Of a stretch of 64,000 nt of DNA, positions 1 to 64,000 are shown piece after piece. Within the stretch, counting starts at the first letter, position 1, and each line of letters begins with the position of its first letter. The translations under genes were made by a program, and so were the position numbers. The DNA lies in NCBI RefSeq assembly GCF_963678975.1, contig NC_089276.1, positions 1,569,445 to 1,633,444 on the forward strand. The letters are read 5' to 3'. The notes beneath the pieces were generated by a model. It made no database searches and was not told where the DNA came from. It was given only the letters and a program-made list of their open reading frames with translations. Origin of the DNA: Dysidea avara. Lineage: Eukaryota > Porifera > Demospongiae > Dictyoceratida > Dysideidae.

Positions 1-903
1 CAACTGGTTGTGAAGGAGTCCACCATACCTGACTTGTTCAGTGAACCAGTGAACATCAAGTGGGAGGAGGGAGCCCCTGCACCAGTGAGTAGGGCTCGAC
101 ACACTGTAGTGTTGTGTAATGGAGTGATTTATGTGGGAGGTGGCATGACCAAAGGTGATGATGATACAATACAATTCCCCCACACACTAGACATGTATCA
201 TCCAGACTCTAACACATGGGACACTTTTGATACTCCACATGAATCATTTGCCATAACAGTGTTGACTGGTAATGTTGTTATTATTGGTGGGAGAATTAGA
301 ACAAGTGGTGAGCTCACTAACAAGGTACTTGTACTGGAGAGTGGCCAGTGGAAAGACTATACAGAAATGCCTACAGCAAGATGTAATGTCATTGCTATTA
401 GCCACCTGTCAATATTGATAGTGATGGGTGGTCAGGATGGTAAGGACACAATCAGTACAACAGATCTATTTGATGCTACTACTGGCCAGTGGTTCAAATG
501 TGATGATCTCCCTCAACCACTTTACTGGTCACAATCAGTCATAGTAGGTGACACAGTGTATGTGTTAGGTGGGTCCACTAAAGAGAAACCCTCTACAGCA
601 GTGTATGCTGCTCCTCTTGATACTTTGTCTAGTCACCAAGTAAAGTGGCAAAATCTGGTAGATACTCCATGGGGTGGTCCAGCTGCTGTTGGTCTGAATA
701 ATAAATACTTGTTAGCAGTAGGTGGAAATAATATTTACACCCTCAACTCTACAGCTACTACATGGATGACCATTGCAACTCTTCCAGTATTGACAAGTGC
801 CACAACAATTATTTGTGATGACCAATGCAGATTAGTAATGATCGGAGGATGGGATAGGATTACAAGACCTACCAACAAAGTATGGATTGGATCATTCCAG
901 TAG
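1..903 (+). CDS. Gene A: kelch-propeller C-terminal exon (5' end outside window)
   Basis: The frame is open from base 1 (CAA CTG GTT GTG AAG) to a TAG at 901-903, giving 300 codons. The first residues, QLVVKES, match the start of the kelch exon of gene D (KQLVVKES), where an AG acceptor lies just before AAA CAA. The window therefore begins 3 bases inside this exon. Six kelch blades are visible from their Gly-Gly pairs: YVGGG, IIGGR, VMGGQ, VLGGS, AVGGN and MIGGW. Shared family motifs include PDLF, IKW..GAPAPV, MPTAR, QWFKCDDLPQPL and LDTLSSHQ. Kelch propellers are protein-interaction domains. In the neighbouring paralogues the N-terminal partner is a kinase, a CARD-like domain or a coiled coil, so the missing 5' part of gene A is probably one of these. 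No signal peptide or membrane segment is visible. I am very confident of the kelch domain; the full architecture is unknown. Confidence 0.9.
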   Translation, partial: QLVVKESTIPDLFSEPVNIKWEEGAPAPVSRARHTVVLCNGVIYVGGGMTKGDDDTIQFPHTLDMYHPDSNTWDTFDTPHESFAITVLTGNVVIIGGRIRTSGELTNKVLVLESGQWKDYTEMPTARCNVIAISHLSILIVMGGQDGKDTISTTDLFDATTGQWFKCDDLPQPLYWSQSVIVGDTVYVLGGSTKEKPSTAVYAAPLDTLSSHQVKWQNLVDTPWGGPAAVGLNNKYLLAVGGNNIYTLNSTATTWMTIATLPVLTSATTIICDDQCRLVMIGGWDRITRPTNKVWIGSFQ

Positions 904-2747
904 TGAGACAACACACAATTTGTATAAATTATATTTTATCTTTTGTTGTTCGCAACCTAAATTTATATTTTTACTGATAGTCAATAGACTACAAAGGCAA
1001 TGAAAACTTTTATATTATAACAAAGTAGTGTATTGTTATTATGGTATCAGTGTTAATGGATGTTGCATCAAAGTATTGTGCAGATTGTTTTAATAATTTG
1101 ATAAAGTTTGAGTTAAGGCCGCACCCTTTTTACAGCTGGGCTGTTTTGGATTAGATATCATTTGTTTTTGTATTTGTATAATATAGCTATGCTGGTATTT
1201 GTCTACCTTTTTTTTCCTACAGGAAAACAGAAGAACTAGACTCTATACATTATTGTATTCATATTAGCTAGTGCATGTATGAATTAATAAGTACATACAT
1301 GTATGGATGACTTTCACATTGATAATCAACATGTACATACTGTAATGAGTTTGGAAAATTTGCTCTACACTATCTCCCTTAACAGTCATCAATTACACAA
1401 GACTTGCAGCTTAAAATTCTTTGTAGCTCCCAGCCAACTACAGGTACTATAATACAAACCAGTTGCTCTCTAGCAGGAAGCTCTCGAGGTATACTAAGTG
1501 AAACACTAGTCCGTACAAGCATAGAGTGATTACCTCGCACTATATGATGCACACCGTGCGGAGCTTACCCTACTTCAAATTAATACGTTCTATGCTGTAC
1601 ATGAAAATATATTAACACCAACTACTCCAGCTCCAGACTACATAATACTATTATACCTGGCTACATTATGCATACATCACTAGGACAATACCCAACATCT
1701 TACTTCACTAATGACTAATACAGGAAAGTTTGTATGCTATGAGCTAGTACAGTGATCTTAACAGCTTGTTTGTTACTGCCAACCACATCTAACAATTTGA
1801 CAGTGACTGGCTGTTGTCCTCTGTTCATCACTATGACAACCACCATCTTAGTAGGGGTAAGGAAAGCAACTGCCTCCAGAGATGAACCAATCACAATGTT
1901 GGATATCTTTATGGATCCTCTGGGAACAAACTTGCTAGAAAGTTATGAAAGACTGTATATTAAATTGTGTATATGATTAATTTTTAAATTACAAAAAAGA
2001 TCAGATGTTTATCATTCATTTCTAGCTTACATTTTATGTGCTATATCACTAGTGGCACACATTTGCGACCCACTGAACAAAAACCCGATTGGTTTAAATA
2101 AATCACATTGGTTTAAAATGCATGCAACAAAAATACTTTTTAAGAACATTCTCTCTTCAGTAACTCCAACAGCAATCACCAGATAAGCTGAAACATTGCG
2201 GTTTTTTTCCTCCAGACTAGGCATTGGCCTATTATGCTCAAAATTTATCTTTAATTTTCTTACCAGAATTTCCCAAAAATTTCTCCTATTGTTCCTTTTT
2301 CATTCTTGTATCTAACTCATTATTCTACAATATTGCTCATTTAGTTTCTGTAGCAAGTTGCTTAGTTTTCAAGATGCTGATACAAGTAGTTTTACAAGAA
2401 TTAATTAACAGCCATAAATGAAGCATTCCATCTTACACATCATGTTTCTAGCCAATAGTAGACACAACAAACTTAGAATGGCTGCAATCTGTAGTAATAA
2501 TTCAAGTGTTTTCAATTATTAGCGTATAGCTATAGCTACATAATGATATCAGCATGTTCAAAGACTTGAAGAAGATGCCATGGTATAAAGATGTACAAGT
2601 TTCAGAATTGCAGATAGTCATGCAATTAAATCAATTAAATCCCTGATGCTGGCTGCGGGTTGTTAGTATGAAATGATCTGACTGCTCTATTAGAGTATGT
2701 GAGTGTTCTATTAGAGTATATAGATCCTTTTCATCCAGCACACTTGT
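904..2747. other. Intergenic stretch without a supported gene
   Basis: AT-rich sequence following gene A. The short ORFs (e.g. 1752-1976) show no domain, repeat pattern or splice context that supports coding. It contains one family fragment near 1114-1150 (GGCCGCACCC...ACAGCTGGGCTGT) that recurs near 9458 and, inverted, near 63880. It also holds the paired TATTAGAG dyads at 2684-2727. Confidence 0.5.
2680..2727 (+). repeat. Tandem pair of the TATTAGAG dyad
   Basis: Two copies of CTCTATTAGAGTA / TTCTATTAGAGTA start 21 bp apart (TCTATT at 2686 and 2707). The core CTCTA-T-TAGAG is an odd-length palindrome. The same motif recurs at 8285, 8518, 9763, 9798, 11735, 21013, 21038, 38709, 38733, 39581, 39612, 40115, 40136, 41512, 47999, 48249, 56466, 56488, 61253 and 61272 (starts approximate). 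Function unknown. Confidence 0.75.
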
Positions 2748-3250
2748 CAGTGGCGTATCTACGGCAGGGCTTTGTAGGGCCTAGGCCTTGCCAAATTTGG
2801 CTAGTCCCCTACCAAACTGAAGATTACTAAACCCAACTTTTCATGGGTCATTGCATTATCTAACAAGTGAAACTAGTTATTCTATACTAAAATTACTCAC
2901 CAAATTATTAGCATTGAGCTGTCACGAAGCCAACAATTACTAATTAACACCCATCAATTGAGCACGTGATTAAATCACTTGTTGGTGATATTCATAAGGG
3001 TGCTGGTGTCTTCCTAGTGTTCTTGTAGTTCATATTTATAGATCCTTGTAAGATTTCATCAGATATAGGTGTATAAACTAGCTACTTCATGAAAATCTAA
3101 AAGCATGTTTTTTGTAGCTGAAATGGCCTCAGATGTCATTTTGCATCTGTTGAAATTCAATTTTTTTTTCTGGGGGGAATGCCCTAGCGCTAATATACAG
3201 TGCCCTAGCTGTGCCCTACCAATAGGGAAAGTCTAGATACACCACCACTG
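2748..3250. mobile_element. Non-autonomous hAT-like element with 8-bp target duplication
   Basis: The termini are inverted: CAGTGGCGTATCTA at the left, and TAGATACACCACCACTG at the right, whose reverse complement starts CAGTGGTGGTGTATCTA. The element is flanked by a perfect 8-bp direct repeat ACACTTGT (2740-2747 and 3251-3258). An 8-bp target duplication with CAG-type ends is the hallmark of hAT transposons. The 503-bp interior has no long ORF, so it is a MITE-type derivative. It includes GCCCTAG-rich segments near both ends (about 2778 and 3180-3205). Confidence 0.8.
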
Positions 3251-3437
3251 ACACTTGTAGCTGTAGATATCATTCTTAGTAGCTCAACTCTTTCTTGTAG
3301 CTAATCAAGAAGGGACGCACCCTTTAATTCCATCAATTATTCCCTGGACATCTGATAATTCTAAAATTATGCCTGTAACCATCCTATAATTCCAGAATTA
3401 TTCTCATGAAATTGGTGACATATTATTCTAAACATTT

Positions 3438-3510
3438 ACTGGGGTAGGCCTGCACCTTTTATCCCGGCATAATAATCATGCCAGGATAATAGGTGCAGGC
3501 CTACTCCAGA
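3438..3510. repeat. Short perfect-type hairpin
   Basis: Arms of about 33 bp pair with few mismatches: GGGGTAGGCCTGCACC (left) and GGTGCAGGCCTACTCC (right), around a 7-bp AT-rich loop. It is probably a miniature foldback element. No coding content. Confidence 0.7.
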
Positions 3511-5671
3511 CAACAAATGAGTCATAAAAGAAGTTCGAGAAAAATATGCAAACCATAGTTGGGATTTTGCTTAGCAGGACACATTTGATATTCTTTTTCA
3601 TATAAAATCATATTATGTATAACATTTTACAAATGTCAGTCACACACCAATGTATTCAATCAGGCTATATAGCAGTCATGCAGCAGTGGAAGATCATAAG
3701 TTTACATGCATCACATTATAGTGCAGCGGTTAAGCCTCAAAAATAAAGAGGAACGTTCACTTTGTGATAAAAGCATGGAATTTGGTGGAGATGTAGAGTA
3801 AGGCATTCTGAATCATTGCAGGATGGGTACCACCCAAATATAATTTAATTTAGTGGATTATTACACAATAAAAATAAACCATTAAATACCATTGATATGA
3901 CAGTATCATATAGATCAGTACACACGTACATTAATTTACATAAATTGTTTGCTACAATGAATGCAGTTTATGAAGTGATATATCATACCTGTATATGGGG
4001 ACCTGGGGACAAGCATTGAATTTACTTAACAAGAAGTTACGTTTCTTCCTGAATAGAATGGGGATGGAAACTGTCTGAAAATGGATTGCTTCCTATGTTT
4101 TGTTACAAATTCAAAATGTCTTGCCAAGGACTATGCAAATGCTTCTGAGCCATGTTCAACCCTTTTTGCATGTGTTACATGTTGAGCTAATGCTTCTTTT
4201 GTGGGTGAAATATTTATAACTACATGTACATATGACAAAGAGGTTTGGCATGCTCCATTACATTGTTTGGCTTCAGATGTTTTAAGTAAAGCAAAACAAC
4301 ATATTACATCTTTGCAAGCATCTCATCATTCAGAGCACAATCACTATTAGGAGCACTATAAAGTAAGCCAAATGTTAAATTTAACATTTCGAATATCCCA
4401 TGCAGATTTTCTCCCACTAGCAAATGCTGATGTAGTGTCAAATGGATGGAAGAAAGGCAAAGAATTTGCCTTTTCATTACCTAGTTTTGATGCAATTATA
4501 ATTAAATATATAAAGGTAAATCTTTAAACTCCCGTTCAAAGATTTACCTTTATATATTTAATTATAAAGATTTACCTTTATAATTAAATATATAAAGGTA
4601 AATCTTTAAACTTCCTCTGTCAAACCCAAATCGTTTTCTGGGGCAATTACTAAACTAGAACATCAGTGTCCATATTTAGTGGACCATGTCTTGTAGCATG
4701 AGCAGCAGGAATTAACAGTGTAGTATCAGTCACTTCATGGTTCCAAGGTTCAATTTCTGCTATCAATTCAGTGCTAACTTTATTCGTTGAAAGATCTCTG
4801 TTAAGATGAGTGGTAGCTAGCTATAAATTACTTTGTGGTTAATGTCTACATTTTGTGTTTGGAGAAATATACGTAGCAAAGATATTTCTATTATTGTTAC
4901 TCAAAAGGTAGACCAGTTCTAGGTAATTGTGCTATTTAACACACATCTTCTGGAACTTCCCCCAGCCTTATGAACCTATTGTTTGAAGAATAAAGATCCA
5001 ATACAATGTCTAGCCTCTCAACATCTGCAAACCAAAAATGGCATCAGATTGTTGTCCGCATATTTCAAAATATCTTGATTTTACCAACAGGAGATCAGAC
5101 TTGACTCATTACCTAATGCAAGGATTTGGTAAGCTTAAGCCAGATGATCGATGGAGAAAGTACAGGACAACTTTTGTGAGGCTTTAAAGCATTTCTAATT
5201 TAAAAGCTGATTCTTTTGACTGCCATACAGTAAACAACCTAGCAGAGAGTTGACAATCTTTTTTGAGTGCTGCTGTTTTAAACAGTGTTTTCGCTCAAAT
5301 TATTGAGCTAAACAAGTTTTGCTGTGATAGCGAGTTTGTCTCTGTGCCTAATTGTTTAGCATAAAAATAATTTGACTGCATCTTCATTTAAATCGATCCA
5401 TAGGGTCTAGCATCTCCTTTGCAATACCCAGCTTAATAGAAGTAGTATTAACCTATTTTTCAAAAGGTGGTTGGTAGTGCAGAGCTTGTTCATGGTGCCT
5501 AGAACAGATTTTCCATCATCCACAAATTGAGCAATCCATCTCTATAAGTTGCACTATATAACTCTGTGCCATTCTATTATGTGTTGATCACTGAACACTA
5601 GTACTCCCATATCTTGAATGTGTGCTGGTAGCCAGCATTCATAGTTAACACAAGTAGATGGAAAAATTAGC
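3511..5671. other. No supported gene
   Basis: AT-rich sequence with many stops in all frames. A few short stretches (around 4380-4480 and 5080-5180) look faintly protein-like, but no frame persists beyond about 40 codons. I could not assign them to a transposase or any family. A nested AT-rich inverted/direct repeat lies at 4497-4612. Confidence 0.4.
4497..4612. repeat. AT-rich compound inverted and direct repeat
   Basis: The segment TATATAAAGGTAAATCTTTA appears near 4507 and again near 4590. Its reverse complement (AAAGATTTACCTTTATA) appears near 4539 and 4567. This gives overlapping hairpins, probably a duplicated foldback or a replication-slippage product. Confidence 0.65.
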
Positions 5672-6620
5672 AATTTTAAATTTGAGTAAGGACCACAGTA
5701 GAAAGAAAAAGCAATGAAACAAGGTACACATGTAACCATACTAGTGCAAATTTATCCCTACTTTAGTCATGGTTATAGTTAAAGCTACCCTGAAACAGCT
5801 AAAGTAGGGATAAATTTACACCAGAATGGTTACATGTATAAGCAACCCCTCCTTGTTTCATTACCTTTTCTTTCTACTGTGGTCCCTACTCAAATTTAAA
5901 ATTCCTATATTGCATATCGCATCAAAAGAAGGAATGGTCCAGCTATAAATTGTTATCTGAAAAGTGAAGTATCTATTATACTTCATTGTCAGCTATGTTC
6001 AGCCTGTTACACAGCATTATGAAGGGAAGCCATCACACACTACCTCCGAATCAACACCTTGTACTGTCAGTAAGATGAATGGGACACAAAGGAGGTCACT
6101 GGTAAGTCCATGAAGAATGCATTGTACACACAACCTTGAATAGTGAAAAAATCAAGTCAGTAGCCTTAGCCGTTATCGAGTTATGCTTGTCTGAAGGAAT
6201 CAGTCAGTCAGTCAGTCAGTCAGTCAGTCAGTCAGTCAGTCAGTCAGTCAGTCAGTCAGTCAGTCAGTCAGTCAGTCAGTCAGTCAGTCAGTCAGTCAGT
6301 CAGTCAGTCAGTCAGTCAGTCAGTCAGTCAGTCAGTCAGTCAGTCAGTCAGTCAGTCAGTCAGTCAGTCAGTCAGTCAGTCAGTCAGTCAGTCAGTCAGT
6401 CAGTCAGTCAGTCAGTCAGTCAGTCAGTCAGTCAGTCACTAAAACATTCTGTTTAATATATTTATTTTAAAATTCCATAGCAAAGCATTTCGGGTTGATC
6501 TGAAGGCTATTCTAGGTATATAATTTTAATATTGCCTCCTCCATGTCAGGGAAAAGTGAGGGTAGTTTTTGAGTGATGTTTTTCATGGGCCATACCCAAA
6601 CCTTTGTGGACCCTACTATA
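5672..6620 (+). mobile_element. Composite repeat family, copy 1 (terminal foldback + body + tetranucleotide tract + tail)
   Basis: It starts with a 230-bp foldback (5672-5903). The outer arms are AAATTTGAGTAAGGACCACAG and its near complement; the inner arms pair CTACTTTAG with CTAAAGTAG. A body follows that is shared with copies at 14740-15525 and 58505-59665: a GAAAAGTGAAGTATC segment, a GGGAAGCCATCACA segment, GGGACACAAAGGAGG, and a stretch ending GTCTGAAGG. Next come the (CAGT)n tract and a common tail that ends TTTGTGGACCCTACTATACAG. The ends carry related GTAGGGACCA-type sequence in inverted orientation. There is no ORF with a known domain, so it is probably non-autonomous. The class is uncertain. 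Confidence 0.65.
6201..6436 (+). repeat. (CAGT)59 microsatellite inside the composite repeat
   Basis: 236 bp of uninterrupted CAGT. It translates as a Gln-Ser-Val repeat, which is the only reason an ORF exists here; it is not a gene. The tract sits at the same element position as the short CAGT run at 15319 and the (CAGG)n tract at 59258. Confidence 0.97.
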
Positions 6621-7139
6621 CAGTGATCCACAACAACAAAAAACACGGTGTTAATCGATTCAAAGTATCAATGTAATTGTTAAAATTAATTTTGGCTGCA
6701 ATGCATTTCAGGTAAAGTGCAGCTCTTTTTATAATGGTCCATACAGTGTGTGGTCATAATTATACTGAAAAATACAAGCAATTTACTATAAACATGTTCT
6801 TGCTACACACAAACATGTTTTCATGTTCATTTATATGTTGTATACATGTAGAGCTAAGAAGTGTATGTTTGTAAGGTTTCATTGGTTCAAAGCTTTTCAA
6901 AAATATTAATAATGGTGGTTTTACCATTGTAATTTTTAACCGTACCCATCCTAAAATGAAATGCATGCACACCAAATTTGGTGTTTTATCACAAAGTGAA
7001 CGATCATATGACTTAACCGCCCCACTATTAAGTTACTGAATAGTATATGCAGTATTTCTCACCAAAATTATTGATGAGAAATCAGCCTTCATGGCACCCT
7101 GGCAAGCCCAGAAGTACTCTTCAGTGTGACCTGAAATGC

Positions 7140-7335
7140 TTCCTGCTACACTTTTTTTAAAAATTCAGTATATTTTCTGCTGAAATTACTATAACTATTA
7201 CCTTCAGACAAGTGTAACTCAATAACAGTTATATGGCTACAGGCTTGATTTTCACTGTTGGATGTTGCTTCAGCCCAACAGGTACCTTTTGGAAATGTAT
7301 ACAACATGGACCTACCTTTGTCCCCCACTGACAAC
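7140..7335 (-). repeat. Composite repeat family, fragment (minus strand)
   Basis: Reverse-complement reading gives GGGGACAAAGGTAGGTCC, then CAAGCCTGTAGCC, then TTGAGTTACACTTGTCTGAAGG. These match, in order, the body upstream of the tetranucleotide tract in copies 1-3. The tract itself is absent. Confidence 0.6.
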
Positions 7336-7544
7336 ACAAGGTATTGATTTATAGTAGCATGTAATGGCTTCCCCATGCTGGAATTAGGCACTAGTCCATT
7401 ATGCTTTATAGCCTCCATGTTTTGCTTATAAAAGAAAATTGCATTTTCTGAATGAGTGATTGATCAAAAGTAAATATACAGCTGCCTGTGTCTGATTTGG
7501 CAGTACACTATGAACCACTGCTTTCAGAGCATATCAGTCTACCA

Positions 7545-7960
7545 ACACATGGTAGTGTGTCGTTTGGCCAAGAAAGCTGGCACATCACACCATGCATATA
7601 TTAACAGGTAAAAAATTTTCATACATGCATAACTCCATAACCTTCTCCAAAGCACACAATGTTACAGTATACATATCTGGCATGTCCCCCATGCAGGTAG
7701 GGTAGGCCTCACAACAAATTTGATGGAATTCACTCCAGTCATTCCCAAGATTTGGACTACCAAAGTTGATTTTGTTTCTATGGTATTTCTTCTTAAGGGA
7801 TCTACAGGGCCCAAAATTTTCTTCTTTTTGCACACTTTGCAAAAGTTGCTCAAAAGCACAATTTCTTTGAAATTTTGTGCAGATAAAGGTGAATTACATA
7901 GAAAGTTTACTAAAGAATCTGATAAATATTCACATTATCATGAAAGCTAATTAAAAATCT
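7545..7960 (+). repeat. Diverged copy of the long repeat at 60465-61250
   Basis: The opening ATGGTAGTGTGTCG, then GGCCAAGAAAGC, then ACACCATGCATATATT parallel the segment at 60472-60520. A downstream part with TTTTCTTCTTTTTGCACACTTTGCAAAA resembles 60700-60750. The copy is strongly decayed. Confidence 0.5.
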
Positions 7961-8009
7961 AATTTCTGTCATAACTATACGGCAAACTGTTTATGGAAAA
8001 TTGGTGTGT

Positions 8010-8051
8010 ACCATGGACCATGGACCATGGACCATGGACCATGGACCATGG
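8010..8051 (+). repeat. ACCATGG x6 heptamer tandem repeat
   Basis: Six exact 7-bp units in a row. Each unit contains the palindrome CCATGG. It is a simple minisatellite with no coding context. Confidence 0.95.
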
Positions 8052-9497
8052 ATTTTCTTTCAGTTTGAACATTGCGTACTGTGTGTTCGAAACATGTGTT
8101 GAATAAATCGCATGGGCTATAATGCAATACGCAATACTTAGTACGCGATACGCAGTATCAGTTCAAATGGACAGAAAATACACACAGTACATATATAGGA
8201 ACCATTGTATCAGTGCCTTTTGATGGCTTGAATAGCAAAGGATTAATAGTTACAAAGCAAAACCCAAACAATTGGAGTTGAGATACTCTAATAGAACAGT
8301 CACTGCAAGGTAACAAAAAATGTCAAAAAGTTACCAGATTGTGAACTGGGACCTCCACACCAAACACCCAGATCCCTAACCATGGTGCCACTGCATCATG
8401 GCTGTTCATCTTACTTAATTTCTAATGAAAATTCTTTATAGTTTCATAAATCTACCAAAGGAAATTCTTTATAGATTGTTCTACACAACATTCAATGTAA
8501 GTCCTCAAAAGTGTGTGTTCTATTAGAGTACTTATATAATTATCTGTATTAAAGCCAGGCTCAAATAAATGCCAGGTCCTAAATTAAGGCTGGGATGTTA
8601 CCTTAATGAACCTAAGGTTGGTATCAGATTACAATGTCGGGAAACAAGGCCTACTACAACTAATAAAACCAAGGAGCAGCAAGATTTTTTCGGCTGGTTC
8701 ACAAGTGGATTACAATAATATTGACAAATAATCAGCAATACAATTATAACTTCTGTGTTAACTAATCATCGTTGTGTCTACATGTAGATAAGAATAAATG
8801 TGGATAATGGCTGGCCTTATCAATTACAAGAAGTGAAATCCACACAAAATAGCCAAGCTCCGGTGTGGCCTTCAAAAGCTTGGACAAAAAAAATATGAAA
8901 TTAAAGGAAATGACTACAATGATGCTAAGGACAAGAGACAATATAACACGAGGCAAAGCTGAGTGCTATATTTTGTCTCGAGACCACTATTTGAGTGCTA
9001 TATTTGACATATAGCACAAGCCTAGGCAGTGCTTTATCTGGTATAGAGAACCATCAACTTGAGGTACACACAAGACACACAAAACAATTAGAAACTCACG
9101 GAGTAGTCCTATATAGGCATTGCGTCTGAGAGGATGAGTCCAGTTTGTCTTCTCAACAACTAAAACTCTTCGATTGTGGTACTTAATAAGCATATTCCTA
9201 GGACTCATTTGTTTATGTGAACAAAACATAGTAAAAACGTTCACTGCTGCTGACCACAAGCACCATCATTGAAATCTTCAAGTATGTCTATAGATTAAAT
9301 CAAATGGTTTTGCTCTTACTAGAGTCATTTTGTATTACTTTTATAGAACGAGGACTTTTTGCTTTGTTCCTCCCACGCAAGGTTCTTTATTAACATTTAT
9401 AGCATTAACATAATTGCAGCCATTTCTTTGTTATCTTTGATTTCACAATTTTCTCACCCAAGGCTGCACCCTCTTTTCACAGCTTGACTGTTAAAGG

Positions 9498-9713
9498 TAC
9501 AGTACCGATCAAATGCCATGTTGTCTTGCGAGAGTGTAAGCAATTGAAAAACTCGTTAATTAAAAGATGTGGCAACTATTTCGCTCGTGAGTATTCATCC
9601 CAAACAAAATGGGATGAATGTATGTGAGCAAAATGGGTGCCACACCCTTTAATTAGTGAGTATTAATCACTTACACTCTCATGAGACAATGTTGTATTTG
9701 AGTGGTACTGTAC
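9498..9713. mobile_element. Foldback MITE with TACAGTACC termini, copy 1
   Basis: The left end is TACAGTACCGATCAAATGCC and the right end is complementary (GTATTTGAGTGGTACTGTA). The arms continue through TTGTCT..GAGAGTGTAAG. A second copy lies at 19331-19514 with the same TTCGCT-GAGTATTCATCCCA interior. No coding capacity. Confidence 0.7.
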
Positions 9714-10238
9714 ACTAGACTCTTGGTTATCCGACACTAGTTTATCCAAAATTGGATCTGACTGTTCTATTAGAGTATTTTGAGCACAAGTATATGTCCT
9801 ATTAGAGTATTTCAACAGAGTGCTGTTTGTAAATGTACGGGCTTTGGTTATCTGAACACTTTTACCATTGCCTGAAACACATTGGGTTTGGATAACCGAA
9901 GGTCCACTGTACATGCTTTGCATTCAGTTGTTATGAAAGATCTGCTATCCTGTGACAGCTTTCATTACAATAATAGTATAGTAGTTCATTTCCTGATGTG
10001 CATGCATACATTTTCTGGATTGTCTGTCTGTGAATGCTATCCCACTAGGGACCTGTGAGAAGGCTAAAGCCTGTGAATACAGGGAGTCATAAATTGTGTA
10101 CAATACTTGTCTAAGGTGTGAACAGTTTCCCTTGGCTGCATTACACATTATCGTGTATGATGTCAAAAACAGCTACTGTATAATCATACATTATTATACT
10201 ACAGCAGAGTGAGTGACATACACGTACAATATTATTAC

Positions 10239-11553
10239 CTGATGTGTCCCACGTAATAATAAAACACTTGAGGATAGATGACCTGATTATCATAGTCTAC
10301 TATTAACATAGCATCACTACCACACTTGATCACACCCTCACACTCATCAGGTCCAGCATGGTCAGGCCCACCCAACTTGTCCAACAAGAGATTCCAGTCA
10401 ATAAAACCGACCACCCAGTTGTTCATGTCTCCCATCATATCATGAGCATAATGCTCCCCTTTATCCCACTTTGGGTCCTTAGGTGTCCAGTCTCTAGCCA
10501 CTGTGGCCTCAGTAGCAAGGATTGGTCTGTCTGAAAAGAGATGGTGGGTGATGTTAAGGTTAGGGAAGTCATCTCCCGAGTACCAGTGTACTGCTGTACC
10601 CCACACATACTGGGCTGCATCACTGTCTGAATAGATGGTCTTAGCCCACTCCACTACATGATTCTTGTTGTGGTCATAGATGAGGATATTTACGTCAGGA
10701 TGGTCCCTCTTCAGTTGTGGTCCCAGGTATGCTTTAATGTAATCTCTTTCAGTCTCAGCTGTGAAGTGCATGCCTTCATACTCCATGGGACAAGCTCCTG
10801 GCTCATTTTGAACTGTTACTCCCCAAATGTTTATCCCTTCTGACTTGTAAGCTGACACAAACTTTGAGAAGTAGACAGCCCATGTCTGTTTGTACTCATC
10901 TTTGAGATGACAATCAGTACAGCCAAGGGGACAGTAAGGTGAGCCAAGCACCTTCATCCATCCTGGAGGACTCCATGGAGAAGCAACGATGTTCAGTGAA
11001 TCATTCGTCCACTGCTGCCTGGTGGAGATAACTTTTTTAATAAAAGGTATGATGTTTTCCTTGTCATGGTTGATGCTAAAATGAGTGAGGTTTACATCAT
11101 CCTTGATGTTATCATAATTGTAGTTCTCTAGAGAGAAGTCACAAGACCCTACAGGTAGTCTAGCCATGTTGTACTGTAGTCCAGCTTCAGAGAAGTACAT
11201 ATCTATCACTTGAGCTTGTAGGGTGGAGTTGAGTTTGGAGAAGACGTAAGATGCAGCATCCGTGAAGGCTCCACCAAACCCCAACACCGTCTGGTAAGTC
11301 ACGTTCCTGCACAACAACGAGAGACAGATCTAGAACGTAACATCACTGCTAGCCCGCCCTCTACGTACCTGTTCACTGTTATAGTGGCATCGCTGGTGAA
11401 GTCGCTACCAAACGAGATATTTGCTTGACGAGTGAGGCGGTCATCAGTCCCCTGTGCAGTACGGTACCACTGGATGGTTGTAACACTATTACCTGGCCAC
11501 AACACTTGCAACAATACAAATAATCCCACAACTGATTTCGCAGGCACAGCCAT
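10239..11553 (-). CDS. Glucosylceramidase-like glycoside hydrolase (GH30), C-terminal end not found
   Basis: There are two exons: 11369-11553 (ATG at 11553, donor GTACGT) and 10239-11306 (acceptor TGCAG), separated by a 62-bp intron. They join in phase 2 to give about 417 residues. The N-terminus MAVPAKSVVGLFVLLQVLW is a signal peptide candidate. Landmarks of the lysosomal beta-glucosidase family are GFGGAFTDAA (about residue 71), SPWSPPGWMK, the acid/base Glu in TVQNEP (about residue 230) and the nucleophile Glu in LATEAT (about 328). The family hydrolyses glucosylceramide in the lysosome. The second exon ends after FYYYVGHI with a good donor (GTAATA). The expected last part, which closes the beta-domain that packs against the barrel, should add roughly 70-80 residues. 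I cannot find it within 1.3 kb downstream: each acceptor I tried runs into a stop in the required phase. Either a distant exon exists or the gene is truncated. Confidence 0.88.
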
Positions 11554-12185
11554 GTGGCTTCTTGAGCGATGGAGTGACCTTTTACCACCTTAAATACATC
11601 GACCTTTGTGCGTGTGCCACGAGGAAGCTAGTTTGCCGTTACAATGGATTCACCACTAAGAATATGCAGATTAGCGAAGTCCCAGTTGATCAGTTACAGC
11701 GCGAGAAAGTATAGAAACGAGTAGGTTGCTGTACGTTCTATTAGAGTAACTTGTACTTTGACAACATTGGAATCACAAAACAATGCAAACTTAGTCACAG
11801 CTGCCCTACACACAAATGGCAGCTATAAAAACTAACTCTACAAAATATAATAATTACAATCAATCAAGTTTCACCTATCACCACAAGCAGCTAGTTCAGT
11901 GGAGTCCTGTAAACAATACTGTAATAACAACACTGTTAATACTAACAGCATTACCTTGATTGTATGGCCATAGTTCCTGCTATCATAATCTGAGAAAAAA
12001 AAACGTAACACACTGAAATGCAGCAAAGCTAGACAGTACAGCTCTTTTTGGCATGGACAAAAACTGCTGTATACATTGTAATGTGGACTTTAAAAATGTT
12101 TGCTGGATTTTGAAAAAGAGAGCATGAATTGTTTCTCCAACAAGAGTTTTACCACTTCCAGTATACAATAGGGCTTCCAAACAAT

Positions 12186-12827
12186 TACTGTATGAGCAGA
12201 AATTTTGGCGTAGAATTAAAATTGGCGGACGTTCACAAAATCACCAAATTAAAATCTCACCATTAGTGTTTCTAATATTGTTACTGATTGAACAGGCGAA
12301 AGATCAAGCAAGAAGCAAGGTGGTGTATCTAGAACTGGAGGTCAGGCAGCGATTAATCAAACAATTCTACAATTGTTTGTATAAATATCACACATTAAGG
12401 AGGTCCTATACTATTTCGCCAAAAAAGATACCAAGATACACCTCAAGAAACACGCAACGGAGCCGGATCGTAACTAGCTACTTGGCACGGAGAATGTTCC
12501 CAATCACTTCGTTTCCTTTTGCTACACTGTCATGGATTCTCCATGAAATTCTCTTCAGTATTAGTATTAGTATTAAATTATGGACATGTAGCTAGCTATA
12601 CAAAACAGACAAAAATAATTGTTAATAGGCCAGAGGCCTTTTAGTCTGTCCATATTCTGTTATTGACCAGAAATGGTCTAAATAGTATACGGGCCAACGA
12701 ATACATATATCTTTGTAAATGAGAAGCCAGCTAGACAATTTGCTACCACGTGGGACTCCATGTTGCATTTCGTCAAATTAAACTCTCGCCAAATATTCTG
12801 CTCGCCAAAATTTCTGCTTATACGGTA
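12186..12827. mobile_element. TA-flanked MITE with long terminal inverted repeats
   Basis: The left end is TACTGTATGAGCAGAAATTT and the right end is AAATTTCTGCTTATACGGTA. The arms continue through TTTGGCG, and the flanking dinucleotide is TA on both sides. This is typical of Tc1/mariner-derived MITEs. It lies just downstream of the trefoil gene's stop codon. No transposase ORF. Confidence 0.65.
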
Positions 12828-12936
12828 TGTCATTTGAAAGCATTTGTGGGGTGAAGTAATAGTTGTAACATGGGCACAAAAGATTTGCCTATGCCCAAAG
12901 CCATTTTGAGATGCAGCCACTTTCCCAAGATAAATC

Positions 12937-15900
12937 TCAATACACCGGTGTACATTTATTCGTATTCCTGTGAAGAAGTATACAAATTATATCCTCAGGA
13001 ATTCCTTTGATCTGAGGTGTGAAAGCGTTACATACAACTGTAAGTATGCTGTATATTGGCTCTGTGTTAGTGTTTGTAACATCTACAGTGTCTACACTGA
13101 CCACACTAGTTATGGATAGTCGGTTACAGTTGTTCACAACGACATGACTGTTTGCCGACGTCACAGACTCCAACATCACTGATCCATCCTGAGTGTCAAA
13201 GAACCTGAAGTCTACAGTCAGGTCATTACTCTCCTGTAAGCATAACATTATTATCAGTCTTATCAAAACAGCATGACCCACCTTAGCAGCAACTAGGTTC
13301 ATGGCTGGAGTCAGGAAGATGGCTGGTCGGACCATCATAGCAAATGACATGATACCCATGCCACGATCAGTGACCTTCAGCAAAGCTGGACACAAGCAAA
13401 CAAATTATAATATTATAGGCATAAAGTGTAGCAGAATGACCACACTATGGTACACCGGTCTTCAGATTTGTTACCAACCACTCACAATTATCCACTACTA
13501 TACATTTCTTTTAAAACATTTGAGAATATCGTAGGTGTATGACAGGAAATTTTGATGAAAGAATAAGTTTACAAATTTGACTTAATTTATCAAACCTTGA
13601 TTCCTTTAAAAGCTGATGATTTTGTGTGATCATCAACATTTAATTTGTCAATACTGATAAAATGAGGATTCTTCAACTTCCTTGTTGTACGGGTATACAA
13701 TGATAACATGGACATGGTACAGATGTACTGTTTTCTTAGAGGACTATATAGAACAACTGAACTGAAAACAACTGTACACTTTTCCAAGGAGATGGTGCAT
13801 CTCACCCAGTAAACCCACAATCACTTCTTCTACACTCCACTACACATAACCACTTACTGTTAGGGTCCATAGGGTTGGAGGATATGCTGACACTGCCATT
13901 TGGCATTACTGCCAGAAACACTCCAGTGTGGAAGGCTTCCAGTTGAATGATCATGTCATTGTGGATCTTGTTAATTACAGAGGGAGCACCAAAAGGCGTC
14001 ATCAGTGGAGTACGAGGAGTATAACACTGTCTGTTTAGCCGCACAAAGAATTGTGCATCAGGTGATGTTGGCATTACAGTGTTAGGAGGGTTGGCTACAC
14101 CCTGGGAAGACATATTGACGTAGTTTCCTGGGTTTGACACAGACTCCAGTGTGACATAATTGTCTGGCAGAACACCCAATTTCAGTTGACAGAATGGACC
14201 ACCCTTGCCCTGTGAAATATACACACAATATGCTAACAAGCTTTAACATTAGCACATCTCCTATCATATCTTAAATATTCTTGATCAACATACAGGTAAA
14301 GATTTCAAGGGATCAATTAGTACTACAGTTGAGCCATTATCCACAGCCTAATGTCATTTTCTTTACAGTAGGCAATATGAAAGTACTACATAGAGTGCTA
14401 AATACAATAAATGAGGTTTTACCATGTATAGTTCTTGTTGCCATAAATTATCAGTAACTACAGTAGCCACACCCACCTTTCCATGCAAACCCCCTCCTCT
14501 GATAGCAATGTAGTCGGACGGTGATGTCACTGACTGCAACTTCACTATGACAATCTGAGCTACTGACTGGACTGGTACCACATGAACCTTTAAGTTACCT
14601 TGACAACACAGAATAGTTGCTTACAGATACAACTCAAATTTAACATATTATATTTATAATTACAATGGTGTGGTAATTTTCAATCCATGGCGCAGCATGG
14701 AGACATGCAATACACACATTGTGAAACCTTACTTAATACAAGTACACAAAAAAATAGGAATTTTCAACTAGAGTAGGGACCATAGCACATCGGTCCATCA
14801 CAGTAAAACAATAAGAAGTGTCATATCCCTACTGTGCTCAAGATTATAATGTGATTTAATATCATGGACTACTTCAACTTGTTTCAGTACTTTTTATCAA
14901 TGTGCTATGGTCCCTACTCTAGTTGAAAATTCCAAAAATTTTTGTGTACTTGTTTGTTAACTTTTTTTGTAAATAATTATTATGACTGGTGAACCCACAC
15001 ATACCGCATCTGAAATGGTGCCGCGTGTCCCAGTTATATCAATTATCGTCTGAAAAGTGAAGTATCCATTACGCTTCGCTGTCGGCTATATTCAACCCAT
15101 TACACAGCAGTACGAATCAAGAACTGTTTGAAAAGCACCTCTGCAATCAAAATAGCCACTATGAAAAATACGGACGATTTCCGTTACGAAGGGAAGCCAT
15201 CACATGCTACCACCAAATTGACACTTTTTGCTGTCAGCAAAGATGAATGGGACACAAAGGAGGACAGTGGTACCCGTAGCCTTAGCTGCTATTGAGTTAC
15301 ACTTGTCTGAAGGCATCAGTCAGTCAGTCAGGCAGTCAGAAAATTTCTATTTTAAAAAAAAAATTCCATAGCAACTTGTTGAAAGCGTTTCGGGTCGATC
15401 TGAAGCTTGCTTGGGCTTAGTTTTACCTAACCAATACTGCCTCATTGTTGTCAGAGAAAATAAAGGCTGGTTTTTGGGTGATGTTATTTCGTGAGCCACG
15501 CCTACTCCTTTGTGGTCCCTACTACAGTACCTTCGTACTGTATGATGTAAGACCACTTCATTATAGTGACCATGTCAAGTAAGTCCCATCTACTTTAGCT
15601 GCAACATACAATGAAGCAACATTTGTACAAAAGCCCTCAGAGAAATTGAATGAACATATTGATGTACTATCACCAGATCCGTAGTGCCAGGTGACAACAG
15701 ACACAATACGTGGATCGGCTATGCTGCTTTGTCCCATTTCCTATAGCAGGGCCATGATTATATCACCTTGATTATCACCTTGATTAGCACACAAACCAGG
15801 TATAAAAATACAATTCGTACCTAATGAACGACTTAGTAGCTTTGGCTCCAATTTGTACAAAACTAGCAGCAACGAACACGTGGACCATAGTCCCATTAGG

Positions 15901-17777
15901 CATTAGCCTTTTATAGCTCACTCTTTTTACCATATACAGGGTAGGATCTGTGAAGGCTCGTTAATTTAAGGAGCCAAGAAACTTCTAGTCTAAATACGAG
16001 GAACCCGCAAGAAGCATGAAATGTTATAGATTGCTGGTAAAATCTGGACTAATTAATGATAATACAGGCTGATTTGTTGCCTCCCTGCAGGTCCCTAGAG
16101 GGATTGACAGTTCAGGTAGTTGAACAATGATGACAATGATAATTAAGATCTTATGGAAATCTTGAAATCTCACATGAAATCTTAGATTTCAAATCTCGTC
16201 CCTGATTTTGTCGAGTTTGTTGATCCCTTATTTGAATTGGTGGAGTTTGACTCGATGTAATACACCACTATAGTGGAGTATTACTAGATATTATAGTGGA
16301 GTATCACTAGGTCTAATACACTATTATGGTTGAAAAGAATTTATTACTATCACTTTTGTACATCAGGAGTTCATCAAGAGTAGCGAGGAAGGCCAAGACG
16401 AACAGTAAATATCGCCATAACTTTGGAATAAAGTACTTGCAGAACAATCCGCACATTGTATTTGTTAAACTCATCGAGACAAGCCTAATGGCACCTTGTT
16501 TTAAACCTATGAATGAAGTACGCAGCAGCTTAAGTGGTAACAACAAATTCGCATACAGTCACACAAGACAACTACAGTAATCCTCAGTGCCCCAAGGATT
16601 AAACAATATGAATACCTTTGGGATCTCAACTAATTAAGTTCGCATTAACAGGTTTCAGTGTAATATGTAACACTTTGCGTAGGCAGATCAAAGGAACTTT
16701 TGGGTATCTGATATTACCCTATGGCCAGGGAAATATCTGTATAATTCCCTGTGGTTAGGGTATTATTTCTATAATGCCCTCTAGCTTACAAGGTAGCGGT
16801 AGCGCCTGGTTTGTTTTATAAAAGCTCAGACTGAAAACGATTATGGGAATAAATTAATGCTCACATGACTATTATCATGAGTTGGAGTTTGGCTACAAGA
16901 AGCACTCAGATGGAGGCATTTCAGTATCCTTGCCATTCTACAAGCTGGGAAACATTACTTGAAGGTGAGAACTAGTTTTATTGCACCTACACAAGTGTTT
17001 TGGCACGTTTTCAAATACTGACCATACTCACATTACAGGTAACACAAGTTAACCATGCTACAACAAAGCTTACCCCTTTAGGCCTTTAGTATATGTTGTA
17101 ATTAGTCTATAAACAACTCAATAGCATTAAAACACTTGTAAATTCCCCACAATTTGCAAAAACTCAACTTTCCGTGATATCTTTAGGACTCATCCGTTTA
17201 TTATAACAAACGTAGCTGCAATGTAGCAATGTTAATTATAACAAACATTGCTGCCTAGCCACAATGTAATCTTTCAAGCATGTATATAAAATGAATGCAG
17301 TGGTTTCACTCATATTGGCATGGGTGGTTAATCAGCTGACAGGCTATTAGCCTGCAATAGAAGCGTTGCATAATAGTTGTAACGTGGACACTCGTGGTCT
17401 GCCCAATATGTCCGCCCTCAGCCCTCAGGCCTGCAGCCCTTGTACTATGGGTGGACATATTAGGTAGACCACTCATGCCCATGTTGCAACTATAAAATGG
17501 ACACCTTGGGATCAACCAATAGTGTCCTAATTATCAAGGTGTCTTGATTTTCCAGGTCAGTTTACGTAGTAAGGGGTATTCTGGGACCTTAACTAAGTGT
17601 CTGGATTATGCAGGTGTCCTCAAGTGTCCACATTAACAGGTTATAGTGCTGACACACATGTGACTTACAATCAGGCATGAAACTTCCAAATCCCATGAGC
17701 TCTGAGTTCTGGATACGTAGTGGGTAGCCACTGGATCGAACAATCAGTTGAATCTCGTTGCCATGTTGAAAAGCATC
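12937..17777 (-). CDS. Trefoil gene, repeats 3 and 4 (exons k-o, partly fused)
   Basis: Repeat 3 starts with exon 17669-17777 (109 bp, as in repeat 2) and continues with 14477-14571. It then enters a large 385-bp exon that fuses the 43- and 137-bp exon equivalents (GKGGPFCQLKLG..YVTLESVSNPGNYV) with the opening of repeat 4 (MIIQLEAFHTGVFLAVMPNG). Repeat 4 continues in 13282-13385, again exactly 104 bp, and ends in 12937-13233. Its motif DGSVMLESVTSANSHVVV degenerates toward the C-terminus. Intron loss is the simplest explanation for the fused exons. Confidence 0.7.
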
Positions 17778-20700
17778 CTAAGCAAACAACCACACAATTA
17801 ACACGTCAACTAACAACACATAAATTTCTTATAAAGTCTTGCCCATTCATATTTACACATGTGCAATTCATATGTGATAACTCCAGCAAATATCACAAGG
17901 CATATACTTTGAATATATTTGTGTCATTACAAATGCACACATGCATACATACAAAAGTGCATGTATGACCAAACTATTGAAGTTACTAACTTACCAACAC
18001 ACTGAATCCTGTAGGAGCTCCTGGGCTGCTAGTACCAGTAGTCATGATCGGAGAGGATGTTGGTGGAGGCATCACAGGAGTGCTCTGAGGGTAACCCCCC
18101 TGAGGGTAAGCCCCTGGATAACTGACTGGAGGTTGTTGATAGCTGGCCTGAGGCTGGGGTGGATACCCAGTTGGAGGCTGTGCATAACCAGTCACAGGTT
18201 GTGGATAACTTGTTGGAGGCTGTGTATATCCTGCCTGAGGCTGTGGATAACCAGTTGTAGCCTGTGGGTAACTTGCTACTGGAGGCTGTGGGTAGCTTGC
18301 TACCGGAGGCTGTGGATAACTTGCTACCGGAGGCTGTGGATAACTTGCAACTGGAGGTTGTGGGTAACTTGCCACTGTAGGCTGTGGGTAACTAGCTGGG
18401 GGTGGTGGTTGAGGTTGACTAGGATAAGTTGTAGCTGGCGGGAATTGCTGAGGCGTCGGCTGAGGGGCTACCTTCACAGTATCACTGCTGGAACCCTACA
18501 GCAATGTAATACACAAACATCATTGCCACAAGTAACACATTAGTTGCTCATACTCAATGGGCTTCCCTTATAGTCAGAGTAACACACACAACTGGACACA
18601 TGCTACTGTAAATCAACATGTGGGTACAAAATACACTTGATCACATAACATGACATATCATCTGTATTCTGTACCTTGTAGAAGGATTTTTGCAAAAAAA
18701 CTATAAGTGATTTTTATCATGAGCCCACTATCGTGGTTCATGTCACATACAAGTTTAATTTTTCACACAGTAGCATGATGTAATATGAAAGTATGGCTTC
18801 AAAAGCATGGCTACTGTTAATGTAGTAAAGCGATAATTATGGGGTGTCAAAATGTTAACTATGATCAGTTGATTAGCAGAGTAGGGTAACCAGCTACTGT
18901 GGTTGACGTTGACACACTTTCCATGGGTTGGTCTAGACCATGCACAAGTTGCTGACATTTTTATTCACTGTTCCAAACACAAGAATTCTCTCGAAGTCAA
19001 GATGATGGATATCCTGAACACAGAAGTCTACTAATCAAGGATTATGTACTCTAATTCATATCCTCGAAAATTGTGTGTGCTGCTTAAAGGATTTGCCATA
19101 GGAACAAGTATTTTGTCCCAAAATACAAATTTTTTGACTTGTCAATTTTCCACTTACATGATAACAAATAAGAACTGAACAGTGTCCACAGTAGTATGGG
19201 ATGTTATGAATCACAAAACACGGCAAACATAATAATATGTCACTATACTTGATTTTTCCATGTGTCCAGTCACATATATACAAGAATTAAATGTGTTATT
19301 GGAACAGCCAGTGTGTATGCTAACAATACTTACAGTACCACTCAAATGCAATGTTGTCTCACAAGAGTATGAGCAATTTAAAAACTTGTTAATGAAAGGG
19401 AGTGGCACCCATTTCGCTTGCGAGTATTCATCCCATTTTGTTTGGGACAAATACTTGCAAGTAATATAGGTGCACTCTCACCAGATGACGTTGCATTAGA
19501 GTGGTACATACTGTATGTATGTATAACTGAAGTCTCATACACAACTTACACAGTACTTCAGTGACCAGATTACAACCCCACTACAACACCATCCCTCCCT
19601 CCCTCCCTACCTACACTCACCGGGTCACACACAATGATGTAAAACTGGCCATGGTCACCTTGTGCGGTAATCCCTGGGGGCTTTATTGACCTGTCTTGTT
19701 TAGCCCCAAGATATTGTCCCCGATTTTCCACTGACTCAAAACAAACATAACCATGGACTAAAAATAACAAAGAAACAGTACACAAATGACACAATACTGC
19801 CGTAATAACACAAAAAGGTCCCACATGCCCCATAGTGTATGACTTCTGATCCTTCTATTTAGTATCTGCTCAGTTGTATAGTTAACACACTTCACCTGCA
19901 GGTATACTACTGGTGGAGTAATGGATTACATAAGGTGTATTCTAGGTGTTGTAATGTGTTGACATTACTGTGATCAAAATGTGTATAGGTTAATGGCAGG
20001 CAAGTCAGGGTAGGTCACATTAGTGGACTGACATTGGACTAGAAGTAAGAGAAGTGGAATCCTCACTACTCCAAATGTTTAGAAGATACTACTATACAGT
20101 ATTGTTTTTCCTTCAGCTTTATAATCCAACAGCCTTGAATATATTAATTCAACAAGACATGCATTATAGTCCTAAAGTGTCAAAACCCACAATCACACTC
20201 ACCAACATCATGTGCATACAGATGGGTATATGGTCCACCTCTACCCTAATAATAACATCATTAGTGATGACATCATTAACAATGACATCACTTACAGTTC
20301 CTATAGTTTCTCCATGTCTGATGGCTATCCAATATTCTGGATTGCGTACATTCTGAAATGACACCACCTGACCTCCTTTACTGTGTACTTTGAACATTGC
20401 TGTAAGGGAGGAGGATCACATGAGCAACCTGTAGCAATAAGGTCTAACCTACTGAGCTGTCTAATACTCACACAAATCTAACTATGTTTTCAATAAGGTA
20501 TAGACCCCTTCAACTTTCTCCAACTAGTGTCGTACAGTATGTCATATATAGCCACTTCTGAAAATATACAGTCCCCTCCCCCAATTGTAGATGCATCAAA
20601 ATTAATGAGAAAAAAGCTGCGTGAGCCCCTCCCTCCTCCTGGTCAAATACTGATGACATATATACTATGACAAAATCTCTGTCATTGCAAAAACTGCTCA

Positions 20701-20833
20701 TTCAAGAATTTAATACAACCATGTTGTCTCAAAGAGTTTCTTGATATGATTAGCATTGTGTAATTAGACCCTTTACCAACTCAGAACACTTTCAGCAAGT
20801 AATTGAAGTGTATATATACACTCTTTGGACTTA

Positions 20834-20927
<94 letters not shown>

Positions 20928-23900
20928 ATGCAACACGTAGCACATGGTCCAACTAAATGCAGAATTTTTGATTAAGTATACCACAGCCATGTTAATCATA
21001 CGAGTGCTAAAATACTCTAATAGAACAATCATCGATTGTTCTATTAGGGTAAATGGTTAGGCCAAAACCAGACCAGCTAAACTATTGTTACGCCCACTGT
21101 ATTTGCAAACGTACCAAATTTTCCATTACAGCCTGCAGCATCAAGTTTGCCATTGTCTTGGATACGCAGCGTTTTCCCAGCTGCTTTAGAGTACAACCAT
21201 ACCACAGCTCCCTCTGTCAGCAACTACATAACAAAGTCATGAAACCTGACCATGTATTAATGAGAACAACTAACCTTGCTCCTTGGTGGACATGATTGTT
21301 GGTTTCTACCCTGTAAAGTGAAAAACATGTAAACTATCTTTCACAGATTCGGTGTTGTCTTATCAAATGGTTATTAGTATAATCCATAGAAAAGCAGCCA
21401 AGCTGCAAAAAGGGCCTTATTAAAAAAATTCTGTTTTCCTAAAAACGAAGGTGAAAAGTTGTGAAATCAAAGGTGGTAGCCTGGCTACAATGATGTGTAT
21501 GCCAATAAAAAGTAATGGCAAAAATAATGACAATACTATTGTTGACTTTAACACCTTTGATTTCACAGCTGGAGTAACACACATCACTCACAGGATATAA
21601 AGGCACAACACAGAACTTTTCATCATCTCCCATTGCTGAAGCTACAGGTGCCTTGGGATGACCATTCTGTTGGACTGCAATATGGTGGTTGGGATACTTC
21701 ACTGACTCCAGTGAGATGTAGCCAAATCCTGTACAAGAAATATGACACATGTTTAAGTGGTATCATAACTAGGCCTATTACTGCTAAAGAAGTTAAATGA
21801 TATCATGTACTTCACTGCTCTCAGTATACACACAGGTTACTGGGACTATTTGAACCCTGTTTGTACAATAAAATAAGTGAATTTTAGTGTATATGTACTT
21901 AGTGCTCTGCGATATACCGGTAATACCATTTATCGTGATAAATTAACATAACCTGTTATCATACCATGACAATCTTTGATAACCGGTATATTGAAATATC
22001 GGTATAAGATTGTTTTTAACCAGCCTTTGGTGTTTAATTACTCAATCTGTTGAAGGCTTAGCAAGCCACACCCTAAACAAATATGGGAAGGTACAAACAC
22101 TGGACTGGACCACTGGAATGGACTACTGGACTGGTTGTTTTTGTTTTTTGATTGCATTCTTCTACACTTTTGTTAGGCACATTAGCTGTTACACATATTC
22201 AACACACTTGTTTTAGTCATAACTGCTTGAATGTGAGTGTGACATGTCCCAAGATTATTGTATTAGCTATGGTATTGGTGATATATTAGTTTTTCCCTAT
22301 TGAAATTTCATGTTATTGTATAGAAATGCCTCCTTGGTGCCTTCTCTACCAAATCATTCTATTTTGCAGATAAGAATCATGACTCTGTGTACATAATCAA
22401 GGTTGTGATACGTACAACACACTTACACAGTATTACAATTTACTGATTACGACTACAGTGCAGTGTACACAGCAGCTACTTGTACAGGTGTAATGATATG
22501 TATGTAATAGTTGTAATATGGCCACTTGTGATTTGCCTAAAATATATGCACTTGGGCACAGGCTAATACACTATGAGGTAAAGCCGAGTGCTGTATTTAC
22601 CTTGAGACACACCCGAGTGCTGCATTTTTCGTACACACAAGCAAGGTGGTGCTTTAAGTGTTTTATTGTACTTCTGGGTGAGTGATTTTCTGAATCACTT
22701 TAATTTTTGGTGATCCAACTATCAGTAAGTGGTCATATTTGTAGCCGTAGAATGAACTGGTAGGGTTAGTTTGGAGCGCTTGACAGTGTCACGCACGTGA
22801 TCCATGTGCCATGTGTGGAGTTGTAGCTTAAATGTTCCGTGATCAGACCATCAGTAAGTGTTCGTGTAATCTATTTCTAGTCATGGAACCAACTGGTAGG
22901 ATTAGTCTGGCTAGTTTTAGTGATTTACAATGTCATGCATGCACGTGATCAATTGTGCTATAAGTATAGTGTACTTGCCCAATTACCCACATAACTATAC
23001 TGTACAGTAGCTATGCAGCTATTTGGAAAATACAAACAAGCTAACTATATACAGGGGCGTAGGGAGGGGGATTCCAAGGGGTTCAGGAACTCCCCCTCTG
23101 TAAAATTTAGACTTCTGCAAGCAGGACCCTAACACACCATTTAGTGTGGCTGGACAAAATGAGTGAGTAATAAGTAATACACTGCGCCGAGCACTATGTG
23201 TACTGTATATACAAAAAGGAGCATTTCTTGAGGCAAATTAGACTTAAAACAAAAGGACAAATTTTAGTTCTAATTTAAAATGCCCATAAGTCCATTTTTC
23301 TTGCACCCACAATCACAAACTATAAACGGTAGGACTAGTTCACTTACCATGATCAATGACGTTGAAATGGCAGAACACCCCTCCCTGACCCTGTAAAGAA
23401 ATAAAGATTATATCTCTTTATGTCTCAAACATCAATCGTGCTTGGACTTGTTACAAACATCTATGTACAACTAGAGACTTCAACATCGTGTATAATTCCA
23501 AATAACATGTAACCATGCACTGCATGATCTAAGCCATTTAACACAACTCACATTTCCTATTATGGCGTTCTCCTTCAGAGCCAACCAAAATTTGTGGTTC
23601 TTCTTGTTCTGTAGAGCCACCACTCCATTGGGCTTAGAATGGACAACGTACTGAGCTACAGTAACAATAACAACACTTATTAACTGTTATGAACCCTATA
23701 ACACATGTACAGATGTATTATATTTCAGACTAGCACAGTAATTATATTTTTATAAATGGGCTATAGTATGTCTGTCTCTCACAAACACCCTACATTAGCA
23801 CAATGTTGCCACCTACAGTAAGCAAGTACACTCATTGTGAACACTTTAACAAAGGTTCAAAAGCAAGTTACTATACTTGTATAATAGTATTAACACTTTT

Positions 23901-24202
23901 CAGTACAGTAAGAAAGTGTGACAAACAGTCGGGCTTTTCAACTTTTCAACTAAGTCCTACAGACTATATAAGCTAAATAAGTATATTCAACAAATCTATT
24001 TGTGAAAAAGTAAATGCAATGAGATAAACTTTTCTGCTAAATGGTGGTACACAGTATAACCAATCATTGCCATCTTTAATCAATGCTCACCAAATTCGCC
24101 ATGAGATCCTTGTGCATCAACTCTTGCTTGCTCAGTTATTCTCAAGTTTTGACCTTGTGACTTGGACCACAGTCTGATCACTGCTCCATCTATCAGTACG
24201 TT
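12937..24202 (-). CDS. Four-repeat beta-trefoil-like protein with Pro-rich linker (15 exons; 5' end not identified)
   Basis: The exons, in reading order, are 24091-24202, 23552-23655, 23348-23390, 21592-21728, 21275-21310, 21115-21223, 20296-20399, 20203-20245, 19621-19757, 17995-18495, 17669-17777, 14477-14571, 13825-14209, 13282-13385 and 12937-13233. All join in frame with GT-AG boundaries, giving about 771 residues before a TGA at 12937-12939. The two junctions around 14571 and 13825 are the least certain. Four copies of a roughly 130-residue unit are visible. Typical strings are DGAVIRLWSKSQGQNLRI, GQGGVFCHF, then LESVxxPxxYIAV and GDDEKFCV. This length, and three similar sub-segments built on LxSV..P..Y, fit a beta-trefoil (AbfB, fascin or FGF/IL-1-like fold); I cannot name the family. 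A 12-residue and a 167-residue linker separate units 1/2 and 2/3. No start codon or signal peptide exon could be assigned upstream of 24202. The product is probably extracellular or carbohydrate-binding, which is inference. Confidence 0.8.
14740..15525 (+). mobile_element. Composite repeat family, copy 2 (in an intron of the trefoil gene)
   Basis: The leading foldback spans 14740-14952, with outer arms AGTACACAAAAAAATAGGAA and its complement and inner arms TAGAGTAGGGACCATAGCAC and its complement. The body then follows (TTATGACTGGTGAACCC, GAAAAGTGAAGTATCC, GGGAAGCCATCACATGC, GGGACACAAAGGAGGAC). There is a short CAGTCAGTCAGTCAGGCAGT tract at 15319 and a tail ending TTTGTGGTCCCTACTACAG. The best preserved copy for reconstructing family structure. 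Confidence 0.7.
15526..17668. other. Intron interior of the trefoil gene, no extra gene seen
   Basis: AT-rich sequence with short ORFs only. It includes repeated CCTATGGCCAGGG / CCTGTGGTTAGGG-type segments at 16715-16790. A segment around 17365-17500 contains inverted TAGTTGTAACGTGGACACTCGTG / GTTGCAACTATA elements, which recur near 12855 and 22510. Confidence 0.4.
17995..18495 (-). CDS. Trefoil gene, Pro/Tyr/Gln-rich linker exon
   Basis: One 501-bp exon, phase 0 on both sides, encodes 167 low-complexity residues. They include at least five near-identical copies of the decapeptide ASYPQPPVAS-type unit and variants such as GYPQPQAG and SYPGAYPQGG. The nucleotide repeat is about 30 bp long. 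The opposite strand also happens to be open (Trp/Arg-rich) and is a shadow. The segment lies between trefoil repeats 2 and 3 and is probably a flexible extended spacer or a site for cross-linking or SH3/WW binding. Confidence 0.8.
19331..19514. mobile_element. Foldback MITE with TACAGTACC termini, copy 2
   Basis: It has the same termini (TACAGTACCACTCAAATGCA) and the same interior (TTCGCTTGCGAGTATTCATCCCA) as the copy at 9498-9713. It lies in an intron of the trefoil gene. One arm is shortened. Confidence 0.65.
19621..21223 (-). CDS. Trefoil gene, repeat 2 (exons f-i)
   Basis: The exon lengths are 109, 104, 43 and 137 bp, the last three identical to repeat 1. The product reads LLTEGAVVWLYSKAAGKTL, then FKVHSKGGQVVSFQNV, then GRGGPYTHLYAHDVG, then YVCFESVENRGQYLGA...GDHGQFYIIVCDP. 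The one-to-one exon match with repeat 1 shows that a four-exon block was duplicated as a unit. Confidence 0.82.
20836..20926 (+). repeat. (GT)45 microsatellite
   Basis: 91 bp of uninterrupted GT in an intron of the trefoil gene. The Thr-His repeat ORF on the minus strand is an artefact of this tract. Confidence 0.97.
21011..21050. repeat. Inverted pair of the TATTAGAG dyad
   Basis: ATACTCTAATAGAACAAT is followed after a 4-bp ATCG-containing centre by ATTGTTCTATTAGGGT. This makes a near-perfect 40-bp hairpin of two motif copies head to head. Most other pairs in the window are direct. Confidence 0.75.
21592..24202 (-). CDS. Trefoil gene, repeat 1 (exons a-d)
   Basis: The exon lengths are 112, 104, 43 and 137 bp, with phases 0/1/0/1. 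The product reads VLIDGAVIRLWSKSQ...GEFG, then QYVVHSKPNGVVALQ...IIGN, then GQGGVFCHFNVIDHG, then GYISLESVKYPNHHIAV...GDDEKFCVVPLYP. A tiny 36-bp exon (21275-21310, NQQSCPPRSK) follows as a linker to repeat 2. Confidence 0.8.
22565..22665 (+). repeat. GAGGCRAAGCYGAGTGCT repeat family
   Basis: GAGGTAAAGCCGAGTGCTGT at 22575, then CCGAGTGCTGCATTTTTCGT, then GGTGGTGCTTTAAGTG. Related copies lie at about 8948-9040 (plus strand) and 24660-24820 (minus strand). It is an unclassified dispersed repeat in the trefoil gene's intron. Confidence 0.55.
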
Positions 24203-25718
24203 CTGTAACCAAATCAGTGAATGGTACGTAACAGTATAAGAACAATTGAATGCACATCACGTGTCAGTAATATAACATCACCCCTTAATGACAACACATG
24301 CCTGACCTGCTATAAAATAATCCCATCAACTCAATATTGTACTTTGTGTGGGAGGATCAAAGTACCATTGTGTACTGTTTTTCATACACTACCAATTAGC
24401 TACACAACTGTACTGTATGAGTTATGTGAACAATTGGGCAAATACAGTACAGGCAGAACAGTTATACAAAGAATGTTATGAAAACAGCTCCACTTAGACA
24501 GCACGATTGATTTTGTACATGAAATTGCAAATTGCTAAAACTAGCCAAACTAATCCTAACAGTTTGTAGGAAAAGATTACATGAACACTTACTGATGATA
24601 GCCTGATCACCAAAATTAATATTAAAGCTGTTAGGGCACGCAAAATGAGTGCTCCAAGCACGAAGACCAGGAAGTACAATATAACACTTAAAGCACTGTC
24701 TATGCTTGTGTGTATGAAGAATACAGCACTCAGCTTCGCCTCACACTACATTAGCCTCATGACATGCCCCCTCGTGCTGTATTTCCATACACACATGTGG
24801 TGGTGCTCAACTACATGTACAACATGTAATGGTGTGAAGCATTAAATCAACCATGCATTAAACTGATAATCTCCTAAAGATAATATTTCAATCATGTGCT
24901 GCTGTGGACAAAAACAAGACTCATAACCTGCAGCTGGACTCTGAACTAACTCTCTGACTCAGCTGGAGACATAATTTTTGTAAATTTTGAGCTACACTAT
25001 GCTCTTCCTTACAGATCTGAAATATGATACATACATACACTAACTTACGTGAAATATTTAGAATTAGATTTGGTAGGAGAGCCTCCAACAATTACAGTCG
25101 CAACTAATAGTCAAATCACCTGTAGCTAGACTATGTAGTAATGGAGTTAGTACTTGTCATCGAGATAGTTGGCTATACCAGCTACAACTAGCTCCAAGAG
25201 ATTATAAGAATAGCCAGTCAATCATCATTGTCAAGCACTCAATTATCTGACTCATTCTATTCTAATAAATCAATGCACGTGCGATATTCATTATTAATCA
25301 GGAAGAGCAGTATCAATTGTTGTAGCCTAAATGACAGTGCTTGCAGTACTACAAGAGTTTGATATATTGTTACAGTCTGGATCACTGATTATTCCCAGAC
25401 ATGCCACACACATCCATCATTGCTATAACATTCAGTTGTACCCTAATTAAGTTATTAAGTGCAGTCCTTTTTTGGATATGCTTCACAGTGAGACATTAGC
25501 TGGTGGTTTGTGTTTGTGTGCAAATAGTGTTGCACCACCTTTGTACAATTGTTTAATAGTCACCACCATATAGAAGCCTTACTATAAACTCAATAAGAGC
25601 CACCCACGGATAAGAGCAGTGGCTTGCATCTGAACATATTGATGCAAGTAGGCCACCAAATTGTTGGTTTTGTAATTCATCACAGTTTCATCCCACCTCA
25701 CTTTATTTGCCATGCCAG
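24203..25718. other. Stretch upstream of the trefoil gene, no gene assigned
   Basis: It should contain the promoter and first exon(s) of the minus-strand trefoil gene, but I could not identify a convincing ATG exon. A minus-strand hydrophobic open stretch (24593-24679) ends in a good donor but has no in-frame ATG and runs back into the GAGGCGAAGC repeat family. Confidence 0.45.
24640..24845 (-). repeat. GAGGCGAAGCTGAGTGCT repeat, minus-strand copy
   Basis: Reverse-complement reading gives GAGCACCACCACATGTGTGT, then GAGGCGAAGCTGAGTGCTGT, then ACAGTGCTTTAAGTG. The order of blocks matches the copy at 22565-22665. Confidence 0.5.
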
Positions 25719-25839
25719 GTTGGTACTAGGGCTGAAACGGATAGCAACTTTTACTATCCGGATATCCTGAACAAAACCTATCCGGATATCCTACGGATAG
25801 TGACATCATCACTTGCTATAGAAACATTTTATAGTTTAT

Positions 25840-26095
25840 TGTAAGAGGTCACGTGATGGACAGTCGATAGGCTCACGTGAGGTGTTTGGAAGAGTCAGTC
25901 GAGCAGAGGGCCAACAGGAGTTGTAGCTCGACTCTATTCAGTGACAGTTTGCTTTTTCTTAGGATCATAGATAATGAACTCAGTTATATTATTTTATTAA
26001 GATTGCTAATATTAAATAATATACTTTGTGTGTCAACCGGAGGCTCGGCTGCGGCCACCTGGGCTTCGAGTAGGAGGTACTACTGGGGTTCTACA
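25840..26095 (+). repeat. 5' LTR
   Basis: 256 bp, begins TGTAAGAGGTCACGTG and ends GGGGTTCTACA. It should carry the promoter and polyadenylation signals of the element; no TATA box is obvious, and AATAAT occurs near 26018. Confidence 0.95.
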
Positions 26096-26099
26096 ACTT

Positions 26100-26117
26100 T
26101 GGAGGTCCTACCGAGAC
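26100..26117 (+). promoter_or_regulatory. Candidate primer-binding site
   Basis: TGGAGGTCCTACCGAGAC begins 5 bp after the 5' LTR. The leading TGG is complementary to a tRNA CCA end, as expected for minus-strand priming. I did not assign the tRNA. Confidence 0.5.
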
Positions 26118-26149
26118 CCTGAAGAAGCAGACAGGAACGTGAAGGAGCT

Positions 26150-29100
26150 ATGGACGCCTGCGTATCCTGTAAGAGAGAGGTTACGGAGGAAGAGAAGGCC
26201 ATGGCGTGTGACCTTTGCGACAAGTGGGAACATGTAGGTTGTTTAAAACGTAGTGATAAGCTGACCGATGAATTGTATGATGCATTGGTTGGGTGTCGGT
26301 CTAAATCAGTGTTGTATGTTTGCACCCCTTGTCGAGCAAAGGGCACGATTACAAATCGTTTGCATATGTCAGAGTTTGAGCTTGCACGTACGCAAGATGC
26401 TAGACACGAAGAGCGGCTGGCCAGCGCGCAACGTGTCGACGAACTTAATGCTCTAGTTATGGAGCTACGTGATGAGAAGAAAGATCTCATTACCAGACAG
26501 ACAAGTCTGGAAGGCGAGATACAGGTCCTCACTAAACAAATGGTGTCATTTCGGGGAAAGGGCAAATCGTCTGCTGAAATTGCAGGTGCAGAATTACAAC
26601 CAGTTGTGGACAAGGTCGTAAGGTCAGAAAAACCCACTGAAGATACAAGTTTACCAGTGACCCAGACAGAAGGTAGCCACGACAGTGATGGCAGTGATTC
26701 TAGCAGTGATGCCTCCTATGCTAGTGGTAGCAATCAGAGAGGTCATCTGCCGAATAGACAGAGCAGAAAGTGTGACCCTCATCCACCGGGATTTCGTTCT
26801 CTTACTAGCAGAATAGACAAGTTTAGTGGCAAACGGGGTGACGATGATTTTGAGATATGGCTGTTAGACTTTACTGAAGCAACCAACGACTGTGGGTGGA
26901 GTAACCAGCAACGTGCCCGTTGGTTCTCATGGTTTTTGACTGGTCCTGCGAAGGCGACATGGCAACATACTGTGAAGGAACGCGACAAGGCTTCATGGTC
27001 AAAGATAGTGGAGATCTATCGTGGACAGTATGGTGTTCACCTCGACCCACGCACGGCCTATCAGAGATGCCAGGATCTACAGTACAGTCAGTTTGGGTCA
27101 GCTCAAGGTCTGCTGGACGCAATGCGTGATTACCAGCGCATGGCACCTCGTAAGTTAAATGATGAAACCCTGGAATCTATTTTGTGGAATAAGGTTCCAC
27201 TAGAGCTCCAAAAAGAGTTGGGAGAGATTCCTGCTGGTTCTGTACAAGAACTTCTACAGAGACTGCTGCGTGCCGAGATAGTTATTCAAGAGAGAGCTAG
27301 ACGGGGTGGTTCAGGTGAGAGAATTCCAAAGAAGGAAAGGCAGAGTGAAACTGTCTACAACAAGTTTGGCAAGGTCTCTCAAGACAAGAATAGTAGCAAT
27401 AGTACTCCAACAAAGCCTAAGAACCAAGTAGAGATGTTCATGAAGGGTGTCAAGTGCTTTAAGTGTCAGAAAACAGGGCACATAGCCAGGAACTGTACAG
27501 AGTCTAAAACCAAATCATCCTTAAGGGTTGACGTTGATAGTCCGGAGACTGAGGAAGAATCTGAGTCCAGAGTAGATCAGGATGATGAAATGTGGATGCG
27601 TACAATATTATCTGAATCTGATACTCAAGCAGTAGCATTACAAGTGGCACTGAAAGGCCCAACTTATAAGGTAGACATTGTGGTTGACGGAATTAAGACA
27701 AGAGCTCTTTTAGACAGTGGTGCACAAGTTTCTTTGGCTCGACAGCAGTTACTACCCCACATTAAGCAGAAGAGTAACTGGTCCATAGAACAGTGTAGAG
27801 AAAGAAATTTCAAACTAGATGGACAACCTTTGGGTGCTGGTGGTGAATCACTGGGTGCTAAGGGTATTGTGGCCTTACAGGTCACAATTGAAGGTACTAA
27901 TGTTTCTAAATGTGTACCCTGCTATATTCTAGACTCTTCAAAGCCTATTTGGAGGGGCGAACTGCAGAACTGTTGTTTGATCCTTGGTACTAATGCCATG
28001 GAGGATTTGGGCTACAAGATAATTGACAGCGTCGGACAGCCAGTGATGTCAAGCAGTCACGCAGAGTCAGCAGTGGTAAGACAAGTTGTTTTATCTCAAA
28101 CCCTGAGATTAGGACCACAACAGACTAGAGTAGCTCGTGTAGAGCTGAGTGCCAATGATGATGAAGATGTAAGCAGCCAAGTAGGAGTAGTGACTCCTGA
28201 TGAGTCTGTATTGGCCAGTGATTGCTGTGACTTTATGGAAGGATACTGGACTGGAGAGAGTGATTTTAACATTCCAGTAACTAATTGGGGTGTGGAGCCA
28301 GTTGTACTCACCAAAGGTACTGTCATTGGAGTTATTGATACTGTTTCTGTAGTTGAGATGGATGACAATGTTTGGAAAGATGAATCCTTTGGAACTATTG
28401 CCGTAGTGAACATGGGTAATGGTGACCGTGAGAATCTCCTTAAGACACAATTAACTGTTGGCAGAAACTGTACACCTGACCAGAGAGTAGCCATTATTAA
28501 TTTGATGAAGAAGAAGCTTGATGTGTTCGCTTTAACAGACAAGGAACTTGGAGAAACTGATTTGGTAGAGCACTCCATAGACATGAGCGACACTACACCA
28601 GTTAAGTCTCCACCAAGAAGACTGCCATATGCTCTACGCAATGAACTTGAGAGTGAGTTACAACATTTACTAGATACAGGTTGTATTGAATCCTCAGGAA
28701 GCTCTTTTGCTTCAGGATTGGTTTTAGTCAGGAAAAAGGATGGTTCCCTAAGAGTTTGTGTTGATTATCGTGGAATTAACAAGAAGACAATACCTGATCA
28801 ATATCCGATCCCTAGAATTGACGACCTAATTGATGCTGTTGGTAGATGTAAAGGAAAGATCTTTACCACACTAGATCTAATGAAGGGATATCACCAGATT
28901 AAGATGGCACCTGATTCTAGAGATAAGACTGCGTTTACTTGTCACTTGGGATTATTCCAATACAGAAGGATGCCATTTGGTTTGACTAATGCTCCAGCAA
29001 CCTTTCAAAGGTTAATGAATAAGTTATTTAGTGGTCGTGACTGGAGTTTTGTTTTTGTATACCTTGATGACCTTCTAATAGTGTCCCAATCATTTGAGGA

Positions 29101-31501
29101 ACATCTTGTTCATGTTGAGAAAGTGTTACATCGGTTACAGGAAGCAGGCTTACGACTGGAACCTCAGAAGTGTGCATTTGCACAATCAGAGATCAAATAT
29201 CTGGGCCATACCCTATCACCACAAGGAGTAAGACCAAATGATAGTAAGGTGAGAGCTGTGAAAGAGTTTTCTACACCAACCTGTTGTAAAGAAGTGAAGA
29301 GCTTTCTTGGATTGGTGAACTTTTATCGACGCCATCTATCAAACCTTGCCGTGGTAGCTAGACCACTCACTGCATTGACAAGGAAAGATAAGGAGACAGG
29401 GTCAACAGTACCGTTTGTGTGGGATAGTCAGTGTGAGTCAGCTTTCCAAGAAGTCAAGAGGATGCTAGTTTCAGCACCCCTCTTACATCCACCTGACTTA
29501 GACAAACCTTTCTTTTTGTGGACTGATGCTTGCGGTAAAGGATTTGGAGCCTTATTAGAACAAGAAAGTGATGATGGTAGAAGATATCCAATTGCCTATG
29601 CTAGTAGACAAACTAACGTAGCTGAATCCAGTTATGCCCCTACTGAGCTAGAAGTGGCTGCACTTGTTTATGCAGTGGAGCATTTTGAGGTTTACCTGTT
29701 GGGTAACGACTTTACTGTGTATACTGACCACAAGTCACTGGTCAGTGCATTTCTTGCCCATTTGAAGAACCAGTCTAAAGGGTTACTCGCAAGATGGTAC
29801 TTGAGAATATCTAGATTTTTGCCCAAGATGAAAATTGAATATAAACCAGGATCAGCAAATGTTGTGGCTGATTGTCTTTCCAGAGCTCCTCTACCAGCTA
29901 CTGAGGTCGCAGTATTGCAGATTTCTGAGAGTGATGAGTCACTGTTACAACTTGTTCGTCAGGAACAGAGACAGGATCAGGAATTGGTACAGCTCATGAA
30001 TTATTTAGAGGATAGGTCCTTACCTGATAATGTACAAGCTGCCAGACACGTAGTGGGTCAAGCTAAGAAGGGTTTTATTCTAGTTGATGGAATTCTTTAC
30101 TATGAAGGAGGAGAATTTCCAGCCAAGCGTCGACTGATAGTTCCAGCTCACTTACACCAGAAGATTGTGGATGAACATCACGATGGAAGCTTCGCAGGTC
30201 ATTTCTCTGTGAAGAGAATGAGCAAGAGAATTGGACGCTACTTTTACTGGAGAGGTATGAATGCTGATGTGTTGAAAAAGTGTGAATCTTGTGTGAGTTG
30301 TGCTTCTGTACAGGGTTGCAGTTTTGTGGGTAAGCCACTCCTAGTTAGTGTTCCTGTGGGAGGCCCATTTGAATGCCTTGGTATGGATTTTGTTGAGCTT
30401 GATTTAAGTGAAAGTGGGAAGAGATATGCTTTAGTTTTTCAGGACTATTTAACTAAATGGCCTGAAGTGTACGCTGTGTCTGATCACAAAGCAGAGACTG
30501 TGGCTCAATGTTTAATAGATCTGATTTGGCGGCATGGAGTTCCCAACAGAATTATACATGACAGGGCACCAGAGTTTCTATCAGATGTGTTGCAGGAAAC
30601 AGCTCACTTAATGGGAATTACTCAATTGCCTACTTCTGGTGGACACCCTCAAACAAACGGTCTTGTAGAACGTTTTAATAGAACTTTAAAACAAATGTTG
30701 GCTAAAGTAGTGACCAGAAGAGGCCGTAATTGGGATAAAGTGCTTGGAGCTGTCTTGTTTGCTTATAGGAGTACTCCACACCAATCAACTGGTGAAACAC
30801 CATTCTACTTGGTGTATGGCAGAGAGCCTAATCTCCCAACAGCAATGAATTTTCATGTACCTGTGACTAAGTTCCCTGTGGTAGAAACAGATTACGGGGT
30901 TGCTTTGGAAAAAGAGCTTAAGTATGCCCGATCACTTGCTAAACAGAATCTGGAAACTTCTCAAAAGCAACAGAAGAAATACTATGATAAGAAGGCAAAG
31001 GGCAGTGATCTCAAGGTTGGAGATTTGGTAATGCTTAAGGTACAACCAAAGTTCAAACTTGACAAACAGTTTCAGGGACCTTTTGTAATTGTGTCACTGA
31101 CTAATACGAATGCTGTCATACAGGTAAAGGGAGATGAAGATGGTGAGACGATGATTGTGTCTAGACAAAGGCTTTCTAAATGTAGTGTACAAATGGCTAA
31201 AGCAAGACCATGGTTAGGCCAATCTGGTAAACTCAGAAAAAGAAGAACTGTAAGAAAACCTAAACCTCGCCAATCTAAGTCTGCTCAAGATGCTCAAGTT
31301 GATGTGCAGGACAGTGCTATTGATTATAGAACAAGATCAGGACGGACAGTTAGAAGACCAGCAAGACTGATAGAAGATCGCCATGATGGGCAATCTTTTA
31401 AAGGAGGGGGAAGTTGTAAGAGGTCACGTGATGGACAGTCGATAGGCTCACGTGAGGTGTTTGGAAGAGTCAGTCGAGCAGAGGGCCAACAGGAGTTGTA
31501 G
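26150..31501 (+). CDS. Intact gag-pol polyprotein of the gypsy element (1783 codons)
   Basis: A single uninterrupted frame starts at ATG 26150, 54 bp after the LTR. Domains in order: a PHD-like Cys-rich finger at residues 4-62 (CVSC, CDLC, WEHVGC, CTPC); a coiled-coil and acidic stretch; a gag core (about 215-380); a CCHC zinc knuckle CFKCQKTGHIARNC (about 436); an aspartic protease motif LLDSGAQVS (about 520); reverse transcriptase with RVCVDYRGINKKT and VYLDDLL (about 970); RNase H with LWTDACGKG (about 1123) and YTDHKSL; the integrase H2C2 finger HHDGSFAGH..CESC (about 1342); and the integrase core Asp-Asp-Glu (GMDFVEL, IIHDRAPEF, GLVERFNR). The last 29 codons, including the stop, lie inside the 3' LTR. 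There is no gag/pol frameshift. All catalytic motifs look intact, so the copy may be active. Confidence 0.97.
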   Translation: MDACVSCKREVTEEEKAMACDLCDKWEHVGCLKRSDKLTDELYDALVGCRSKSVLYVCTPCRAKGTITNRLHMSEFELARTQDARHEERLASAQRVDELNALVMELRDEKKDLITRQTSLEGEIQVLTKQMVSFRGKGKSSAEIAGAELQPVVDKVVRSEKPTEDTSLPVTQTEGSHDSDGSDSSSDASYASGSNQRGHLPNRQSRKCDPHPPGFRSLTSRIDKFSGKRGDDDFEIWLLDFTEATNDCGWSNQQRARWFSWFLTGPAKATWQHTVKERDKASWSKIVEIYRGQYGVHLDPRTAYQRCQDLQYSQFGSAQGLLDAMRDYQRMAPRKLNDETLESILWNKVPLELQKELGEIPAGSVQELLQRLLRAEIVIQERARRGGSGERIPKKERQSETVYNKFGKVSQDKNSSNSTPTKPKNQVEMFMKGVKCFKCQKTGHIARNCTESKTKSSLRVDVDSPETEEESESRVDQDDEMWMRTILSESDTQAVALQVALKGPTYKVDIVVDGIKTRALLDSGAQVSLARQQLLPHIKQKSNWSIEQCRERNFKLDGQPLGAGGESLGAKGIVALQVTIEGTNVSKCVPCYILDSSKPIWRGELQNCCLILGTNAMEDLGYKIIDSVGQPVMSSSHAESAVVRQVVLSQTLRLGPQQTRVARVELSANDDEDVSSQVGVVTPDESVLASDCCDFMEGYWTGESDFNIPVTNWGVEPVVLTKGTVIGVIDTVSVVEMDDNVWKDESFGTIAVVNMGNGDRENLLKTQLTVGRNCTPDQRVAIINLMKKKLDVFALTDKELGETDLVEHSIDMSDTTPVKSPPRRLPYALRNELESELQHLLDTGCIESSGSSFASGLVLVRKKDGSLRVCVDYRGINKKTIPDQYPIPRIDDLIDAVGRCKGKIFTTLDLMKGYHQIKMAPDSRDKTAFTCHLGLFQYRRMPFGLTNAPATFQRLMNKLFSGRDWSFVFVYLDDLLIVSQSFEEHLVHVEKVLHRLQEAGLRLEPQKCAFAQSEIKYLGHTLSPQGVRPNDSKVRAVKEFSTPTCCKEVKSFLGLVNFYRRHLSNLAVVARPLTALTRKDKETGSTVPFVWDSQCESAFQEVKRMLVSAPLLHPPDLDKPFFLWTDACGKGFGALLEQESDDGRRYPIAYASRQTNVAESSYAPTELEVAALVYAVEHFEVYLLGNDFTVYTDHKSLVSAFLAHLKNQSKGLLARWYLRISRFLPKMKIEYKPGSANVVADCLSRAPLPATEVAVLQISESDESLLQLVRQEQRQDQELVQLMNYLEDRSLPDNVQAARHVVGQAKKGFILVDGILYYEGGEFPAKRRLIVPAHLHQKIVDEHHDGSFAGHFSVKRMSKRIGRYFYWRGMNADVLKKCESCVSCASVQGCSFVGKPLLVSVPVGGPFECLGMDFVELDLSESGKRYALVFQDYLTKWPEVYAVSDHKAETVAQCLIDLIWRHGVPNRIIHDRAPEFLSDVLQETAHLMGITQLPTSGGHPQTNGLVERFNRTLKQMLAKVVTRRGRNWDKVLGAVLFAYRSTPHQSTGETPFYLVYGREPNLPTAMNFHVPVTKFPVVETDYGVALEKELKYARSLAKQNLETSQKQQKKYYDKKAKGSDLKVGDLVMLKVQPKFKLDKQFQGPFVIVSLTNTNAVIQVKGDEDGETMIVSRQRLSKCSVQMAKARPWLGQSGKLRKRRTVRKPKPRQSKSAQDAQVDVQDSAIDYRTRSGRTVRRPARLIEDRHDGQSFKGGGSCKRSRDGQSIGSREVFGRVSRAEGQQEL
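31400..31413 (+). promoter_or_regulatory. Polypurine tract
   Basis: AAAGGAGGGGGAAG lies one base before the 3' LTR, the usual site of plus-strand priming. It is translated as part of the gag-pol frame. Confidence 0.8.
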
Positions 31502-31670
31502 CTCGACTCTATTCAGTGACAGTTTGCTTTTTCTTAGGATCATAGATAATGAACTCGGTTATATTATTTTATTAAGATTGCTAATATTAAATAATATACT
31601 TTGTGTGTCAACCGGAGGCTCAGCTGCGGCCACCTGGGCTTCGAGTAGGAGGTACTACTGGGGTTCTACA
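31415..31670 (+). repeat. 3' LTR
   Basis: 256 bp, identical to the 5' LTR except for two substitutions. The gag-pol stop codon (31499-31501) falls 85 bp inside it. Confidence 0.95.
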
Positions 31671-32159
31671 TATTGTAAACATCCTTGTTTTACTAGTACT
31701 AGAAGCAAACAAACATTAACATGATAGCAAAAGGTTTGTGGTAATGTTACACTGTTACTTTGCACTGTCTGTAACAAGATTGGCAGCTGGAGAAAACATG
31801 AATACAAGATGTAGCAGTTGCTACAAGACCTTTTCCAGGTACAACTAGTTGTAAAGAACTCTTTATAAGGTAATAACTATTGCTACAACTTCTTCAGCAA
31901 CATTCACAGCCTCGCTTCGTAATTTAGTGATGGGCGTGGTCGCGAGCAAGCTGATTAACTTACCAGGCTGCTGTTAACTTCACATAATCTAGCTTAGCTA
32001 ACTCTCCATGATGAAAATTGATTCAGCTAGTGATGAGAAGTTGGACAGATAAATGGCTTTAAGTTATTACTATCCGCTAGGCTTCAAAGTACTATCCGGA
32101 TATCCGGATCATACGGATATCCGGATCATACGGATATCTGTTTCAGCTCTAGTTGGTAC

Positions 32160-32643
32160 AATGTGATAAATACACATTGCAGCTAGTTGTGCCACCAGGT
32201 TATAGCTAAACTGCTTTCCTGTTTTGGGATAGGGGTTTTCTCTACTCAATGACAGGGGAATCAGGCCACAAAACTGTACAGATACACTCACCCTTGCTGA
32301 ACAAATAGACATGTGCTGCATTTGGCTGGTCACGCCCTACACGTACAATAAGGGATATAAAAATGGCTTTCAAAAACTGCGACTACCCTAAGTACAACAC
32401 TCACCGCTACAGGGGTGTAGGGCGGAGGTGCTCCATGAGGGTGCGACATGACGTAGACACCTGATGCGCTTTATTAAGAACTCGTGCAAAGGAACATGTC
32501 ATGAGTGCATTGATTAGAATTTCCGTAAATATCCTATAGTTTACAGAGAAAAGTTACCTGGTATTCCCCTCCTGCTTCCAAGAATTAAGCTCATTAAAGA
32601 GTCAGTTGTCCTCGCAGTTGCCACGGAGCTAGTGTATAAATTA
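32160..32643. other. Upstream region of gene B
   Basis: 484 bp between the hAT target duplication and the gene B start codon. It presumably holds the promoter and 5' UTR. I see no TATA box or recognised motif. Confidence 0.4.
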
Positions 32644-34605
32644 ATGGATTCGCTAACTGTATCAACAATAGAAGAATTTGAGGCGCAAGATCATGTTGAA
32701 GTATCGCGTTATTTGATGATTCCAAGGATGATTCTTAGAGGTGAGGTAGTGCCAACAGGGGTGGAGCTGGGAGTTGGTTCGTATGCGAAAGTTGCTGAGG
32801 TGAAATGCGATGGAAAATTGTACGCCAGTAAAGAAATTCATTGTTGGGTGCAGAGACTTTATGCTGAAGAAGAACTCGCTAAAATGAAGGATGAATTATT
32901 GCAAGAATGTCACTTCTGGAGTACTCTACGTCATCCTAACGTTGTACAATTCCTAGGAATTTACTATCCTTCTAGTGACGAGTCCGTACTGCCTGTTATG
33001 GTGTTGGAGAAGATGCAGGAGAGTGTAACATCACTGGTGGATAAACATGATAATATTCCCTTACTGGTGAAACTGTCAATACTATATGATGTGTCTCTAG
33101 GACTGAGGTATCTTCATGGTCACAATCCTCCAATTGTCCACCGAGACTTGTCTCCTAATAACATCCTGGTGACCCCTCATCTTGAAGCAAAGATCACAGA
33201 TCTTGGCTTAGACAAGGCATTGTCAGCAGGAGGAGATAGCAAGGCAACTTCAGGAACTGCTGTGTTTATGCCCCCAGAAGCACTAGACAATAAGCCAGTA
33301 TATGGACCACCATTAGATGTGTTCTCTTTTGGAGGTGTGATCCTCTACATGACTAGTCGACAATGGCCTACTCTAAAATTGCAGTCAGAAATTGATTCCA
33401 AACAGCAGAAAATTTTGTCTGAGGTGGAACGACGTAAAGAGTACATAGACATGATGAGTGGAAGTGATGTAGGTTTAAAGCCGTCGGTTTTGTCATGCTT
33501 AGAGAATGATTCAAGATCACGTCCTACAGCTGCAGAGTTATCCGATAAGATCAAGATAATGAAGGAAGAGTACAGTAAGTTGACAACTCGCGATGGTATG
33601 GACCCCATCTCATGGCTGGCTGAGATCGAGCAACCACCACAGTCACAGGTTAGCATTAACAAATAAAAATTTATTCTACATATTTTATGTTAGGAGTCCA
33701 TCATACCTGACCTGTATAGTGGCTCAGTGTATATGAAGTGGCAGACTGGGACCCGTGCACCAGTCACTAGTGGAAAATATGTAGCACAAGCAGTTGCACT
33801 TAATGGAGCAGTGTATGTTGGAGGAGGTGGTAGCAAAGATGATCCTCATTATAGAATAGATGTTTTTCATCCTAGTGTGAACAAATGGGGAGAAACTATC
33901 TTGTGTCCTCATCGGTTATTTGCCATCACTGTGCATCAAGGAGAACTGACAATTGCTGGCGGAAGTACTAGAGATGGATTTATCACTAACTTGGTGCTTG
34001 TGTTTCAGGAGGGTGAGTGGAAGAAATATGCAGAAATGCCTACAGCTAGAACCATGGCCACTGCTGTTAGTCACAAGTCAGTATTGATAGTAATGGGTGG
34101 CAATAATGGTTACAGCACACTCAGTGCCACTGAAGTATTTGATGGTACTACTAGCCAGTGGTATAAATGTGATGATCTACCTCGACCACTTCAGTTTGCA
34201 GAGTCTGTCATAGTAGGTGATAAGCTTTATGTGTTAGCTGGGGTCACACAAACTAAAGAATTATCTACAGTGGTGTACAAGTCTTCCTTAGGTACTCTAT
34301 CATCCAGTCACCAGTTGAAATGGCATCATTGTATTGACTCTACCCGACATGCGGTATCTGCTGTTTGTGTGGGAGACACTTACCTATTAACAGTTGGTGG
34401 GAGAGGTAGATATAATACAGTGACTGTGCTCAAATCATCTAAGACTGATTCCTCTGCCACGTGGGTATCTGTTGGTAGTCTGCCAGTAGTACAATATCAT
34501 GCTGCTGCTGTCAGTATTGATAAGATAATTGTGATTGGAGGTAATGACTATGATCTTAATATGACTAACACCGTGTCTATTGGAACATTCCAACAAGCTA
34601 GCTAA
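32644..34605 (+). CDS. Gene B: RIPK/IRAK-like protein kinase-kelch protein
   Basis: Two exons, 32644-33648 and 33694-34605, are joined in phase 0 across a 45-bp intron (GTTAGC...TTAG), giving 638 residues. An upstream in-frame GTG at 32632 is not needed; ATG at 32644 is the likely start. The kinase domain covers about residues 38-320: Gly loop GVGSYAKV (43-50), Lys63 in ASKEI, HRDLSPNNIL (Asp168), DLG instead of DFG at 186-188, and MPPEAL (about 209). HRDLSPNNIL and the DLG variant place it among tyrosine-kinase-like Ser/Thr kinases near RIPK/IRAK relatives. All catalytic residues are present. The kelch half has six blades (YVGGGG, IAGGS, VMGGN, VLAGV, TVGGR, VIGGN), with Gly lost in blade 4. 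Unlike genes D and E there is no coiled-coil exon, and the kelch exon lacks the QLVVK lead-in. It probably recruits substrates through the propeller, which is inference. Confidence 0.9.
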
Positions 34606-35205
34606 CTATACAGTGTAGCAACCTTGTACTGTGTGCTTTGTTGTTATGTGCCATCTGAAATTAAACTACCAATTAATGCATGCATGTGTGTCGTTCGTGG
34701 GTATAGATCTTATAGTCCTGTGGGAAGGGAGGATGCATTGCATGCCTTTTATATGCAAAGTGTGGCCCATCTGCACCTACATCGAATAGGGGTTCAATGA
34801 CTGCTGCGGTCTGCTATCACCTGCCTACGTGGAGCTAGATCCATCCGTGGCAGCCCAGTAGTGATTGGAGCACTTGACCTTACAACATCTGAAGGTCAGG
34901 TGCTTCCTTCTAAACATCTTTGTCCGGCATCCTACAATCTAGTGCTGGGAGTGGTGGCAATTAAGGGATGTTGATGTACATGTTGCTTAGTAAATGCATA
35001 CCGATGCGTACGTGTACGTATATCAGGCACGCCCACATAACACTCTAATTAAACAGTCAGCACCACGAGGTATAAAATTAATCTGTTTACGTTGTGCTTT
35101 ATTTAGACATTATCCTTCTGCCTTAGTCAGCAGTTTCCGCAGGCGCCAGACCGTACCCATTACCTGCCAAGAGTCTGGCTAAGGGCGGGAATCAACTACC
35201 AACAG
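34606..35205. other. Gap between genes B and C
   Basis: 600 bp. A candidate poly(A) signal AATTAAA lies near 34659. A segment sharing TAGTGCTGGGAGTGGTGGCAA with 42055-42080 lies at about 34950. No ORF of note. Confidence 0.4.
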
Positions 35206-38200
35206 ATGGGTAGCCCAGCCAAGTATTATGAGGCGTTCAAGAAATCGTATCCCAAGTTGATATCAGCTCTTCCAATCGATGATATGTTGTCGTACTTAGT
35301 GGCGGCAAGAGTACTTCCTGGGAGAGTGAAGGCGAGGATGGACGCGGTGCCGGTGTGTAGCGATAAAGTTAAGCTAATGCTGGATGAAATGGAGGGAGGA
35401 TTGGAAGCAGATATTCCAGATCAATTTGAAAGTCTTATCAAAGTTATGGAACAGTTTAGTATAGACGAAGATCACATTGTAGTTAGAAAATTAGCAGAAA
35501 ATATTAGAATGGTTATCACTTCCGGAGACACACCTGAAGATCTACCAGTATCACCAAGAGTTATGTTGCCACAGGTTTGTAAAGTGCCAAGGATACTGAA
35601 ATAGTTGTATGCTGTCACCTGTGGACCCCTTCTAGCTATGCAACCCACCATGACATTAGTGAGACGCATTTATGTATACATGTTGCTGTCAGACCTTCCT
35701 GAGTGCTGGTCACTGTAAAGCACTAATAGCAATAACATACCAAGTTCACTGAAAACCCTAATTAATCAGCCACTTCTCAACTTTGTTTCAGGTTCACCTT
35801 GTTAGTTTTTACTCCCTTTTGAAGTATTTAATCACAGCAACATAAGGCTATAAGGGTTATAAAGTAGAGGTATATTGATAGAGAAATTTTTTAACCAATC
35901 TGAATCTAGATGCCAATCTGATGATATAATAAAGTGTAGCCATTTAGTTTGGAGGAAACAAAATAGGGAACTTTTAGCATTTTAATTTCTTGCTATTTAT
36001 GTTAGAAAGTGGTTTAAAGTGCTAATGGATGCCTGTGGCTGTGTGGCCTCAAATAATAACCCAGACAATAAGGCACCCATGCACAAATTATTTTTATGCA
36101 TGCTCATACTAAGATTGGTCTGCATTATCAGTATGATACCGTATACCCTAAATATTTCGAGGGGCAAATTTTTCGAGGTTGAGCAATGTTGCTAAAAATA
36201 ATGTTTTCACGGAATTGCAAAATGTAATAGACTATATGGAGGTCTAAATATAATGGATTTTCTACTGACTGACTAACAGCCTGATGCCTTCAGACAAGCG
36301 TAACTCAACAACGGCTAAGATACCAGCTTAATTTTTTAACTGTTCGGCATTGCTTCGTCCCTAGATGTGCCTTTTAGCATACTACAGAAATGCATGCATC
36401 ATGGATTTGCCTTTGTATTCCATTTTCATTTTACTGACTGCCCAAGGTGTTAATTTGTGGAAACGCTATGCTTGGCTTCTCATTTGTATACAGGAAATGT
36501 CCGTATTTTCCGTGGTGACTGGATTGATTGCAGAGGCATTCTTTGTTTGTAACGCTATGTAACAGGCTGAAAATAGGTGACAGCAAAATGTAATGGCCAT
36601 GTTCACTTTCCTTTCCTGGGGACAAGGCCTGACCCGCATCTGTTGTATATATACTTCGAACTATATAGTTGGCCCCCCACTCTTTGGCCTGCTCCACCAT
36701 CCGAAAGAAGTTAATTCTGTGAGTACTGCTCATGAGTGTGACAAAATAATATAATAATGTGATTGTTCGTTCAGAATTAATCATAAATTTAGTGATTAAG
36801 TGATATGCATTTTTGTTTCATTTCTCCATTTCAGAGTAATGCACTTTGCAATTACCTGAAAATCAGGTAGTTCAGATAGCAAGGTTCCACATTACTGCAA
36901 AGCCTTGTGAATATGTGTACACCTAATACCGTATAGCTGGTAATTTTCGAAAGGTTTTTATTTTCGGATATTTCGAAGAGGCCCTTCTCTTCGAAAATAA
37001 ATTCCCACGTCTGGTTGTTTTTCGAAAATAAATTCCCACAAGTGAAAGCAACCGTCCAACTTTCGGGAATTCGTTCGTGTATTCTTCGAGTTTTAGCTCA
37101 GTATTGCTGATGATAATGGGTAAACTGTATCATTACTGTACCAATAACCAGAAAACAGGTTCCAGAATGGGAATTGATGCCGTCTGCTCTAGAATCTATG
37201 GTATATGATCGAGTGTGATCGTGCAAGTGAATTCACTCCACCCGAGACTCCCTCAGTCTTCTCTCCAGTGCACAGGAATGGGGATTATTCCATCAGTAAG
37301 TCAGCTTTCGTTAAACATTCACGCATCTTCATAATTTGTGGCACGGATTTCCGTTTATTTGAAATCCATCTGGACTTCGAAATATGCACTCTTCGAAATT
37401 AAAATCTTTCGAAATTCAGATTTTGCTTCTTGTGCGAAAATTTCTGTTTCGAAAATAACCCGCTATACGGTAGTTGTGGAGCTTACATTATTGTCTTGCG
37501 TATTCTCATTACATTTTGTAGGAGCAACCAGTTGAGGAGTCCTTTATACCAGACCTATTCAGTGGACCAGTGAACATCAAATGGGATCAAGGAGCTCCTG
37601 CACCAGTGAATAGAGCAGGTCACAGTGCAGTGGTCTATAATGGAGCAATTTATGTTGGAGGTGGCTGGTATGGTGATGATCAGTATCACTATCAAGTAGA
37701 CATTTATCATCTCAACACCAATACGTGGGACTCCATTGATACTCCACATGCGTTATTTGCCATGACTGTCCTTATGAATAAACTGGTTATTGCAGGTGGA
37801 CTAACCAGTAGTGGTCGTAATACTAACAATGTGATTGTATTGGAGAACAACGACTTCAAAGACTTTACAAAAATGCCAACAATAAGATGCCGTGCAACTG
37901 CTATTAGCCACCAATCAATGATGATAGTGATTGGTGGTTATGATGGCTCAAGGAGAATTGGTACCACCGAACTATTTGATGGAATGACTAGCCAGTGGTT
38001 CAAATGTGATGATCTCCCTCAACCACTCTCACATTTACAAGTAACAATAGTAGGCAACACACTCTTTGTCATGAGTGGAGCTGATGCAGCCAATAGCCCA
38101 TCCAAAGCTGTATACAGTACTTCCTTGAATACTTTGTCCAGTCATCAGTTAAACTGGGAACGACTTCAGGATTCTCCACTGCCTTGTGTAGCTTCGGTTA

Positions 38201-38415
38201 CTTTGGGTAACAAATATCTACTTATAGTTGGAGGGAGGTCTAGAAGTAAAACTGTTTATGTTCTAAAAGATGGATCATGGAAAGTGATTGGAACTTTATT
38301 GTTCGTTCAGTACTACCTTGCTGCAGTTAATTTGGGAAATAAAATTTTTGTGATTGCCGGGAAAAATTATGACACTAGTATTGGCAATGTTGTGTCCATC
38401 GGAACATTTTTGTAA
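35206..38415 (+). CDS. Gene C: CARD-like domain-kelch protein
   Basis: Exon 35206-35574 (ATG to donor CAG/GTTTGT, 123 codons) and exon 37522-38415 (acceptor GTAG, ends TAA) join in phase 0 to give 420 residues. The first exon encodes a helical domain: YYEAFKKSYPKLISALPIDD, MLSYLVAARVLPGRV, then DKVKLMLDEMEGG, then FESLIKVMEQ. The spacing and hydrophobic pattern match death-fold domains, best a CARD (helix 1 with ..L...LPIDDML, helices 2-3 with LVAARVL, a DKVKLML helix). The second exon is a six-bladed kelch domain (YVGGGW, IAGGL, VIGGY, VMSGA, IVGGR, VIAGK). The 1.95-kb intron holds MITEs and a composite-repeat fragment. Further small exons inside it cannot be excluded. The combination suggests an adaptor that links death-fold signalling to a propeller-bound partner; this is inference. 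Confidence 0.75.
36135..36365. repeat. Intronic repeat fragments in gene C
   Basis: 36135-36250 is a truncated CCGTATA-family MITE (ACCGTATACCCTAAATATTT, GAGCAATGTTGCT, TATGGAGGTCTAAATAT). 36262-36320 is a minus-strand fragment of the composite repeat body (TGCCTTCAGACAAGCGTAAC). Confidence 0.55.
36927..37472. mobile_element. CCGTATAGC-family MITE in intron of gene C
   Basis: The left end is TACCGTATAGCTGGTAATTT and the right end is GAAAATAACCCGCTATACGGTA, with TA at both borders. The interior repeats TTCGAAAATAAATTCCCAC twice. A 545-bp TA-flanked non-autonomous element. Confidence 0.65.
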
Positions 38416-39580
38416 ATACAATAAGGATTTTGCTGTTCTGTTATTAAGTAATTGTGTTTGGATTGGTGAAGCATGCATGGTAAGCAGACCAGTGGTTAAA
38501 TATGGAAAAGCCAGTATAACAGTCTATCTTCTGGCAGGGAACATGGTATTAAATTATCATTTTATAACTAGTAAAACTGAGTATCATGGCAAAGTGTAAT
38601 TCTGTTTGTGCACCTATGTGTAGGTGTACATGCATGCGTGTGTGTGTGTGTAGTGACCAGTCCAATTCTGTTTGGTCACTTCAGCTACTTGATTTGTAAA
38701 TGACTGAGATACTCTAGAGCAGTCAACCCCATAACTCTAATAGAGCAGTCAGCTAAAGGTTTCAGTTAGACTACCAGTTCACAACTGGTATTGGTAATTA
38801 TGCCTCAAAGGTGGATTTTAAGAATCGTCTCCAGACCCTCCTACAGTGGAACCTCTTATCCAGGCATTCTGATACATACTACTGTCCGTATCTCAGAAAT
38901 GTGTAATGATAATAATATATATTGTGCTAAAGTAATCAGTTAGTGCTATACAATTAAGAGGAGGAAGTCACTACAGAGAAGTCATGGTGTGGATTGTAAA
39001 AATGTATTGTTGCCTAGCAACCAAATGGTAGTTATTAGTAAAAAAAAATAACCACCTAACAGGTAAATAGCAACTTTTAGGTTCCTTCCTTGTGTTCATC
39101 TAATTATAACCCAAACTTGATTATGGTCAATAGACTACATGCCACATGACCACTTTGGACTGTGCCAGCTGTCTGGTGCCCAGATAAGGGAGGTTCCACT
39201 GTAGTTTTGCATGTTCTTGTGCTTTGCAGTTTAGCTATATCTTGTATATATGTCTCATGTACAGCACAGATGGTTATGGCCTGACCACTTTTTTCACTTC
39301 ACTGTGGCTTTCTGCGCGCGCACTTACACTGCATGTGTGAATATATTATGCATGAGTCGAGTTAACTACCAGTGCATGGTTCCTCTTTTTGTGTATAGCT
39401 AGGCCTGAGTCAAATATGCTCAAAAGGTTGCCCAAAATGCTAAAATTTTCACCTATTTATGCTCTTCAGTGCTCCCATTATGTTTGCATTATGCTTCTAG
39501 GTTAGCAACATTTCTTACAATTATCTTGGAACATTTAATCAGTGAATGCTAATTATCTTGGAACATTTTAATCAGTGAAT

Positions 39581-39628
39581 GCTCTATTAGAGTATTTCAC
39601 TACAAAGTGACTGTTCTATTAGAGAGTA
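39581..39628 (+). repeat. Pair of TATTAGAG dyads, 31-bp spacing
   Basis: GCTCTATTAGAGTATTTCAC is followed by GTGACTGTTCTATTAGAGAG. Another related half (GTGCTCTATTGATAG) lies at 39661. Confidence 0.65.
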
Positions 39629-39926
39629 TCGATCTAAGGAGCTATGTACAATGCATTTGAGTGCTCTATTGATAGGAGAAACAATCTATTTAAGCTCCAT
39701 AGTTTGAAATATCCACCTAATATGCTAGCATTATGCTGGAATAGTACTCCAGCCTATAATGCTGGCATATTTGACACAAGACTAGCTATGTGTAACAATG
39801 TGAGTTTTGCACAAATTAAAGTCAGTCTTGTGAGTGCATAAGAGTGTACATGTACTTGTGAAAGGAAATGTGTCTTTGCAATTACATGATCAAACATCTG
39901 TTTTCCTACAAGATAATGAGGTATAT

Positions 39927-40224
39927 CAGGGGCGGATCCAGAGTTTGGAAAGAGGGGGGGCACCTTGCTGAAAAACAGTTGAAGACCAAAAAAAAAAAAA
40001 AAAAAAAGGTCACAACAATAATAGCTAGTTATCCTTTACCAAATATATCACGTCAATAAAATCCTATTTATAGTTTCATAGGTAAGCTACACTGCCTCAT
40101 GAACATTGTGACTGCTTTATTAGAGTAATTGACTGCTCTATTAGAGTATCTCGATCTTGTATGCAATTTCTTGAAGGGGGGGGGGGGCATTTGCCCCAAA
40201 TGCCCCATCCTGGATCCACCATTG
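39927..40224. mobile_element. Inverted-ended element with GGATCCAG termini
   Basis: The left end is CAGGGGCGGATCCAG and the right end is CTGGATCCACCATTG (reverse complement CAATGGTGGATCCAG). G-runs lie next to both ends and an A19 tract is inside. GTATAT flanks it if the last base is trimmed. It is probably another hAT-type MITE; the target duplication is unclear. A TATTAGAG pair sits inside it. Confidence 0.5.
40109..40150 (+). repeat. Tandem pair of TATTAGAG dyads, 21-bp spacing
   Basis: GACTGCTTTATTAGAGTAAT is followed by GACTGCTCTATTAGAGTATC exactly 21 bp later, repeating the spacing seen at 2686/2707. Confidence 0.75.
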
Positions 40225-40375
40225 TATATACTAATGGCTCATTTGGTTGCATGTACTATTATTACAAGAAAAGAAAGGCATAAGCCTGTGAGTCCTGCTC
40301 ATGTACAAAAAGAAAATAATCATTAGAGGTAATCAAATAAAATCTTAAAGCTATTTACGGAGTTGGTTGACACTA

Positions 40376-41010
40376 CTTAGGTAGACTATTCTGAGCTTTT
40401 ATTGATCTCATAGAGAAGAAATTACTTCAAACAGATCTTTGTGCATGTGGCTTGAACAATTTGAGACTGTCTCCTCTTGTTACACTAGACAATTATTGTT
40501 GGTGAAAAAACATTTCAGACTGTAAGCTGATATTGTCATGTAAAAATATTGTACACCATCAACATATCTGTACGATGTCTTAGGTAAGATAGTGAATGAA
40601 GATTTAGAGCACTTCGACGATCATCATAATTATTCTAAATTAAAAAGTTCTGGAATACATTTCATAGCTCTTCTTTGTACCTTTTCCAACATCTGACAGT
40701 CACCAATATAATTAGGTCCCCAGACAACATTGGCATACTCCAACATTGGTCTTACTAGAGATTTATAAAGTATAAGAAGTGATCTGGTGTTTAGCAAGTT
40801 GAATGTTCTTTTAATAAGTCCTAAAATATGGTTAGCTTTGTTTGTAACAACAGTTGTTTGACTATGAAATTTCAAATTAGAATCAACTATTATTCCCAAG
40901 TCTTTATGCTCAGACACAACTTGTAATGGTTGACCATCCATGAAATATGTATAACACAGGTTAGTGTTCCCCAAATGCATGATCACTGTATGCACGGCAG
41001 ATTCAATATC
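40376..41010 (-). pseudogene. Decayed non-LTR retrotransposon reverse-transcriptase fragment
   Basis: Minus-strand translation gives KDLGIIVDSNLKF, NHILGLIKRTF, LYKSLVRPMLEYANVVWGP and LEKVQRRAMK. This is the conserved region just after the polymerase core in CR1/L2/jockey-type elements. It continues downstream in broken frames (LNLHSLSYLRHRTDML, then a RGDSLKLF-like part). It starts and ends abruptly with several stops and is not functional. Confidence 0.8.
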
Positions 41011-41265
41011 TTGTGGTTTTCAGTTTGCAGAGATTGGCAGCAGTCTTGTTTTTGAAAATGCAATGTGTCAATGACATAATATTCCCGGCATGCTTACACT
41101 TTCACTGTGACTTTCGGTTTATGTCTTACCTTCCCCTTTGGGATTGATCGAAACTAATGTTCTGATTCGCACTGCTGTGTAACAAAGCATAATGGTTACT
41201 TCACTTTTCAGACGTAACAACACTGCAGTTCACACAATTTCGTTAAAAAGATTGAGATGCAGTAA

Positions 41266-41500
41266 TACCGTATAACCTAAATATTTCAAGGGAAATTTTT
41301 TGCTGATTTTAGGGGTTACCAGTGAAATTTTTATCCTTGAAATATTAATATTAGACCTCCATATAACATAATACATTTTGGGCCTCCATATAGTGTAATA
41401 CATTTTGGGAGTGTTTGCAAATCCGTGAAAATTTATTTTAAGCAACACTGCTCAACCTTAAAAAATTTTCCCCTCAAAATATTATTTAGGCTATACGGTA
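41266..41500. mobile_element. CCGTATAGCC-family MITE
   Basis: Ends TACCGTATAACCTAAATATT and AATATTATTTAGGCTATACGGTA with TA borders. It shares interior blocks (TATGGAGGTCTAATATT, GGGAGTGTTTGCAAATCCG) with 42633-42810 and 43094-43303. Confidence 0.7.
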
Positions 41501-42239
41501 GATAGTTAGAAATTCTAATAGAACAGTCACACAATCATACTGCTCTTCAGCAAACATGTAGCTAAAACCTCATCTAAATCTGTGCATCAACAGGTTGGAA
41601 GACTTGTGACCAATTTTCAGGGGAGTGGGAAAGTCTGGTTGTCAACCCTCTCAGTTACAACACAGATCAATCATGAAAAGATGTTGTATCAATTGCTATC
41701 TTGGTTTTAAAATGTTTACAAAATCTGTTGGCATGTGTGACCACATAAATGCATGCATATAAATAATCTTCTTTTTTTTCAATTGTTATTTTAACAGGGA
41801 GGCAGCATCAGCCAAAGCTGTTCTTCAGCTACACCCTGCACCACAACATACATAATACTAACACAACACATGTACGGTACTTAGTAACTACTTACAATCT
41901 TCAGTAATGTGCTTGAGCATATATTGATCTGGCCTACTCCGAGGGTCGCTTGGAGTCTGGTGGCCTTAATAATTAGTATTAGTATTACTTTCAGGAAAAA
42001 GGCACAGCCTTGTTTGATTGCTGGTAGCTATTTCCAGCTGTCCAACACTTTAACACCTAGTGCTGGGGGTGGTGGCAAGGGCAGTCCATCTAGCCCAGGG
42101 GAAAAAAATACTTATGTACAAAATTAATGTTTATAATTGCTAATAGTCCTAATTTTCTTTTTTTTTTGGTTTTACCTCAAATTCAAACGTGATGCGCTTA
42201 AATACATAAGCTACCTGGCGCAAACATTAAATCTTTCAG

Positions 42240-45200
42240 ATGGCGGGGGCACCGCCGGAGAGTTCAGGTTACCAACAACCAAGCACCACTATGCCGGTTA
42301 GTTTTATATGGTTTTAATACGTTGTCGTGTGTTCAATATCGCTTGTCAATTCAGTCTACAGTCTCGTGTCCAGACTCTGGAGTGGCGCTTACTGATTAGA
42401 GATTATAAGTTCCCCCCATCCGAACCCAGAGCCTATTTGACAAGCGTCATCCCCCAGGAAATAGGGTCATCCCCCAAGAAATAGGGTCTGGGCACGAGGC
42501 TGTCAATGTTACAGCGGATTTCGATTGCGTTCGAATTTTCCGTTATCCGTGTATAGTCACTCATCAAAGGGGTTCAAAGAGACAGTGCTTGGTAGTCTCG
42601 CGTGGCCAGACGACAAGGGGGTGTCACGTAGGTACCGTATATTTCGAGATTGAGCAATGTTGCTAATTTTCGCCGATTTGCAAACACTCCCAAAATGCAT
42701 TATAGCCCGAACTAGCTATATGGAGGTCTAAATATTTCGATGGTAGAAATTTCGCTGATAACCCCCAAAGCCGTAAAATCACCCCCTCAAAATATTTAGG
42801 CTATACGGTACGCGCTGTAGAGAGATCTGCAACCACAGTCAAAGTCTTGACCGGCCGAAATTTTGTTTTGACCTGTGACTAAGAGCCTTTTTCAATCTTT
42901 GACCGGTACCCTAGTGACGATATTTCAGTACTTTTCGATTGTGGGTTGGAAATTTTTAACCTTGACCGTTGACTAAGACTTTCATAGATCTACCTACAGT
43001 GAGTGCCTGTGTGTCACCCCCTTGCCAGACCACTTTTTCTCGGCACCGCACTTATCGATCACATTATAAGCACCTGCTTCAAGCAGGTGCTTATACCGTA
43101 TAGCCTAAATATTTTGAGGGGGAAAATTTTCGCTGATTTTGTAGTTTTGGGAGTTATCAGCGAAAATTTTATCCTTGAAATATTTATACCACCATATAGT
43201 CTAATACATTTTGGGAGTGTTTGCAAATCCGCAAAAAATTTATTTTTAGCAACATTGCTTAACCTCATAATCTTTACCCTCGAAATATTTAGGCTGTACG
43301 GTAATGCAATCGTTAAATGCCGTGCCAGGTCTGGCCATGCGAGACTACAGTACTTGGTCATTTCCAAGTCTCTACTATTAAGAATTTGTCCAACTTGATA
43401 AACTTTGTTTACGCTGACATAAAGATATCAAAACATGTTGTTAAGAAATGGTTGGATGCTGCTGCCTCTGCCAGTACTTCTGCCTAGGGATGGGCAGTAT
43501 TGCTTTTTTGAAGAACGGTACAGTATTAGGAAAAATACCTCGGTATCACTAAATACCTTTTATATTGTACACTTTAAAAACCTGCGTAAGCTATGATTTA
43601 CACTTATACCCACATTGTGCTAGTAGTGAAAGTCATCTTTTAAAGGAACAAATGAAATGACAATTGTACCACAAAATAAGGTTTGAATATCTCAAAAGGT
43701 AAATTATTGTGTTTGTCTTGTCCACAGCATAAACACATGGTTGTATGGGGCTTGACTTCATGTGTAGCCAACTCTAAACCACCAAAACTTTAATTAATAC
43801 ATTGTATTCGGTATCTTTAGAAAACCACAACAGTATCTGAAAAATACCTTTTTAACCACTAATACCTAAATACCTCCCAACCCTACTTCTGCCTCTCAGA
43901 GAATTTTTCTGGCAAGAAACTGTAAGGAGCCGGTAGTGCACAAACTAGATAAGATTTTTAAATATTTTGTAATACAGTACTGAGCTAGTCTTTTGTCTTT
44001 CTCATTATGTTTTTACCTTGCCATGCCCACAGTGTGTTTTCTACATGGGTCGCATGTTGCCCGAGGTTTCACTGCAAGTCGTCAATTATTGGCAGGTACC
44101 AATTATCAACATTTGTAAACTATTGAGGCTACAGGGTATATGGAGGCTACCAAGTTCCCAATGGGCTGTTGTATCCTCTAAAACATTTCTTAGAATCATT
44201 TTCATTCGGTGATTATTGTTGTTAAAGCACTATACAAGCCATTCTGGCTAAGAATGGAATTGCATAAAAATAATTTTATATTGGAAACCAGTATGCTTTT
44301 ACTTCTAACTTGAATATCTCTTGATGGCTGGCCTCATCTTCGTAAAACTTCTGTGAAATTAAGTTATCCAAAGACTGCACCTCCCATAAAAATTTCACAA
44401 AGAACCAACGAGCCATCATGGAGTTACACACAAAATCGCACACTGTGCCAATAATTGGTCAATCACGGAAGTACAGTTGCCAATAATAGGTACCCCATGC
44501 AGATAATTGGCATATGATAGGCATTACGATTTTCCTCATAACAAGATGTTCACTCACGTGAGATAATTAAAATTTGGTGTGCTAAGAGACAAAGGACTGC
44601 TCTGTTAAATGGTTCAAACCAGAAGTTCATACGCCGTTGAATTAAGGAATTACAATTGCATGACAATATGGTGACAGTAATTGGCGACTTACGCTACCTA
44701 TTTGTTTTATTGTACATTTTCTTCATCACAAATAATTTTGATGATGGTTCTCTTTCTCTAATACAGAAAATTTAAATACAGTCAAAATCCTGTACCCACT
44801 CCAAAATGAGGATGTAGTTTGTCTGAGTTTTTGAAAATTTGATAAGGGAGGAAGGCTTATTCATTATTACACCAATGGCTTTTAGCCACAAAACCAACTA
44901 TGAGATGAAGTCAGTTTTACAATTACTGTACTGTTGTTGATCTTCTTTAATTTGTTATTAAGGTTCACATATACCCTAGTTGCACCACACTATCACTCTA
45001 TGACAGACACCTCAACTCTCATGCATTATGCGTGAGACACACCCATTGGATTGTTATCTCATGCATGGTTTTCCATCTCACACATTGCAATTCCTGGAAA
45101 ATTGAGCTCTCATGTGATTTAGTTTCATTTACAACCTCTCAAAACAGTGCTCTGATAGCTAAAAATTTAGACAAATGTACCAGAAAGTGGCAAATTTTGC

Positions 45201-48200
45201 TGAAAACTTAAAATGAGAGTGGACCTCATTCATAAGTGGGCCAATCTCACCCATTTTAGCCTCAGGTCTCATTCCTAGTGGACTTTACAGGTTGAGGTCT
45301 CTGCTATGAATATACTGGACCAGAGCAGTTACACATAATGCTTCAAACTTAGCAACTGAATACAGTGGTGTAGCTTTTCTGCCAGGTCTAGATCTACACA
45401 GACCAATTTACATACAAATACAATCTCTACAACTTAATTGGTGAAAACGACATCTATCTTGACCAAGAGAGGCTTTGACAGGCTTGCAAAAATGAGCCAG
45501 AGAATGAGATATCATCTAGTCTCTGGACATTGGCTGACACACTTCTTGAGCTTGTGACCTTAGCAAAATCTTATAGAATCCTTTGTTTTGTTCATCATTC
45601 ATTCTGTCAGCATACACCAAAGGGTTTTGAGGCATATGCCTAGCAGTCCACTATGAGTAAATTTCAATGTTAATGCTGAGCTCCAATCAATTATGGTACC
45701 AACAATGGAATATTTTCATATATCATATTCTGACTTCTATAAGGATGACTTCTTTAAGGAACAGATGAAGCATGGCTGTACATGCAGTATTATCACAACA
45801 ATGACATTTGGAGCATCCAAATCTCCTTCCCACAGAGCATCACTAGATGCCTCCCTTGTCATGATTTTGAAAGCATTTGTTAAAACTTTTGCCAGTCCTT
45901 GTTGATGATGATCATGTGTTCTCACATATGTAGCTATGTAGGAATATCCACATAACTAATTACTAGTTGATTTATAGAAGCTCTATGTATTGAAGATGTA
46001 GGTAGCAGCAACAGGTCAAATCCTGAAGGGTGTGAGTTACAGGTAAATTATGGCCAGTCAACGTTCTGATCATAGTCACAGATCTATACCACACATGACT
46101 ATATATGTTACAACTCCTTGTAATTTTACCTCACTGAGCCAATGACATCACACGGCTGTGTCCAGAAGAATGGCTGTGCTGAATACCGTGAAATTAACTC
46201 AATAATCAATCAATCATACAGGCTGTCCACAACAGCTACATTAAGTGGACTCCCATGCAGACATCAGGGCATCAGTTTAGTAGTAATAAATTAGTTTAGT
46301 ATTGTTAGGGAACCATGCTTGTAAATCCTAACTTTTATGGATGAAATTTGCCACCAATGTATGTGTATTTCAATTGAACCCGTTTGATAGAAAGATTCAT
46401 ATAATCCAAGAATCTAATATGGTCACCCGGTAATGGTCCGTCTTTAGTATTGATATATTTGTAGATGTTTGACCCAGTATTGAGCTATAGCAATCTGAGG
46501 TCTTTACAAAAATGTTCAACAGTTAGACCTGGTTTCTCAGTGCCCAGTCAATAGGGGGAATCACATGATGTCGGTGGTAAGTAATACATTTATAAACAGT
46601 GTACTTTGCTGTGTCAACTTCACCAGTAAAGAATTGCGCTGCAGGGAAAGAGATATATTTTTAGAGATGGTGTTAAAGGTACAGTATTCTCACAGACTCA
46701 AAAGTATATTGAGTTACTGGGCATAGCTAATAGACCACAAAAAGTATTTGTGATTAATTTCCCACGTCATTAGTGTGTATTGTGTAAGTTATGAAGGCAT
46801 ACAAGTTAGAAAATTAAAGAACTGCATAATGTTTTCAGAGATGCACCACAACCCCTTCATGTAGACGTTCATCTAAAAAAGCTTTATATACTTTTTGGGC
46901 TTGATAAGTTTTGCTCACATTATTATAATACACCGTCAGCCAGACACAAGATTTCCTAAACCAATTTGATGCATACCTTATGGACATGTAGCTCTTGCAT
47001 GATTATAAAATAATCCTGAGTCTGAAGAATATATGTAGGAAAATAATAAAAGCTGTACCTTATATTGCAACAATCTACATCTGCAGTTGGTAAATGAATC
47101 AGATCCCACGAAGACATGATAGAGGCCATTTAAGCCACACGTCTCTGGTGTATAGCTGTGTAGGTGCAATAATATGTTTTTATAGCAAACTCCAGTGTAG
47201 TAATTACATAGTATATAAGTAAACACTTAAATGTTAATACTAAACAGTGTAATCGCTGTTATGAAACTTGGGTTGCTTTTTATGTAAAATTTATTTCCAT
47301 GCAAAAACATGCCACACATTACTGAAATACAGTGTCATAGTTGATGATTCCTTGCTGTGTAGGTGACCACCCAATTGGAAGAAATGAGAAGCAACAATGA
47401 GAAGCTGATGGGAGAGTTTGATGGCCTTAAAACTAAAGTTGATGGTCTGATGGTGGAGAACAACAGTCTTAAAGAAGAGAACAAACAGTTGAAAGCTGAG
47501 AACCAACAATTAAAAGTATGTACAGTTAGTAAGGCAAGCTCCTGGTAGAGCACAGCATGGAGTTTAAGTTCCATTGCCACTTTTGTTGTAATGCAAAAAT
47601 TCAGCTATATAGCGTCATCATTCATGACATTACAAATGCATACATAGCATAATACATGTATAGCAGGAATTATTAGCACTTGTATACGTACAAAACCAGC
47701 CAAGCAGTAAGAAAGTGTGTAACCAGATTGTTGTGGTGGCCACCAAAATGTAGTTGCAGTGACATTAATGATGGCTGTGCATTATTGGCATTAACATCAT
47801 TGTAGTCATTCTTCATAACTTTTCTCACTCAGGTTTTTGAAGGTTTACCTTTATTCGTATATACCTTGTTTGTTATTGCACTTCACTTCCTTTTGTATTT
47901 ATACACCATAAGCTGACCACAAGCTGGCTATGAGATTGATGATTATCAATAACAGAAGTTACAATCATACTTTATTGCTTAAAATTATTGTTTTTGTAGT
48001 ACTCTAATAGAGCACACGTTTTGTGGACAACACACACATACACACACATAGAATGACAGATTTTCCATTGGTACAATTCACTAGATTTATGCAATTTTTA
48101 CTATTGAGTAGGTTTAAACTGAACTTCATTTATCAGTTATTGTGAGCTGACAGTAGTGGTTTGATTTGAAAGTTAGGTGCAGAGGTCCCTGGTCCAAACT

Positions 48201-49574
48201 ATGGACAATTTTTATGCGTTTCATGCACATTTTTACTTCTTAGTGACTGTTCTATTAGAGTATTTCAATGCTGCAATTTTACACTGGGTTGGTAACTCTG
48301 CTGCGATTTCTTTTAAATAGCAAAAAGGTTTTATTTTTGATGGTGGTTAACTCCTGTAAATATTGACTTTCTTCTGGTATGTGGTTTACCTTATAGTGTA
48401 GGTGTGACAATGTGTTTGTATTTTTAATGCAAATAATTCTGTGAATGTTTATCAAATTTGCACCAGGGTGTTTGTAGTGTTAAAATCTTTCCATTTGGAG
48501 AAGGGAACACAGAGGCTTATATTTCAAACTGCAAAAAAATTATAATTGTAATAGTAATATGATTATGTGACTTTTTGCTTTTTGGTATGATTGGATTGTG
48601 CCCACTGATCAGTACAGTGCATTATTGTTGTTTAGAAACAACTGGTTGTGAAGGAGTCCCCCAGACCAGAATTATTTAAAGGAGAAGTGGACATCAAGTG
48701 GCAAGAAGGAGCCCTTATACCAGTACCCTGTGCCAATCACTCTGCCATACTACTTGAAGAAAAGGTGTGCATTGGAGGAGGTCATGAAGGCACTGGCACA
48801 CCATCTTATAGGATAGATGTATATGATCTAGCTGACAACTCCTGGAATTCAACTCCCATCACTATTCCTTATTGCAACTTTGCCATGGCCACTCTCAACA
48901 AACGGTTGATCATTGCTGGAGGCCAAGACAAACGTCATAAGGTGACCAACATGGTGTTTTCAGTAGATGGAGATCCAAAGAAATATACCAAGATGATAAC
49001 ACCAAGAAGTTTGGCCACAGCTGCTGGTCATCAGTCAACATTAATAATAACTGGAGGTGAAGGAGATCGCCGCAAAAAGATATTATCCACTGAATTGTTT
49101 GATAGTTCCACTGGACAGTGGTATGCTACCGACCATCTTCCACTACCCCACTGTAGATTACAGGCAGTTATTGTAAACAACAACCTCTACTTGTTAGGGG
49201 GAACTGATCTGAGTGATGATTATTCCCCAACAGTATTTACTGCTCCTCTAGACACCTTGTCCAGCCATACCTTAAAGTGGAACTCCCACCCAGACTATTC
49301 AATTTGCCAATCAGCTCCTGTTAGTGTACAAGATAGACTGTTCCTTGTAGTTGGAGGAACAATAGACATAATGGATCATCAGTACATACCGACGCGTGAT
49401 ATTCGCATGTTTGACAAGGTCAGTCAGAACTGGATATTCGTAGGATATCTCCCAACAGCAAGAAACGCAGCAGCTGCTGTTTTCGTAGGTGATAACACAA
49501 TAATTGTGTTTGGAGGACTGAATGATACCAATGACTATACCAGTACTGTTTGGATTGGCTCATGTGAGCCATAG
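42240..49574 (+). CDS. Gene D: coiled coil-kelch protein
   Basis: Well-supported exons are 47363-47515 (acceptor TGTAG, donor GTATGT, 51 codons) and 48636-49574 (acceptor TTTAG, TAG stop, 312 residues), joined in phase 0. The first encodes a leucine-zipper-type coil (QLEEMRSNNEKL, DGLKTKVDGLMVENNSL, EENKQLKAENQQLK) that runs straight into KQLVVKES of the kelch exon. The kelch half has six blades (CIGGGH, IAGGQ, ITGGE, LLGGT, VVGGT, VFGGL). A candidate first exon is 42240-42296, MAGAPPESSGYQQPSTTMP, which ends at a good phase-0 donor (GTTAGT). The link to 47363 across a 5-kb repeat-filled intron is tentative. No kinase or CARD-like exon was found between, so this member seems to lack a catalytic or death-fold module (382 residues if the first exon is right). 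The coil suggests dimerisation, possibly with gene E's similar coil. Confidence 0.7.
42633..42810. mobile_element. CCGTATA-family MITE, internally deleted copy
   Basis: Ends TACCGTATATTTCGAG and TATTTAGGCTATACGGTA with TA borders. The interior matches the longer copies (GAGCAATGTTGCTAATTTTCG, TATGGAGGTCTAAATATTTCG). Confidence 0.65.
43065..43095. repeat. Perfect 31-bp palindrome
   Basis: The 15-bp arms TATAAGCACCTGCTT and AAGCAGGTGCTTATA surround a single C. It ends exactly at the TA border of the MITE at 43094. Confidence 0.85.
43094..43303. mobile_element. CCGTATAGCC-family MITE
   Basis: Ends TACCGTATAGCCTAAATATT and AATATTTAGGCTGTACGGTA. Interior GGGAGTGTTTGCAAATCCG and TAGCAACATTGCTTAACCT are shared with the other copies. 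It lies in the putative first intron of gene D. Confidence 0.7.
43304..47362. other. Putative large intron of gene D, no gene seen
   Basis: AT-rich with only short ORFs. Apart from a possible MITE at 45004-45303 I see no coding exon. A kinase or death-fold exon was looked for and not found. Confidence 0.4.
45004..45303. mobile_element. Possible MITE with short inverted ends
   Basis: The left end AGACACCTCAACTCTCAT and the right end reading back GAGACCTCAACCTGTAAAG share GA-ACCTCAAC. The interior repeats CTCATGCATT/GCATGGTTTTCCATCTC-like and CTCATGTGATTT segments. Weak evidence. Confidence 0.35.
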
Positions 49575-50234
49575 TGACCCTGTATGGTGTGCATAAGTAA
49601 TTATTTCATTTATTCAGAGCTCTTAAGTGAGCAATGTAATAGTAGCTTGATGTACATTGTACCTATTTTGGAAGCATTTAAGAAGTCAGTGAAATGTGGA
49701 GTTAAGAATTATGGTGTAAAATTGTGCGCCTTAGCAACACTGATAGTAAGGAAGCAGCTAAACATGGTCCTCAAAATACAAGGGAGATACAACATGACCC
49801 ACACTCGTGGAATAATTTCTATGTGGGTCCATATATATAATTATCTTTAGTTCCCTATTATGCTCCATTGAGTTCCATTATACTCTGGTTAAGTTCTTTA
49901 AACACTTGTATGACTTGAGTTCTAAAATATCTTACTAGAATATTTGTATCTATTAGTATCTTAATCTTTAGTTGCTCTCCCCCCTTCCCAAATGAAGCTA
50001 TAGATCTGATATGTGACTGTTAACCTTTTAATGTACACTAATACTAACTATGGAATGCATGTGTGTCTGCTTTAGTGTATTATCCCACAATGAAACATTG
50101 CATGTTGTATAAGCCATGCCAAAATACTTTTATGTGCCATGACAGTACAAATTAAATCATACTATAGTATTATTATTATTAATGGATGGATATACAAACA
50201 GGGTTACAAATAATATAAAATTTGGATCAAAAGT

Positions 50235-51175
50235 AAAGTTTAGGCACTAGGCCTTTGTTCATATCCATATCCTATGTCATTCCAATAATTATCAAGACTT
50301 GCTTTGAAAGTAAAGATTGTTGGTGCTGAAACAACTTCTGGCAGGGAATTCCATGTATTTATCACTCTCTGGGTGAAAAAATTCGACCTTAAAAGTAGAC
50401 ATGATGGTTTTTTGAAAAGTTTCATGTGGTGTCCTCTAGTGTGATGCCCAGAGTTTAGAGTAAAGTACCTTGCCCAGTCAACATCATAATAACTGTGTAA
50501 AAGCTTGTAAGCTTCAATGAGATCCCCTCGTTTCTGTCGACAATAAAGAGAATAGAGTCCAAGTTCTCTTAACCTTGACTCATAAGGTAGTTTGACTATA
50601 GTCCATTCACAAGTTTAGTGGCCCGCCTTTGTATATTTTCTAGAGTATCAATGTCCCAGGCTAGATATGGACACCAAAGCTGGATGCAATATTCTAGCTG
50701 TAGTCTAACATAAATTTTATACAGGAAGATAAACAATTCTATAGAGAATTTTGTAAATGTTCTTTTAAGCATTCCCAGTATCCTGGTTGCAGCAGCTGCA
50801 GCTTTTTTTATTTTATTAAAGCTTTACAGCACAAGTGCTGTAGGACACCTGGTCCTACAGCCTGCTCAAAGACTTTTTAACTACTTAAGGTGTGTTTGAA
50901 AAGTTGGAGAAAGGAGAAAAAATCCATGACTGGACCTATAGGTAACCTCGAACCTGCAGCCTTTGTCACAGTGCAAGGAAGGTTTAAGAGAAGATGTTAT
51001 CCATATGCCTAGATCTTTCTCAAAATCTGTTTTGTCAACTCCACAGTAGACCCCAAAGTTTCCATTATATAATTCCTGTGCTTTTACCTATATGCATCAC
51101 TTTGCACTTCTCTAAGTTAAGGTTCAGTAACCAGATCCCATTCCATTCTTGCAAGTCACCATTCTTGCATGTTAT
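50235..51175 (-). pseudogene. Decayed non-LTR retrotransposon RT 3' part, interrupted by a SINE
   Basis: The minus strand reads, in order, NLEKCKVMHIGK (about 51120), TDFEKDLGIWITS (about 51010), then the SINE. It resumes with TRILGMLKRTFTKF, YKIYVRLQLEYCIQLWCPYL, IQRRATKLVNG, LGLYSLYCRQKRGDLIEAYK and NFFTQRVINTWNSLPEVVSA. This is the classic C-terminal RT region of CR1/L2-like elements. Several stops and frameshifts; not functional. Confidence 0.85.
50803..50995 (-). mobile_element. tRNA-derived SINE inserted in the RT remnant
   Basis: Minus-strand reading has a B-box-like GGTTCGAGGTTACC, a T-run (GGATTTTTTCTCC), a hairpin with CTGTAGGACCAGGTGTCCTACAG, then GCACTTGTGCTGTAAAGC and an A-rich TTTAATAAAATAAAAAAA tail. 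It splits the RT reading between TDFEKDLGIWITS and TRILGMLKRTF, so it is younger than that element. An A box is not clear. Confidence 0.65.
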
Positions 51176-51689
51176 TCAAGTCTAGATCTAGGTCTCTTAT
51201 ATTATATTCAAGTCTCTTCTATATCATGTGCAAATCATGACAATCATATAACACATTCGATCTTACATAGTTACAAATTGAGGAATGACTGTTGTCATAT
51301 AGATGAAAAATAATTGTACATAATTATAGATAAGAATTTTTATAATGTAGGAATACATGCGCACAGCTATAATATTCAATTGCAATACCTTACAATAACA
51401 AGTGTAAGCTAGAAATTTCAAGAAAAAATTCAATGAAACAAGCTACACTAGCTGACATATTAATTCCTACTTAACTTAATTCTTATTGCAAAGTACATCA
51501 AAGGTAGTAAGAATGATGCCAGACACATTAATCATGCAAGTTAACACACCCAATTATCAATGACTGAAATGCAAAACCACTTCTTTTTTATGCCATTATA
51601 CAGCATTACAAGTAAAAAGCAGTACAAGAAGCCACTCTTTGGAAACGAAAGTGCTGAAGCCATGCCAGCACAAGTTAAATATCAGAGAG

Positions 51690-51990
51690 GGTTAAAAGAC
51701 ATGGGATACATAGGAGAACAAGGTAGGTCCATGATGTATGCGTAATATAGTAGCTGCTGGAGTTGGCAAAAAAGCACATCTCATGATCAAGCTGAAGCAA
51801 TGCCAAACGGAGAAGAAATCAAGCCTGCATGTAGCCTATCCATAGTCAAGTTGAAAGCATCAGTCAGTCAATCAGTCAGCTAGTAAAATATTTCATAGAA
51901 GTTGGTTAGAAGGGTTGAGGTCACTTTGAAGACATTTACCAATACTGCCAACTTGAAGTTCAAATACCGATACTTTACCAATACTACCAG
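51690..51990 (+). repeat. Composite repeat family, partial copy 4
   Basis: CAAGGTAGGTCCATGATGTATGCG, AAGCATCAGTCAGTCAATCAGTCAG and TTGGTTAGAAGGGTTGAGGTC follow the order body, tetranucleotide tract, tail seen in copies 1-3. The foldback and far tail are missing. Confidence 0.6.
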
Positions 51991-53357
51991 GTTCAAATAC
52001 GACAACTTTTAATTCACTGTACATGTGTTAGCTAATACTATATATACATATTATAGTAAAAGGCACACATGTTAAGGCCTCAAGGTTAGAGATGGTGGTT
52101 ATAGCTATTAATCAGTAACATATATATGAACTATAAAGAAACTTCCAAGAATTATTAAATATTTGTAGGAGTCAATACAATTATTCAGATTGTTTTAAAA
52201 CATATAATTGAAGGGGTCAGTGGAAAAAGGGGACATGTGCCATTTTAGATTTTCCATTTTCTAAAAATTTGAATGGCTTGTTTTAACCATGTGAATAATA
52301 TTGTCATTAAGTAAACAACAGAGTTTAAAAGTTCATGGCAGTCTCAAATTGATTTTTAGCAAATATTACAATATTTCAATTATATACCAAAATTTTGTTT
52401 AATGCCCACTATGTGGTCACCTAAATTTTCAAATGGCACTTGTCCCCTTCAATTATGGGAAGGATAGCAGCATAGATAATGTATGTCACATGGATTGGAA
52501 ACGCCCGTATTATTTACATAGTGACGTCATGAGCTATCCTCGTTTCGCTGCGCGTAAACTTTATGGCCTCGACAGGTGGAAGATTTCGCTGTTCTTGTAA
52601 CCATTAAATTGGTGTTTGTTGTTTACAGCTGGGTTAGTTACCACCCACACTAATTGGAGGCCGGACTGGGTAGGGCCGCTGGAGAATAGTAAACAACAGC
52701 GTAAGAAAATTCACGTTCAAAGGTGAAATATGGTGTTTCAAAACGGTTGTGCAAATTTCCTGAAGAAACAGAAAGTGTAGCATTGTTTCTTTGCTGCTGT
52801 TTACACCACTTGTAGCAGGTAGAGTGTAGTAGGCTAGCTAGATATTCACTGCTTCGCTGTATATTTTCACTGCTTCGATAAAACTTCAGAAAACAGACAC
52901 TACGTTGTGCTATTGTTTAGCTCAAGCTGAGCAGTACTGTAGCTTAAAATTTATTTCAATGTATCACACATTTCTTTGGTTGTGTAAATGCAGTGACAAG
53001 AAGTTGGCTAATAGTACTGCTGTTGAATTATTAGCTGGTGCGTACCTGCCATTGTCACCTGTCGCAAACAATATTTCTCCGAGGACAACTGAAGTTTGCA
53101 CTGTCAAGATTAGTTCCGTCTGAGCACTGTTCCAACTCATTACAAAGTTGTACCAGCACGAAAACCTTCATCAACAATATGTAGCTTCAAACAATAATGT
53201 TTCCTTGCTTCATGATCTATCTCTCGTACGTAATCACTCGATCATTTCCATCACTACTTCTTTTGCCCTACAAAAATCGCGTTCACGTGATCACGCTACC
53301 CAGTGTATAGGCGAAGAGCCACACCCTTGATTTTACTGGCACATCCGGTATTTCATC

Positions 53358-56300
53358 ATGGCAGCTACAGTTGCTAATGATCTTACTTTGCAAGACGTTA
53401 ACCCCACTGGAAAGGAAATTGGTCGTGGTGCTTATGGGAGAGTGTTTGAGGTCGACTATCAAGGGACCCTGTGTGCCGCCAAGGAGGTACACGCGTTACT
53501 ACTACAGTATTCGGACAGCCAAGAGCTTAGCAAGATCACAACAGACTTTCTTAATGAATGCCAAATATGGAGTACCATTCGCCATCCTTGCATCGTTCAG
53601 TTTTTAGGTATATACTTATTATAATTGAATTTGCTTATATGCAGTCTATAATACAGGAGTATACTATCCGGTACGTGACCAGTATAAATTACCTGTTATG
53701 GTTATGGAGAAGATGATATACAGCCTGAGGGGTCTGGTGGAGAAGTATGCCAGTATACCGTTAAATGTGAAGTTGTCCATATTGGATGAAGTGTGCCTTG
53801 GTCTAAGATACCTCCATAGTAGGAATCCACCAATTGTACACCGTGACCTCACCCCTAATAACATTTTACTGGGAAACCGTCTTGAAGCCAAGATCACTGA
53901 TCTGGGTGTTGCTAAAATGATGCAATCAGATAGTAAGAAAACCATGACTAAAATCCCAGGAACACCAGATTTTATGCCACCTGAAGCACTCACCAAAAGA
54001 CCTGTCTATGGTCCTCCATTGGATATATTCTCTTATGGAGGAGTAGTCCTTAATGTTATTACTCACCAGTGGCCAGAACCATCTGATCGAGAACAGCTCA
54101 ATGTTGACACTGGGAGATTTGAGGTGATATCAGAGGTGGCGAGACGTCAGCACTATCTTGATACACTCACTGGAGGTGCTGCTGACCTGAAATCAGTAGT
54201 GACATCTTGTTTAGATGATGATGCCAGAAATCGTCCAACAGTTATGCAAGTGTCCACAGAAATCAAGAGGATAAAAGATGTGTGCAGTCAACAAACCAGT
54301 CATGATGGGATGAGTCCCATCGTATGGTGGGTTGAGGTATCTGGTCAGTCATCATCACAACAAGTTAGTTGTAAAGCAACAGCAATGCTACTGGTATAAT
54401 AGACACTTGTTCAGCTTAAAGTTTGGTGCCAGCTTATTTTCCACATCAGCGTAGTATAACAGGATTTCCACATTGTTTTTGTGACCAGCTTCCACGTGCA
54501 CAAATTAAAGTTGTATTTTCACTATGACCAGATTTCTACACTGATAGACTTGCTGTTTGAAAAGAATCTTTTCTCAGACCTTGTGAGGACCACAAATAGC
54601 TAGTAGTTTGGTAGAATTCAATGGCCATAGCATTCATTGTATTATGTAATAAAGCTGGTAAAGTCACAGAAAACTTTCTTCAGTGTCTCTTTCTTTATCA
54701 GTTGATAGTGTAAGGATAGCCCATAAGGACTTAACATCTAATCTTCATTTATCTTCTTATATCATTTTTTAAGAATAGATTCCCATCACCAGAATGACCC
54801 AGGTATCTAAATTGAACCATATGAAGAATGCATGCATATCCGCACTTATGCAGCAAATTAAAGAAACTATAGCTTTGTATTGAAAGTAGCTAGTATAAAT
54901 GCTCTATATACATCTATATAGATGCTGCACAGGTGGGTAAGCTTTATTAATTACTCTGAGGAGCATAATTAAAATACAAATGAATCTGGTTTCTATGCTA
55001 TTCATTGAGAATAGCTTTCCTAACAGGATGTATAAGTGTTGTAAAACTAAAAATGACAGTGTGGGCCTTGCTAGTAGCCTCCCAGGAAATTGCGTATCTT
55101 TACTAAAGAGGTAAGCACGCCTCTAATGAGCAGACTCAAAGCTTTGTTAAGAGACATTATATTTTTGTTAGAAAGCACCATAGACAAACTATTAAAAATT
55201 AAGATGGTTCTGAGTGTTGTTTGTAGTTAATGTACTCTGTTTGTATTAGCTATACCGTACAACAGCTTATATGTGCAAGCTCCAATTGTTTGCAAATTAT
55301 TGAAGTTTAATTTACAAAATTGTCTACTGTCAGGGACTGAAATTCTTATAATTTTCAAGTGAGCCGAGTTTCACCAAAACTTACTGTATTAGAAACATTA
55401 ATGTCAGTAGTGTAGAAATATGGAGAAATTGTTCATGCGACATGTCTCACAAATTCAGCAATTGCAGAAATTAGATGCTACACTAATATATTTTAGCTGC
55501 TTCGCAAAATTTTAGACCTTATACAACAATAATCTGTAATAGTACTTCCTTAGCTAAAATGGTAATAAATGGATTACAAAATTAATAGCGAAATGTATGC
55601 ATTAAAGTACCATACAGAGGGAAATTTTGGTGGGGTAAAATTTGGTAAATAGCCTGCAGCTAAATTGCATTTGGCACAATAAGCTTTGGCGAAATCTTTA
55701 GCTATAAACAGGCACTACGCATTAATTGACAGGTTACTTAGGCAAATTTGTAGCAAATCACAAATCAGCCTGCCAAAGTTTTCCTCTATACAGTAAGTAA
55801 TTAACACCATTGTTCAGTCAGGCAGTAGTGTTCCTGAGATCTCCAGCCGCACCAGTGATTATTGCTGCCTTTTCTTTATCTTATCTGTCATTCTTGCTGT
55901 ATTTTTTGGCACAATTGAGGAATGTAATTTTTCAGCAAAGCATTCACAGTGCATGACACATGGATTAATATACAAGCTATATCTATTATGACTAGTGAAC
56001 CTGCAGAGTTTTACTATAATAACTGGTTATTGGAAGGTAATAGGATATTGACTGGTTATTGTCTGATTGTAAATTAACAGACATAATGGTACTCAACATG
56101 CCTGTTGGAAGCCTTAGAGTGGTACCAAAGTGACCATCAACATCCTGCCTTACAATAACAGTTATTACAATCATTTCCACATGCTTTGAAGTTAACACTT
56201 GTCAGCAGGGGTAATTTATGGTTTACCAAGTGGGTGGGCAAAAGCAGTAAAAGGCTTCTTAGCCAACAATTGGCTTGACCTAGACAATACTGGTTATGAA

Positions 56301-57788
56301 TGAAGTATAGAGATTAAATTTGCACTATGTACATAGTATAGCTGCAGGTTTACGCGGTCCATAGGTGGCGGAAGGGGGAGGGGGGGCTAGGGGGCCAAGG
56401 TTCCCCTCAGAATGATATCATGCCAAAATTATCCTTCTTGGAGTGGGGCTGAAAACCATTGATATACTCTAATAGAATGCTCAATTACCCTAATAGAGTG
56501 GTCAAGGCCTTCATATAAACGTGTTCCTAAAAGTATATAGTTAAAAAGAAAAAAAGTTGCCTGTACAGCAGGAATCGAACCAGGTACCCCTTACCACTGT
56601 ATCAAGTGTTTCCGGGTGGATATAGGCTGTTTTGTACTGCTTATAAATGCTATATGTGAATGCATCAAGTAAAAATCAGGCCTTCAGATCACTCAACTAA
56701 AAATTGCAATTAACTTAACATATTCATGGTCTATTCACTGTAAAAAATTTTATACAAATTGAATGTACCATGTCCATGTATCAAATAAATTTGTACCGCT
56801 GTTCATTTTCAGTTATACCACTATATACCAGTGAATATATCCCGGTATAAAACAGTTTATTTCTCTAAAATCGTTTGTGAGTGAAGGCCTGATTTTTACT
56901 TGATGCATTCACATAATTATGTTCATTAACCCTGCAGCTAAAAGCTTTGCCAAAAACGTTATTAACTGCAAATAGCCTGTTTTAAATAGTTTTGACTAAA
57001 AGTTGGTGTTTTAGTTAAAATTGTACCTATAAAATTGCTATAAACATTAATTTTGGTGGACTTTGAGACATTGTGAAAACTATATGGCTACAGCTTCTGT
57101 GGGTTGTACCCCCCAGCTGCAAGACATTCTATACTCTGGTCAGCCCCCCCTCATATCAACTACTTCCTCCGTCACTGGGTGGTCTCCCTTGTTTTTATTA
57201 CTTTGTTTCTATGATATCTGCTCAAATCTAAAATTACTAATTTTTTTCTGTGGATATATAGTGCCTAGTTTTTAGAAGTGGCTCAACATCAACTTGTTAC
57301 TGGTGTAATCAGAGGCCATAGTCTAGTAAGTAATAATAGCAGTCCACTGATCACCCTTACATCTACCATATCTATCCACACAAAAAGTTTACCCTTCAAG
57401 GTTTAACCTTTACAGATTGATATTTGCTTGTGTTAATAATGGTCATAAATCTGCAACCAATGATTTGTCTTGAAGTACACCACTATCATGAGCATTAATG
57501 GTACATGGAAATTAGCTTATGCATGGAAATAGCTTATGATTATAGTGGCATATGTTTGTGCAGGAGTCATTATTTACCACCAAACTAGAGGAGATGGAAA
57601 TTAGCAATAAGAAGTTGAAGGGAGAAGTCACCATTCTTAAAAGTGAAATTTCTGATCTGAAGGTGGAGAATGATGGTTTGAAGGTGAAGATTGATGGTTT
57701 GACTGTGGACAATACTGGCCTCAAGGCAGAAATTACTGAACTTAAAGAAGAAGTCGACCAACTCGAAACTAAAAGTCAAAATTTACAG
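53358..57788 (+). CDS. Gene E: RIPK/IRAK-like kinase-coiled coil protein (kelch exon not in window)
   Basis: Exons 53358-53607, 53657-54363 and 57564-57788 join in frame; the first intron is 49 bp and splits a Gly codon. The kinase domain carries GRGAYGRV (22-29), Lys42 in AAKEV, HRDLTPNNIL (Asp147), DLG (165-167) in place of DFG, and MPPEAL. All catalytic residues are present. It aligns with gene B throughout (RHP..VQFLG, LGLRYLH, PVYGPPLD). Residues 320-394, from the third exon, form a coiled coil (KLEEMEISNKKLKGEV, DLKVENDGLKVKIDGL, LKEEVDQLE) homologous to gene D's coil. The exon ends at donor CAG/GTTAGC in phase 0, exactly where genes B, C and D attach kelch. No kelch exon was found in the remaining 6.2 kb. 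Either it lies beyond 64 kb or repeats have displaced it. Confidence 0.85.
55608..55795. mobile_element. Small TA-flanked MITE in intron of gene E
   Basis: The left end TACCATACAGAGGGAAATTT and right end TTTTCCTCTATACAGTA are inverted with TA borders. 188 bp, no ORF. Confidence 0.55.
56464..56500. repeat. Pair of TATTAGAG dyads, minus orientation
   Basis: ATACTCTAATAGAATGCTC is followed by ACCCTAATAGAGTGGTC, 21-22 bp apart, in the intron of gene E. Confidence 0.65.
56545..56640 (-). repeat. tRNA-like T-arm fragment followed by a T run
   Basis: The minus strand reads TGATACAGTGGTAAGG, then GGTTCGATTCCTGC (a perfect B box, GGTTCGANTCC), then AACTTTTTTTCTTTTT, which looks like a Pol III terminator. 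The anticodon arm is missing: the D-arm-like and T-arm-like parts are only about 10 bp apart. It is a tRNA relic or a SINE head, not a functional tRNA. Confidence 0.45.
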
Positions 57789-58504
57789 GTTAGCTCTGGT
57801 GTAATTAAGCTCAGGGCTACTTGGCTAGCTCTGATAAAATCTGTGTAGCAGCTTTGATAAGGTATTATGTCTCTATTACAAAACATCATAAGACACCTGA
57901 AAATTTTATTTCCCGCATACAAGTAAATTTATAAGAGTTCAGAATGTACGTTCCACTAACTAACTGCTTTACCAATGCTTTATATTTCAGTATGATGATA
58001 GTGCATGGAGCTATTCTCACCAACTAGCAATCCAAAGTTTACAATACCAATGTTTTACACCACCAATGTTTTGCACTATTGTGGTGCATATGTACATGTG
58101 TGCCTTATGCAGGTAAAAGGTCAAAACCTTTTCAATGATCACTTTATTGCAGTGCAGACCTAGAGTTTGTTCACTGTGTATATGTCTAGTACAATAGACA
58201 ATATCCACAATGATGTTTTTGACAATTATTGTCACAACACAAAATGGCCATGTTAGTGTGGTGACTTCATATGGGAAGGTATTGGCTATTATAGCATTAA
58301 GGGTGAGGCATATAATACAAAACAGATGTATCCATTTGTGTACGTATTTAAGAATTTTGGTCTGCTTTCCTTGTTGGAGCATCATCACAATACATGCACT
58401 ATTTCTTATCCTTTATATTGTCCAATATGTAATAAACTATGAACAATATCCATATCTAATACCAGAAGCTCATCATCCTCAGACTCGATGAACTTCTGCT
58501 AATG
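57789..58504. other. Downstream of the gene E coil exon, no exon recognised
   Basis: No kelch coding (no PDLF, GG-doublet or MPTAR-type reading) in any frame. Short ORFs only. Confidence 0.4.
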
Positions 58505-59665
<1,161 letters not shown>

Positions 59666-59950
59666 GTATTGTATGATGAGCCAAAATCTCTGAAGTCCTT
59701 GCATTAACACTTCCTTTTATTATGACATCACATTTCATCATTGTGGACATCGTCCATTATTGTTAATTTAAAATAAAGTACAGTTCCAGTGATAAAAAGT
59801 AGTGAAATATTACAATACATAATTATATGGAAAAAAATCCCTACATTTTCATGACTTGTTGTGATATACTATAGCGACACAGTGCGAAAATCGTGCACTT
59901 TTTCATAAAAGCATAAAACTTACCACATCAATAGTACTCCTCACAGCATA

Positions 59951-60449
59951 ATTTTTTTGATATACGGTGCCAATGCAGATTTGGCCTTTGGTGACCTTTA
60001 CGGCCATTTTTGCCCAGAAATTTGATCAATTTCGTCCTTAAGGCATTAATTAACTTGTTAAAACATGGTACCAAAAGAAAGGTCTTGTTGAACGAAACAA
60101 CTTAGTCTTTATTTGAAGTTAATATATAGGTGATTTCATTCCAAAGTTATGACCATTTATATTACCCATGAATTTAGAGATAATTTACCTCCCCAAGGGT
60201 AATTTACACCCCAGGGGCAGGTAAACTCAGAGAATTTTGCAGTTAATAAAATGTTGAAAAAGGAATTACCTATTAACTTCTAAATAAAACCAAGTTGTTT
60301 CATTCAACAAGACCTTTACTTTGGTACCATGTTTTAACATGTCAATAAATGCCTCAGGAAGATAAAGACAGAAATGATCAAATTTCTGGTCATAAATGTC
60401 CATAAAGGTCACCAAAAGTCAAAACTGCGATGGTACTATATCAAAAAAT
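59951..60449. mobile_element. 500-bp foldback element
   Basis: The left arm (TTTTTGATATACGGTGCCAATG, TTGGTGACCTTTA, TTGATCAATTTC, TTAAAACATGGTACC, GGTCTTGTTGAACGAAACAA) is matched in reverse order on the right arm (TTGTTTCATTCAACAAGACC, GGTACCATGTTTTAAC, AAATGATCAAATTTC, TAAAGGTCACCAA, ATATCAAAAAA). Arms are about 190 bp with a 110-bp centre. No transposase ORF. Confidence 0.75.
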
Positions 60450-60464
60450 ATGAATACTGAATCA

Positions 60465-61250
60465 AGACACACGGTAGTGTGTCGTGCGGCCCAAGAAGCC
60501 GGCGCGCCACACCGTGAGTATATTGACAAGAAGAACGAAAACGTAATTTTCACACCTTTGTATCTCGGTGATCACTTATCTGATTGGAACCAAATTTGCT
60601 ACACAGTTGCCCGCCAGCCAAGGGAGTCTACATTCCAAATTGGAAGGAAATCGCTCTAGCCATTTCCGAGATACGAGCTGCCAAAGTTTCGTTTTTTTTT
60701 CTTCGTTTTTTTTTTCTTCTTCTTCGTCTTTTCGCACACTTGCAAAAATTGCTATAACCAGCAAACGCGTACTCCGATCGCCTTGAAATTTGGCACACAG
60801 AAAGGGAGTCCAAAGGCAAATCCTAGCATCAAATTTGGTACAAATCCGATGAATGGTTCAGGAGTTATGACCGATTATTCGTGTAAAACAAGATCGATTT
60901 GTTGTCACGCCTACAGGGTAAACCGCTTCATGGAATGAGTTGAAAATTGCTATGTAGATGGAGTAACCATCGTAGGAGTGCCTTTTGGTGGTTTGAAAGG
61001 AATCGAGATAAAGACCACGGAGATATGACACAAAACCCAACCTGTGTCACAATTACGCGATCGATTTTTATGAATAAAAAAGTATTAGTTTTCACGCCTA
61101 CTAGGCAAACCGCTTAGAGCAATGAGCTGAAAATCGGTGTATAGCTGGAATAATCTTCATAGAAAGTCCTTGCAGTAGTACAGAAGAATCGGATTACAAA
61201 CCACTGAGTTATGATTCGAAAGCCAACTCCGTGTAGCAAATGCGAGATCG
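60465..61250 (+). repeat. Long dispersed repeat with GC-rich head
   Basis: It opens ACACGGTAGTGTGTCGTGCG, then GAAGCCGGCGCGCCACACCG, which is much more GC-rich than its surroundings. A TTCTTCGTTTTTT tract and three spaced blocks follow, each a variation on GCCTACNRGGYAAACCGCTT and a GAGNTATGA-type end. A decayed relative is at 7545-7960. No protein domain recognised. Confidence 0.55.
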
Positions 61251-61252
61251 AG

Positions 61253-61287
61253 ATACTCTAATAGAACAGTCACCCTAATAGAGCATT
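61253..61287. repeat. TATTAGAG dyads at the satellite border
   Basis: ATACTCTAATAGAACAGTCA followed by CCCTAATAGAGCATTCGG. It lies at the junction between the long repeat and the 31-bp satellite. Confidence 0.65.
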
Positions 61288-61327
61288 CGGCTAATTTATT
61301 TACTCCATTATAGAATTTTATTACATC

Positions 61328-63665
61328 ACAAGTTATTCTGTAGGGAGTTCAGTTGCAAACAGTTAATCTTATAGACAGTTCAGCAAGAAGACAGTCACCA
61401 TGTGGAGAGTTAAGCAAATATACCACTATAGAGATTCAGAACATTACAAGTCACACTGAAGAAAGTTCAGCTATAAACAAGTCATGCACTGTGTAGAGAA
61501 TTCAGCTACAATTAAGTCACTCTCTAGAGAATTCAGTTACACAGAATTCTGCTACACACAAGTCACTGTGGAGAGAGTTCAGCTACAAACAAATTACCCT
61601 TTAGAGTAATCAGCTACAAACAAAACACTTTGCAGGGTGTTCAACTGCAACAAATCAATTACCTTTAGAGCGATCAGCAATGAACAAATCAACACAAATC
61701 TACCTGTAGAGAGATCAGCTAGAAACAAACCACCCTGAAGAGAGTTCAGCTACAAAAAATCACCCTGTAGAGACATCAGCTAGAAACTAGACGCAATGTA
61801 AGGAGTTCAGCTACAAGCAATCACCCTGTAGAGAGTTCAGCTAAAACAAATCACCTTATAGAGAGTTCAGCTACAAACAGATTACCTGCATGTAGAGAGA
61901 TCGGCTACAAACAAATCAACCTGCAGAGAGATCAGCTATATACACACAAATCAACTTGTAGAGAGATCAGCTACAAACAAATCACCCTGTAGAGAGATCA
62001 GCTAGAAACTACACACAATGTAAGGAGTTCAGCTACAAATAAATCACCTTATAGAGAGTTCAGCTACAAACAAATTACCCTATAGAGAGATCGGCTACAA
62101 ACAAATCAACCTGCAGAGAGATCAGCTACACACAAATCAACTTGTAGAGGGATCAATTACAAACAAATCACCCTGTAGAGAGATCAGCTAGAAACTACAC
62201 ACAATGTAAGGAGTTCAGCTACAAATAAATCACCTTATAGAGAGTTCAGCTACAAACAAATTACCCTGTAGAGAGATCGGCTACAAACAAATCAACCAGT
62301 AGAAAGATCAGCTACACACAAATCAACTTGTAGAGAGATCAGCTACAAACAAATCACCCTGTAGAGAGATCAGCTAGAAACTAGTCACAATGTAAGGAGT
62401 TCAGCTACAAGTAAATCACCCTGTAGAGAGTTCAGCTAAAACAAATCAACCTGCAGAGAGATCAGCTACAAATAAATCACTTTATAGACAGTTCAGCTAC
62501 AAACAAATTACCTTGTAGAGAGATCGGCTGCAAATTAATCAACCTGCAGAGAGATCAGCTACACACAAATCAACTTGTAGAGAGATCAGCTACAAACAAA
62601 TCACCCTGTAGAGAGATCAGCTAGAAACTAGATACAATGCAAGGAGTTCAGCTACAAGCAAAATCACCCTTTAGTGAGTTCAGCTACAAACAAATCAACC
62701 TGCAGTGAGATCACCCACAAAAACACACTTGTACAGAGTTCAGTTACAAACAAATCACCCTGTAGAGAGATCAGGTAGAAAAATTCACCTTGTAGAGAGT
62801 TCATTTACAAAGAAACCATCATATAGAGAGTTCAGCTACCAAGAAATTACCCCGTAGAGAGATCAGCTAGAAGAAGTCACCTTGTAAAGAGTTTAGCTAC
62901 AAAGAAACCATCATGTACAGAGTTCAGCTACAAAGAAACCACCTGTACAGAATTCAACTACAAACAAATCACTGTGTATAGAGATCAGCTAGAAGAAGTT
63001 ACCTTGTAGATAGTTCAGCTACAACAATCCACTCTGTAGAAAGATCAGTTAGAAGAAGTCACCTTGTAGAGTGTTCAGTTACAAAGAAACCACCATGTAG
63101 AGAGTTCAGCTGCAAACAAATCACTCTGTAGAGAGTTCAGCTACAAAGAAACCTCCATGTAGAGAGTTCAGCCTCATACAAACCACCTAGTAGAGAATTC
63201 AACTACAACAAATCACCCTGTAGAGAAGAAGTTACCTTGTAGAGAGTTCAGCTACAAAGAAACCACCATGTAGAGAGTTTAGCTGCAAACAATTCACCTG
63301 TAGAGAGTTCAGCTAGAAACAAATCACCCCGTAGAGAGATCAACTGGACGAAGTCACCTTGTAGAGAGTTCAGCTACAAAGAAACAATCATGTAGAGAGT
63401 TCAGCTGCAAACAAATCACCCTGCAGAGAGTTCATCTACAAAAAAATCACCCTGTAGAGAGTTCAGCTAGACGAAGTCACCTTGTAGAGAGTTCAGCTAC
63501 AAAGAAACCATCTTGTAGAGAGTTCGGCTATAAAGACACCACCATGTAGAGAGTTTAGCTGCAAACAAATCACCTGTTACAGAGAGTTCAGCTACAAAGA
63601 AACCATCCTGTATATAGTTCAGCTACATTTCAAGTCACCCAGTAGAGAGATCAGCTGCAAAAAAA
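61328..63665 (+). repeat. 31-bp satellite array with 186-bp higher-order repeat
   Basis: About 75 units of 31 bp, core GTAGAGAGWTCAGCTACAAA followed by CAAATCACCCT. Variant units (GCTAGAAACTA..CACAATG then TAAGGAGTTCAG) recur at 62001, 62187 and 62373, exactly 186 bp (6 units) apart, showing a higher-order repeat. Units become more diverged toward both ends. There are no unique spacers, so it is not a CRISPR array. It is a satellite or minisatellite. Confidence 0.92.
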
Positions 63666-63835
63666 TCCTGTGGGGAATAATGAGCATGTAATAAATATAT
63701 GTATATAATTTGTATAATTACTAATAAAATCAAAAATAATTGAAATACTAAATTCTTCTTTAAGTTCTTTTCTTCTTCCTGTGGTAAAGAAAAAAACACA
63801 TGGGTTAAAAAAGCCCCAAAGCCAGCCATAGGCCG

Positions 63836-64000
63836 GCTTTGCAGTATACAAATACAAAAAGAAGTGATATCTAATCAAAAACAGCCAAGCTGTAAAAAAA
63901 GGTGCGGCCCCCATAAAGGCAATGGTGAAAAAAGATGTGAAATCCAAGGTGGCGGCCAAGAAATGGCTGTGATGGTAGGTTAATGGTTACATTTTAATAA
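63836..64000. repeat. AACAGCCAAGCTGT dispersed repeat
   Basis: AACAGCCAAGCTGTAAAAAA, AGGTGCGGCCCC, then GATGTGAAATCCAAGGTGGCGG. Related segments lie at about 21388-21520 (GCAGCCAAGCTGCAAAAAG ... GTGAAATCAAAGGTGGTAGC), 8849-8930, and the GCCGCACCC ends near 1120 and 9460. Overlapping minus-strand ORFs are Phe-rich shadows of the repeat. Confidence 0.5.

Follow-up and report, generated by a model that had tools for sequence, protein, structure and literature searches.

Kelch propeller loci with kinase and predicted CARD-fold heads in the sponge Dysidea avara

Five loci on one strand and their predicted exons

The window (the whole stretch of Dysidea avara DNA analysed here, 64,000 nucleotides long) contains five loci, A to E, all on its plus strand, whose exon joins are predicted from open reading frames, splice signals and the fit of frame and phase. 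Locus A is represented by a kelch propeller exon (1-903) truncated at its 5' end by the window edge. Locus B begins with a protein kinase exon (32644-33648) that has an ATG start and ends at the phase-0 donor CAG/GTTAGC, and a 45-nt intron separates it from an exon coding for a kelch propeller and the stop codon (33694-34605). The first exon of locus C (35206-35574), also with an ATG start, codes for a predicted CARD-fold domain and ends at a phase-0 donor, followed after a 1947-nt intron by a kelch propeller exon with its stop codon (37522-38415). Locus D comprises a coil exon (47363-47515) in phase 0 at both ends, recognised by splice signals and a heptad pattern, then a 1120-nt intron, and then a kelch propeller and stop codon (48636-49574). 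Locus E opens with the N-lobe of a kinase (53358-53607), placed by alignment of kinase relatives and ending at a phase-1 donor ahead of a 49-nt intron; the remainder of the kinase (53657-54363) matches Pkinase and ends at a phase-0 donor, and a coil exon (57564-57788), delimited by splice signals, also ends at a phase-0 donor. The borders between modules in B to E are of phase 0 with GT-AG signals, and the split inside the E kinase is of phase 1.

An earlier note on this DNA, made from the letters alone, had described these loci as an array. They do share a strand, but are loosely spaced, and the approximately 32 kb between A and B hold a glycosyl-hydrolase-30 exon on the opposite strand and an LTR retrotransposon. 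The note's account of the propeller as a single phase-0 exon in B, C and D agrees with both the splice borders and the Kelch_1 matches, the exon borders fit its picture of the same propeller exon placed at phase 0 behind differing heads, and splice signals bear out the coil exon of E with its matching phase-0 donor. Two assignments hold in part. The coil exon proposed for D is there, but no similarity was found upstream of it for the short leader. Locus E, listed as a kelch-family member, has the kinase and the coil but no kelch exon up to position 64000: a translated search with relatives (E <= 1e-3) found none within 57788-64000, and in the whole window no kinase or kelch copies beyond A to E. 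Between C and the D coil, translated searches of the window detected nothing similar to kinase, kelch or CARD sequences, and a translated search with 16 CARD proteins (E <= 0.1) found no CARD-like copy in the window beyond that in C.

Profile matches accord with the domains named from the letters. The Pfam scan was run on exons from loci B to E, and the kelch-repeat assignment follows from Kelch_1 scores of 66.8 (B), 72.9 (C) and 78.6 bits (D), for a cut-off of 20.1 bits; A was placed by its identity to the B-D kelch exons, all four being 34-50% identical to one another. The propellers are also matched by the Pfam KLHDC2/KLHL20/DRC7 kelch model, and six blades can be counted by eye in the C sequence. 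Among the six kelch pairs, dN is below dS in all (0.40-0.62 vs 0.93-1.83, NG86). Kinase domains are present in B and E as first described, with Pkinase (cut-off 31.7) at 126.9 bits in B and 111.9 bits in E, the latter across ORF 53629-54396. In NCBIfam, the kinase and kelch exons that were scanned scored far under the cut-offs, and these matches were set aside. The two kinases are 51% identical overall, for which the NG86 estimate of dN/dS is saturated, and both keep the catalytic lysine, the HRD motif and the metal-binding aspartate, with DLG replacing DFG in a reading of the alignment. The TKL group, brought up by the note in connection with these kinases, would be a tentative placement: in PDB the B kinase matches plant CTR1 best, then EGFR, WNK, CDK6, AMPK and others. 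The coils also stand, with a heptad pattern beyond composition: hydrophobic residues occupy a fraction of 0.73 of the a/d positions in the D coil and 0.77 in the E coil, and none of 10,000 shuffles came up to the value for either coil. The two coils share 46% identity over 63 residues, a level at which coils can match without common descent.

Predicted joins of head and propeller in B and C

Relatives of the kelch propellers were taken from the best 120 of 144 matches, with one contig size given per cluster. Five named records occur among the matches listed, all from D. avara itself, a dictyoceratid demosponge. Four of these (P0016, P0018, P0058 and P0117) have kinase and kelch Pfam domains in a single protein, the kinase being incomplete in the P0058 and P0117 records, and all four sequences are continuous across the position of the 45-nt intron in B. 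In the fifth, P0067, Pfam recognises kelch alone, but a kinase-tail motif, DGIDPISWL, is visible by eye before the propeller. Because D. avara proteins run continuously over the intron site, the kinase and kelch exons of B are very probably one gene. These proteins share with B the order of kinase and then propeller and are named either 'uncharacterized protein' or 'probable serine/threonine-protein kinase pats1', so that kinase-kelch joins are already annotated in this species. In P0117 a glutamine-rich linker separates kinase and propeller, by eye resembling the kinase-coil layout of E and the coil-kelch layout of D. No CARD-headed member was seen among D. avara protein records in the kelch matches listed and the candidates of C length.

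An uneven distribution of identity is seen within these kinases. B and P0016 are 95-98% identical in 40-residue windows starting at columns 81-121, compared with 52-60% over the first 60 kinase columns and 28-68% in the propellers, and a similar contrast is present between P0016 and P0018 (kinase core 95-100% vs 50-58%; propellers 48-88%). The uniform kinase core may reflect either strong constraint or gene conversion; the mosaic was not accepted as proof of gene conversion, and silent sites would discriminate between the two.

The first exon of C had no match among Pfam families or PDB sequences, and none of 16 family members matched the Pfam CARD profile (E <= 10), although profiles may miss distant members. 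Of 19 exon-sized candidates, 16 matched it, at 3.3e-19 or better; one is identical to part of the window's own exon and the other 15 are 42-90% identical to it in the alignment. At the site of the C donor, 11 of these 15 have the residues Q-V-C and four lack them, compared with 0.6% of shuffled tails. Q-V-C is the reading of a phase-0 donor, CAG/GTNTG, when the exon is translated beyond its end, and the residues after it vary among relatives, with a Y common to five. Since the relatives are conserved and most have Q-V-C, sequence comparison indicates that C exon 1 is coding and conserved and that most relatives end at the same donor. The argument for coding is drawn from this conservation rather than from codon usage, where the exon scores 0.21 and six training exons, each omitted once, score 0.09-0.23, a weak form of evidence given that the E kinase exons score 0.09-0.10, one of seven presumed non-coding ORFs 0.14, and another frame of C exon 1 (with 12 stops) 0.19. 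No confirmed CARD or kelch relatives were found in a viral contig collection and no confirmed CARD relatives in a prokaryote one; neither collection is intended for animals.

An alignment-based model of C exon 1 (pLDDT 79.8) has six helices over residues 4-105 and supersedes a single-sequence fold that was unusable (pLDDT 42). The exon is predicted to adopt the six-helix CARD fold, as a family missed by Pfam, and the model and its structural matches uphold the CARD-like fold first read from the letters. Some other small helical bundle seems improbable: such a bundle would suit the missing Pfam and PDB matches, the weak Foldseek E-values and the aligner's own warning about helical bundles, but mixed structural matches would then be expected, and CARD proteins fill 48 of the 50 listed VIA-align rows, covering residues 3-105.

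For the join between this exon and the C propeller the support is indirect; frames and phases fit. The conserved part of the CARD-like exon stops at a conserved phase-0 donor, so it should be spliced to something downstream, and the C propeller is the next fitting exon seen there. It is unlikely, though less so than another fold, that the CARD-like exon (and perhaps the E kinase-coil as well) is a separate neighbouring gene, with a different first exon for the C propeller and a coincidental fit of phase. The long C intron would agree with separate genes, as would the failure of exon 1 to match any protein of full C length (E <= 1, among 115 candidates). For B this explanation fails against the continuous D. 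avara proteins. For C it is opposed by three outside contigs on which CARD relatives and kelch exons apparently lie together, judged by equal listed contig size and sources: P0122 with kelch rows P0004 and P0066 (5093; jgi), P0123 with P0053 (5015; jgi, lgn, ena) and P0124 with P0021 (23755; jgi). The propeller of P0004 is 82% identical to that of C. The other 12 of the 15 CARD relatives, including P0130 (contig of 1,047,151 bases), have no such link to the kelch matches listed, which means little with the best 120 of 144 matches and one size per cluster, yet lends the join no support. With P0004 close to C and P0053 close to B, the pairings P0122-P0004 and P0123-P0053 suggest that the B-C neighbourhood seems to be kept in other sponges.

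Age and history of the propellers

The earlier note had proposed that tandem duplication with phase-0 exon shuffling built the set locally. A quick tree of 59 kelch propellers (55 hand-picked of the 120 listed, plus A to D) separates the window copies into four lineages, each with closer kin outside: A groups with P0016 and P0019 (support 95), B with P0053 (support 100), C with P0001-P0004 (support 100) and D with D. avara P0117 (support 93; two long branches). Among the matches listed, outside relatives of A, B and C are at 78-98% identity and those of D at 52-54%, against the 34-50% seen among the window copies. The B propeller is 78% identical to P0053 and the C propeller 82-98% to P0001-P0004, with P0001 at the upper end; the A propeller is 83% identical to that of P0016 and 82% to P0019. 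P0001, P0019 and the protein identical to part of C exon 1 have an equal contig size (929,328), which may be that of the window's own contig or of another haplotype.

The kelch exons of the window are therefore not one another's closest relatives, an outcome that the note had listed among those that would refute its proposal. Because A to D each group with outside relatives, we take the tree to refute the local-duplication story and not the kinship of the kelch exons. Recent tandem duplication of one locus followed by shuffling accounts for the common strand, phase and propeller exon layout, and four D. avara kinase-kelch records do have an equal contig size (42192760), but against this distribution of lineages and identities we consider it very improbable as the origin of the local set.

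Instead, the duplications look to predate the separation of these sponges. Kinase-headed records are spread over several branches of the tree, and the simplest scenario would start from a kinase-kelch ancestor that duplicated long ago, with a CARD-fold head arising in the line of C. One replacement of the head in one line is a simpler history than phase-0 exon swapping at large, and such swapping is a plausible and likely means of the change of head in C.

Possible working and comparison with known systems

Sponges diverged close to the base of the animal tree, and the build of their innate sensing is still being worked out. A reading that we hold to be evenly poised is that the loci belong to an old, expanded sponge family in which a kinase or CARD-fold head sits on a kelch propeller, working as soluble sensors or adaptors. 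The basic member would have a kinase and, across a phase-0 intron, a kelch propeller coded by one exon, as in B, P0016, P0018 and P0058. Some members would have a linker or coil between the two (E as far as seen, and P0117), and in C the predicted CARD-fold domain would occupy the position of the kinase. The propeller may bind a partner or ligand, the head may set the output, with B and E phosphorylating and C recruiting by CARD-CARD contact, and coils may pair members. By analogy, the set could act in RIPK2- or NLR-like signalling with the propeller for recognition. The product is probably soluble, judged from its sequence; no clear membrane span is present, the top 19-residue hydropathy means being 1.19-1.61, with the highest inside the C propeller and with A, D and E incomplete.

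Kelch propellers are general protein-binding domains, which suits a credible alternative, less likely than even, in which kinase-kelch and CARD-kelch products serve everyday intracellular signalling or the cytoskeleton, their propellers recruiting substrates, with no part in sensing or immunity. Diversifying selection is not visible among the six kelch pairs at the depth of the dN and dS comparison, as that alternative would have it. Against it, and not decisively, are the large size of the family with its split by lineage, and the CARD prediction for the C head, a fold familiar chiefly from death and immune signalling. An immune role for the kelch set is a guess. In one study, CARD genes went up in two sponges given microbial molecules and one kelch-motif gene went down in each of two tables (PMC6208332); as given there, these genes are not tied to loci A to E. 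Rather doubtful is the further step that these are propeller-based intracellular sensors outside NLRs and Toll-like receptors, with kinase- and CARD-headed members sharing one ligand class and meeting through CARD or coil contacts, in effect a split kinase-CARD protein.

A CARD-fold family invisible to Pfam and apparently carried on kelch propellers, where other members have a kinase, would be a new architecture and would show that profile searches can undercount CARD genes; if that further step is true, such counts made in sponges would be too low. One of these counts, by Pfam search, gives 39 CARD genes in D. avara (PMC12909245). Kinase- and CARD-headed members on related propellers would also make it possible to test for swapping of domains at a phase-0 intron that itself stays fixed. 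Among the matches listed in a search of open-licence PMC literature (titles and starts of abstracts), no sponge CARD-kelch or kinase-kelch family was found. A figure legend on Eph-like kinase proteins of unicellular holozoans includes Kelch among the drawn domains, with the bearer protein unspecified in the legend (PMC6993872).

Several known systems resemble the set in part. The CARD-headed NLRs (NLRC), of which 20 are given for D. avara (PMC12909245), have like C an N-terminal CARD and a C-terminal repeat domain, but neither NACHT nor leucine-rich repeats were found in the exons of C by profile scan. C also differs from APAF-1, whose CARD is 11% identical in sequence to C exon 1, in being without a NACHT-type or WD40 part. 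KLHL proteins (BTB-BACK-kelch) have a C-terminal kelch propeller as the loci here do, but the scan of exons from loci B to E gave neither BTB nor BACK (the first exons of A and D being unseen). The RIP kinases, and RIPK2 with its kinase-CARD layout, use kinase and CARD as signalling heads in the same manner as this set, and RIPK3 is one of the many PDB kinases matched by the B kinase. RIP kinases are not known to have a kelch domain. Whereas a RIP kinase has its kinase and its CARD or death domain within a single protein, here the kinase (B) and the CARD-fold (C) are in separate predicted genes, each with a propeller.

An LTR retrotransposon and possible non-LTR fragments between the kelch loci

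An LTR retrotransposon, recognised by its direct repeats and the domains of its ORF, lies on the plus strand between loci A and B (25839-31670). Two direct repeats of 257 nt each, 99% identical, enclose a single long ORF encoding zinc knuckle, reverse transcriptase, RNase H and integrase domains. The insertion appears to be recent. Two minus-strand fragments (40633-41019 and 50243-50823) resemble, on inspection by eye, the end portion of a reverse transcriptase of the non-LTR type; a Pfam search of two stretches of them, 40633-41019 and 50243-50614, gave no matches at 1e-3.

A glycosyl-hydrolase exon, possible coding frames and repeats

An exon of a glycosyl-hydrolase-30 (glucocerebrosidase-type) gene is present at 10238-11329 (275 bits), on the minus strand, opposite to the kelch loci. 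Three further minus-strand open frames, at 12940-13404 (codon-usage score 0.14), 13805-14242 and 17989-18495 (a YPQP-rich repeat), may be coding, and a Pfam search of all three gave no matches at 1e-3. The ORF lists also reveal repetitive DNA, in the form of simple tandem repeats and an array of degenerate repeats, at 6106-6470, 59159-59522 and approximately 61300-63700, the latter two being downstream of the coil of locus E, where its propeller would be sought.

The kinase core of locus B

The locus B kinase (32644-33648) was compared with P0016 and P0018, D. avara protein records with kinase and kelch in one protein. Identity is 95-98% in the core (40-residue windows), but far lower in the kinase N-lobe and the propeller. 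The confinement of near-identity to the kinase core reflects either strong constraint or gene conversion.
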